From Escarpia spicata (lineage: Eukaryota; Annelida; Polychaeta; Sabellida; Siboglinidae): DNA of 64,000 bases. Below are positions 1-64,000 of the stretch, piece by piece; the stretch's first letter is position 1; each line of letters starts with the position of its first letter. The stretch covers positions 2,309,344 through 2,373,343 of the forward strand of contig OZ023207.1 of assembly GCA_963995525.1 (NCBI GenBank), in the 5' to 3' direction. The notes under the pieces are model-generated. The model saw only the letters and a program-made list of their open reading frames with translations. It had not been told where the DNA came from and did not search any database. The position numbers were made by a program, and so were the translations under genes.

Positions 1-2220
1 TTGTGTATCTCCCCGTTGGGTGATTGCCTTGTTGTTCTCCTTGTGTATCTCCTCTTTGGGTGAGTGCCCGATCGTTCTTCTTGTGTATCTTCCTTTTGGG
101 TGAGTGCCCGATCGTTCTCCTTGTGTATCTCCCCGTTGGGTGAGTGCCAGATTGTTCTCCTTATGTATCTCTGGGTTGGGTGAGTGCCAGGTTGTTCTCC
201 TTGTGTATCTCTCCGATGGGTGAGTGCCAAGTCGTTCTCCTTGTGTATCTCCCCGTTGGGTGAGTGCCAGGTCGTTCTCCTTGTGTATCTCCCCGTTGGG
301 TGAGTGCCAGGTTGTTCATCTTGTGTATCTCCCCGTTGGGTGAGTGCCCAATCTTTCTCATTGTGTATCTCCCCGTTGGGTGAGTGCCAGGTCGTTCTCC
401 TTGTGTAGCTCCCCGTTGGGTGAGTGCCACGTCGTTATCCTTGTGTATCTCCCCTTTGGGTGAGTGCCCGATCTTTCTCCTTGTGTATCTCCCGGTTGGG
501 TGAGTACCAGGTTGTTCTCCTTATGTATCTCCCCGTTGGGTGAGAGCCAGTTTGTTCTCCTTGTGTATCTCCCCGTTGGGTGAGTGCCCGGTCGTTCTCT
601 TTGTGTATCTCCACGTTGGGTGAATGTCAGGTTGTTCTCCTTGTGTATCTCCCCGTTGGGTGAGTGCCTTGTTGTTCTCCTTGTGTATCTCCCCTTTGGG
701 TGAGTGCCCGATCGTTCTTCTTGTTTATCTCCCCTTTGGGTGAGTGCCCGATCGTTCTCCTTGTGTATCTCCCCGTTGGGTGAGTGCCAGGTTGTTCTCC
801 TTGTGTATCTCCCCGTTGGGTGAGTGCCAGGTCGTTCTCCTTGTGTATCTCCCCGTTGGGTGAGTGCCAGGTTGTTCTCCTTGTGTATCTCCCGGTTGGG
901 TGAGTGCCAGGTTGTTCTCCTTGTGTATCTCCCCATTGGGTGAGTGCCAGGTCGTTCTCCTTGTGTATATCCACATTGTGTGAGTGCCAGGTTATTCTCC
1001 TTGTGTATATCCCCATTGGGTGAGTGCCAGGTTATTCTCCTTGTGCATCTCCACGTTGGGTGAATGCCAGGTTATTCTCCTTGTGTATCTCCCCGTTGGG
1101 TGAGTGCCCGATCGTTCTCCTTGTGTATCTCCCGGTTGGGTGAGTGCCAGGTTGTTCTCCTTGTGTACCTCCCCGTTGGGTGAGTGCCAGGTTGTTCTCC
1201 TTGTGTATAACCCCATTGAGTGAGAGCCAGGTCGTTCTCCTTGTGTATCTCCCCGTTGGGTGAGTGCCAGGTCGTTCTCATTGTGTATCTCCCCGTTGGG
1301 TGAGTGCCAGGTCGTTCTCCTTGTGTATATCCCCGTTGGGTGAGTGCCAGGTTGTTCATCTTGTGTATCTCCCCGTTGGGTGAGTGCCCAATCTGTCTCA
1401 TTGTGTATCTCCCCGTTGGGTGAGTGCCAGGTCGTTCTCCTTGTGTATCTCCCCGTTGGGTGAGTGCCACGTCGTTATCCTTGTGTATCTCCCCGATGGG
1501 TGAGTGCCAGGTTGTTCTCCTTGTGTATCTCCCCGTTGGGTGAGTGCCCGATCTTTCTCCTTGTGTATCTCCCGGTTGGGTGAGTGCCATGTTGTTCTCC
1601 TTATGTATCTCCCCGTTGGGTGAGAGCCAGTTTGTTCTCCTTGTGTATCTCCCCGTTGGGTGAGTGCCCGGTCGTTCTCTTTGTGTATCTCCCCGTTGGG
1701 TGAATGTCAGGTTGTTCTCCTTGTGTATCTCCCCGTTGGGTGAGTGCCTTGTTGTTCTCCTTGTGTATCTCCCCTTTGGGTGAGTGCCCGATCGTTCTTC
1801 TTGTGTATCTCCCCGTTGGGTGAGTGCCCGGTCGTTCTCCTTGTGTATCTCCCCGTTGGGTGAGTGCCAGGTTGTTCTCCTTGTGTATCTCTCCGTTGAG
1901 TGAGTGCCAGGTTGTTCTCCTTGTGTATCTCCCCGTTGGTTGAGTGCCAGGTTTTTCTCCTTGTGTATCTCCACGTTGGGTGAGTGCCAGGTTATTCTCC
2001 TTGTGTATCTCCCCGTTGGGTGAGTGCTCGATCGTTCTCCTTGTGTATCTCCCGGTTGGGTGAGTGCCAGGTTGTTCTCCTTGTGTATATCCCCGTTGGG
2101 TGAGTGCCAGGTTGTTCTCCTTGTGTATATCCCCATTGAGTGAGTGCCAGGTCGTTCTCCTTGTGTATCTCCCCGTTGGGTGAGTGCCAGGTCGTTCTCC
2201 TTGTGTATCTCCCCGTTGGG
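1..2220. repeat. Higher-order repeat block, copy 1 (55-56 units)
   Basis: This block matches 7081-9300 at a constant offset of 7080 bp (177 units) in every row I compared. Shared rare variants include TCCTTTTGGG near 91, CTCTGGGTTGG near 171, the GTGTAGCTCC unit near 405, and CCACATTGTG near 971. The match stops just after 2220. It may extend left of the window. Confidence 0.85.
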
Positions 2221-2680
2221 TGAGTGCCAGGTCGTTCTCCTTGTGTATCTCCCCGTTGGGTTAATGCCCAGTTGTTCATCTTGTGTATCTCCCCGTTGGG
2301 TTAATGCCCAGTCGTTCTCCTTGTGTATCTCCCCGTTGGGTGAGTGCCACCTCGTTATCGTTGTGTATCTCCCCGTTGGGTGTGTGCCAGGTTGTTCTCC
2401 TTGTGTATCTCCCCGTTGGGTGAGTGCCCGATCTTTCTCCTTGTGTATCTCCCGGTTGGGTGAGTACCAGGTTGTTCTCCTTATGTATCTCCCCGTTGGG
2501 TGAGAGCCAGTTTGTTCTCCTTGTGTATCTCCCCGTTGGGTGAGTGCCCGGTCGTTTTCTTTGTGTATCTCCCCGTTGGGTGAATGCCAGGTTGTTCTCC
2601 TTGTGTATCTCCCCGTTGGGTGTGTGCCCGGTCGTTCTCTTTGTGTATCTCCCCGTTGGGTGAATGCCAGGTCGTTCTCC

Positions 2681-3700
2681 TTGTGTATCTCCCCGTTGGG
2701 TGATTGCCTTGTTGTTCTCCTTGTGTATCTCCTCTTTGGGTGAGTGCCCGATCGTTCTTCTTGTGTATCTTCCCTTTGGGTGAGTGCCCGATCGTTCTCC
2801 TTGTGTATCTCCCCGTTGGGTGAGTGCCAGGTTGTTCTCCTTATGTATCTCTGGGTTGGGTGAGTGCCAGGTTGTTCTCCTTGTGTATCTCTCCGATGGG
2901 TGAGTGCCAAGTCTTTCTCCTTGTGTATCTCCCCGTTGGGTGAGTGCCAGGTCGTTCTCCTTGTGTATCTCCCCGTTGGGTGAGTGCCAGGTTGTTCATC
3001 TTGTGTATCTCCCCGTTGGGTGAGTGCCCAATCTTTCTCATTGTGTATCTCCCCGTTGGGTGAGTGCCAGGTCGTTCTCCTTGTGTAGCTCCCCGTTGGG
3101 TGAGTGCCACGTCGTTATCCTTGTGTATCTCCCCTTTGGGTGAGTGCCCGATCTTTCTCCTTGTGTATCTCCCGGTTGGGTGAGTACCAGGTTGTTCTCC
3201 TTATGTATCTCCCCGTTGGGTGAGAGCCAGTTTGTTCTCCTTGTGTATCTCCACGTTGGGTGAATGTCAGGTTGTTCTCCTTGTGTATCTCCCCGTTGGG
3301 TGAGTGCCTTGTTGTTCTCCTTGTGTATCTCCCCTTTGGGTGAGTGCCCGATCGTTCTTCTTGTTTATCTCCCCTTTGGGTGAGTGCCCGATCGTTCTCC
3401 TTGTGTATCTCCCCGTTGGGTGAGTGCCAGGTTGTTCTCCTTGTGTATCTCCCCGTTGGGTGAGTGCCAGGTCGTTCTCCTTGTGTATCTCCCCGTTGGG
3501 TGAGTGCCAGGTTGTTCTCCTTGTGTATCTCCCGGTTGGGTGAGTGCCAGGTTGTTCTCCTTGTGTATCTCCCCATTGGGTGAGTGCCAGGTCGTTCTCC
3601 TTGTGTATATCCACATTGTGTGAGTGCCAGGTTATTCTCCTTGTGTATATCCCCATTGGGTGAGTGCCAGGTTATTCTCCTTGTGCATCTCCACGTTGGG
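2681..3700. repeat. Partial copy of the 1-1060 block
   Basis: The rare-variant order of 1-1060 recurs here at offset 2680, changing to 2640 after the unit at about 3240 because one 40-bp unit is missing. A few point differences are visible, for example TCCCTTTGGG at 2771 in place of TCCTTTTGGG at 91. The match is lost near 3700. Confidence 0.75.
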
Positions 3701-4080
3701 TGAGTGCCTTGTTGTTCTCCTTGTGTATCTCCCCTTTGGGTGAGTGCCCGATCGTTCTTCTTGTGTATCTCCCCGTTGGGTGAGTGCCAGGTTGTTCTCC
3801 TTGTGTATCTCTCCGTTGAGTGAGTGCCAGGTTGTTCTCCTTGTGTATCTCCCCGTTGGTTGAGTGCCAGGTTATTCTCCTTGTGTATCTCCACGTTGGG
3901 TGAGTGCCAGGTTATTCTCCTTGTGTATCTCCCCGTTGGGTGAGTGCTCGATCGTTCTCCTTGTGTATCTCCCGGTTGGGTGAGTGCCACGTCGTTATCC
4001 TTGTGTATCTCCCCGTTGGGTGAGTGCCAGGTTGTTCTCCTTGTCTATCTCCCCGTTGGGTGAGTGCCCGATCTTTCTCC

Positions 4081-6840
4081 TTGTGTATCTCCCGGTTGGG
4101 TGAGTGCCATGTTGTTCTCCTTATGTATCTCCCCGTTGGGTGAGAGCCAGTTTGTTCTCCTTGTGTATCTCCCCGTTGGGTGAGTGCCCGGTCGTTCTCT
4201 TTGTGTATCTCCCCGTTGGGTGAATGTCAGGTTGTTCTCCTTGTGTATCTCCCCGTTGGGTGAGTGCCTTGTTGTTCTCCTTGTGTATCTCCCCTTTGGG
4301 TGAGTGCCCGATCGTTCTTCTTGTGTATCTCCCCGTTGGGTGAGTGCCCGGTCGTTCTCCTTGTGTATCTCCCCGTTGGGTGAGTGCCAGGTTGTTCTCC
4401 TTGTGTATCTCTCCGTTGAGTGAGTGCCAGGTTGTTCTCCTTGTGTATCTCCCCGTTGGTTGAGTGCCAGGTTATTCTCCTTGTGTGTCTCCACGTTGGG
4501 TGAGTGCCAGGTTATTCTCCTTGTGTATCTCCCCGTTGGGTGAGTGCTCGATCGTTCTCCTTGTGTATCTCCCGGTTGGGTGAGTGCCAGGTTGTTCTCC
4601 TTGTGTATATCCCCGTTGGGTGAGTGCCAGGTTGTTCTCCTTGTGTATATCCCCATTGAGTGAGTGTCCGGTCGTTCTCCTTGTGTATCTCCCCGTTGGG
4701 TGAGTGCCAGGTCGTTCTCCTTGTGTATCTCCTCGTTGGGTGAGTGCCAGGTCGTTCTCCTTGTGTATCTCCCCGTTGGGGGAGTGCCAGGTTGTTCATC
4801 TTGTGTATCTCCCCGTTGGGTTAATGCCCAGTCGTTCTCCTTGTGTATCTCCCCGTTGGGTGAGTGCCAGGTCGTTCTCCTTCTGTATCTCCCCGTTGGG
4901 TGAGTGCCACGTCGTTATCCTTGTGTATCTCCCCGATGGGTGAGTGCCAGGTTGTTCTCCTTGTGTATCTCCCCGTTGGGTGAGTGCCCGATCTTTCTCC
5001 TTGTGTATCTCCCGGTTGGGTGAGTGCCATGTTGTTCTCCTTATGTATCTCCCCGTTGGGTGAGAGCCAGTTTGTTCTACTTGTGTATCTCCCCGTTGGG
5101 TGAGTGCCCGGTCGTTCTCTTTGTGTATCTCCCCGTTGGGTGAATGTCAGGTTGTTCTCCTTGTGTATCTCCCCGTTGGGTGAGTGCCTTGTTGTTCTCC
5201 TTGTGTATCTCCCCTTTGGGTGAGTGCCCGATCGTTCTTCTTGTGTATCTCCCCGTTGGGTGAGTGCCCGGTCGTTCTCCTTGTGTATCTCCCCGTTGGG
5301 TGAGTGCCAGGTTGTTCTCCTTGTGTATCTCTCCGTTGAGTGAGTGCCAGGTTGTTCTCCTTGTGTATCTCCCCGTTGGTTGAGTGCCAGGTTATTCTCC
5401 TTGTGTATCTCCACGTTGGGTGAGTGCCAGGTTATTCTCCTTGTGTATCTCCCCGTTGGGTGAGTGCTCGATCGTTCTCCTTGTGCATCTCCCGGTTGGG
5501 TGAGTGCCAGGTTGTTCTCCTTGTGTATATCCCCGTTGGGTGAGTGCCAGGTTGTTCTCCTTGTGTATATCCCCATTGAGTGAGTGCCAGGTCGTTCTCC
5601 TTGTATATCTCCCCGTTGGGTGAGTGCCAGGTCGTTCTCCTTGTGTATCTCCCCGTTGGGTGAGTGCCAGGTCGTTCTCCTTGTGTATCTCCCCGTTGGG
5701 GGAGTGCCAAGTTGTTCATCTTGTGTATCTCCACGTTGGGTTAATGCCCAGTCGTTCTCCTTGTGTATCTCCCCGTTGGGTGAGTGCCAGGTCGTTCTCC
5801 TTCTGTATCTCCCCGTTGGGTGAGTGCCACGTCGTTATCCTTGTGTATCTCCCCGTTGGGTGTGTGCCAGGTTGTTCTCCTTGTGTATCTCCCCGTTGGG
5901 TGAGTGCCCGATCTTTCTCCTTGTGTATCTCCCGGTTGGGTGAGTACCAGGTTGTTCTCCTTATGTATCTCCCCGTTGGGTGAGAGCCAGTTTGTTCTCC
6001 TTGTGTATCTCCCCGTTGGGTGAGTGCCCGGTCGTTCTCTTTGTGTATCTCCCCGTTGGGTGAATGTCAGGTTGTTCTCCTTGTGCATCTCCCCGTTGGG
6101 TGAGTGCCTTGTTGTTCTCCTTGTGTATCTCCCCTTTGGGTGAGTGCCCGATCGTTCTTCTTGTGTATCTCCCCGTTGGGTGAGTGCCCGGTCTTTCTCC
6201 TTGTGTATCTCCCCGTTGGGTGAGTGCCAGGTTGTTCTCCTTGTGTATCTCTCCGTTGAGTGAGTGCCAGGTTGTTCTCCTTGTGTATCTCCCCGTTGGT
6301 TGAGTGCCAGGTTATTCTCCTTGTGTATCTCCACGTTGGGTGAGTGCTAGGTTATTCTCCTTGTGTATCTCCCCGTTGGGTGAGTGCTCGATCGTTCTCC
6401 TTGTGTATCTCCCGGTTGGGTGAGTGACAGGTTGTTCTCCTTGTGTATATCCCCGTTGGGTGAGTGCCAGGTTGTTCTCCTTGTGTATATCCCCATTGAG
6501 TGAGTGCCAGGTCGTTCTCCTTGTGTATCTCCCCGTTGGGTGAGTGCCAGGTCGTTCTCCTTGTGTATCTCCCCGTTGGGTGAGTGCCAGGTCGTTCTCC
6601 TTGTGTATCTCCCCGTTGGGGGAGTGCCAAGTTGTTCATCTTGTGTATCTCCCCGTTGGGTTAATGCCCAGTCGTTCTCCTTGTGTATCTCCCCGTTGGG
6701 TGAGTGCCAGGTCGTTCTCCTTCTGTATCTCCCCGTTGGGTGAGTGCCACGTCGTTATCCTTGTGTATCTCCCCGTTGGGTGTGTGCCAGGTTGTTCTCC
6801 TTGTGTATCTCCCCGTTGGGTGAGTGCCCGATCTTTCTCC
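4081..6840. repeat. Three tandem copies of a 920-bp (23-unit) higher-order repeat
   Basis: Copies run 4081-5000, 5001-5920 and 5921-6840. Each starts with the CCCGGTTGGG unit and carries the same ordered markers: a TTATGTATCT unit, GAGAGCCAG, a CCTTTGGG unit, CTCCGTTGAG, a TATATCCCC pair, and a GTTGTTCATC unit. The third copy has small differences, such as GAGTACCAG where the first copy has GAGTGCCAT. Confidence 0.8.
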
Positions 6841-7080
6841 TTGTGTATCTCCCGGTTGGGTGAGTACCAGGTTGTTCTCCTTATGTATCTCCCCGTTGGG
6901 TGAGAGCCAGTTTGTTCTCCTTGTGTATCTCCCCGTTGGGTGAGTGCCCGGTCGTTTTCTTTGTGTATCTCCCCGTTGGGTGAATGCCAGGTTGTTCTCC
7001 TTGTGTATCTCTCCGTTGGGTGTGTGCCCGGTCGTTCTCTTTGTGTATCTCCCCGTTGGGTGAATGCCAGGTCGTTCTCC

Positions 7081-9300
7081 TTGTGTATCTCCCCGTTGGG
7101 TGATTGCCTTGTTGTTCTCCTTGTGTATCTCCTCTTTGGGTGAGTGCCCGATCGTTCTTCTTGTGTATCTTCCTTTTGGGTGAGTGCCCGATCGTTCTCC
7201 TTGTGTATCTCCCCGTTGGGTGAGTGCCAGATTGTTCTCCTTATGTATCTCTGGGTTGGGTGAGTGCCAGGTTGTTCTCCTTGTGTATCTCTCCGATGGG
7301 TGAGTGCCAAGTCGTTCTCCTTGTGTATCTCCCCGTTGGGTGAGTGCCAGGTCGTTCTCCTTGTGTATCTCCCCGTTGGGTGAGTGCCAGGTTGTTCATC
7401 TTGTGTATCTCCCCGTTGGGTGAGTGCCCAATCTTTCTCATTGTGTATCTCCCCGTTGGGTGAGTGCCAGGTCGTTCTCCTTGTGTAGCTCCCCGTTGGG
7501 TGAGTGCCACGTCGTTATCCTTGTGTATCTCCCCTTTGGGTGAGTGCCCGATCTTTCTCCTTGTGTATCTCCCGGTTGGGTGAGTACCAGGTTGTTCTCC
7601 TTATGTATCTCCCCGTTGGGTGAGAGCCAGTTTGTTCTCCTTGTGTATCTCCCCGTTGGGTGAGTGCCCGGTCGTTCTCTTTGTGTATCTCCACGTTGGG
7701 TGAATGTCAGGTTGTTCTCCTTGTGTATCTCCCCGTTGGGTGAGTGCCTTGTTGTTCTCCTTGTGTATCTCCCCTTTGGGTGAGTGCCCGATCGTTCTTC
7801 TTGTTTATCTCCCCTTTGGGTGAGTGCCCGATCGTTCTCCTTGTGTATCTCCCCGTTGGGTGAGTGCCAGGTTGTTCTCCTTGTGTATCTCCCCGTTGGG
7901 TGAGTGCCAGGTCGTTCTCCTTGTGTATCTCCCCGTTGGGTGAGTGCCAGGTTGTTCTCCTTGTGTATCTCCCGGTTGGGTGAGTGCCAGGTTGTTCTCC
8001 TTGTGTATCTCCCCATTGGGTGAGTGCCAGGTCGTTCTCCTTGTGTATATCCACATTGTGTGAGTGCCAGGTTATTCTCCTTGTGTATATCCCCATTGGG
8101 TGAGTGCCAGGTTATTCTCCTTGTGCATCTCCACGTTGGGTGAATGCCAGGTTATTCTCCTTGTGTATCTCCCCGTTGGGTGAGTGCCCGATCGTTCTCC
8201 TTGTGTATCTCCCGGTTGGGTGAGTGCCAGGTTGTTCTCCTTGTGTACCTCCCCGTTGGGTGAGTGCCAGGTTGTTCTCCTTGTGTATAACCCCATTGAG
8301 TGAGAGCCAGGTCGTTCTCCTTGTGTATCTCCCCGTTGGGTGAGTGCCAGGTCGTTCTCATTGTGTATCTCCCCGTTGGGTGAGTGCCAGGTCGTTCTCC
8401 TTGTGTATATCCCCGTTGGGTGAGTGCCAGGTTGTTCATCTTGTGTATCTCCCCGTTGGGTGAGTGCCCAATCTGTCTCATTGTGTATCTCCCCGTTGGG
8501 TGAGTGCCAGGTCGTTCTCCTTGTGTATCTCCCCGTTGGGTGAGTGCCACGTCGTTATCCTTGTGTATCTCCCCGATGGGTGAGTGCCAGGTTGTTCTCC
8601 TTGTGTATCTCCCCGTTGGGTGAGTGCCCGATCTTTCTCCTTGTGTATCTCCCGGTTGGGTGAGTGCCATGTTGTTCTCCTTATGTATCTCCCCGTTGGG
8701 TGAGAGCCAGTTTGTTCTCCTTGTGTATCTCCCCGTTGGGTGAGTGCCCGGTCGTTCTCTTTGTGTATCTCCCCGTTGGGTGAATGTCAGGTTGTTCTCC
8801 TTGTGTATCTCCCCGTTGGGTGAGTGCCTTGTTGTTCTCCTTGTGTATCTCCCCTTTGGGTGAGTGCCCGATCGTTCTTCTTGTGTATCTCCCCGTTGGG
8901 TGAGTGCCCGGTCGTTCTCCTTGTGTATCTCCCCGTTGGGTGAGTGCCAGGTTGTTCTCCTTGTGTATCTCTCCGTTGAGTGAGTGCCAGGTTGTTCTCC
9001 TTGTGTATCTCCCCGTTGGTTGAGTGCCAGGTTTTTCTCCTTGTGTATCTCCACGTTGGGTGAGTGCCAGGTTATTCTCCTTGTGTATCTCCCCGTTGGG
9101 TGAGTGCTCGATCGTTCTCCTTGTGTATCTCCCGGTTGGGTGAGTGCCAGGTTGTTCTCCTTGTGTATATCCCCGTTGGGTGAGTGCCAGGTTGTTCTCC
9201 TTGTGTATATCCCCATTGAGTGAGTGCCAGGTCGTTCTCCTTGTGTATCTCCCCGTTGGGTGAGTGCCAGGTCGTTCTCCTTGTGTATCTCCCCGTTGGG
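7081..9300. repeat. Higher-order repeat block, copy 2 (duplicate of 1-2220)
   Basis: All rows checked match 1-2220 with no indel, including single-base oddities such as the TTGTGTATAA unit near 8281 (1201 in copy 1) and the GTCTCATTG variant near 8474. The absence of visible differences implies a very recent duplication or strong homogenisation. Confidence 0.85.
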
Positions 9301-12300
9301 TGAGTGCCAGGTCGTTCTCCTTGTGTATCTCCCCGTTGGGGGAGTGCCAAGTTGTTCATCTTGTGTATCTCCACGTTGGGTTAATGCCCAGTCGTTCTCC
9401 TTGTGTATCTCCCCGTTGGGTGAGTGCCAGGTCGTTCTCCTTCTGTATCTCCCCGTTGGGTGAGTGCCACGTCGTTATCCTTGTGTATCTCCCCGTTGGG
9501 TGTGTGCCAGGTTGTTCTCCTTGTGTATCTCCCCGTTGGGTGAGTGCCCGATCTTTCTCCTTGTGTATCTCCCGGTTGGGTGAGTACCAGGTTGTTCTCC
9601 TTATGTATCTCCCCGTTGGGTGAGAGCCAGTTTGTTCACCTTGTGTATCTCCCCGTTGGGTGTGTGCCCGGTCGTTCTCTTTGTGTATCTCCCCGTTGGG
9701 TGAATGCCAGGTCGTTCTCCTTGTGTATCTCCCCGTTGGGTGATTGCCTTGTTGTTCTCCTTGTGTATCTCCTCTTTGGGTGAGTGCCCGATCGTTCTTC
9801 TTGTGTATCTCCCCTTTGGGTGAGTGCCCGATCGTTCTCCTTGTGTATCTCCCCGTTGGGTGAGTGCCAGGTTGTTCTCCTTATGTATCTCTCGGTTGGG
9901 TGAGTGCCAGGTTGTTCTCCTTGTGTATCTCCCCGATGGGTGAGTGCCAGGTCGTTCTCCTTGTGTATCTCCCCGTTGGGTGAGTGCCAGGTCGTTCTCC
10001 TTGTGTATCTCCCCGTTGGGTGAGAGCCAGGTTGTTCATCTTGTGTATCTCCCCGTTGGGTGAGTGCCCAATCTTTCTCATTGTGTATCTCCCCGTTGGG
10101 TGAGTGCCAGGTCGTTCTCCTTGTGTAGCTCCCCGTTGGGTGAGTGCCACGTCGTTATCCTTGTGTATCTCCCCGTTGGGTGAGTGCCCGATCTTTCTCC
10201 TTGTGTATCTCCCGGTTGGGTGAGTACCAGGTTGTTCTCCTTATGTATCTCCCCGTTGGGTGAGAGCCAGTTTGTTCTCCTTGTGTATCTCCCCGTTGGG
10301 TGAGTGCCCGGTCGTTCTCTTTGTGTATCTCCACGTTGGGTGAATGTCAGGTTGTTCTCCTTGTGTATCTCCCCGTTGGGTGAGTGCCTTGTTGTTCTCC
10401 TTGTGTATCTCCCCTTTGGGTGAGTGCCCGATCGTTCTTCTTGTTTATCTCCCCTTTGGGTGAGTGCCCGATCGTTCTCCTTGTGTATCTCCCCGTTGGG
10501 TGAGTGCCAGGTTGTTCTCCTTGTGTATCTCCCCGTTGGGTGAGTGCCAGGTCGTTCTCCTTGTGTATCTCTCCTTTGGGTGAGTGCCAGGTCGTTTTCA
10601 TTGTTTATCTCCCCGTTGGGTGAGTGCCCGGTCGTTCTCCTTGTGTAACTCCCCGTTGGGTGAGTGCCAGGTCGTTCTACTTGTGTATCTCCCCGTTGGG
10701 TGAGTGCCAGGTTTTTCTCCATGTTTATCTCCTCTTTGGGTGAGTTCCCGATCGTTCTTCTTGTTTATCTCCCCTTTGGGTGAGTGCCCGATCGTTCTCC
10801 TTGTGTATCTCCCCGTTGGGTGAGTGCCAGGTTGTTCTCCTTATGTATCTCCCGGTTGGGTGAGTGCCAGGTTGTTCTCCTTGTGTATCTCATCGTTGGG
10901 TGAGTGCCAGGTTGTTCTCCTTGTGTATATCCCCATTGAGTGAGAGCCAGGTCGTTCTCCTTGTGTATCTCCCCGATGGGTGAGTGCCAGGTCGTTCTCC
11001 TTGTGTATCTCCCCGTTGGGTGAGTGCCAGGTTGTTCTCCTTGTGTATATCCCCGTTGGGTGAGTGCCAGGTTGTTCTCCTTGTGTATTTCCCCATTGAG
11101 TGTGTGCCAGGTCGTTCTCCTTGTGTATCTCCCCGTTGGGTGAGTGCCAGGTCGTTCTCCTTGTGTATCTCCTCGTTGGGTGAGTGCCAGGTCGTTCTCC
11201 TTGTGTATCTCCCCGTTGGGGGAGTGCCAGGTTGTTCATCTTGTGTATCTCCCCGTTGGGTTAATGCCCAGTCGTTCTCCTTGTGTATCTCCCCGTTGGG
11301 TGAGTGCCAGGTCGTTCTCCTTCTGTATCTCCCCGTTGGGTGAGTGCCACGTCGTTATCCTTGTGTATCTCCCCGTTGGGTGTGTGCCAGGTTGTTCTCC
11401 TTGTGTATCTCCCCTTTGGGTGAGTGCCCGATCTTTCTCCTTGTGTATCTCCCGGTTGGGTGAGTACCAGGTTGTTCTCCTTATGTATCTCCCCATTGGG
11501 TGAGAGCCAGTTTGTTCTCCTTGTGTATCTCCCCATTGGGTTAGTGCCCGATCGTTCTCCTTGTGTATCTCCCGGTTGGGTGAGTGCCAGGATGTTCTCC
11601 TTATTTATCTCCCCGTTGGTTGAGAGCCAGATTGTTCTCCGTGTGTTTCTCCCCGTTGGGTGATTGTCATGTCGTTCTCCTTGTGTATCTCCCCGTTGGG
11701 TGAGTGCCAGGTTGTTCTCCTTGTGTATCTCACCGTTGGGTGAGTGCCAGTTTGTTCTCCTTGTGTATCTCCCCGTTGGGTGAGTGCCACGTCGTTATCC
11801 TTGTGTATCTCCCCGTTGGGTGAGTGCAAGGTCGTTCTCCTTGCGTATCTCCCCCTTGGGTGAGTGCCAGGTTGTTCTACTGGTGTATCTCCCCGTTGGG
11901 TGAGTGCCAGGTTTTTCTCCTTGTGTATCTCCCCGTTGGGTGAGTGCCAGGTTGTTCTCCTTGTGTATCTCCCCGTTGGGTGAGTGCCAGGTTGTTCTCC
12001 TTGTGTATCTCCCGGTTGGGTGAGTGCCAGGTTGTTCTCCTTGTGTATCTCCCCATTGGGTGAGGGCCAGGTCGTTCTCCTTGTGTATATCCCCATTGTG
12101 TGAGTGCCAGGTTATTCTCCTTGTGTATATCCCCATTCGGTGAGTGCCAGGTTATTCTCCTTGTGCATCTCCACGTTGGGTGAATGCCAGGTTATTCTCC
12201 TTGTGTATCTCCCCGTTGGGTGAGTGCCCGATCGTTCTCCTTGTGTATCTCCCGGTTGGGTGAGTGCCACGTTGTTCTCCTTGTGTATCTCCCCGTTGGG

Positions 12301-14800
12301 TGAGTGCCAGGTTGTTCTCCTTGTGTATATCCCCATTGAGTGAGAGCCAGGTCGTTCTCCTTGTGTATCTCCCCGTTGGGTGAGTGCCAGGTCGTTCTCA
12401 TTGTGTATCTCCCCGTTGGGTGAGTGCCAGGTCGTTCTCCTTGTGTATATCCCCGTTGGGTGAGTGCCAGGTTGTTCATCTTGTGTATCTCCCCGTTGGG
12501 TGAGTGCCCAATCTGTCTCATTGTGTATCTCCCCGTTGGGTGAGTGCCAGGTCGTTCTCCTTGTGTATCTCCCCGTTGGGTGAGTGCCACGTCGTTATCC
12601 TTGTGTATCTCCCCGATGGGTGAGTGCCAGGTTGTTTTCCTTGTGTATCTCCCCGTTGGGTGAGTGCCCGATTTTCTCCTTGTGTATCTCCCGGTTGGGT
12701 GAGTGCCATGTTGTTCTCCTTATGTATCTCCCCGTTGGGTGAGTGCCTTGTTGTTCTCCTTGTGTATCTCCCCTTTGGGTGAGTGCCCGATCGTTCTTCT
12801 TGTGTATCTCCCCGTTGGGTGAGTGCCCGGTCGTTCTCCTTGTGCATCTCCCCGTTGGGTGAGTGCCAGGTTGTTCTCCTTGTGTATCTCATCGTTGAGT
12901 GAGTGCCAGGTTGTTCTCCTTGTGTATCTCCCCGTTGGTTGAGTGCCAGGTTATTCTCCTTGTGTATCTCCACGTTGGGTGAGTGCCAGGTTATTCTCCT
13001 TGTGTATCTCCCCGTTGGGTGAGTGCTCGATCGTTCTCCTTGTGTATCTCCCGGTTGGGTGAGTGCCAGGTTGTTCTCCTTGTGTATATCCCCGTTGGGT
13101 GAGCGCCAGGTTGTTCTCCTTGTGTATATCCCCATTGAGTGAGTGCCAGGTCGTTCTCCTTTTGTATCTCCCCGTTGGGTGAGTGCCAGGTCGTTCTCCT
13201 TGTGTATCTCCTCGTTGGGTGAGTGCCATGTCGTTCTCCTTGTGTATCTCCCCGTTGGGGGAGTGCCAAGTTGTTCATCTTGTGTATCTCCCCGTTGGGT
13301 TAATGCCCAGTCGTTCTCCTTGTGTATCTCCCCGTTGGGTGAGTGCCAGGTCGTTCTCCTTCTGTATCTCCCCGTTGGGTGAGTGCCACGTCGTTATCCT
13401 TGTGTATCTCCCCGTTGGGTGTGTGCCAGGTTGTTCTCCTTGTGTATCTCCCCGTTGGGTGAGTGCCCGATCTTTCTCCTTGTGTATCTCCCGGTTGGGT
13501 GAGTACCAGGTTGTTCTCCTTATGTATCTCCCCGTTGGGTGAGAGCCAGTTTGTTCTCCTTGTGTATCTCCCCGTTGGGTGAGTGCCCGGTCGTTTTCTT
13601 TGTGTATCTCCCCGTTGGGTGAATGCCAGGTTGTTCTCCTTGTGTATCTCCCCGTTGGGTGTGTGCCCGGTCGTTCTCTTTGTGTATCTCCCCGTTGGGT
13701 GAATGCAAGGTCGTTCTCCTTGTGTATCTCCCCGTTGGGTGATTGCCTTGTTGTTCTCCTTGTGTATCTCCTCTTTGGGTGAGTGCCCGATCGTTCTTCT
13801 TGTGTATCTCCCCTTTGGGTGAGTGCCCGATCGTTCTCCTTGTGTATCTCCCCGTTGGGTGAGTGCCCGATCGTTCTTCTTGTGTATCTCCCCGTTGGGT
13901 GAGTGCCCGGTCGTTCTCCTTGTGTATCTCCCCGTTGGGTGAGTGCTCGATCGTTCTCCTTGTGTATCTCCCGGTTGGGTGAGTGCCAGGTTGTTCTCCT
14001 TGTGTATATCCCCGTTGGGTGAGTGCCAGGTTGTTCTCCTTGTGTATATCCCCATTGAGTGAGTGCCAGGTCGTTCTCCTTGTGTATCTCCCCGTTGGGT
14101 GAGTGCCAGGTCGTTCTCCTTGTGTATCTCCCCGTTGGGGGAGTGCCAAGTTGTTCATCTTGTGTATCTCCCCGTTGGGTTAATGCCCAGTCGTTCTCCT
14201 TGTGTATCTCCCCGTTGGGTGAGTGCCAGGTCGTTCTCCTTCTGTATCTCCCCGTTGGGTGAGTGCCACGTCGTTATCCTTGAGTATCTCCCCGTTGGGT
14301 GTGTGCCAGGTTGTTCTCCTTGTGTATCTCCCCATTGGGTGAGTGCCCGATCTTTCTCCTTGTGTATCTCCCGGTTGGGTGAGTACCAGGTTGTTCTCCT
14401 TATGTATCTCCCCGTTGGGTGAGAGCCAGTTTGTTCTCCTTGTGTATCTCCCCGTTGGGTGAGTGCCCGGTCGTTTTCTTTGTGTATCTCCCCGTTGGGT
14501 GAATGCCAGGTTGTTCTCCTTGTGTATCTCCCCGTTGGGTGTGTGCCCGGTCGTTCTCTTTGTGTATCTCCCCGTTGGGTGAATGCCAGGTCGTTCTCCT
14601 TGTGTATCTCCCCGTTGGGGGAGTGCCAAGTTGTTCATCTTGTGTATCTCCCCGTTGGGTTAATGCCCAGTCGTTCTCCTTGTGTATCTCCCCGTTGGGT
14701 GAGTGCCAGGTCGTTCTCCTTCTGTATCTCCCCGTTGGGTGAGTGCCACGTCGTTATCCTTGAGTATCTCCCCGTTGGGTGTGTGCCAGGTTGTTCTCCT

Positions 14801-17800
14801 TGTGTATCTCCCCGTTGGGTGAGTGCCCGATCTTTCTCCTTGTGTATCTCCCGGTTGGGTGAGTACCAGGTTGTTCTCCTTATGTATCTCCCCGTTGGGT
14901 GAGAGCCAGTTTGTTCTCCTTGTGTATCTCCCCGTTGGGTGAGTGCCCGGTCGTTTTCTTTGTGTATCTCCCCGTTGGGTGAATGCCAGGTTGTTCTCCT
15001 TGTGTATCTCCCCGTTGGGTGTGTGCCCGGTCGTTCTCTTTGTGTATCTCCCCGTTGGGTGAATGCCAGGTCGTTCTCCTTGTGTATCTCCCCGTTGGGT
15101 GATTGCCTTGTTGTTCTCCTTGTGTATCTCCTCTTTGGGTGAGTGCCCGATCGTTCTTCTTGTGTATCTCCCCTTTGGGTGAGTGCCCGATCGTTCTCCT
15201 TGTGTATCTCCCCGTTGGGTGAGTGCCAGGTTGTTCTCCTTATGTATCTCTCGGTTGGTTGAGTGCCAGGTTGTTCTCCTTGTTTATCTCCCCGATGGGT
15301 GAGTGCCAGGTCGTTCTCCTTGTGTATCTCCCCGTTGGGTGAGTGCCAGGTCGTTCTCCTTGTGTATCTCCCCGTTGGGTGAGTGCCAGGTTGTTCATCT
15401 TGTGTATCTCCCCGTTGGGTGAGTGCCCAATGTTTCTCATTGTGTATCTCCCCGTTGGGTGAGTGCCAGGTCGTTCTCCTTGTGTAGCTCCCCGTTGGGT
15501 GAGTGCCACGTCGTTATCCTTGTGTATCTCCCCGTTGGGTGAGTGCCCGATCTTTCTCCTTGTGTATCTCCCGGTTGGGTGAGTACCAGGTTGTTCTCCT
15601 TATGTATCTCCCCGTTGGGTGAGAGCCAGTTTGTTCTCCTTGTGTATCTCCCCGTTGGGTGAGTGCCCGGTCGTTCTCTTTGTGTATCTCCACGTTGGGT
15701 GAATGTCAGGTTGTTCTCCTTGTGTATCTCCCCGTTGGGTGAGTGCCTTGTTGTTCTCCTTGTGTATCTCCCCTTTGGGTGAGTGCCCGATCGTTCTTCT
15801 TGTTTATCTCTCCTTTGGGTGAGTGCCCGATCGTTCTCCTTGTGTATCTCCCCGTTGGGTGAGTGCCAGGTTGTTCTCCTTGTGTATCTACCCGTTGGGT
15901 GAGTGCCAGGTCGTTCTCCTTGTGTATCTCTCCTTTGGGTGAGTGCCAGGTCGTTTTCATTGTTTATCTCCCCGTTGGGTGAGTGCCCGGTCGTTCTCCT
16001 TGTGTAACTCCCCGTTGGGTGAGTTCCAGGTCGTTCTACTTGTGTATCTCCCCGTTGGGTGAGTGCCAGGTTTTTCTCCATGTTTATCTCCTCTTTGGGT
16101 GAGTGCCCGATCGTTCTTCTTGTTTATCTCCCCTTTGGGTGAGTGCCCGATCGTTCTCCTTGTGTATCTCCCCGTTGGGTGAGTGACAGGTTGTTCTCCT
16201 TATGTATCTCCCGGTTGGGTGAGTGCCAGGTTGTTCTCCTTGTGTATCTCATCGTTGGGTGAGTGCCAGGTTGTTCTCCTTGTGTATATCCCCATTGAGT
16301 GAGAGCCAGGTCGTTCTCCTTGTGTATCTCCCCGATGGGTGAGTGCCAGGTCGTTCTCCTTGTGTATCTCCCCGTTGGGTGAGTGCCAGGTCGTTCTCCT
16401 TGTGTATCTCCCCGTTGGGTGAGTGCCCGATCTTTCTCCTTGTGTATCTCCCGGTTGGGTGAGTACCAGGTTGTTCTCCTTATGTATCTCCCCGTTGGGT
16501 GAGAGCCAGTTTGTTCTCCTTGTGTATCTCCCCGTTGGGTGAGTGCCCGGTCGTTTTCTTTGTGTATCTCCCCGTTGGGTGAATGCCAGGTTGTTCTCCT
16601 TGTGTATCTCCCCGTTGGGTGTGTGCCCGGTCGTTCTCTTTGTGTATCTCCCCGTTGGGTGAATGCCAGGTCGTTCTCCTTGTGTATCTCCCCGTTGGGT
16701 GATTGCCTTGTTGTTCTCCTTGTGTATCTCCTCTTTGGGTGAGTGCCCGATCGTTCTTCTTGTGTATCTCCCCTTTGGGTGAGTGCCCGATCGTTCTCCT
16801 TGTGTATCTCCCCGTTGGGTGAGTGCCAGGTTGTTCTCCTTATGTATCTCTCGGTTGGTTGAGTGCCAGGTTGTTCTCCTTGTTTATCTCCCCGATGGGT
16901 GAGTGCCAGGTCGTTCTCCTTGTGTATCTCCCCGTTGGGTGAGTGCCAGGTCGTTCTCCTTGTGTATCTCCCCGTTGGGTGAGTGCCAGGTTGTTCATCT
17001 TGTGTATCTCCCCGTTGGGTGAGTGCCCAATGTTTCTCATTGTGTATCTCCCCGTTGGGTGAGTGCCAGGTCGTTCTCCTTGTGTAGCTCCCCGTTGGGT
17101 GAGTGCCACGTCGTTATCCTTGTGTATCTCCCCGTTGGGTGAGTGCCCGATCTTTCTCCTTGTGTATCTCCCGGTTGGGTGAGTACCAGGTTGTTCTCCT
17201 TATGTATCTCCCCGTTGGGTGAGAGCCAGTTTGTTCTCCTTGTGTATCTCCCCGTTGGGTGAGTGCCCGGTCGTTCTCTTTGTGTATCTCCACGTTGGGT
17301 GAATGTCAGGTTGTTCTCCTTGTGTATCTCCCCGTTGGGTGAGTGCCTTGTTGTTCTCCTTGTGTATCTCCCCTTTGGGTGAGTGCCCGATCGTTCTTCT
17401 TGTTTATCTCTCCTTTGGGTGAGTGCCCGATCGTTCTCCTTGTGTATCTCCCCGTTGGGTGAGTGCCAGGTTGTTCTCCTTGTGTATCTACCCGTTGGGT
17501 GAGTGCCAGGTCGTTCTCCTTGTGTATCTCTCCTTTGGGTGAGTGCCAGGTCGTTTTCATTGTTTATCTCCCCGTTGGGTGAGTGCCCGGTCGTTCTCCT
17601 TGTGTAACTCCCCGTTGGGTGAGTTCCAGGTCGTTCTACTTGTGTATCTCCCCGTTGTTTGAGTGCCAGGTTTTTCTCCATGTTTATCTCCTCTTTGGGT
17701 GAGTGCCCGATCGTTCTTCTTGTTTATCTCCCCTTTGGGTGAGTGCCCGATCGTTCTCCTTGTGTATCTCCCCGTTGGGTGAGTGACAGGTTGTTCTCCT

Positions 17801-18000
17801 TATGTATCTCCCGGTTGGGTGAGTGCCAGGTTGTTCTCCTTGTGTATCTCATCGTTGGGTGAGTGCCAGGTTGTTCTCCTTGTGTATATCCCCATTGAGT
17901 GAGAGCCAGGTCGTTCTCCTTGTGTATCTCCCCGATGGGTGAGTGCCAGGTCGTTCTCCTTGTGTATCTCCCCGTTGGGTGAGTGCCAGGTCGTTCTCCT
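14801..18000. repeat. Tandem duplication, 2 x 1600 bp (40 units)
   Basis: Copies are 14801-16400 and 16401-18000, abutting head to tail. Shared markers include the TCGGTTGGTT unit (15251 and 16851), the TTTATCTCCCCGATGGG unit, CAATGTTTCTC, and TGTGTAACTC. The unit before 14801 differs from the unit before 16401, which places the left edge. The second copy has at least one private change, CGTTGTTTG near 17653. Confidence 0.85.
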
Positions 18001-21000
18001 TGTGTATCTCCCCGTTGGGTGAGTGCCAAGTTGTTCATCTTGTGTATCTCCCCGTTGGGTGAGTGCCCAATCTTTCTCATTGTGTATCTCCCCGTTGGGT
18101 GAGTGCCAGGTCGTTCTTCTTGTGTAGCTCCCCGTTGGGTGAGTGCCACGTCGTTATCCTTGTGTATCTCCCCGTTGGGTGAGTGCCAGGTTGTTCTCCT
18201 TGTCTATCTCCCCGTTGGGTGAGTGCCCGATCTTTCTCCTTGTGTATCTCCCAGTTGGGTGAGTGCCAGGTTTTTCTCCTTATGTATCTCCCCGTTGGGT
18301 GAGATCCAGTTTGTTCTCCTTGTGTATCTCCCCGTTGGGTGAGTGCCCTGTCGTTCTCTTTGTGTATCTCCCCGTTGGGTGAATGTCAGGTTGTTCTCCT
18401 TGTGTATCTCCCGGTTGGGTGAGTGCCTTGTTGTTCTCCTTGTGTATCTACCCTTTGGGTGAGTGCCCGATCGTTCTTCTTGTGTATCTCCCCTTTGGGT
18501 GAGTGCCCGATCGTTCTCCTTGTGTATCTCCCCGTTGGTTGAGTGCCAGGTTGTTCTCCTTGTGTATTTCCCCGTTGGGTGAGTGCCAGGTCGTTCTCCT
18601 TGTGTATCTCTCCTTTAGGTGAGTGCCAGGTCGTTTTCCTTGTGTATCTCCCCGTTGGGTGAGTGTCCGGTCGTTCTCCTTGTGTAACTCCCCGTTGGGC
18701 GAGTGCCAGGTCGTTCTACTTGTGTATCTCCCCGTTGGGTGAGTGCCAGGTTGTTCTCCATGTTTATCTCCGTGTTGGGTGAGTGCCCGGTCGTTCTCTT
18801 TGTGTATCTCCCCGTTGGGTGAGTGCCAGGTCGTTCTCCTTGTGTATCTCCTCGTTGGGTGAGTGCCAGGTCGTTATCCTTGTGTATCTCCCCGTTGGGT
18901 GAGTGCCAGGTTGTTCTCCTTGTGTATCTCCCCATTGGGTTAGTGCCCGATCGTTCTCCTTGTGTATCTCCCGGTTGGGTGAGTGCCAGGATGTTCTCCT
19001 TATTTATCTCCCCGTTGGTTGAGAGCCAGATTGTTCTCCGTGTGTTTCTCCCCGTTGGGTGATTGTCATGTCGTTCTCCTTGTGTATCTCCCCGTTGGGT
19101 GAGTGCCAGGTTGTTCTCCTTGTGTATCTCACCGTTGGGTGAGTGCCAGTTTGTTCTCCTTGTGTATCTCCCCGTTGGGTGAGTGCAAGGTCGTTCTCCT
19201 TGTGTATCTCCCCGTTGGGTGAGTGCCTGATTGTTCTCCTTGTGTATCTCCCCTTAGGGTGAGTGCCCGATCGTTCTCCTTTTGTATATCCCCGTTGGGT
19301 GATTGCCAGGTCGTTATCCTTTGTATCTCCCCGTTGTGTGAGGGCACAATCGTTCTCCTTGTATATCTCCCGGTTGGGTGAGTGACAGGTTGTTCTCCTT
19401 GTGTATCTCCCCTTTGGGTGAGTGCCCGGTCGTTCTCTTTGTGTATCTCCCCGTTGGGTGAATGCCATGTCGTTCTCTTTGTGTATCTCCCCGTTGGGTG
19501 AGTGCCTTGTTGTTCTCCTTGTGTATCTCCCCTTTGGGTGAGTGCCCGATCGTTCTTCTTGTGTATCTCCCCATTTGGTGAGTGCCCGATCGTTCTGCTT
19601 GTGTATCTCCCCGTTGGGTGAGTGCCAGGTTGTTCTCCTTATGTGTCTCTCCGTTGGGTGAGTGCCAGGTTGTTCTCCTTGTGTATCTCCCCGTTGGGTG
19701 AGTGCCCGGTCGTTCTCCTTGTGTATCTCTCCGTTGGGTGAATGCCAGGTCGTTCTCCTTGTGTATCTCCCCGTTGGGTGAGTGCCGGTCGTTCTCCTTG
19801 TGTATCTCACCGTTGGGTGAGTGCCAGGTCGTTCTCCTTGTGTATCTCCCCGTTGGGTGAGTGCCATGTTGTTCTCCGTGTTTATCTCCGCGTTGGGTGA
19901 GTGCCCGGTCGTTCTCCTTGTGTATCTCCCCGTTGGGTGAGTGCCAGGTCGTTCTCCTTGTGTATCTCCTCGTTGGGTGAGTGCCAGGTCGTTATCCTTG
20001 AGTATCTCCCCGTTGGGTGAGTGCCAGGTTGTTCTCCTTGTGTATCTCCCCGTTGGGTGAGTGCCAGGTTGTTATCCTTGTGTATCTCCCCGTTGGGTGA
20101 GTGCCAGGTTGTTATCCTTGTGTATCTCCCCGTTGGGTGAGTGCCCGATCGTTCTGCTTGTGTATCTCCCCGTTGGGTGAGTGCCAGGTTGTTCTCCTTA
20201 TGTATCTCCCCGTTGGGTGAGTGCCAGGTTGTTCTCCTTGTGTATCTCCCCGTTGGGTGAGTGCCCGGTCGTTCTCCTTGTGTATCTCTCCGTTGGGTGA
20301 GTGCCAGGTCGTTCTCCTTGTGTATCTCCCCGTTGGGTGAGTGCCCGGTCGTTCTCCTTGTGTATCTCACCGTTGGGTGAGTGCCAGGTCGTTCTCCTTG
20401 TGTATCTCCCCGTTGGGTGAGTGCCAGGTTGTTCTCCATGTTTATCTCCGCGTTGGGTGAGTGCCCGGTCGTTCTCCTTGTGTATCTCCCCGTTGGGTGA
20501 GTGCCATGTCGTTCTCCTTGTGTATCTCCTCGTTGGGTGAATGCCAGGTCGTTATCCTTGAGTATCTCCCCGTTGGGTGAGTGCCAGGTTGTTCTCCTTG
20601 TGTATCTCCCCGTTGGGTGAGTGCCAAATTGTTATCCTTGTGTATCTCCCCGTTGGGTGAGTGCCAGGTTATTCTCCTTTTGTATCTCCCCGTTGGGAGA
20701 GTGCCAGGTTTTTCTCCTTGTGTATCTCCCCGTTGGTTGAGTGCCAGGTTATTCTCCTTGTGTATCTCCCCGTTGAGTGAGTGCCAGGTTATTCTCCTTG
20801 TGTATCTCCCCGTTGGGTGAGTGCCAGGTTGTTATCCTTGTGTAACTCCCCGTTGGGTGATTGTCAGGTCGTTCTCTTTGTGTATCTCCCCGTTGGGTGA
20901 GTGCCAGGTTGTTCTCCTTGTGTATCTCCCCGTTGGGTGAGTGCAAGGTCGTTCTCCTTGTGTATCTCCCCGTTGGGTGAGTGCCTGATTGTTCTCCTAT

Positions 21001-24000
21001 TGTATCTCCCCTTTGGGTGAGTGCCCGATCGTTCTCCTTTTGTATCTCCCCGTTGGGTGAGTGCCAGGTCATTATCCTTTGTATCTCCCCGTTGGGTGAG
21101 TGCACTATCGTTCTCCTTGTATATCTCCCCATTGGGTGAGTGCCCGATCGTTCTGCTTGTGTATCTCCCCGTTGGGTGAGTGCCAGGTTGTTCTCCTTAT
21201 GTATCTCCCCGTTGGGTGAGTGCCAGGTTGTTCTCCTTGTGTATCTCCCCGTTGGGTGAGTGCCCGGTCGTTCTCCTTGTGTATTTCCCCGTTTGGTGAG
21301 TGCCAGGTCGTTCTCCTTGTGTATCTCCTCGTTGGGTGAGTGCCAGGTCGTTATCCTTGAGTATCTCCCCGTTGGGTGAGTGCCAGGTTGTTCTCCTTGT
21401 GTATCTCCCCGTTGGGTGAGTGCCAGGTTGTTATCCTTGTGTATCTCCCCGTTGGGTGAGTGCCCGATCGTTCTGCTTGTGTATCTCCCCGTTGGGTGAG
21501 TGCCAGGTTGTTCTCCTTATGTATCTCCCCGTTGGGTGAATGCCAGGTTGTTTTCCTTGTGTATCTCCCCGTTGGGTGAGTGCCCGGTCGTTCTCCTTGT
21601 GTATCTCTCCGTTGGGTGAGTGCCAGGTCGTTCTCCTTGTGTATCTCCCCGTTGGGTGAGTGCCAGGTCGTTCTCCTTGTGTATCTCACCGTTGGGTGAG
21701 TGCCAGGTCGTTCTCTTTGTGTATCTCCCCGTTGGGTGAGTGCCAGGTTGTTCTCCATGTTTATCTCCGCGTTGGGTGAGTGCCCGGTCGTTCTCCTTGT
21801 GTATCTCCCCGTTGGGTGAGTGCCATGTCGTTCTCCTTGTGTATCTCCTCGTTGGGTGAGTGCCAGGTCGTTATCCTTGAGTATCTCCCCGTTGGGTGAG
21901 TGCCAGGTTGTTCTCCTTGTGTATCTCCCCGTTGGGTGAGTGCCAGGTCGTTCTCCTTGTGTATCTCCCCGTTGGGTGAGTGCCAGGTTGTTCATCTTGT
22001 GTATCTCCCCGTTGGGTGAGTGCCCAATGTTTCTCATTGTGTATCTCCCCGTTGGGTGAGTGCCAGGTCGTTCTCCTTGTGTAGCTCCCCGTTGGGTGAG
22101 TGCCACGTCTTTATCCTTGTGTATCTCCCCGTTGGGTGAGTGCCCGATCTTTCTCCTTGTGTATCTCCCGGTTGGGTGAGTACCAGGTTGTTCTCCTTAT
22201 GTATCTCCCCGTTGGGTGAGAGCCAGTTTGTTCTCCTTGTGTATCTCCCCGTTGGGTGAGTGCCCGGTCGTTCTCTTTGTGTATCTCCACGTTGGGTGAA
22301 TGTCAGGTTGTTCTCCTTGTGTATCTCCCCGTTGGGTGAGTGCCTTGTTGTTCTCCTTGTGTATCTCCCCTTTGGGTGAGTGCCCGATCGTTCTTCTTGT
22401 TTATCTCTCCTTTGGGTGAGTGCCCGATCGTTCTCCTTGTGTATCTCCCCGTTGGGTGAGTGCCAGGTTGTTCTCTTTGTGTATCTACCCGTTGGGTGAG
22501 TGCCAGGTCGTTCTCCTTGTGTATCTCTCCTTTGGGTGAGTGCCAGGTCGTTTTCATTGTTTATCTCCCCGTTGGGTGAGTGCCCGGTCGTTCTCCTTGT
22601 GTAACTCCCCGTTGGGTGAGTTCCAGGTCGTTCTACTTGTGTATCTCCCCGTTGGGTGAGTGCCAGGTTTTTCTCCATGTTTATCTCCTCTTTGGGTGAG
22701 TGCCCGATCGTTCTTCTTGTTTATCTCCCCTTTGGGTGAGTGCCCGATCGTTCTCCTTGTGTATCTCCCCGTTGGGTGAGTGACAGGTTGTTCTCCTTAT
22801 GTATCTCCCGGTTGGGTGAGTGCCAGGTTGTTCTCCTTGTGTATCTCATCGTTGGGTGAGTGCCAGGTTGTTCTCCTTGTGTATATCCCCATTGAGTGAG
22901 AGCCAGGTCGTTCTCCTTGTGTATCTCCCCGATGGGTGAGTGCCAGGTCGTTCTCCTTGTGTATCTCCCCGTTGGGTGAGTGCCAGGTCGTTCTCCTTGT
23001 GTATCTCCCCGTTGGGTGAGTGCCCGATCTTTCTCCTTGTGTATCTCCCGGTTGGGTGAGTACCAGGTTGTTCTCCTTATGTATCTCCCCGTTGGGTGAG
23101 AGCCAGTTTGTTCTCCTTGTGTATCTCCCCTTTGGGTGAGTGCCCGGTCGTTTTCTTTGTGTATCTCCCCGTTGGGTGAATGCCAGGTTGTTCTCCTTGT
23201 GTATCTCCCCGTTGGGTGTGTGCCCGGTCGTTCTCTTTGTGTATCTCCCCGTTGGGTGAATGCCAGGTCGTTCTCCTTGTGTATCTCCCCGTTGGGTGAT
23301 TGCCTTGTTGTTCTCCTTGTGTATCTCCTCTTTGGGTGAGTGCCCGATCGTTCTTCTTGTGTATCTCCCCTTTGGGTGAGTGCCCGATCGTTCTCCTTGT
23401 GTATCTCCCCGTTGGGTGAGTGCCAGGTTGTTCTCCTTATGTATCTCTCGGTTGGTTGAGTGCCAGGTTGTTCTCCTTGTTTATCTCCCCGATGGGTGAG
23501 TGCCAGGTCGTTCTCCTTGTGTATCTCCCCGTTGGGTGAGTGCCAGGTCGTTCTCCTTGTGTATCTCCCCGTTGGGTGAGTGCCAGGTTGTTCATCTTGT
23601 GTATCTCCCCGTTGGGTGAGTGCCCAATGTTTCTCATTGTGTATCTCCCCGTTGGGTGAGTGCCAGGTCGTTCTCCTTGTGTAGCTCCCCGTTGGGTGAG
23701 TGCCACGTCGTTATCCTTGTGTATCTCCCCGTTGGGTGAGTGCCCGATCTTTCTCCTTGTGTATCTCCCGGTTGGGTGAGTACCAGGTTGTTCTCCTTAT
23801 GTATCTCCCCGTTGGGTGAGAGCCAGTTTGTTCTCCTTGTGTATCTCCCCGTTGGGTGAGTGCCCGGTCGTTCTCTTTGTGTATCTCCACGTTGGGTGAA
23901 TGTCAGGTTGTTCTCCTTGTGTATCTCCCCGTTGGGTGAGTGCCTTGTTGTTCTCCTTGTGTATCTCCCCTTTGGGTGAGTGCCCGATCGTTCTTCTTGT

Positions 24001-27000
24001 TTATCTCTCCTTTGGGTGAGTGCCCGATCGTTCTCCTTGTGTATCTCCCCGTTGGGTGAGTGCCAGGTTGTTCTCCTTGTGTATCTACCCGTTGGGTGAG
24101 TGCCAGGTCGTTCTCCTTGTGTATCTCTCCTTTGGGTGAGTGCCAGGTCGTTTTCATTGTTTATCTCCCCGTTGGGTGAGTGCCCGGTCGTTCTCCTTGT
24201 GTAACTCCCCGTTGGGTGAGTTCCAGGTCGTTCTACTTGTGTATCTCCCCGTTGGGTGAGTGCCAGGTTTTTCTCCATGTTTATCTCCTCTTTGGGTGAG
24301 TGCCCGATCGTTCTTCTTGTTTATCTCCCCTTTGGGTGAGTGCCCGATCGTTCTCCTTGTGTATCTCCCCGTTGGGTGAGTGACAGGTTGTTCTCCTTAT
24401 GTATCTCCCGGTTGGGTGAGTGCCAGGTTGTTCTCCTTGTGTATCTCATCGTTGGGTGAGTGCCAGGTTGTTCTCCTTGTGTATATCCCCATTGAGTGAG
24501 AGCCAGGTCGTTCTCCTTGTGTATCTCCCCGATGGGTGAGTGCCAGGTCGTTCTCCTTGTGTATCTCCCCGTTGGGTGAGTGCCAGGTCGTTCTCCTTGT
24601 GTATCTCCCCGTTGGGTGAGTGCCAAGTTGTTCATCTTGTGTATCTCCCCGTTGGGTGAGTGCCCAATCTTTCTCATTGTGTATCTCCCCGTTGGGTGAG
24701 TGCCAGGTCGTTCTTCTTGTGTAGCTCCCCGTTGGGTGAGTGCCACGTCGTTATCCTTGTGTATCTCCCCGTTGGGTGAGTGCCAGGTTGTTCTCCTTGT
24801 CTATCTCCCCGTTGGGTGAGTGCCCGATCTTTCTCCTTGTGTATCTCCCAGTTGGGTGAGTGCCAGGTTGTTCTCCTTATGTATCTCCCCGTTGGGTGAG
24901 ATCCAGTTTGTTCTCCTTGTGTATCTCCCCGTTGGGTGAGTGCCCTGTCGTTCTCTTTGTGTATCTCCCCGTTGGGTGAATGTCAGGTTGTTCTCCTTGT
25001 GTATCTCCCGGTTGGGTGAGTGCCTTGTTGTTCTCCTTGTGTATCTACCCTTTGGGTGAGTGCCCGATCGTTCTTCTTGTGTATCTCCCCTTTGGGTGAG
25101 TGCCCGATCGTTCTCCTTGTGTATCTCCCCGTTGGGTGAGTGCCAGGTTGTTCTCCTTGTGTATTTCCCCGTTGGGTGAGTGCCAGGTCGTTCTCCTTGT
25201 GTATCTCTCCTTTGGGTGAGTGCCAGGTCGTTTTCCTTGTGTATCTCCCCGTTGGGTGAGTGCCCGGTCGTTCTCCTTGTGTAACTCCCCGTTGGGCGAG
25301 TGCCAGGTCGTTCTACTTGTGTATCTCCCCGTTGGGTGAGTGCCAGGTTGTTCTCCATGTTTATCTCCGTGTTGGGTGAGTGCCCGGTCGTTCTCCTTGT
25401 GTATCTCCCCGTTGGGTGAGTGCCAGGTCGTTCTCCTTGTGTATCTCCTCGTTGGGTGAGTGCCAGGTCGTTATCCTTGTGTATCTCCCCGTTGGGTGAG
25501 TGCCAGGTTGTTCTCCTTGTGTATCTCCCCATTGGGTTAGTGCCCGATCGTTCTCCTTGTGTATCTCCCGGTTGGGTGAGTGCCAGGATGTTCTCCTTAT
25601 TTATCTCCCCGTTGGTTGAGAGCCAGATTGTTCTCCGTGTGTTTCTCCCCGTTGGGTGATTGTCATGTCGTTCTCCTTGTGTATCTCCCCGTTGGGTGAG
25701 TGCCAGGTTGTTCTCCTTGTGTATCTCACCGTTGGGTGAGTGCCAGTTTGTTCTCCTTGTGTATCTCCCCGTTGGGTGAGTGCAAGGTCGTTCTCCTTGT
25801 GTATCTCCCCGTTGGGTGAGTGCCTGATTGTTCTCCTTGTGTATCTCCCCTTAGGGTGAGTGCCCGATCGTTCTCCTTTTGTATATCCCCGTTGGGTGAT
25901 TGCCAGGTCGTTATCCTTTGTATCTCCCCGTTGTGTGAGGGCACAATCGTTCTCCTTGTATATCTCCCGGTTGGGTGAGTGACAGGTTGTTCTCCTTGTG
26001 TATCTCCCCGTTGGGTGAGTGCCCGGTCGTTCTCTTTGTGTATCTCCCCGTTGGGTGAATGCCATGTCGTTCTCTTTGTGTATCTCCCCGTTGGGTGAGT
26101 GCCTTGTTGTTCTCCTTGTGTATCTCCCCTTTGGGTGAGTGCCCGATCGTTCTTCTTGTGTATCTCCCCATTTGGTGAGTGCCCGATCGTTCTGCTTGTG
26201 TATCTCCCCGTTGGGTGAGTGCCAGGTTGTTCTCCTTATGTATCTCTCCGTTGGGTGAGTGCCAGGTTGTTCTCCTTGTGTATCTCCCCGTTGGGTGAGT
26301 GCCCGGTCGTTCTCCTTGTGTATCTCTCCGTTGGGTGAATGCCAGGTCGTTCTCCTTGTGTATCTCCCCGTTGGGTGAGTGCCGGTCGTTCTCCTTGTGT
26401 ATCTCACCGTTGGGTGAGTGCCAGGTCGTTCTCCTTGTGTATCTCCCCGTTGGGTGAGTGCCATGTTGTTCTCCGTGTTTATCTCCGCGTTGGGTGAGTG
26501 CCCGGTCGTTCTCCTTGTGTATCTCCCCGTTGGGTGAGTGCCAGGTCGTTCTCCTTGTGTATCTCCTCGTTGGGTGAGTGCCAGGTCGTTATCCTTGAGT
26601 ATCTCCCCGTTGGGTGAGTGCCAGGTTGTTCTCCTTGTGTATCTCCCCGTTGGGTGAGTGCCAGGTTGTTATCCTTGTGTATCTCCCCGTTGGGTGAGTG
26701 CCAGGTTGTTATCCTTGTGTATCTCCCCGTTGGGTGAGTGCCCGATCGTTCTGCTTGTGTATCTCCCCGTTGGGTGAGTGCCAGGTTGTTCTCCTTATGT
26801 ATCTCCCCGTTGGGTGAGTGCCAGGTTGTTCTCCTTGTGTATCTCCCCGTTGGGTGAGTGCCCGGTCGTTCTCCTTGTGTATCTCTCCGTTGGGTGAGTG
26901 CCAGGTCGTTCTCCTTGTGTATCTCCCCGTTGGGTGAGTGCCCGGTCGTTCTCCTTGTGTATCTCACCGTTGGGTGAGTGCCAGGTCGTTCTCCTTGTGT

Positions 27001-28511
27001 ATCTCCCCGTTGGGTGAGTGCCAGGTTGTTCTCCATGTTTATCTCCGCGTTGGGTGAGTGCCCGGTCGTTCTCCTTGTGTATCTCCCCGTTGGGTGACTG
27101 CCATGTCGTTCTCCTTGTGTATCTCCTCGTTGGGTGAATGCCAGGTCGTTATCCTTGAGTATCTCCCCGTTGGGTGAGTGCCAGGTTGTTCTCCTTGTGT
27201 ATCTCCCCGTTGGGTGAGTGCCAAATTGTTATCCTTGTGTATCTCCCCGTTGGGTGAATGCCAGGTTATTCTCCTTTTGTATCTCCCCGTTGGGAGAGTG
27301 CCAGGTTTTTCTCCTTGTGTATCTCCCCGTTGGTTGAGTGCCAGGTTATTCTCCTTGTGTATCTCCCCGTTGAGTGAGTGCCAGGTTATTCTCCTTGTGT
27401 ATCTCCCCGTTGGGTGAGTGCCAGGTTGTTATCCTTGTGTAACTCCCCGTTGGGTGATTGTCAGGTCGTTCTCTTTGTGTATCTCCCCGTTGGGTGAGTG
27501 CCAGGTTGTTCTCCTTGTGTATCTCCCCGTTGGGTGAGTGCAAGGTCGTTCTCCTTGTGTATCTCCCCGTTGGGTGAGTGCCTGATTGTTCTCCTTGTGT
27601 ATCTCCCCTTTGGGTGAGTGCCCGATCGTTCTCCTTTTGTATCTCCCCGTTGGGTGAGTGCCAGGTCATTATCCTTTGTATCTCCCCGTTGGGTGAGTGC
27701 ACTATCGTTCTCCTTGTATATCTCCCCATTGGGTGAGTGCCCGATCGTTCTGCTTGTGTATCTCCCCGTTGGGTGAGTGCCAGGTTGTTCTCCTTATGTA
27801 TCTCCCCGTTGGGTGAGTGCCAGGTTGTTCTCCTTGTGTATCTCCCCGTTGGGTGAGTGCCCGGTCGTTCTCCTTGTGTATTTCCCCGTTTGGTGAGTGC
27901 CAGGTCGTTCTCCTTGTGTATCTCCTCGTTGGGTGAGTGCCAGGTCGTTATCCTTGAGTATCTCCCCGTTGGGTGAGTGCCAGGTTGTTCTCCTTGTGTA
28001 TCTCCCCGTTGGGTGAGTGCCAGGTTGTTATCCTTGTGTATCTCCCCGTTGGGTGAGTGCCCGATCGTTCTGCTTGTGTATCTCCCCGTTGGGTGAGTGC
28101 CAGGTTGTTCTCCTTATGTATCTCCCCGTTGGGTGAATGCCAGGTTGTTTTCCTTGTGTATCTCCCCGTTGGGTGAGTGCCCGGTCGTTCTCCTTGTGTA
28201 TCTCTCCGTTGGGTGAGTGCCAGGTCGTTCTCCTTGTGTATCTCCCCGTTGGGTGAGTGCCAGGTCGTTCTCCTTGTGTATCTCACCGTTGGGTGAGTGC
28301 CAGGTCGTTCTCTTTGTGTATCTCCCCGTTGGGTGAGTGCCAGGTTGTTCTCCATGTTTATCTCCGCGTTGGGTGAGTGCCCGGTCGTTCTCCTTGTGTA
28401 TCTCCCCGTTGGGTGAGTGCCATGTCGTTCTCCTTGTGTATCTCCTCGTTGGGTGAGTGCCAGGTCGTTATCCTTGAGTATCTCCCCGTTGGGTGAGTGC
28501 CAGGTTGTTCT
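15318..28511. repeat. Tandem duplication, 2 x 6597 bp
   Basis: Copies are about 15318-21914 and 21915-28511. The constant 6597-bp offset equals 165 units minus 3 bases, matching three 39-bp units carried in each copy (near 19320, 19785 and 21085 in copy 1). Private differences are sparse, for example ATGTGTCTCT near 19642 against ATGTATCTCT in copy 2. The second copy begins where the first stops matching, as expected from unequal exchange. The 1600-bp duplication lies partly inside copy 1. Confidence 0.82.
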
Positions 28512-31255
28512 CCTTGTGTATCTCCCCGTTGGGTGAGTGCCAGGTTGTTATCCTTGTGTATCTCCCCGTTGGGTGAGTGCCAGGTTATTCTCCTTTTGTA
28601 TCTCCCCGTTGAGAGAGTGCCAGGTTTTTCTCCTTGTGTATCTCCCCGTTGGTTGAGTGCCAGGTGATTCTCCTTGTGTATCTCCCCGTTGAGTGAGTGC
28701 CAGGTTATTCTCCTTGTGTATCTCCCCGTTGGGTGAGTGCCAGGTTGTTATCCTTGTGTATCTCCCCGTTGGGTGATTGTCAGGTCGTTCTCCTTGTGTA
28801 TCTCCCCGTTGGGTGAGTGCCAGGTTGTTCTCCTTGTGTATCTCCCCGTTGGGTGAGTGCAAGGTCGTTCTCCTTGTGTATCTACCCTTTGGGTGAGTGC
28901 CCGATCGTTCTCCTTTTGTATCTCCCCGTTGGGTGAGTGCCAGGTCGTTATCCTTTGTATCTCCCCGTTGGGTGAGTGCACTATCGTTCTCCTTGTATAT
29001 CTCCCGGTTGGGTGAGTGCCTGGTTGTTCTCCTTATGTATCTCCCCATTGGGTGAGTGCCCGGTCGTTCTCCTTGTGTATCTCCCCGTTGGGTGAGTGCC
29101 AGGTTGTTCTCCTTATGTATCTCCCCGATGGGTGAGTGCACGGTCGTTCTCCTTGTGTATCTCCCCGTTCGGTGAGTGCCAGGTTATTCTCCTTGTGTAT
29201 CTCCCCGTTCGGTGAGTGCCAGGTCGTTCTCCTTGTGTATCTCCCCGTTGGGTGAGTGCCAGGTCTTTCTCCTTGTGTATCTCCCCGTTGGGTGAGTGCC
29301 AGTTCGTTATCCTTTGTATCTCCCCGTTTGGTGAGTGCCAGGTCGTTCTCCTTGTGTATCTCCCCGTTGGGTGAGTGCCCGATCGTTCTCCTTGTGTATC
29401 TCCCGGTTGGGTGAGTGCCAGGTTGTTCTCCTTATTTATCTCCCCGTTGGGTGAGAACCAGGTTGTTCTCCTTGTGTATCTCCCCGTTGGGGAAGTGCCA
29501 GGTCGTTCTCCTTATGTATATCCCCGTTGGGTGAGTGCCTGGTTGTTCTCCTTGTGTATCTCCCCGTTGGGTGAGTGCCCGGTCGTTCTCCTTGTGTATT
29601 TCCCCGTTTGGTGAGTGCCAGGTCGTTCTCCTTGTGTATCTCCTCGTTGGGTGAGTGCCAGGTCGTTATCCTTGAGTATCTCCCCGTTGGGTGAGTGCCA
29701 GGTTGTTCTCCTTGTGTATCTCCCCGTTGGGTGAGTGCCAGGTTGTTATCCTTGTGTATCTCCCCGTTGGGTGAGTGCCCGATCGTTCTGCTTGTGTATC
29801 TCCCCGTTGGGTGAGTGCCAGGTTGTTCTCCTTATGTATCTCCCCGTTGGGTGAATGCCAGGTTGTTTTCCTTGTGTATCTCCCCGTTGGGTGAGTGCCC
29901 GGTCGTTCTCCTTGTGTATCTCTCCGTTGGGTGAGTGCCAGGTCGTTCTCCTTGTGTATCTCCCCGTTGGGTGAGTGCCAGGTCGTTCTCCTTGTGTATC
30001 TCACCGTTGGGTGAGTGCCAGGTCGTTCTCTTTGTGTATCTCCCCGTTGGGTGAGTGCCAGGTTGTTCTCCATGTTTATCTCCGCGTTGGGTGAGTGCCC
30101 GGTCGTTCTCCTTGTGTATCTCCCCGTTGGGTGAGTGCCATGTCGTTCTCCTTGTGTATCTCCTCGTTGGGTGAGTGCCAGGTCGTTATCCTTGAGTATC
30201 TCCCCGTTGGGTGAGTGCCAGGTTGTTCTCCTTGTGTATCTCCCCGTTGGGTGAGTGCCAGGTTGTTATCCTTGTGTATCTCCCCGTTGGGTGAGTGCCA
30301 GGTTATTCTCCTTTTGTATCTCCCCGTTGAGAGAGTGCCAGGTTTTTCTCCTTGTGTATCTCCCCGTTGGTTGAGTGCCAGGTGATTCTCCTTGTGTATC
30401 TCCCCGTTGAGTGAGTGCCAGGTTATTCTCCTTGTGTATCTCCCCGTTGGGTGAGTGCCAGGTTGTTATCCTTGTGTATCTCCCCGTTGGGTGATTGTCA
30501 GGTCGTTCTCCTTGTGTATCTCCCCGTTGGGTGAGTGCCAGGTTGTTCTCCTTGTGTATCTCCCCGTTGGGTGAGTGCAAGGTCGTTCTCCTTGTGTATC
30601 TACCCTTTGGGTGAGTGCCCGATCGTTCTCCTTTTGTATCTCCCCGTTGGGTGAGTGCCAGGTCGTTATCCTTTGTATCTCCCCGTTGGGTGAGTGCACT
30701 ATCGTTCTCCTTGTATATCTCCCGGTTGGGTGAGTGACTGGTTGTTCTCCTTATGTATCTCCCCATTGGGTGAGTGCCCGGTCGTTCTCCTTGTGTATCT
30801 CCCCGTTGGGTGAGTGCCAGGTTGTTCTCCTTATGTATCTCCCCGATGGGTGAGTGCACGGTCGTTCTCCTTGTGTATCTCCCCGTTCGGTGAGTGCCAG
30901 GTTATTCTCCTTGTGTATCTCCCCGTTCGGTGAGTGCCAGGTCGTTCTCCTTGTGTATCTCCCCGTTGGGTGAGTGCCAGGTCTTTCTCCTTGTGTATCT
31001 CCCCGTTGGGTGAGTGCCAGTTCGTTATCCTTTGTATCTCCCCGTTTGGTGAGTGCCAGGTCGTTCTCCTTGTGTATCTCCCCGTTGGGTGAGTGCCCGA
31101 TCGTTCTCCTTGTGTATCTCCCGGTTGGGTGAGTGCCAGGTTGTTCTCCTTATTTATCTCCCCGTTGGGTGAGAACCAGGTTGTTCTCCTTGTGTATCTC
31201 CCCGTTGGGGAAGTGCCAGGTCGTTCTCCTTATGTATATCCCCGTTGGGTGAGTG
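27820..31255. repeat. Tandem duplication, 2 x 1718 bp
   Basis: Copies are about 27820-29537 and 29538-31255. They share TTTCCCCGTTTGG, GAGAGAGTGCC, the GTGATTCTCC variant, paired GTTCGGTGAG units, and GTTGGGGAAG. The offset is 43 units minus 2 bases. One private change is GAGTGACTGG near 30734 against GAGTGCCTGG in copy 1. Confidence 0.8.
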
Positions 31256-31324
31256 CCTGGTTGTTCTCCTTGTGTATCTCCCCGTTGGGTGAGTGCCCAA
31301 TCGTTCTCCTTGTGTATCTCCCGG

Positions 31325-34300
31325 TTGGGTGAGTGCCCGATCGTTCTTCTTGTTTATCTCTCCTTTGGGTGAGTGCCCGATCGTTCTCCTTGTGTATCTC
31401 CCCGTTGGGTGAGTGCCAGGTTGTTCTCCTTGTGTATCTACCCGTTGGGTGAGTGCCAGGTCGTTCTCCTTGTGTATCTCTCCTTTGGGTGAGTGCCAGG
31501 TCGTTTTCATTGTTTATCTCCCCGTTGGGTGAGTGCCCGGTCGTTCTCCTTGTGTAACTCCCCGTTGGGTGAGTTCCAGGTCGTTCTACTTGTGTATCTC
31601 CCCGTTGGGTGAGTGCCAGGTTTTTCTCCATGTTTATCTCCTCTTTGGGTGAGTGCCCGATCGTTCTTCTTGTTTATCTCCCCTTTGGGTGAGTGCCCGA
31701 TCGTTCTCCTTGTGTATCTCCCCGTTGGGTGAGTGACAGGTTGTTCTCCTTATGTATCTCCCGGTTGGGTGAGTGCCAGGTTGTTCTCCTTGTGTATCTC
31801 ATCGTTGGGTGAGTGCCAGGTTGTTCTCCTTGTGTATATCCCCATTGAGTGAGAGCCAGGTCGTTCTCCTTGTGTATCTCCCCGATGGGTGAGTGCCAGG
31901 TCGTTCTCCTTGTGTATCTCCCCGTTGGGTGAGTGCCAGGTCGTTCTCCTTGTGTATCTCCCCGTTGGGTGAGTGCCAAGTTGTTCATCTTGTGTATCTC
32001 CCCGTTGGGTGAGTGCCCAATCTTTCTCATTGTGTATCTCCCCGTTGGGTGAGTGCCAGGTCGTTCTTCTTGTGTAGCTCCCCGTTGGGTGAGTGCCACG
32101 TCGTTATCCTTGTGTATCTCCCCGTTGGGTGAGTGCCAGGTTGTTCTCCTTGTCTATCTCCCCGTTGGGTGAGTGCCCGATCTTTCTCCTTGTGTATCTC
32201 CCAGTTGGGTGAGTGCCAGGTTGTTCTCCTTATGTATCTCCCCGTTGGGTGAGATCCAGTTTGTTCTCCTTGTGTATCTCCCCGTTGGGTGAGTGCCCTG
32301 TCGTTCTCTTTGTGTATCTCCCCGTTGGGTGAATGTCAGGTTGTTCTCCTTGTGTATCTCCCGGTTGGGTGAGTGCCTTGTTGTTCTCCTTGTGTATCTA
32401 CCCTTTGGGTGAGTGCCCGATCGTTCTTCTTGTGTATCTCCCCTTTGGGTGAGTGCCCGATCGTTCTCCTTGTGTATCTCCCCGTTGGGTGAGTGCCAGG
32501 TTGTTCTCCTTGTGTATTTCCCCGTTGGGTGAGTGCCAGGTCGTTCTCCTTGTGTATCTCTCCTTTGGGTGAGTGCCAGGTCGTTTTCCTTGTGTATCTC
32601 CCCGTTGGGTGAGTGCCCGGTCGTTCTCCTTGTGTAACTCCCCGTTGGGCGAGTGCCAGGTCGTTCTACTTGTGTATCTCCCCGTTGGGTGAGTGCCAGG
32701 TTGTTCTCCATGTTTATCTCCGTGTTGGGTGAGTGCCCGGTCGTTCTCCTTGTGTATCTCCCCGTTGGGTGAGTGCCAGGTCGTTCTCCTTGTGTATCTC
32801 CTCGTTGGGTGAGTGCCAGGTCGTTATCCTTGTGTATCTCCCCGTTGGGTGAGTGCCAGGTTGTTCTCCTTGTGTATCTCCCCATTGGGTTAGTGCCCGA
32901 TCGTTCTCCTTGTGTATCTCCCGGTTGGGTGAGTGCCAGGATGTTCTCCTTATTTATCTCCCCGTTGGTTGAGAGCCAGATTGTTCTCCGTGTGTTTCTC
33001 CCCGTTGGGTGATTGTCATGTCGTTCTCCTTGTGTATCTCCCCGTTGGGTGAGTGCCAGGTTGTTCTCCTTGTGTATCTCACCGTTGGGTGAGTGCCAGT
33101 TTGTTCTCCTTGTGTATCTCCCCGTTGGGTGAGTGCAAGGTCGTTCTCCTTGTGTATCTCCCCGTTGGGTGAGTGCCTGATTGTTCTCCTTGTGTATCTC
33201 CCCTTAGGGTGAGTGCCCGATCGTTCTCCTTTTGTATATCCCCGTTGGGTGATTGCCAGGTCGTTATCCTTTGTATCTCCCCGTTGTGTGAGGGCACAAT
33301 CGTTCTCCTTGTATATCTCCCGGTTGGGTGAGTGACAGGTTGTTCTCCTTGTGTATCTCCCCGTTGGGTGAGTGCCCGGTCGTTCTCTTTGTGTATCTCC
33401 CCGTTGGGTGAATGCCATGTCGTTCTCTTTGTGTATCTCCCCGTTGGGTGAGTGCCTTGTTGTTCTCCTTGTGTATCTCCCCTTTGGGTGAGTGCCCGAT
33501 CGTTCTTCTTGTGTATCTCCCCATTTGGTGAGTGCCCGATCGTTCTGCTTGTGTATCTCCCCGTTGGGTGAGTGCCAGGTTGTTCTCCTTATGTATCTCT
33601 CCGTTGGGTGAGTGCCAGGTTGTTCTCCTTGTGTATCTCCCCGTTGGGTGAGTGCCCGGTCGTTCTCCTTGTGTATCTCTCCGTTGGGTGAATGCCAGGT
33701 CGTTCTCCTTGTGTATCTCCCCGTTGGGTGAGTGCCGGTCGTTCTCCTTATGTATCTCACCGTTGGGTGAGTGCCAGGTCGTTCTCCTTGTGTATCTCCC
33801 CGTTGGGTGAGTGCCATGTTGTTCTCCGTGTTTATCTCCGCGTTGGGTGAGTGCCCGGTCGTTCTCCTTGTGTATCTCCCCGTTGGGTGAGTGCCAGGTC
33901 GTTCTCCTTGTGTATCTCCTCGTTGGGTGAGTGCCAGGTCGTTATCCTTGAGTATCTCCCCGTTGGGTGAGTGCCAGGTTGTTCTCCTTGTGTATCTCCC
34001 CGTTGGGTGAGTGCCAGGTTGTTATCCTTGTGTATCTCCCCGTTGGGTGAGTGCCAGGTTGTTATCCTTGTGTATCTCCCCGTTGGGTGAGTGCCCGATC
34101 GTTCTGCTTGTGTATCTCCCCGTTGGGTGAGTGCCAGGTTGTTCTCCTTATGTATCTCCCCGTTGGGTGAGTGCCAGGTTGTTCTCCTTGTGTATCTCCC
34201 CGTTGGGTGAGTGCCCGGTCGTTCTCCTTGTGTATCTCTCCGTTGGGTGAGTGCCAGGTCGTTCTCCTTGTGTATCTCCCCGTTGGGTGAGTGCCCGGTC

Positions 34301-37170
34301 GTTCTCCTTGTGAATCTCACCGTTGGGTGAGTGCCAGGTCGTTCTCCTTGTGTATCTCCCCGTTGGGTGAGTGCCAGGTTGTTCTCCTTATGTATCTCCC
34401 CGTTGGGTGAGTGCCAGGTTGTTCTCCTTGTGTATCTCCCCGTTGGGTGAGTGCCCGGTCGTTCTCCTTGTGTATCTCTCCGTTGGGTGAGTGCCAGGTC
34501 GTTCTCCTTGTGTATCTCCCCGTTGGGTGAGTGCCCGGTCGTTCTCCTTGTGTATCTCACCGTTGGGTGAGTGCCAGGTCGTTCTCCTTGTGTATCTCCC
34601 CGTTGGGTGAGTGCCAGGTTGTTCTCCATGTTTATCTCCGCGTTGGGTGAGTGCCCGGTCGTTCTCCTTGTGTATCTCCCCGTTGGGTGAGTGCCATGTC
34701 GTTCTCCTTGTGTATCTCCTCGTTGGGTGAATGCCAGGTCGTTATCCTTGAGTATCTCCCCGTTGGGTGAGTGCCAGGTTGTTCTCCTTGTGTATCTCCC
34801 CGTTGGGTGAGTGCCAAATTGTTATCCTTGTGTATCTCCCCGTTGGGTGAGTGCCAGGTTATTCTCCTTTTGTATCTCCCCGTTGGGAGAGTGCCAGGTT
34901 TTTCTCCTTGTGTATCTCCCCGTTGGTTGAGTGCCAGGTTATTCTCCTTGTGTATCTCCCCGTTGAGTGAGTGCCAGGTTATTCTCCTTGTGTATCTCCC
35001 CGTTGGGTGAGTGCCAGGTTGTTATCCTTGTGTAACTCCCCGTTGGGTGATTGTCAGGTCGTTCTCTTTGTGTATCTCCCCGTTGGGTGAGTGCCAGGTT
35101 GTTCTCCTTGTGTATCTCCCCGTTGGGTGAGTGCAAGGTCGTTCTCCTTGTGTATCTCCCCGTTGGGTGAGTGCCTGATTGTTCTCCTTGTGTATCTCCC
35201 CTTTGGGTGAGTGCCCGATCGTTCTCCTTTTGTATCTCCCCGTTGGGTGAGTGCCAGGTCATTATCCTTTGTATCTCCCCGTTGGGTGAGTGCACTATCG
35301 TTCTCCTTGTATATCTCCCCATTGGGTGAGTGCCCGATCGTTCTGCTTGTGTATCTCCCCGTTGGGTGAGTGCCAGGTTGTTCTCCTTATGTATCTCCCC
35401 GTTGGGTGAGTGCCAGGTTGTTCTCCTTGTGTATCTCCCCGTTGGGTGAGTGCCCGGTCGTTCTCCTTGTGTATTTCCCCGTTTGGTGAGTGCCAGGTCG
35501 TTCTCCTTGTGTATCTCCTCGTTGGGTGAGTGCCAGGTCGTTATCCTTGAGTATCTCCCCGTTGGGTGAGTGCCAGGTTGTTCTCCTTGTGTATCTCCCC
35601 GTTGGGTGAGTGCCAGGTTGTTATCCTTGTGTATCTCCCCGTTGGGTGAGTGCCCGATCGTTCTGCTTGTGTATCTCCCCGTTGGGTGAGTGCCAGGTTG
35701 TTCTCCTTATGTATCTCCCCGTTGGGTGAATGCCAGGTTGTTTTCCTTGTGTATCTCCCCGTTGGGTGAGTGCCCGGTCGTTCTCCTTGTGTATCTCTCC
35801 GTTGGGTGAGTGCCAGGTCGTTCTCCTTGTGTATCTCCCCGTTGGGTGAGTGCCAGGTCGTTCTCCTTGTGTATCTCACCGTTGGGTGAGTGCCAGGTCG
35901 TTCTCTTTGTGTATCTCCCCGTTGGGTGAGTGCCAGGTTGTTCTCCATGTTTATCTCCGCGTTGGGTGAGTGCCCGGTCGTTCTCCTTGTGTATCTCCCC
36001 GTTGGGTGAGTGCCATGTCGTTCTCCTTGTGTATCTCCTCGTTGGGTGAGTGCCAGGTCGTTATCCTTGAGTATCTCCCCGTTGGGTGAGTGCCAGGTTG
36101 TTCTCCTTGTGTATCTCCCCGTTGGGTGAGTGCCAGGTTGTTATCCTTGTGTATCTCCCCGTTGGGTGAGTGCCAGGTTATTCTCCTTTTGTATCTCCCC
36201 GTTGAGAGAGTGCCAGGTTTTTCTCCTTGTGTATCTCCCCGTTGGTTGAGTGCCAGGTTATTCTCCTTGTGTATCTCCCCGTTGAGTGAGTGCCAGGTTA
36301 TTCTCCTTGTGTATCTCCCCGTTGGGTGAGTGCCAGGTTGTTATCCTTGTGTATCTCCCCGTTGGGTGATTGTCAGGTCGTTCTCCTTGTGTATCTCCCC
36401 GTTGGGTGAGTGCCAGGTTGTTCTCCTTGTGTATCTCCCCGTTGGGTGAGTGCAAGGTCGTTCTCCTTGTGTATCTACCCTTTGGGTGAGTGCCCGATCG
36501 TTCTCCTTTTGTATCTCCCCGTTGGGTGAGTGCCAGGTCGTTATCCTTTGTATCTCCCCGTTGGGTGAGTGCACTATCGTTCTCCTTGTATATCTCCCGG
36601 TTGGGTGAGTGCCTGGTTGTTCTCCTTATGTATCTCCCCATTGGGTGAGTGCCCGGTCGTTCTCCTTGTGTATCTCCCCGTTGGGTGAGTGCCAGGTTGT
36701 TCTCCTTATGTATCTCCCCGATGGGTGAGTGCACGGTCGTTCTCCTTGTGTATCTCCCCGTTCGGTGAGTGCCAGGTTATTCTCCTTGTGTATCTCCCCG
36801 TTCGGTGAGTGCCAGGTCGTTCTCCTTGTGTATCTCCCCGTTGGGTGAGTGCCAGGTCTTTCTCCTTGTGTATCTCCCCGTTGGGTGAGTGCCAGTTCGT
36901 TATCCTTTGTATCTCCCCGTTGGGTGAGTGCCAGGTCGTTCTCCTTGTGTATCTCCCCGTTGGGTGAGTGCCCGATCGTTCTCCTTGTGTATCTCCCGGT
37001 TGGGTGAGTGCCAGGTTGTTCTCCTTATTTATCTCCCCGTTGGGTGAGAACCAGGTTGTTCTCCTTGTGTATCTCCCCGTTGGGGAAGTGCCAGGTCGTT
37101 CTCCTTATGTATATCCCCGTTGGGTGAGTGCCTGGTTGTTCTCCTTGTGTATCTCCCCGTTGGGTGAGTG
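31325..37170. repeat. Third, rearranged copy of the 6.6-kb block
   Basis: The order of variants from about 23972 onward recurs here at offset 7353. After about 34380 the offset becomes 7593 because of a 240-bp insertion. Shared landmarks include CTCCCAGTTGGG, GAGATCCAG, GTTGGGCGAG, CGTGTTGGG and the CCTTAGGGTG unit. The block therefore exists as two full copies plus this one. Confidence 0.75.
34141..34620. repeat. Tandem duplication, 2 x 240 bp (6 units)
   Basis: Positions 34141-34380 and 34381-34620 are the same six-unit string except for a TGAATCTCAC unit (near 34311) in the first and TGTATCTCAC in the second. The corresponding stretch of the 6.6-kb block near 26780-27020 has only one copy, so the event is specific to this lineage of the block. 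Confidence 0.85.
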
Positions 37171-38010
37171 CCCAATCGTTCTCCTTGTGTATCTCCCGGT
37201 TGGGTGAGTGCCCGATCTTTCTCCTTGTGTATCTCCCGGTTGGGTGAGTGCCAGGTTGTTCTCCTTATGTATCTCCCCGTTGGGTGAGAGCCAGTTTGTT
37301 CTCCTTGTGTATCTACACGTTGGGTGAGTGCCCTGTCTTCTCTTTGTGTATCTCCCCGTTGGGTGAATGCCAGGTTGTTTTCCTTGTGTATCTCCCCGTT
37401 GGGTGAGTGCCAGGTTATTCTCCTTGTGTATCTCCCCGTTGGGTGAGTGCCAGGTTGTTATCCTTGTGTATCTCCCCGTTGGGTGAGTGCCAGGTTGTTA
37501 TCCTTTGTATCTCCCCGTTGGTTGAGTGCCAGTTTGTTCTCCTTGTGTATCTCCCCGTTGGGTGAGTGCCCGATCGTTCTCCTTGTGTATCTCCCGGTTG
37601 GGTGAGTGCCAGGTTGTTCTCCTTATTTATCTCCCCGTTGGGTGAGAACCAGGTTGTTCTCCTTGTGTATCTCCCCGTTGGGGAAGTGCCAGGTCGTTCT
37701 CCTTATGTATATCCCCGTTGGGTGAGTGCCTGGTTGTTCTCCTTGTGTATCTCCCCGTTGGGTGAGTGCCCAATCGTTCTCCTTGTGTATCTCCCGGTTG
37801 GGTGAGTGCCCGATCTTTCTCCTTGTGTATCTCCCGGTTGGGTGAGTGCCAGGTTGTTCTCCTTATGTATCTCCCCGTTGGGTGAGAGCCAGTTTGTTCT
37901 CCTTGTGTATCTACACGTTGGGTGAGTTCCCTGTCTTCTCTTTGTGTATCTCCCCGTTGGGTGAATGCCAGGTTGTTTTCCTTGTGTATCTCCCCGTTGG
38001 GTGAGTGCCA
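36940..38010. repeat. Local duplication at 598-bp spacing
   Basis: The string with GAGAACCAG, GTTGGGGAAG, CCCAATCG, CTACACG and CTGTCTTCTC occurs at about 36942-37412 and again at 37540-38010. It recurs in the next 5233-bp copy at about 42175-43243. Its spacing is 15 units minus 2 bases. Confidence 0.7.
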
Positions 38011-41000
38011 GGTCGTTCTCCTTGTGTATTTCCCCGTTGGGTGTGTGCCTTGTTGTTCTCCTTGTGTATCTCCCCTTTGGGTGAGTGCCCGATCGTTCTT
38101 CTTGTGCATCTCCCCATTGGGTGAGTACCCGATCGTTCTCCTTGTGTATCTCCCCGTTGGGTGAGTGCCAGGTTGTTCTCCTTATGTATCTCCCCGTTGG
38201 GTGAGTGCCAGGTTGTTCTCCTTGTGTATCTCCCCGTTGGGTGAGTGCCCGGTCGTTCTCCTTGTGTATCTCTCCGTTGGGTGAGTGCCAGGTCGTTCTC
38301 CTTGTGTATCTACCCGTTGGGTGAGTGCCCGGTCGTTCTCCTTGTGTATCTCCCCGTTGGGTGAGTGCCAGGTCGTTCTCCTTGTGTATCTCCCCGTTGG
38401 GTGAGCGCCAGGTTGTTCTCCATGTTTATCTCCGCGTTGGGTGAGTGCCCGGTCGTTCTCCTTGTGTATCTCCCCGTTGGGTGAGTGCCATGTCGTTCTC
38501 CTTGTGTATCTCCTCGTTGGGTGAGTGCCAGGTCGTTATCCTTGTGTATCTCCCCGTTGGGTGAGTGCCAGGTCGTTCTCCTTGTGTATCTTCCCGTTGG
38601 GTGAGTGCCAGGTCGTGATCCTTTGTATCTCCCCGTTGGGTGAGTGCCAGGTTGTTCTCCTTGTGTATCTCCCCGTTGGGTGAGTGCCCGATCGTTCTCC
38701 TTGTGTATCTCCCGGTTGGGTGAGTGCCAGGTTGTTCTCCTTAATTATCTCCCCGTAGGGTGAGAGCCAGGTTGTTCTCCTTGTGTATCTCCCCTTTGGA
38801 TGAGTGCACAATCGTTCTCCTTGTGTATCTCCCCGTTGGGTGAGTGCCCGATCTTTCTCCTTTTTTATCTCCCGGTTGGGTGAGTGCCTGGTCGTTCTCC
38901 TTGTGTATCTCCCCGTTGGGTGAGTGCTATGTTGTTCTCCTTGTGTATCTCCCCGTTGGGTGAGTGCCAGGTTGTTCTCCTTGTGTATCTCCCCATTGGG
39001 TGAGTGCCAGGTTGTTCTCCTTGTGTATATCCCCATTGTGTGAGTGCCAGGTTATTCTCCTTGTGTATATCCCCATTGGGTGAGTGCCAGGTTATTCTCC
39101 TTGTGTATCTCCACGTTGGGTGAGTGCCAGGTTATTCTCCTTGTGTATATCCCCATTGGGTGAGTGCCAGGTTATTCTCCTTGTGTATCTCCACGTTGGG
39201 TGAGTGCCAGGTTTTTCTCCTTGTGTATCTCCCCGTTGGGTGAGTGCCAGGTTGTTATCCTTGTGTATCTCCCCGTTGGGTGAGTGCCAGGTTGTTATCC
39301 TTGTGTATCTCCCCGTTGGGTGAGTGCCCGATCGTTCTGCTTGTGTATCTCCCCGTTGGGTGAGTGCCAGGTTGTTCTCCTTATGTATCTCCCCGTTGGG
39401 TGAGTGCCAGGTTGTTCTCCTTGTGTATCTCCCCGTTGGGTGAGTGCCCGGTCGTTCTCCTTGTGTATCTCTCCGTTGGGTGAGTGCCAGGTCGTTCTCC
39501 TTGTGTATCTCCCCGTTGGGTGAGTGCCCGGTCGTTCTCCTTGTGAATCTCACCGTTGGGTGAGTGCCAGGTCGTTCTCCTTGTGTATCTCCCCGTTGGG
39601 TGAGTGCCAGGTTGTTCTCCTTATGTATCTCCCCGTTGGGTGAGTGCCAGGTTGTTCTCCTTGTGTATCTCCCCGTTGGGTGAGTGCCCGGTCGTTCTCC
39701 TTGTGTATCTCTCCGTTGGGTGAGTGCCAGGTCGTTCTCCTTGTGTATCTCCCCGTTGGGTGAGTGCCCGGTCGTTCTCCTTGTGTATCTCACCGTTGGG
39801 TGAGTGCCAGGTCGTTCTCCTTGTGTATCTCCCCGTTGGGTGAGTGCCAGGTTGTTCTCCATGTTTATCTCCGCGTTGGGTGAGTGCCCGGTCGTTCTCC
39901 TTGTGTATCTCCCCGTTGGGTGAGTGCCATGTCGTTCTCCTTGTGTATCTCCTCGTTGGGTGAATGCCAGGTCGTTATCCTTGAGTATCTCCCCGTTGGG
40001 TGAGTGCCAGGTTGTTCTCCTTGTGTATCTCCCCGTTGGGTGAGTGCCAAATTGTTATCCTTGTGTATCTCCCCGTTGGGTGAGTGCCAGGTTATTCTCC
40101 TTTTGTATCTCCCCGTTGGGAGAGTGCCAGGTTTTTCTCCTTGTGTATCTCCCCGTTGGTTGAGTGCCAGGTTATTCTCCTTGTGTATCTCCCCGTTGAG
40201 TGAGTGCCAGGTTATTCTCCTTGTGTATCTCCCCGTTGGGTGAGTGCCAGGTTGTTATCCTTGTGTAACTCCCCGTTGGGTGATTGTCAGGTCGTTCTCT
40301 TTGTGTATCTCCCCGTTGGGTGAGTGCCAGGTTGTTCTCCTTGTGTATCTCCCCGTTGGGTGAGTGCAAGGTCGTTCTCCTTGTGTATCTCCCCGTTGGG
40401 TGAGTGCCTGATTGTTCTCCTTGTGTATCTCCCCTTTGGGTGAGTGCCCGATCGTTCTCCTTTTGTATCTCCCCGTTGGGTGAGTGCCAGGTCATTATCC
40501 TTTGTATCTCCCCGTTGGGTGAGTGCACTATCGTTCTCCTTGTATATCTCCCCATTGGGTGAGTGCCCGATCGTTCTGCTTGTGTATCTCCCCGTTGGGT
40601 GAGTGCCAGGTTGTTCTCCTTATGTATCTCCCCGTTGGGTGAGTGCCAGGTTGTTCTCCTTGTGTATCTCCCCGTTGGGTGAGTGCCCGGTCGTTCTCCT
40701 TGTGTATTTCCCCGTTTGGTGAGTGCCAGGTCGTTCTCCTTGTGTATCTCCTCGTTGGGTGAGTGCCAGGTCGTTATCCTTGAGTATCTCCCCGTTGGGT
40801 GAGTGCCAGGTTGTTCTCCTTGTGTATCTCCCCGTTGGGTGAGTGCCAGGTTGTTATCCTTGTGTATCTCCCCGTTGGGTGAGTGCCCGATCGTTCTGCT
40901 TGTGTATCTCCCCGTTGGGTGAGTGCCAGGTTGTTCTCCTTATGTATCTCCCCGTTGGGTGAATGCCAGGTTGTTTTCCTTGTGTATCTCCCCGTTGGGT

Positions 41001-44000
41001 GAGTGCCCGGTCGTTCTCCTTGTGTATCTCTCCGTTGGGTGAGTGCCAGGTCGTTCTCCTTGTGTATCTCCCCGTTGGGTGAGTGCCAGGTCGTTCTCCT
41101 TGTGTATCTCACCGTTGGGTGAGTGCCAGGTCGTTCTCTTTGTGTATCTCCCCGTTGGGTGAGTGCCAGGTTGTTCTCCATGTTTATCTCCGCGTTGGGT
41201 GAGTGCCCGGTCGTTCTCCTTGTGTATCTCCCCGTTGGGTGAGTGCCATGTCGTTCTCCTTGTGTATCTCCTCGTTGGGTGAGTGCCAGGTCGTTATCCT
41301 TGAGTATCTCCCCGTTGGGTGAGTGCCAGGTTGTTCTCCTTGTGTATCTCCCCGTTGGGTGAGTGCCAGGTTGTTATCCTTGTGTATCTCCCCGTTGGGT
41401 GAGTGCCAGGTTATTCTCCTTTTGTATCTCCCCGTTGAGAGAGTGCCAGGTTTTTCTCCTTGTGTATCTCCCCGTTGGTTGAGTGCCAGGTTATTCTCCT
41501 TGTGTATCTCCCCGTTGAGTGAGTGCCAGGTTATTCTCCTTGTGTATCTCCCCGTTGGGTGAGTGCCAGGTTGTTATCCTTGTGTATCTCCCCGTTGGGT
41601 GATTGTCAGGTCGTTCTCCTTGTGTATCTCCCCGTTGGGTGAGTGCCAGGTTGTTCTCCTTGTGTATCTCCCCGTTGGGTGAGTGCAAGGTCGTTCTCCT
41701 TGTGTATCTACCCTTTGGGTGAGTGCCCGATCGTTCTCCTTTTGTATCTCCCCGTTGGGTGAGTGCCAGGTCGTTATCCTTTGTATCTCCCCGTTGGGTG
41801 AGTGCACTATCGTTCTCCTTGTATATCTCCCGGTTGGGTGAGTGCCTGGTTGTTCTCCTTATGTATCTCCCCATTGGGTGAGTGCCCGGTCGTTCTCCTT
41901 GTGTATCTCCCCGTTGGGTGAGTGCCAGGTTGTTCTCCTTATGTATCTCCCCGATGGGTGAGTGCACGGTCGTTCTCCTTGTGTATCTCCCCGTTCGGTG
42001 AGTGCCAGGTTATTCTCCTTGTGTATCTCCCCGTTCGGTGAGTGCCAGGTCGTTCTCCTTGTGTATCTCCCCGTTGGGTGAGTGCCAGGTCTTTCTCCTT
42101 GTGTATCTCCCCGTTGGGTGAGTGCCAGTTCGTTATCCTTTGTATCTCCCCGTTGGGTGAGTGCCAGGTCGTTCTCCTTGTGTATCTCCCCGTTGGGTGA
42201 GTGCCCGATCGTTCTCCTTGTGTATCTCCCGGTTGGGTGAGTGCCAGGTTGTTCTCCTTATTTATCTCCCCGTTGGGTGAGAACCAGGTTGTTCTCCTTG
42301 TGTATCTCCCCGTTGGGGAAGTGCCAGGTCGTTCTCCTTATGTATATCCCCGTTGGGTGAGTGCCTGGTTGTTCTCCTTGTGTATCTCCCCGTTGGGTGA
42401 GTGCCCAATCGTTCTCCTTGTGTATCTCCCGGTTGGGTGAGTGCCCGATCTTTCTCCTTGTGTATCTCCCGGTTGGGTGAGTGCCAGGTTGTTCTCCTTA
42501 TGTATCTCCCCGTTGGGTGAGAGCCAGTTTGTTCTCCTTGTGTATCTACACGTTGGGTGAGTGCCCTGTCTTCTCTTTGTGTATCTCCCCGTTGGGTGAA
42601 TGCCAGGTTGTTTTCCTTGTGTATCTCCCCGTTGGGTGAGTGCCAGGTTATTCTCCTTGTGTATCTCCCCGTTGGGTGAGTGCCAGGTTGTTATCCTTGT
42701 GTATCTCCCCGTTGGGTGAGTGCCAGGTTGTTATCCTTTGTATCTCCCCGTTGGTTGAGTGCCAGTTTGTTCTCCTTGTGTATCTCCCCGTTGGGTGAGT
42801 GCCCGATCGTTCTCCTTGTGTATCTCCCGGTTGGGTGAGTGCCAGGTTGTTCTCCTTATTTATCTCCCCGTTGGGTGAGAACCAGGTTGTTCTCCTTGTG
42901 TATCTCCCCGTTGGGGAAGTGCCAGGTCGTTCTCCTTATGTATATCCCCGTTGGGTGAGTGCCTGGTTGTTCTCCTTGTGTATCTCCCCGTTGGGTGAGT
43001 GCCCAATCGTTCTCCTTGTGTATCTCCCGGTTGGGTGAGTGCCCGATCTTTCTCCTTGTGTATCTCCCGGTTGGGTGAGTGCCAGGTTGTTCTCCTTATG
43101 TATCTCCCCGTTGGGTGAGAGCCAGTTTGTTCTCCTTGTGTATCTACACGTTGGGTGAGTTCCCTGTCTTCTCTTTGTGTATCTCCCCGTTGGGTGAATG
43201 CCAGGTTGTTTTCCTTGTGTATCTCCCCGTTGGGTGAGTGCCAGGTCGTTCTCCTTGTGTATTTCCCCGTTGGGTGTGTGCCTTGTTGTTCTCCTTGTGT
43301 ATCTCCCCTTTGGGTGAGTGCCCGATCGTTCTTCTTGTGCATCTCCCCATTGGGTGAGTGCCCGATCGTTCTCCTTGTGTATCTCCCCGTTGGGTGAGTG
43401 CCAGGTTGTTCTCCTTATGTATCTCCCCGTTGGGTGAGTGCCAGGTTGTTCTCCTTGTGTATCTCCCCGTTGGGTGAGTGCCCGGTCGTTCTCCTTGTGT
43501 ATCTCTCCGTTGGGTGAGTGCCAGGTCGTTCTCCTTGTGTATCTACCCGTTGGGTGAGTGCCCGGTCGTTCTCCTTGTGTATCTCCCCGTTGGGTGAGTG
43601 CCAGGTCGTTCTCCTTGTGTATCTCCCCGTTGGGTGAGCGCCAGGTTGTTCTCCATGTTTATCTCCGCGTTGGGTGAGTGCCCGGTCGTTCTCCTTGTGT
43701 ATCTCCCCGTTGGGTGAGTGCCATGTCGTTCTCCTTGTGTATCTCCTCGTTGGGTGAGTGCCAGGTCGTTATCCTTGTGTATCTCCCCGTTGGGTGAGTG
43801 CCAGGTCGTTCTCCTTGTGTATCTTCCCGTTGGGTGAGTGCCAGGTCGTGATCCTTTGTATCTCCCCGTTGGGTGAGTGCCAGGTTGTTCTCCTTGTGTA
43901 TCTCCCCGTTGGGTGAGTGCCCGATCGTTCTCCTTGTGTATCTCCCGGTTGGGTGAGTGCCAGGTTGTTCTCCTTAATTATCTCCCCGTAGGGTGAGAGC

Positions 44001-44459
44001 CAGGTTGTTCTCCTTGTGTATCTCCCCTTTGGATGAGTGCACAATCGTTCTCCTTGTGTATCTCCCCGTTGGGTGAGTGCCCGATCTTTCTCCTTTTTTA
44101 TCTCCCGGTTGGGTGAGTGCCTGGTCGTTCTCCTTGTGTATCTCCCCGTTGGGTGAGTGCTATGTTGTTCTCCTTGTGTATCTCCCCGTTGGGTGAGTGC
44201 CAGGTTGTTCTCCTTGTGTATCTCCCCATTGGGTGAGTGCCAGGTTGTTCTCCTTGTGTATATCCCCATTGTGTGAGTGCCAGGTTATTCTCCTTGTGTA
44301 TATCCCCATTGGGTGAGTGCCAGGTTATTCTCCTTGTGTATCTCCACGTTGGGTGAGTGCCAGGTTATTCTCCTTGTGTATATCCCCATTGGGTGAGTGC
44401 CAGGTTATTCTCCTTGTGTATCTCCACGTTGGGTGAGTGCCAGGTTTTTCTCCTTGTGT

Positions 44460-46180
44460 ATCTCCCCGTTGGGTGAGTGCCCGATCGTTCTGCTTGTGTA
44501 TCTCCCCGTTGGGTGAGTGCCAGGTTGTTCTCCTTATGTATCTCCCCGTTGGGTGAATGCCAGGTTGTTTTCCTTGTGTATCTCCCCGTTGGGTGAGTGC
44601 CCGGTCGTTCTCCTTGTGTATCTCTCCGTTGGGTGAGTGCCAGGTCGTTCTCCTTGTGTATCTCCCCGTTGGGTGAGTGCCAGGTCGTTCTCCTTGTGTA
44701 TCTCACCGTTGGGTGAGTGCCAGGTCGTTCTCCTTGTGTATCTCCCCGTTGGGTGAGTGCCAGGTTGTTCTCCATGTTTATCTCCGCGTTGGGTGAGTGC
44801 CATGTCGTTCTCCTTGTGTATCTCCTCGTTGGGTGAGTGCCAGGTCGTTATCCTTGAGTATCTCCCCGTTGGGTGAGTGCCAGGTTGTTCTCCTTGTGTA
44901 TCTCCCCGTTGGGTGAGTGCCAGGTTGTTATCCTTGTGTATCTCCCCGTTGGGTGAGTGCCAGGTTATTCTCCTTTTGTATCTCCCCGTTGAGAGAGTGC
45001 CAGGTTTTTCTCCTTGTGTATCTCCCCGTTGGTTGAGTGCCAGGTTATTCTCCTTGTGTATCTCCCCGTTGAGTGAGTGCCAGGTTATTCTCCTTGTGTA
45101 TCTCCCCGTTTGGTGAGTGCCAGGTTGTTATCCTTGTGTATCTCCCCGTTGGGTGATTGTCAGGTCGTTCTCCTTGTGTATCTCCCCGTTGGGTGAGTGC
45201 CAGGTTGTTCTACTTGTGTATCTCCCCGTTGGGTGAGTGCAAGGTCGTTCTCCTTGTGTATCTACCCTTTGGGTGAGTGCCCGATCGTTCTCCTTTTGTA
45301 TCTCCCCGTTGGGTGAGTGCCAGGTCGTTATCCTTTGTATCTCCCCGTTGGGTGAGTGCACTATCGTTCTCCTTGTATATCTCCCGGTTGGGTGAGTGCC
45401 TGGTTGTTCTCCTTATGTATCTCCCCATTGGGTGAGTGCCCGGTCGTTCTCCTTGTGTATCTCCCCGTTGGGTGAGTGCCAGGTTGTTCTCCTTATGTAT
45501 CTCCCCGATGGGTGAGTGCACGGTCGTTCTCCTTGTGTATCTCCCCGTTCGGTGAGTGCCAGGTTATTCTCCTTGTGTATCTCCCCGTTCGGTGAGTGCC
45601 AGGTCGTTCTCCTTGTGTATCTCCCCGTTGGGTGAGTGCCAGGTCTTTCTCCTTGTGTATCTCCCCGTTGGGTGAGTGCCAGTTCGTTATCCTTTGTATC
45701 TCCCCGTTGGGTGAGTGCCAGGTCGTTCTCCTTGTGTATCTCCCCGTTGGGTGAGTGCCCGATCGTTCTCCTTGTGTATCTCCCGGTTGGGTGAGTGCCA
45801 GGTTGTTCTCCTTATTTATCTCCCCGTTGGGTGAGAACCAGGTTGTTCTCCTTGTGTATCTCCCCGTTGGGGAAGTGCCAGGTCGTTCTCCTTATGTATA
45901 TCCCCGTTGGGTGAGTGCCTGGTTGTTCTCCTTGTGTATCTCCCCGTTGGGTGAGTGCCCAATCGTTCTCCTTGTGTATCTCCCGGTTGGGTGAGTGCCC
46001 GATCTTTCTCCTTGTGTATCTCCCGGTTGGGTGAGTGCCAGGTTGTTCTCCTTATGTATCTCCCCGTTGGGTGAGAGCCAGTTTGTTCTCCTTGTGTATC
46101 TACACGTTGGGTGAGTGCCCTGTCTTCTCTTTGTGTATCTCCCCGTTGGGTGAATGCCAGGTTGTTTTCCTTGTGTATCT
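44460..46180. repeat. Third partial copy of the 5.2-kb block
   Basis: From about 44850 to 46180 the variant order follows 41296-42626 at offset 3554. One 40-bp unit is missing near 44790 relative to the donor pattern. Private changes include GTTTGGTGAG near 45109 and TTCTACTTG near 45209. Confidence 0.7.
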
Positions 46181-47139
46181 CTCCGTTGGGTGAGTGCCAG
46201 GTTATTCTCCTTGTGTATCTCCCCGTTGGGTGAGTGCCAGGTTGTTATCCTTGTGTATCTCCCCGTTGGTTGATTGTCAGGTCGTTCTCCTTGTGTATCT
46301 CCCCGTTGGGTGAGTGCCAGGTTGTTCTCCTTGTGTATCTCCCCGTTGGGTGAGTGCAAGGTCGTTCTCCTTGTGTATCTACCCTTTGGGTGAGTGCCCG
46401 ATCGTTCTCCTTTTGTATCTCCCCGTTGGGTGAGTGCCAGGTCGTTATCCTTTGTATCTCCCCGTTGGGTGAGTGCACTATCGTTCTCCTTGTATATCTC
46501 CCGGTTGGGTGAGTGCCTGGTTGTTCTCCTTATGTATCTCCCCATTGGGTGAGTGCCCGGTCGTTCTCCTTGTGTATCTCCCCGTTGGGTGAGTGCCAGG
46601 TCGTTCTCCTTGTGTATCTCCCCGTTGGGTGAGTGCCAGGTCGTTCTCCTTGTGTATATCCCCGTTGGGTGAGTGCCAGGTTGTTCATCTTGTGTATCTC
46701 CCCGTTGGGTGAGTGCCCAGTCGTTCTCCTTGTGTATCTCCCCGTTGGGTGAGTGCCAGGTCGTTCTCCTTGTGTATCTCCCCGTTGGGTGAGAGCCAGT
46801 TTGTTCTCCTTGTGTATCTCCCCGTTGAGTGAGCGCCCGGTCGTTCTCTTTGTGTATCTCCCAGTTGGGTGAATGCCAGGTTGTTCTCCTTGTGTATCTC
46901 CCCGTTGGGTGAGGGCCAGGTCGTTCTTCTTGTGTATCTCCCCTTTGGGTGGGTGCCCGATCGTTCTCCTTGTGTATCTTCCAGTTGGGTGAGTGCCAGG
47001 TTGTTCTCCTTATGTATCTCCCCGTTGGGTGAGAGCCCGTTTGTTCTCCTTGTGTATCTCCCCGTTGAGTGAGCGCCCGGTCGTTCTCTTTGTGTATCTC
47101 CCCGTTGGGTGAATGCCAGGTTGTTCTCCTTGTGTATCT

Positions 47140-48150
47140 CCCCGTTGGGTGAGAGCCAGTTTGTTCTTCTTGTGTATCTCCCCGTTGGATGAATGCCCGT
47201 TCGTTCTCTTTGTGTATCTCCCCGTTGGGTGAATGCCAGGTTGTTCTCCTTGTGTATCTCCCCGTTGGGTGAGTGCCAGGTCGTTCTCCTTGTGTATCTC
47301 CCCGTTGGGAGAGTGCCTTGTTGTTCTACTTGTGTATCTCTCCTTTGGGTGAATGCCCGATCGTTCTTCTTGTGTATCTCCCCTTTGGGTGAGTGCCCGA
47401 TCGTTCTCCTTGTGTATCTCCCCGTTGGGTGAGTGCCAGGTTGTTCTCCTTATGTACCTCCCCGTTGGGTGAGTGCCAGGTTGTTCTCCTTATGTACCTC
47501 CCCGTTGGGTGAGTGCCTGGTTGTTCTCCTTGTGTATATCTCCTTTGGGTGAGTGCCCGATCGTTCTCCTTGTGTATCTCCCCGTTGGGTGAGTGCCAGG
47601 TTGTTCTCCTTGTGTATCTCCCCGTTCGGTGAGTGCCCGGTCGTTTTCCTTGTGTATCTCCCCGTTGGGTGAGTGCCAGGTCTTTCTCCATGTGTAACTC
47701 CCCGTTGGGTGAGTGCCAGGTCGTTATCCTTGTGTATCTCCCCGTTGGGTGAGTGCCAGGTTGTTCTCCTTGTGTATCTCCCCGTTGGGTGAGTGCCCGA
47801 TCGTTCTCCTTGTGTATCTCCCGGTTGGGTGAGTGCCAGGTTGTTCTCCTTATTTATCTCCCCTTGGGTGAGAGCCAGGTTGTTCTCCTTGTGTATCTCC
47901 TGGTTGGGTGATTGTCAGGTCGTTCTCCTTGTGTATCTCCCCGTTGGGTGAGTGCCCGATCGATCTCCTTGTGTATCTCCCGGTTGGGTGAGTGCCAGGT
48001 CGTTCTCCTTGTGTATCTCCCCGTTGGGTGAGTGCCATGTTGTTTTCCTTGTGTATCTCCCCGTTGGGTGAGAGCCACGTTGTTCTCCTTGTGTATCTCC
48101 CCGTTGGGTGATTGTCAGGTCGTTCTCCTTGTGTGTCTCCCCGTTGGGTG
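47140..48150. repeat. Higher-order block D, copy 1
   Basis: This matches about 50896-51907 at an offset near 3756. Shared markers include GTTGGATGAATGCCCG, the paired TTATGTACCTCC units, TATATCTCC, and CATGTGTAACTCC. Copy 1 has a one-base loss in CCCCTTGGG near 47863. Confidence 0.7.
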
Positions 48151-48489
48151 AGTACCAGGTTATTCTCCTTGTGTATCTCCCCGTTGGGTGAGTGCCAGGT
48201 TGTTCTCCTTATGTACCTCCCCGTTGGGTGAGTGCCAGATTGTTCTCCTTGTGTATCTCCCCGTTGGGTGAGTGCCCGGTCGTTCTCCTTGTGTATCTCT
48301 CCGTTGGGTGAGTTCCATGTCGTTCTCCTTGTGTATCTCCCCGTTGGGTGAGTGCCCGGTCGTTCTCCTTTTGTATCTCCCCGTTGGGTGAGTGCCAGGT
48401 CGTTCTCCTTGTGTATCTCCCTGTTGGGTGAGTGCCAGGTCGTTCTCCTAGTGTATCTCCTCGTTGGGTGAGTGCCAGGTCGTTATCCT

Positions 48490-49470
48490 TGTGTATCTCC
48501 CCGTTGGGTGAGTGCCAGGTTGTTCTCCATGTTTATCTCCGCGTTGGGTGAGTGCCCGGTCGTTCTCCTTGTGTATCTCCCCGTTGGGTGAGTGCCAGGT
48601 CGTTCTCCTTGTGTATCTCCCCGTTGGGTGAGTGCCCGGTCGTTCTCCTTGTGTATATCCCCGTTGGGTGAGTGCCAGGTCGTTCTCCTTGTGTATCTCA
48701 CCGTTGGGTGAGTGCCAGGTTGTTCTCCTTGTGTATCTCCCCGTTGGGTGAGTGCCAGGTCGTTCTCCTTGTGTATCTCCCGGTTGGGTGAGTGCCAGGA
48801 TGTTCTCCTTATTTATCTCCCCGTTGGGTGAGAGCCAGATTGTTCTCCGTGTGTTTCTCCCCGTTGGGTGATTGTCAGGTCGTTCTCCTTGTGTATCTCC
48901 CCGTTGGGTGAGTGCCCGGTCGTTCTTATTGTATATCTCCCCGTTGGGTGAGTGCCATGTCGTTCTCCTTGTGTATCTCCCCGTTGGGTGAGTGCCAGGT
49001 TGTTCTCCATGTTTATCTCCGCGTTGGGTGAGTGCCAAGTCGTTCTCCTTGTGTATCTCCCCGTTGGGTGAGTGCCAGGTTGTTCTCCATGTTTATCTCC
49101 GCGTTGGGTGAGTGCCCGGTCGTTCTCCTTGTGTATCTCCCCGTTGGGTGAGTGCCAGGTCGTTCTCCTTGTGTATCTCCCCGTTGGGTGAGTGCCCGGT
49201 CGTTCTCCTTGTGTATCTCCCCGTTGGGTGAGTGCCAGGTCGTTCTCCTTATGTATCTCACCGTTGGGTGAGTGCCAGGTTGTTCTCCTTGTGTATCTCC
49301 CCGTTGGGTGAGTGCCAGGTCGTTCTCCTTGTGTATCTCCCGGTTGGGTGACTGCCAGGATGTTCTCCTTATTTATCTCCCCGTTGGGTGAGAGCCAGAT
49401 TGTTCTCCGTGTGTTTCTCCACGTAGGGTGATTGTCAGGTCGTTCTCCTTGTGTATCTCCCCGTTGGGTG
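48490..49470. repeat. Local duplication at 560-bp (14-unit) spacing
   Basis: A string of about 420 bp at 48490-48910 recurs at 49050-49470. It includes the CATGTTTATCTCCGCG pair, CAGGATGTTC, TTATTTATCT and CCGTGTGTTTCTC. The second copy has GACTGCC and ACGTAGGG variants. Confidence 0.7.
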
Positions 49471-50129
49471 AGTGCCAAGTCGTTCTCCTTGTGTATCTCC
49501 CCGTTGGGTGAGAGCACGGTCGTTCTCCTTGTGTATCTCCCCGTTGGGTGAGTGCCTGAATGTTCTCCTTGTGTATCTCCCCTTTGGGTGAGTGCCCGAT
49601 CGTTCTCCTTTTGTATCTCCCCGTTGGGTGAGTGCCAGGTCGTTATCCTTTGTATCTCCCCGTTGGGTGAGTGCACAATCGTTCTCCTTGTATATCTCCC
49701 GGTTGGGTGAGTGCCAGGTTGTTCTCCTTATGTATCTCCCCGTTGGGTGAGTGCCCGGTCGTTCTCCTTGTGTATCTCCCCGTTGGGTGAGTGCCAGGTC
49801 GTTCTCCTTGTGTATCTCCCCGTTGGGTGAGTGCACAATCGTTCTCCTTGTATATCTCCCGGTTGGGTGAGTGCCAGGTTGTTCTCCTTATGTATCTCCC
49901 CGTTGGGTGAGTGCCCGGTCGTTCTCCTTGTGTATCTCCCCGTTGGGTGAGTGCCAGGTCGTTCTCCTTGTGTATCTCCCCGTTGGGTGAGTGCCAGGTC
50001 GTTATCCTTTGTATCTCCCCGTTGGGTGAGTGCCAGGTTGTTCTCCTTATTTATCTCCCCGTTGGGTGAGAGCAAGGTTGTTCTCCTTGTGTATCTCCCC
50101 GTTGGGTGAGTGCCAGGTCGTTCTCCTTA

Positions 50130-53100
50130 TGTATATCCCCGTTGGGTGAGTGACTGGTTGTTCTCCTTGTGTATCTCCCCTTTGGATGAGTGCACAATCG
50201 TTCTCCTTGTGTATCTCCCCGTTGGGTGAGTGCCATGTTGTTCTCCTTATGTATCGCCCCGTTGGGTGAGTGCCAGGTTGTCCTCCTTGTGTATCTCCCG
50301 GTTGGGTGAGTGCCAGGTTGTTCTCCTTATGTATCTCCCCGTTGGGTGAGAGCCAGTTTGTTCTCCTTGTGTATCTCCCCGTTGGGTGAATGCCCGTTCG
50401 TTCTCTTTGTGTATCTCCCCGTTGGGTGAATGCCATGTTGTTCTCCTTGTGTATCTCCCCTTTGGGTGAGTGCCAGGTCGTTCTCCTTGTGTATCTCCCC
50501 GTTGGGTGAGTGCCCGGTCGTTCTCCTTGTGTATCTCCCCGTTGGGTGTGTGCCAGGTCGTTATCCTTTGTATCTCCCCGTTGGGTGAGTGCCAGGTTGT
50601 TCTCCTTGTGTATCTCCCCGTTGGGTGAGTGCCCGATCGTTCTCCTTGTGTATCTCCCGGTTGGGTGAGTGCCAGGTTGTTCTCCTTATTTATCTCCCCG
50701 TTGGGTGAGAGCCAGGTTGTTCTCCTTGTGTATCTCCCCGTTGGGTGAGTGCCAGGTCGTTCTCCTTATGTATATCCCCGTTGGGTGAGTGCCCAATCGT
50801 TCTCCTTGTGTATCTCCCGGTTGGGTGAGTGCCCGATCTTTTTCCTTGTGTTTCTCCCGGTTGGGTGAGTGCCATGTTGTTCTCCTTATGTATCTCCCCG
50901 TTGGGTGAGAGCCAGTTTGTTCTTCTTGTGTATCTCCCCGTTGGATGAATGCCCGTTCGTTCTCTTTGTGTATCTCCCCGTTGGGTGAATGCCAGGTTGT
51001 TCTCCTTGTGTATCTCCCCGTTGGGTGAGTGCCAGGTCGTTCTCCTTGTGTATCTCCCCGTAGGGAGAGTGCCTTGTTGTTCTACTTGTGTATCTCTCCT
51101 TTGGGTGAGTGCCCGATCGTTCTTCTTGTGTATCTCCCCTTTGGGTGAGTGCCCGATCGTTCTCCTTGTGTATCTCCCCGTTGGGTGAGTGCCAGGTTGT
51201 TCTCCTTATGTACCTCCCCGTTGGGTGAGTGCCAGGTTGTTCTCCTTATGTACCTCCCCGTTGGGTGAGTGCCTGGTTGTTCTCCTTGTGTATATCTCCT
51301 TTGGGTGAGTGCCCGATCGTTCTCCTTGTGTATCTCCCCGTTGGGTGAGTGCCAGGTTGTTCTCCTTGTGTATCTCCCCGTTCTGTGAGTGCCCGGTCGT
51401 TTTCCTTGTGTATCTCCCCGTTGGGTGAGTGCCAGGTCTTTCTCCATGTGTAACTCCCCGTTGGGTGAGTGCCAGGTCGTTATCCTTGTGTATCTCCCCG
51501 TTGGGTGAGTGCCAGGTTGTTCTCCTTGTGTATCTCCCCGTTGGGTGAGTGCCCGATCGTTCTCCTTGTGTATCTCCCGGTTGGGTGAGTGCCAGGTTGT
51601 TCTCCTTATTTATCTCCCCGTTGGGTGAGAGCCAGGTTGTTCTCCTTGTGTATCTCCTCGTTGGGTGATTGTCAGGTCGTTCTCCTTGTGTATCTCCCCG
51701 TTGGGTGAGTGCCCGATCGATCTCCTTGTGTATCTCCCGGTTGGGTGAGTGCCAGGTCGTTCTCCTTGTGTATCTCCCCGTTGGGTGAGTGCCATGTTGT
51801 TTTCCTTGTGTATCTCCCCGTTGGGTGAGAGCCACGTTGTTCTCCTTGTTTATCTCCCCGTTGGGTGATTGTCAGGTCGTTCTCCTTGTGTGTCTCCCCG
51901 TTGGGTGAGTGCCTGGTTGTTCTCCTTGTGTATCTCCCCTTTGGATGAGTGCACAATCGTTCTCCTTGTGTATCTCCCCGTTGGGTGAGTGCCATGTTGT
52001 TCTCCTTATGTATCGCCCCGTTGGGTGAGTGCCAGGTTGTCCTCCTTGTGTATCTCCCGGTTGGGTGAGTGCCAGGTTGTTCTCCTTATGTATCTCCCCG
52101 TTGGGTGAGAGCCAGTTTGTTCTCCTTGTGTATCTCCCCGTTGGGTGAATGCCCGTTCGTTCTCTTTGTGTATCTCCCCGTTGGGTGAATGCCATGTTGT
52201 TCTCCTTGTGTATCTCCCCTTTGGGTGAGTGCCAGGTCGTTCTCCTTGTGTATCTCCCCGTTGGGTGAGTGCCCGGTCGTTCTCCTTGTGTATCTCCCCG
52301 TTGGGTGAGTGCCAGGTCGTTCTCCTTGTGTATCTCCCCGTTGGGTGTGTGCCAGGTCGTTATCCTTTGTATCTCCCCGTTGGGTGAGTGCCAGGTTGTT
52401 CTCCTTGTGTATCTCCCCGTTGGGTGAGTGCCCGATCGTTCTCCTTGTGTATCTCCCGGTTGGGTGAGTGCCAGGTTGTTCTCCTTATTTATCTCCCCGT
52501 TGGGTGAGAGCCAGGTTGTTCTCCTTGTGTATCTCCCCGTTGGGTGAGTGCCAGGTCGTTCTCCTTATGTATATCCCCGTTGGGTGAGTGCCCAATCGTT
52601 CTCCTTGTGTATCTCCCGGTTGGGTGAGTGCCCGATCTTTTTCCTTGTGTTTCTCCCGGTTGGGTGAGTGCCATGTTGTTCTCCTTATGTATCTCCCCGT
52701 TGGGTGAGAGCCAGTTTGTTCTTCTTGTGTATCTCCCCGTTGGATGAATGCCCGTTCGTTCTCTTTGTGTATCTCCCCGTTGGGTGAATGCCAGGTTGTT
52801 CTCCTTGTGTATCTCCCCGTTGGGTGAGTGCCAGGTCGTTCTCCTTGTGTATCTCCCGGTTGGGTGAGTGCCAGGATGTTCTCCTTATTTATCTCCCCGT
52901 TGGGTGAGAGCCAGATTGTTCTCCGTGTGTTTCTCCCCGTTGGGTGATTGTCAGGTCGTTCTCCTTGTGTATCTCCCCGTTGGGTGAGTGCCAGGTCGTT
53001 CTCCTTGTGTATCTCCCCGTTGGGTGAGTGCACGGTCGTTCTCCTTGTGTATCTCCCCGTTGGGTGAGTGCCTGAATGTTCTCCTTGTGTATCTCCCCTT

Positions 53101-55500
53101 TGGGTGAGTGCCAGGTCGTTATCCTTTGTATCTCCCCGTTGGGTGAGTGCCAGGTTGTTCTCCTTATTTATCTCCCCGTTGGGTGAGAGCCAGGTTGTTC
53201 TCCTTGTGTATCTCCCCGTTGGGTGAGTGCCAGGTCGTTCTCCTTATGTATATCCCCGTTGGGTGAGTGCCTGGTTGTTCTCCTTGTGTATCTCCCCTTT
53301 GGATGAGTGCACAATCGTTCTCCTTGTGTATCTCCCCGTTGGGTGAGTGCCATGTTGTTCTCCTTATGTATCGCCCCGTTGGGTGAGTGCCAGGTTGTCC
53401 TCCTTGTGTATCTCCCGGTTGGGTGAGTGCCAGGTTGTTCTCCTTATGTATCTCCCCGTTGGGTGAGAGCCAGTTTGTTCTCCTTGTGTATCTCCCCGTT
53501 GGGTGAATGCCCGTTCGTTCTCTTTGTGTATCTCCCCGTTGGGTGAATGCCAGGTTGTTCTCCTTGTGTATCTTTTCGTTGGGTGAGTGCCCGATCGTTC
53601 TTCTTGTGTATCTCCCCTTTGGGCGAGTGCCCGATCGTTCTCCTTGTGTATCTCCCCGTTGGGTGAGTGCCAGGTTGTTCTCCTTATGTACCTCCCCGTT
53701 GGGTGAGTGCCAGGTTGTTCTCCTTATGTAGCTCCCCGTTGGGTGAGTGCCTGGTTGTTCTCCTTGTGTATATCTCCTTTGGGTGAGTGCCCGATCGTTC
53801 TCCTTGTGTATCTCCCCGTTGGGTGAGTGCCAGGTTGTTCTCCTTGTGTATCTCCCCGTTCGGTGAGTGCCCGGTCGTTTTCCTTGTGTATCTCCCCGTT
53901 GGGTGAGTGCCAGGTCTTTCTCCTTGTGTAACTCACCGTTGGGTGAGTGCCAGGTCGTTATCCTTGTGTATCTCCCCGTTGGGTGAGTGCCAGGTTGTTC
54001 TCCTTGTGTATCTCCCCGTTGGGTGAGTGCCCGATCGTTCTCCTTGTGTATCTCCCGGTTGGGTGAGTGCCAGGTTGTTCTCCTTATTTATCTCCCCGTT
54101 GGGTGAGAGCCAGGTTGTTCTCCTTGTGTATCTCCTCGTTGGGTGATTGTCAGGTCGTCCTCCTTGTCTATCTCCCCGTTGGGTGAGTGCCAGGTTGTTC
54201 TCCTTGTGTATCTCCCCGTTGGGTGAGTGCCAGGTTGTTCTCCTTGTGTATCTCCCCGTTGGGTGAGTGCCATGTTGTTCTCCTTGTGTATCTCCCCGTT
54301 GGGTGAGTGCCAGGTCGTTCTCCTTGTGTATCTCCCCGTTGGGTGTGTGCCAGGTCGTTCTCCTTGTGTATCTCCCCGTTGGGTGAGTGCCAGGTCGTTA
54401 TCCTTTGTATCTCCCCGTTGGGTGAGTGCCAGGTTGTTCTCCTTATTTATCTCCCCGTTGGGTGAGAGCCAGGTTGTTCTCCTTATGTATCTCCCCGTTG
54501 GGTGAGTGCCAGGTCGTTCTCCTTATGTATATCCCCGTTGGGTGAGTGCCTGGTTGTTCTCCTTGTGTATCTCCCCTTTGGATGAGTGCACAATCGTTCT
54601 CCTTGTGTATCTCCCCGTTGGGTGAGTGCCATGTTGTTCTCCTTATGTATCGCCCCGTTGGGTGAGTGCCAGGTTGTCCTCCTTGTGTATCTCCCGGTTG
54701 GGTGAGTGCCAGGTTGTTCTCCTTATGTATCTCCCCGTTGGGTGAGAGCCAGTTTGTTCTCCTTGTGTATCTCCCCGTTGGGTGAATGCCCGTTCGTTCT
54801 CTTTGTGTATCTCCCCGTTGGGTGAATGCCAGGTTTTTCTCCTTGTGTATCTCCCCGTTGGGTGAGTGCCCGGTCGTTCTCCTTGTGTATCTCCCCGTTG
54901 GGTGAGTGCCAGTTCGTTATCCTTTGTATCTCCCCGTTGGGTGAGTGTCAGGTTGTTCTCCTTGTGTATCTCCCCGTTGGGTGAGTGCCCGATCGTTCTC
55001 CTTGTGTATCTCCCGGTTGGGTGAGTGCCAGGTTGTTCTCCTTATTTATCTCCCCGTTGGGTGAGAGCCAGGTTGTTCTCCTTGTGTATCTCCCCGTTGG
55101 GTGAGTGCCAGGTCGTTCTCCTTATGTATATCCCCGTTGGGTGAGTGCCCAATCGTTCTCCTTGTGTATCTCCCGGTTGGGTGAGTGCCCGATCTTTTTC
55201 CTTGTGTTTCTCCCGGTTGGGTGAGTGCCAGGTTGTTCTCCTTATGTATCTCCCCGTTGGATGAGAGCCAGTTTGTTCTTCTTGTGTATCTCCCCGTTGG
55301 ATGAATGCCCGTTCGTTCTCTTTGTGTATCTCCCCGTTGGGTGAATGCCAGGTTGTTCTCCTTGTGTATCTCCCCGTTGGGTGAGTGCCAGGTCGTTCTC
55401 CTTGTGTATCTCTCCGTTGGGTGAGTGCCTTGTTGTTCTACTTGTGTATCTCCCCTTTGGGTGAGTGCCCGATCGTTCTTCTTGTGTATCTCCCCTTTGG
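50130..55500. repeat. Cassette group repeated at 1.3-1.8 kb spacing
   Basis: A marker string TTTGGATGAGTGCACAATCG, followed by TATCGCCCCG and a GTTGTCCTCC unit, occurs at about 50181, 51940, 53298 and 54577. A second cassette (CCCAATCG, then a TTTTTCCTTG unit and TTTCTCCCGG) occurs near 50790, 52590 and 55150. The intervals differ, so copies have been shuffled and trimmed. Confidence 0.7.
50896..51907. repeat. Higher-order block D, copy 2
   Basis: This is the partner of 47140-48150. Small private changes include CCGTAGGGAG near 51058 and GTTCTGTGAG near 51381. Confidence 0.7.
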
Positions 55501-56282
55501 GTGAGTGCCCGATCGTTCTCCTTGTGTATCTCCCCGTTGGGTGAGTGCCAGGTTGTTCTCCTTATGTACCTCCCCGTTGGGTGAGTGCCAGGTTGTTCTC
55601 CTTATGTACCTCCCCGTTGGGTGAGTGCCTGGTTGTTCTCCTTGTGTATCTCTCCTTTGGGTGAGTGCCAGGTCGTTCTCCTTATGTATCTCCCCGTTGG
55701 GTGAGTGCCTGGTTGTTCTCCTTGTGTATTTCCCCTTTGGGTGAGTGCCCGATCGTTCTCCTTGTGTATCTCCCCGTTGGGTGAGTGCCAGGTTGTTCTC
55801 CTTGTGTATCTCCCCGTTGGGTGAGTGCCCGATCGTTCTCCTTGTGTATCTCCCGGTTGGGTGAGTGACAGGTTGTTCTCCTTATTTATCTCCCCGTTGG
55901 GTGAGTGCCAGGTTGTTCTCCTTGTGTATCTCCCCGTTGGGTGAGTGCCAGGTTGTTCTCCTTGTGTATCTCCTCGTTGGGTGATTGTCAGGTCGTTCTC
56001 CTTGTGTATCTCCCCGTTGGGTGAGTGCCATGTTGTTCTCCTTGTGTATCTCCCCGTTGGGTGAGTGCCAGGTTGTTCTCCTTGTGTATCTCCCCGTTGG
56101 GTGAGTGCCATGTTGTTCTCCTTGTGTATCTCCCCGTTGGGTGAGTGCCCGGTCGTTCTCCTTGTGTGTCTCCCCGTTGGGTGAGTGCCCGGTCGTTCTC
56201 CTTGTGTATCTCCCCGTTGGGTGAGTGCCAGGTCGTTCTCCTTGTATATCTCCCCGTTGGGTGAGTGCCAGGTCGTTCTCCT

Positions 56283-56444
56283 CGAGGTGTTGTGTGGGAA
56301 GAGTGTGTTGGCCAGGGTTAGCTTGTGACTATTGGTGAACTCCACGAGTCTCAGTCCTCTTTCGTTTGTTTCTCCTGTTCCAGAACGACCCACTCTGCCT
56401 GCTCACTGGTCGTATGAATCTGGACCGACCTTTGCTTCCCAGTC
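56283..56444 (-). pseudogene. Fragment of RTE-like LINE endonuclease (ORF2 N-terminal part)
   Basis: On the minus strand this encodes about 54 residues of an APE-type retrotransposon endonuclease. In order it reads DWEAKVG (the GDWNAKVG-type active-site strand), an in-frame TGA at 56405-56403 where family members have Trp, GTGETNERGLRLVEF, and LTLANTLFPH. It then enters the satellite as RRTTWHSPNGEI. Family members continue with an N-Q-I-D motif, but here the sequence loops back into the repeated unit. Upstream of the Asp at 56444 the family resemblance stops, so the copy is 5'-truncated or joined to other DNA. The rest of the LINE, if present, lies left of the window. The protein would be nonfunctional. 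The RTE/BovB-like assignment rests on motif recognition from memory. Confidence 0.85.
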
Positions 56445-56831
56445 TATCGCATGCAAACCGGTGAAACGCTAGAACTTTCGCAAAGCACTCTGGATGATAA
56501 TTTAACACATGAACGAAGGCGCCACCCAACGACTACCTCTACCTAACAAGAATTACATAAAAGGTGCCTACACGGAATTTTGTGATCTACTCGCCAAATC
56601 AACAAAACATGCCATTGTACGCAGATATATCAAGCGCGCGCTGGCGAGCTGAGAGATTGTTACTGCGAACAAAATAGTAGTTCACTGACAGTTGTTCCAA
56701 TAGCAGGTAATTCAGTCTACAAGCTGCTGATGAATGCCAATATAAAACATTTTCTTGACAATGAGAGATACGCTGTTAGGTTGTCAAACAAGTGCCGACT
56801 TGCGCATTGGGTTATATATCGTCATGTTGGT
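56445..56831. other. Spacer between LINE remnant and SINE
   Basis: This is AT-richer unique DNA with no tandem structure. I recognise no gene or element. A 66-residue minus-strand open frame overlaps it but has no family resemblance. Confidence 0.5.
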
Positions 56832-58690
56832 AAAGGTAAGTGTTTTATATACATAACGCAGTGTTCAGTTCACAGTGTTGCATAAAAGTAGTTACACTTT
56901 ACATCCTGGCAGACTTGTCAATCGAACACCATCTCGACATCTCTGGAAAGGATTCATTCATGCTGCAAATAATGCGAGAAGACTATTCGTACAGTCATAT
57001 CCACCACAGTCTATAGCCAGGTACTCATTCATAGAGTTGAGTAAACTGGAACAACATAAAGTAAACGAACTTGCCCAAAGTTCGACGTATACACCACAGT
57101 CTATAGCCAGATACTCATTCATAGAGCTGAGTAAACTGGAACAACATAAAGTAAACGAACTTGTCCAAGGTTCGACATATCCACCACAGTCTATAGCCAG
57201 GTACTCATTCATAGAGCTGAGTAAACTGGAACAACATAAAGTAAACGAACTTGTCCAAGGTTCGACATATCCACCACAGTCTATAGCCAGGTACTCATTC
57301 ATAGAGTTGAGTAAACTGGAGCAACATAAATAAACGAATTTGTCCAAGGTTCGACATATCCACCACAGTCTATAGCCAGGTACTCATTCATAGAGTTGAG
57401 TAAACTGGAACAACATAAAGTAAACGAACTTGCCCAAGGTTCGACATATCCACCACAGTCTATAGCCAGGCACTCATTCATAGAGCTGAGTAAACTGGAA
57501 CAACATAAAGTAAACGAACTTGTCCAAGGTTCGACATAACCACCACAGTCTATAGCCAGGTACTCATTCATAGAGCTGAGTAAACTGGAACAACATAAAG
57601 TAAACGAACTTGTCCAAGGTTCGACATATCCACCACAGTCTATAGCCAGGTACTCATTCATAGAGCTGAGTGAAATGGAACAACATCAAGTAAACGAACT
57701 TGTCCAAGGTTCGACATACCCACCACAGTCTATAGCCAGGTACTCATTCATAGAGCTGAGTAAACTGGAACAACATAAAGTAAACAAACTTGTTCATGGT
57801 TCGACATATCCACCACAGTCTATAGCCAGGTACTCATTCATAGAGCTGAGTAAACTGGAACAACATGAAGTAAACAAACTTGTCCAAGGTTCGACATATC
57901 CACCACAGTCTATAGCCAGGTACTCATTCATAAAGCTGAGTAAACTGGAACAACATAAAGTAAACGAACTTGCCCAAGGTTCGACATATCCACCACAGTA
58001 TATAGCCAGGTACTCATTCATAGAGCTGAGTAAATTGGAACAACATAAAGTAAACGAACTTGCCCAAGGTTCGACATATCCACCACAGTATATAGCCAGG
58101 TACTCATTCATAGAGCTGAGTAAATTGGAACAACATAAAGTAAACGCACTTGCCCAAGGTTCGACATATCCACCACAGTCTATAACCAGGCACTCATTCA
58201 TAGAGCTGAGTAAACTGGAACAACATAAAGTAAACGAACTTGTCCAAGGTTCGATATATCCACCACAGTCTATAGCCAGGTACTCATTCATAGAGCTGAG
58301 TAAACTGGAACAACATAAAGTAAACGAACTTGTCCAAGGTTCGACATATCCACCACAGTCTATAGCCAGGCACTCATTCATAAAGCTGAGTAAACTGGAA
58401 CAACATAAAGTAAACGAACTTGTCCAAGGTTCGACATATCCACCACAGTCTATAGCCAGGTACTCATTCATAGAGCTGAGTAAACTGGAACAACATAAAG
58501 TAAACGAACTTGTCCAAGGTTCGACATATCCACCACAGTCTATAGCCAGGCACTCATTCATAAAGCTGAGTAAACTGGAACAACATAAAGTAAACGAACT
58601 TGCCCAAGGTTCGACACCGCAACACATGATTCGAACCTGGGTTTTCTCGATTGTGAGTCTTCCAGTGCACCGCTCCGCTCGTGGATTTGG
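56832..58690 (-). mobile_element. tRNA-derived SINE with tandemly expanded core
   Basis: The element reads on the minus strand from about 58690 down to 56832. The tRNA-like head holds a B box at 58637-58627 (complement of TGATTCGAACC, one mismatch) and a degenerate A box near 58681-58670. The core follows, then a 3' part shared with the copies at 59283 and 61331: GAATAGTCTT, a GTGTTCGAT segment and a TATATAAAAC-like end near 56850. Subtracting 17 surplus 90-bp units leaves about 335 bp, the same size as the two ordinary copies. Head, body and tail are thus complete, and only the core is expanded. Confidence 0.85.
56996..58616 (-). repeat. 90-bp tandem array, about 18 copies, inside the SINE
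   Basis: The period is exactly 90 bp, apart from a one-base loss near 57330. On the plus strand each unit begins TATCCACCACAGTCTATAGC and ends CCAAGGTTCGACA. Units are nearly identical, with recurrent single changes (GTACTC/GCACTC, AGTC/AGTA, GAGCTG/AAGCTG, TGTCC/TGCCC). Because 90 is a multiple of three, whole frames stay open and give 30-residue periodic ORFs at 56875-57333 and 57675-58757. These are not genes: one ends at the frameshift and the other runs out through the SINE head. Confidence 0.95.
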
Positions 58691-59282
58691 CCGTGTCCCA
58701 GTTTGCTGTCGTCTTACGTGTCGATATTATGCCGTTTCAACGAGCGTGACATACTAAGACGAGATGTACGTAAATAGAAACACGTACGTTTTGTAATTCT
58801 GTTCATCAAATACTTGTTGTGCAATTTCTTTGTTACAAACTGTTGACAGTGTCAACATTGTATTCGCTTATTATAAATATACAATTGCTTACCTTCAGAG
58901 TTGGTAGCCCCAAAACAGACGAGTGCCAAGATCAGATCTCGAAGCAGCGCCCGAACTGGTAGGACAAGCGGCTAAAATCGGGTCAGCTTATTAAAACGTT
59001 TCGGCGCCATTTCTGTGTGACACTTGATCAAATATCTCAAGTCCCATTACTGTCACACGACAAAACATCAATCGACTGAAGCGTTGACAATGCGGGCGAT
59101 ATGATATCACGATGTCTGGCACAGATCGACTTATGTGTGTGTATGGGTCGGGTCACTCAATCAACGCAACAGGTCAAATCGCCTATAATACAATATAAAC
59201 TGCCTTTAGATCTCTATGACGTATTTCTCTTTGATGGTTACACACATTTTCCAATAAGCATCAGATACGTGTAAAGTAAAAA
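58691..59282. other. Unassigned spacer between two SINE copies
   Basis: No gene or named element is recognised. The only structure seen is an imperfect hairpin at 59015-59058: GTGTGACA pairs with TGTCACAC, with an inner CTTGA/TCAAG pair. Confidence 0.45.
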
Positions 59283-59606
59283 AGGTTAGTTTTTATATAC
59301 CACAGTATCCAGTCCTCAGGACTGCTCAGAGCGCTTTACTCTTTAATCCCTGGCAGACCTGTTCAATCGTGCACCATCTCGACTTTTCTGGGAAGCATTC
59401 AGTCATGCTGCAATTAACGCGCGAAGACTATTCGTACACAAATATCCACCACTGTTTATAGCCAGGTACTCATTCATACAGCTGAGTGAACTGAAGCAAT
59501 GTGGAGTAATTAAACGAACTAACCCAAGGTTCGACACCGCCGAATAGGATTCGAACCCGTGTTCTCTCAGTCGATAGTCCGGATCTTTTACCGCTGCGCT
59601 AGTGTA
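59283..59606 (-). mobile_element. tRNA-derived SINE, single-core copy
   Basis: This minus-strand element has an A box at 59601-59591 (TAGCGCAGCGG), a perfect B box at 59557-59547 (GGTTCGAATCC), and one copy of the core (59446-59536) that is expanded next door. The 3' part includes a GTAAAGCGCTCTGAGCAGTC-like stretch with a few changes at 59340-59320 and the TATATAAAAA end near 59300-59290. It is the best local reference for the ancestral, unexpanded SINE. I saw no clear target-site duplication. It has no coding capacity, and its transcription would be by RNA polymerase III. Confidence 0.87.
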
Positions 59607-60114
59607 TACAAATATAAAAATATGCTCAAATCTACCAATATTAAGATATACAGTGTTCTCGGCGATCATATCCACCACTAACAGCGAACCAGATTGAATT
59701 TTACTCAATTTGACCTTTGAACTTTGAAACTGTGATTGCGTATTGAATGCTAATCACGCCCTCTTTGAAAACAAAGCCTTCGAAGGCGTGTTACCGATGC
59801 ATACTGTACGTACTGTGTTGTTCCTGGAAACATCTTCACTGCAAACAGTGCTGGTGACAGCCTTGACTACTGCCGTTACAACAGTAGTGGAATCGTGCTG
59901 GATCTGAAACGTGATCTACGAAGAAGGAGATGAAGACGCTGCGAACACTTTGGATCTGGATAACTAATCAACAAAGTTCTTTAGATACACTGCGCTGAGG
60001 TGTTACTTCTTCTATAGAGGTAGCGAGACACTATTGGATGAACATTTTACCCCTGCCTGCTTCGGCTATTTTATTTTCCCCGACAGACACACCGGGTTAA
60101 AGGAACGAATAGTT
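59607..60114. other. Unassigned unique DNA
   Basis: No gene, RNA or element is recognised. Short open frames here lack family resemblance. Confidence 0.4.
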
Positions 60115-60250
60115 TATACTGTATCTTGCTAAAAATAAAAGGCAACGTGTGGCGAACGAAATTACCCAAGTTCCGAAACGGCTGTCGGTGCCATGATTCG
60201 ACCCCGGTTCCTTTGATCGACAATCAGGCACTCTGACCGATCTACCTCCT
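60115..60250 (-). mobile_element. Fragment of a related SINE with a different tRNA-like head
   Basis: On the minus strand a tRNA-like head runs from about 60250 to 60190. Its B-box-like GGGGTCGAATC lies at 60205-60195 and an A-box-like TAGATCGGTCAG near 60242-60231. The following stretch (GGAACTTGGGTAATTTCGTT, ending near 60157) resembles the first part of the other SINEs' body, which reads AACCTTGGGTTAGTTCGTTT at 59530-59511. After about 60140 the similarity fades, so the copy is truncated or belongs to another subfamily. Confidence 0.6.
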
Positions 60251-60572
60251 CATGCACAGTCCAAGAGCTTGGTCGATTACAACAGTTCAAACCGCTCGGT
60301 GATTGTTCTGTCGTTCGTTCTCAACCGTTTCGATATTATTTACATGAAAATTGCAAGCGTTCGTGGGAAACCATTAAATAAAATATGTTGTTTTAATTGG
60401 GTGGGAAATATTTAGTCATTATACAGTTCAACAGGAGGTAATCATCACCCGTGTGTTGATGAACTTATAGGCAGCCGTGGCGGGAAACAACATAATGAAC
60501 AGTGACACGAAACGTAAACTTAACCTGCGACCAAGAGAACTGTTTGAGGAGCAATAACCATTAATTGTTGTA
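60251..60572. other. Unassigned unique DNA
   Basis: No gene or element is recognised in this AT-rich stretch. Confidence 0.4.
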
Positions 60573-60684
60573 CATCACCACCATCACCACCACCATCATC
60601 ATCACCACTACCACTACCACCACCACCACCACCGTCATCACCAACACCACCATCACCACCACCACCACCACCATCACCACCACC

Positions 60685-60715
<31 letters not shown>

Positions 60716-60761
60716 CCACCACCACCATCACCACCACCACCACCATCACCATCACCACCTT
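60573..60761. repeat. (CAC/CAT)n trinucleotide microsatellite
   Basis: About 190 bp consists of CAC and CAT triplets with rare interruptions (CTAC, GTC, AAC). The trinucleotide register is kept, so both strands show low-complexity open frames (Thr/Ile or His runs on plus, Val/Met on minus). There is no sign of a gene around it. Confidence 0.95.
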
Positions 60762-61287
60762 TAAAATATTATACTACTTAATAAATGAAAAACAAGAAAC
60801 ATACTGCCTCCTTTTAAAGGCTAAACTAAGTTTTAGAATGAGCCAGTGAAACGCCACAGTCCACACACTATGCAATTAGCTTGTGAAATATCATAGCTAT
60901 TACGTTATCTTTTTCAGTGTGTCTTTAATCACTAGGTGGCGGACATGTGAAATGCAAAGCATCCTGGGATATCGGTCGACTTGACGTAGGTTATACTACA
61001 TAGGGGTTTATCGTTCCTTTCATTTCTCTTTTGAAAGCTTTGATGAAACTATGTTTATCATTGCATCAGCATTCATATAAATGGCTCAGTCAATGAGTGT
61101 GAAACGTGGATTATAGATATACGAATAATCAACTCTTGTCTTCACTGTGTAATTGCGAGATTAGGTTATCTGTATTTCCACTAGTGCCAAAGCCAAGGTG
61201 GCCTGCATGCAAGTAAATCAGTTCCTTAGATACGTCTATGTATACAGATACCCCCTTCGCCGAATCTAATGAGTTATAATCTAAGTT
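60762..61287. other. Unassigned unique DNA
   Basis: No gene, RNA or element is recognised. Confidence 0.4.
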
Positions 61288-61330
61288 GCTTAATCAGACG
61301 TCTTTTGCGGGGGAGCAACACAAGCATCAT

Positions 61331-61668
61331 TGTGTGGAACGCAGTGGCGCAGTGCTTAGAACATCGAACTCTCAATGGAGAGAACCTGGGTTCGATTCCT
61401 GTGTTGCAGTTTTGAACCTTGGACAAATTCGTTCACTCTACGTTGCTCCAGTTTACTCAGCTGTATGAACGAGTAGTTAGCTACAGACGGTGGTGGATAT
61501 TTGTGTAGGAATAGTCTTCACGCATTAAATACAGCGTGGCTGAATGCTTTCAAGAGAAGTAGAGACGGTGTTCGATCGAACAGGTTCTATCAGGGAGAAA
61601 AATGTAAAGCGCCTTGAGCAGTCCTAATGACTGGATACACCGCTATATAAGAACTTACCTTTTTCATA
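61331..61668 (+). mobile_element. tRNA-derived SINE, full-length plus-strand copy
   Basis: The tRNA-like head has A box TGGCGCAGTGC at 61345-61355 and a perfect B box GGTTCGATTCC at 61389-61399. The body at 61415-61503 is the reverse complement of the 90-bp unit found in tandem at 56996-58616. The tail carries GTAAAGCGCCTTGAGCAGTC at 61604-61623 and CGCTATATAAG at 61641-61651. Imperfect 16-base repeats (14 of 16 matching) at 61288-61303 and 61672-61687 may be a decayed target-site duplication. If so, the element's limits are slightly wider than given. The final motif resembles 3' ends shared by some invertebrate SINE families, but I did not assign a family. Confidence 0.87.
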
Positions 61669-61687
61669 GGCGCTTATTAAGACGTCT

Positions 61688-62865
61688 CCACCAGTCGTAA
61701 CATCGAAACAGCAAAAAACAACTGTAGTTGGCTATCTGTGAAATTACCTTTTCTGTGTCAGAATGCCAGCGTTATGCGATTCATTAAACAACTATTCGCG
61801 TCATTGCTGGGACGCTGCATTCGTTATTAACAATTATAATTTGACACTGTCATTCAACAAAGATCGAGCCAACGTGTGACGGTTAATGAACCCACGCGAG
61901 GGGATAGGGTTCTTGTCTAAAGTAGCCCGAAATGTAGTATAAAATGTACATAGACTGATCTTTTTTGTAATAAAGTCATGCTATCTAGAATACATCATAT
62001 CTCTCTCGCTATCAGTCGCGATTGCGACTATGGCGGCTTGCTTGGTTCAACGTGCAGGTCTGTAGGAATCCTCTTCAGATCAGTCCGTCTTCGGCACTCT
62101 TTCGAATATATTATGTATTGTTTCTTTAGGGTTCAAAATGTTAAATGTTTCAGCAGTCAATATGTTAAATACCTACCTACGTACATACATACATACATTT
62201 CAGCGGTCACTATTAGAAGAGATACATGTTAAATTAGGTATGTGCCACATGATGTCACGATCAATACGATCAGATTGTGCACATTAAAAGGAGGCAGGTC
62301 TGTTCATAGTTTTTCATTAATTAATTAACATGATGTTGTTAAGACTATACTAACTATGTTGAAGGTATACTGCCCACCAAACTGTGTTTAGTAAGCCCGT
62401 AACAACGTTTGTAAATTGGAAGGCCGGACCACGTATCATGTTCAAATAGTAAACAAAAACAAAACATCCAGTTTCAAAACAAGCTTTATTGGCAATACGG
62501 CCGAGTTGGGCAGAGTTAACTGCAATACCCTTTGATGTTCAACGACGTCCCATTTTCCCACATTCGACCGAGCAGACTTCCTGCTACAAAATACTAACGC
62601 TAATTCCGGTTAGAGGAAGACTGTCTCCTTTTAAATATTACGTCGGTTTCCACGAAGTCGGCTCCTTCACGTGGTCCGCTTCACGACGGACGGGAGCTAA
62701 CACGCCTTCGGACCACATCTGGTCAGCTGTTTACACCGATCCACGTGAGTTTCAGGTGTTGTTCTTGGCAGGCGCGTGAAGGGTCGGGGATGCCAGAATC
62801 TCAATTGAAGCAACATTTATAAGGGACCCGAGATGAGTTAGGAATGCGGTATATATATATATATA
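61688..62865. other. Unassigned unique DNA with short microsatellites
   Basis: There is no supported gene. A TATAAA at 61938-61943 and an AATAAA at 61969-61974, each in T- or A-rich context, could be the end of an unrecognised element. Two short open frames (about 84 and 96 residues) have no recognisable domains. Confidence 0.4.
62168..62198. repeat. Short (TACA/TACC)n microsatellite
   Basis: Seven consecutive TACC, TACG or TACA tetranucleotides occur within about 30 bp. Confidence 0.8.
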
Positions 62866-62866
62866 T
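62850..62866. repeat. (TA)n dinucleotide tract
   Basis: About eight TA repeats lie immediately before the putative LTR start at 62866. Confidence 0.9.
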
Positions 62867-63042
62867 GTAATGAGCTCTACCTAAGACAGTACGCCATCTA
62901 GCGAGTAACTCGCACATACGATATGAACAAAACAGGACATGTGAATGACTCCATCTTGTCTGTAAGATAGGCTCGAATTGAATACATGATTGTGTGGTTG
63001 TACTAAGTTGTCTGGTCGTCTTTATATGTCAGAATCACTACA
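62866..63042 (+). repeat. Putative 5' LTR, about 177 bp
   Basis: It begins TGTAATGAGC and ends CACTACA, giving the usual TG...CA ends, and lies just upstream of the leader and gag. A TTTATATG near 63021-63028 could be a TATA-like element. No second LTR is in the window to confirm the limits, so they are inferred. Confidence 0.5.
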
Positions 63043-63160
63043 TGAGGGCAGCGGGTTAGTAAACCTTGCCAGTCGACAGTCCGTCGTCAACGGTCAGTCA
63101 GTGAATTCGAACGATCAGCGAATTTGTACGGTCAGTCAATAAATTTGATCGGAAAATAAA

Positions 63161-63280
63161 ATGCCGAAATTTAACGTGCCAGAGTCGATGTCATTCGACG
63201 CCCCGTCCAAATGGCCGGAATTGAAAGAGCGGTTTATGCGGTTCAGGATCGCGAATGAGTCTCGTCAGAAAACTAGACGC
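63161..63280 (+). pseudogene. gag N-terminal remnant
   Basis: The ATG at 63161 opens MPKFNVPESMSFDAPSKWP, then ERFMRFRIANESRQK. This P-E-x-M/L-x-F then W-P...R-F...F-R-I-A pattern is the start of gag proteins in many invertebrate Ty3/gypsy elements. After about 35-40 residues the frame loses gag character at the deletion junction and continues as an arginine-rich shadow of the pol frame to 63442. Nucleocapsid zinc knuckles are absent. Confidence 0.7.
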
Positions 63281-64000
63281 TATTACAGACGGCGTCGGTT
63301 GTCTGAAAACAGAGCCGGTGAGGATCATCCTGAAGGAAGACGCGCAGCCATCAGCCCTCACAGTCGCCCGCAGAGTGCCTATCCCAATTCTCCCCAAGGT
63401 CAAGGAGGAATTGGACCGTCTGGTATCTGCAGGGGTTATTGAGGCTATCACAAAGCCAACGCCGTGGTGTGCTCCCATGGTGCCTGAAAAAAAAAAATCG
63501 GGGAAGGTCCGACTGTGCGTCGATTTGAAAAAGCACAACCAGCATGTGCGTAGGGAGAGGTACATCCTACCCACCCTGGAGGACGTGACGTCGCGTTTAT
63601 CGAGCGCTAAGGTGTTCTCGTCATTGGACGCCGAGAGCGGCTTCTAACAAATCCCTCTTGAGTCGTCAAGCCAAGAGCTGACGACGTTCATAACGCCCTT
63701 CGGTCGTTACTGGTACAAGCGACTGCCCTTCTGGATTACCTCTGCCCCGGAGATCTTCATGAGGAAGATGGTCGAAATCATCGCGGGGCTCGAGGGCACA
63801 ATAGCATACATGGACGACATTCTAGTGTATGGGAAAGACGAAGCCGAGCACGAGACGCGCCTCGCGGAAGTCCTTAAAGTGCTTCGGGCAGCAGGCCTAA
63901 AGCTAATCGAGGATAAGTGTCACTATGGTCAAAAGGAAATTACGTTCCTTGGTCATAAGTTTACGCCAGACGGCGTCGTAGCAGACCACGAAAAGGTCGA
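63255..64000 (+). pseudogene. Ty3/gypsy pol remnant: reverse transcriptase, partial
   Basis: The frame is counted from 63255, but genuine pol similarity starts near 63285 (DGVGCLKTEPV). Motifs in order: WCAPMV (codons about 71-76); RLCVDLKKHN, with His where Leu is usual; the first catalytic Asp in LDAESGF (codon 125); a TAA at 63645-63647 (codon 131) in place of the conserved Trp; QIPLE; FITPFGRYWYKRLPF; YMDD at codons 185-188 (63807-63818), giving the remaining two catalytic Asp; and FLGHKF near the end. The usual Gly after RLPF is Trp here. The frame otherwise stays open to the window end. An 11-A run near 63486 does not break it. The protease normally found upstream is deleted. Confidence 0.9.

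Follow-up and report, generated by a model that had tools for sequence, protein, structure and literature searches.

Where does a satellite come from? Satellite origins are usually argued from weak similarity, because the arrays erase their own beginnings. The locus described here raises the question in a form that can be answered from its surroundings. Most of the window, by which we mean the whole stretch of 64,000 nucleotides that was analysed, is a single 40-bp array on contig C3, and at its right edge this array passes into a piece of a LINE endonuclease gene. We asked whether the gene gave rise to the array, how often this happened, and by what route 40 bp could become more than 100 kb.

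Results

Structure of the 40-bp array

TRF called the array at period 40 with 1,408 copies and 88% matches (Table 1). The units keep their register, except for 39 that are one base short, and they diverge from the consensus by 6.8% on average; random pairs are 88.5% alike. They fall into 305 distinct types, the commonest of which (108 units) is identical, letter for letter, to the single unit of a LINE copy on contig C1 (L012). We looked for a short higher-order repeat in the window array and found none: identity stays flat at 0.88 to 0.89 throughout lags of 1 to 119 units, so the order within the array is instead one of long block duplications. The two clearest comprise 168 units at a lag of 165 (99.6% identity) and 135 units at a lag of 131 (99.7%), and 92% of the window units lie within some duplicated block of at least 12 units at 98% identity or more. 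Long, recent block duplications make up much of the structure of the window array. Head-to-tail units extending over tens of kilobases or more, the mark of a satellite, are found both here and in the second array, on contig C12, described below.

A coding role for the array was not supported. The minus strand holds 596 stops, against 588.5 +/- 7.1 in shuffles, and this agreement shows that no coding constraint acts on the array, which is not maintained as coding sequence.

Table 1. Positions of the arrays, the LINE fragment and neighbouring features. Plain numbers are window positions unless a contig or LINE copy is named.
Feature	Position	Strand	Basis or remark
40-bp satellite array	1..56282	- (LINE-sense strand)	TRF, register, variants; extends left beyond the window
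Final unit, whose frame carries on into the LINE (RRTTWHSPNGEI)	56243..56282	-	translation; alignment with L009, L010 and L012
LINE endonuclease gene fragment, upstream (5') of the amplified 40 bp	56283..56442	-	own-genome matches, tree
Repeat DNA of another kind, joined to the LINE fragment	56443..56990 (end approximate)	.	fusion also in L009 and L010
Second in-place array, 90-bp unit x 18	56996..58616	.	TRF; SINE-like repeat segment
CAC-rich microsatellite, period 3/18	60576-60759		TRF; ~61 copies of 3 bp
SINE-type repeat, tRNA-like part (GTGGCGCAGTGCTTAGAAC..GGTTCGATTCC)	61340-61410		by eye
Reverse transcriptase-like sequence (AYMDDILVYG), presumably of an LTR retrotransposon	63160-64000	+	by motif; cut at the window end
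40-bp array on C12	C12: 53586176-53721635 (~135 kb)		edges and sample points
40-bp expansion in LINE	L021
48-bp expansion in LINE	L009, L020
50-bp expansion in LINE	L009, L010, L020
53-bp expansion in LINE	L024
60-bp expansion in LINE	L009, L015, L017
64-bp expansion in LINE, x 4	L014:2719-2981		partly overlapping the 40-bp unit

The unit is a single-copy segment of a LINE

At 56282/56283 the array runs in register, with no break, into a minus-strand endonuclease frame, which reads ..DWEAKVGPDSYDQ..NERGLRLVEFTNSHKLTLANTLFPHNTSRRTTWHSPNGEI and then continues into the array. A search of the species' own genome (1.06 Gb) with positions 56283-56500 returned 22 matches in 19 places, the window included. 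Homology to the LINE covers about 160 bp (~56283-56442), as most of the 22 matches end near query position 160, and the fusion to other repeat DNA at ~56442 is shared with L009 (on C15) and L010 (on C2).

We compared all 18 other places with this LINE flank (L009 to L026), matching the unit at up to 9 substitutions. In 14 of the 18 the unit is present exactly once and at a fixed place, between the sequences coding for HNQID and LFPHK, so that dispersed copies carry the monomer singly, as for a TE-derived satellite. The LINE-sense order is LFPHK-TSRR-TTWHSPNGEIH-NQIDYILAP. One of the 14, L014, has next to its full unit a segment that partly overlaps the unit and is itself repeated in tandem at 64 bp. 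L021 holds 70 units and proved to be part of the second array, while three places (L022, L024 and L026) gave no unit at this threshold; by eye, the first two each have one unit damaged by small indels, and the region is deleted in the third. Genome-wide, a 47-base pattern spanning the LINE edge and the unit (up to 3 mismatches) found 12 places, all of them LINE copies or array, and its reversed control found 0. An earlier note on this DNA had read the minus-strand frame as an endonuclease that enters the unit in phase, and had named the TWHSPNG segment of the LINE as the source of the satellite. Translation across the array edge bears out the reading of the frame. The source is supported by the 14 copies with the unit once and in place, and the check proposed there, setting other copies against the array edge, places the single unit between the HNQID- and LFPHK-coding sequences.

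Judged by its predicted domains, the element is a LINE with an APE-type endonuclease, with both endonuclease and reverse transcriptase represented among its copies; it may belong to the RTE group. A piece of L014 matches RVT_1 (Pfam, E 2.8e-21), and the reverse transcriptase is absent from the fragment in the window. A piece of L012 matches PF14529 (Pfam, E 9.2e-5), but at 22.7 bits, below the curated cut-off of 27.4; the closest protein relatives carry PF14529/PF03372. A sequence match against the PDB gave nothing useful (best E 0.83). Protein relatives in other genomes share the motif TWHxPNGxxHNQID. Across 13 of the 30 relatives, which were aligned, the T, W, H and G are nearly invariant, and HNQID comes next in 8 of these 13; those named among the 30 are a craniofacial development protein 2-like (Penaeus indicus) and a hypothetical protein (Nucella lapillus). 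The motif in relatives from other genomes, together with the single units in place, indicates that the LINE came first.

A sister array lies between both halves of its LINE

The second 40-bp array, L021 on C12, has 96% matches. All 13 sample points up to 53720000 fell within it, and all 7 beyond 53730000 fell outside. At its far edge the array returns to the LINE, with ...GCAAGTATGTAGCCAATCTGA followed across the edge by TTGTGTCCCTCCCC.... The 5' LINE half matches L012 2262-2944 and L013 2739-2916, and the 3' half matches L013 2880-3283 (87%), over ~400 bases only. The halves are collinear and overlap by about one unit, and the array is flanked on both sides by two parts of one LINE copy, which is otherwise continuous at the array, yet is itself a fragment. 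Because the halves are collinear around the array, amplification in place can be read directly, and we regard the C12 array between both of its LINE halves as the strongest result of this analysis.

The C3 array continues left of the window to ~C3:2191626 and totals ~174 kb, or 4,350 units by length, an extent that comes from 21 sample points and the left edge rather than from base-by-base reading. All 21 points from the window back to C3:2192400 were array in the same orientation, and 19 of 19 further left were outside it. At the left edge the array opens mid-unit, directly after a (GT)n run, and no LINE was seen on reading the 2.8 kb to the left; a LINE half adjoins this array on the right side only. 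The DNA left of the edge (L068:1-1690) is a different tandem array, with a period of roughly 115-120 bp by eye. With no LINE at its left end, the C3 array, and it alone, may have captured its LINE by a moving array edge. The earlier note had described an amplification of about 1,400-fold with the source still attached at one end. The amplification of the 40-bp segment stands, and its size is revised to ~4,350 units once the left extension is included; the attached source holds for C3, where it sits at the right end and the left end abuts (GT)n, whereas the C12 array keeps both LINE halves.

A pattern made of the 40-bp dimer gave 3,417 forward and 3,253 reverse matches, and among the 100 matches listed, all were on C3 and C12. 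Scaling of the two arrays accounts for roughly 6,300 of the 6,670 and leaves ~350 unplaced, so that two is a lower bound for the number of 40-bp arrays. The C3 array lies at ~2.19-2.37 Mb of 70.9 Mb and the C12 array at ~53.59-53.72 Mb of 55.5 Mb. Both are ~2 Mb from a contig end, with the 5' side of the LINE toward the contig interior, an arrangement that may be due to chance.

Other segments expanded, and their endpoints

TRF found 11 arrays inside LINE DNA, in 8 of the 18 LINE places (Table 1). The 50-bp and 53-bp arrays have 32-43 units (in L009, at approximately 529-2183 as converted from the sense strand, L010, L020 and L024), and the two periods span the same LINE segment with different endpoints. 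Genome-wide there are 315 matches to the 50-bp junction, in at least 6 places among the 100 listed, and 44 to the 60-bp junction, in 5 places, one of them with a spacing of 56. The segment underlying the 90-bp array, to the right of the LINE fragment, is found just once in each of L009 and L010. Two in-place expansions thus lie next to each other in the window; the 90-bp segment appears once more, more diverged, at ~59436-59535.

To characterize the duplication endpoints, we counted the letters shared at the two ends (microhomology), judged against unexpanded sister copies. The 40-bp endpoints share CAA (3 bp in four of the five sisters, 2 bp in the other), the 50-bp endpoints GAAAG (5 bp in 2 of 5, 2-4 in the others) and the 53-bp endpoints AACA (4-5 bp in 3 of 4, 2 in one). 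For the 48-bp and 64-bp endpoints the values depend on the choice of sister: AACA, 4 bp in 4 of 5 and 2 in one, for the former, and 1-4 bp, in the four sisters where the ends could be placed, for the latter. The 60-bp endpoints share 0-1 bp, and those of the 90-bp unit, in the SINE-like repeat of the window, 3 and 4 bp. Most duplication endpoints carry 3-5 bp of microhomology. Random endpoints in the same LINE share at least 3 bp in 6-8%; at least 3 bp in 6 of 7 events has a chance of ~1e-6, or ~0.001 when the four clear events (40, 50, 53 and 90) are counted alone.

Within the same 18 places, tandem arrays number 15 in 54.1 kb outside the LINE and 11 in 32.1 kb inside it (p 0.69). This comparison gave no support to a proneness to expand that is specific to the LINE, and with the density about the same inside and outside, the expansions call for no special property of the element. 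Neither this LINE nor the 40-bp segment is exceptional in its tendency to expand; minisatellites are readily born across the whole genome. In the LINE such a birth becomes visible, because the sister copies show the earlier state.

Discussion

Probable amplification in place

Very probably, the satellite is a 40-bp piece of LINE endonuclease coding sequence (around TWHSPNG) that was amplified in place inside single copies of the element. The starting state is a dead LINE copy with the 40 bp once, between two TTG triplets (CAA on the LINE strand). A tandem duplication would have come from slippage, or from microhomology-mediated repair, involving the two triplets. Unequal exchange and larger block duplications would then have grown the array to 135-174 kb and partly homogenised it, consistent with the blocks of 5-7 kb at 99.6-99.7% identity seen in the array. 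We found no LINE copy with two or a few 40-bp units besides the C12 array (edge patterns, up to 3 mismatches), so the intermediate step is not seen. Amplification would have taken place twice, on C3 and on C12, starting from two LINE copies, and on C3 the downstream LINE half may have been lost later, at a breakpoint beside (GT)n.

Other origins for the join between LINE and satellite fit less well. Capture of a satellite by an element is one of two scenarios discussed for Ogre elements (PMC7004042), and a 40-bp satellite that existed beforehand might likewise have been taken up by the LINE. The 40 bp, however, code for part of a motif that is conserved among protein relatives from other animals, and single units lie in frame within dispersed LINE copies; the conservation refutes capture, unless those relatives are contaminants from the same genome, and we give the idea almost no credence. 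Template slippage by the LINE machinery during reverse transcription would suit the expansion of several different segments of the same LINE in different copies. We consider it improbable as the source of the tandems, given that arrays are similarly dense outside the LINE, that the 60-bp expansion of L017 is missing from its sister L019 (support 100), and that arrays of 135-174 kb exceed any cDNA. Long arrays are also hard to assemble, and the assembly was our sole source, but false joins are very improbable: the register is kept exactly at both C12 edges, with the C3 edge in agreement, and the window is without any N and has its unit variants in an ordered block structure.

The number of births is a separate matter. 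At position 15 of the unit, 141 of the 142 C12 units read have A and 1,234 of the 1,408 window units have G, and single-copy LINE units show both letters. In a tree of 16 tips, the LINE fragment of the window groups with L009 (89) and L010 (94), each of which has a single 40-bp unit, and the C12 copy falls outside. The blocks behind this tree are short and partly unlike: L014, L024 and L026 were dropped from the 18, the window contributed only its upstream block and L025 only its downstream one, and for L009 and L020 the 48-bp expansions are part of the downstream block. Two arrays on LINE copies that do not group, with different founder letters, suggest that the same 40 bp were probably amplified twice, on C3 and on C12. 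A single birth in one LINE copy, after which the array moved to the other copy, with the shared LINE flank as the route for ectopic recombination or gene conversion, would explain why the arrays have the same unit, the same register and the same side of the LINE facing the contig interior, as recombination through LINE homology would also yield a shared register; neither array, moreover, is more than about 2.4 Mb from a contig end. We nevertheless think such a transfer unlikely. The founder letter at position 15 differs throughout the two arrays, the flanking LINE copies sit in different parts of the tree, and an imported array would need to be an exact replacement, since C12 keeps both LINE halves. 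Two births are likelier than one birth with transfer, on a tree that rests on short blocks.

Two births of more than 100 kb from the same 40 bp also bring up a broader possibility, which we offer tentatively and would not call probable: that satellite birth is determined by site. Fixed coding segments bounded by direct repeats of 3-5 bp would expand repeatedly in independent copies, and a dispersed LINE would sow the same potential satellite over the chromosomes. If this is true, the element's sequence could serve to predict where in this genome future satellites will arise, with which unit and in which register.

Comparison with known systems

One genome here holds single-copy sisters, small expansions of tens of units in other segments, and two arrays above 100 kb, one of which is still framed by the split halves of its source element. 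With the state before amplification, small expansions and large arrays coexisting, it becomes possible to measure the first duplication along with its endpoints and rate. Our search of open-access papers met no case of a satellite above 100 kb still between two halves of its own LINE.

A 2022 review (PMC9659126) traces PROsat (Phodopus) and Pvc20 (Phoca) to LINE-1 ORF2 and chicken HinfI to part of CR1 ORF2, and the same source discusses microhomology-mediated joining. In these satellites, too, the monomer is related to a portion of a LINE ORF. The case for them in that review is one of similarity, whereas the single-copy source, the array edge and the C12 halves are assembled here, and the present unit, unlike theirs, is only 40 bp.

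LINE untranslated regions appear as satellite sources in a 2025 review (PMC12628747), and the 3' untranslated repeats of Ogre are the best documented source of satellites within an element (PMC7004042). The Lathyrus Ogre satellites described there are likewise long arrays grown from a short tandem expansion inside a retrotransposon, but they stem from tandem repeats that an LTR element carries in its 3' untranslated region; the source here is coding sequence, and most of the copies examined have it only once. Oyster Helentrons also carry tandem arrays inside mobile elements, as a standing part of element structure (PMC7492417), whereas those reported here are sporadic between copies and occur at several sites.

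The LINE annotated elsewhere as 'craniofacial development protein 2-like' has the same endonuclease and reverse transcriptase domains and the TWHxPNGxxHNQID motif; the copies examined here differ from it in being interrupted by stops, frameshifts and tandem expansions. Satellites from LINE ORFs are already known, and the new part is the preservation of birth sites together with births in parallel.
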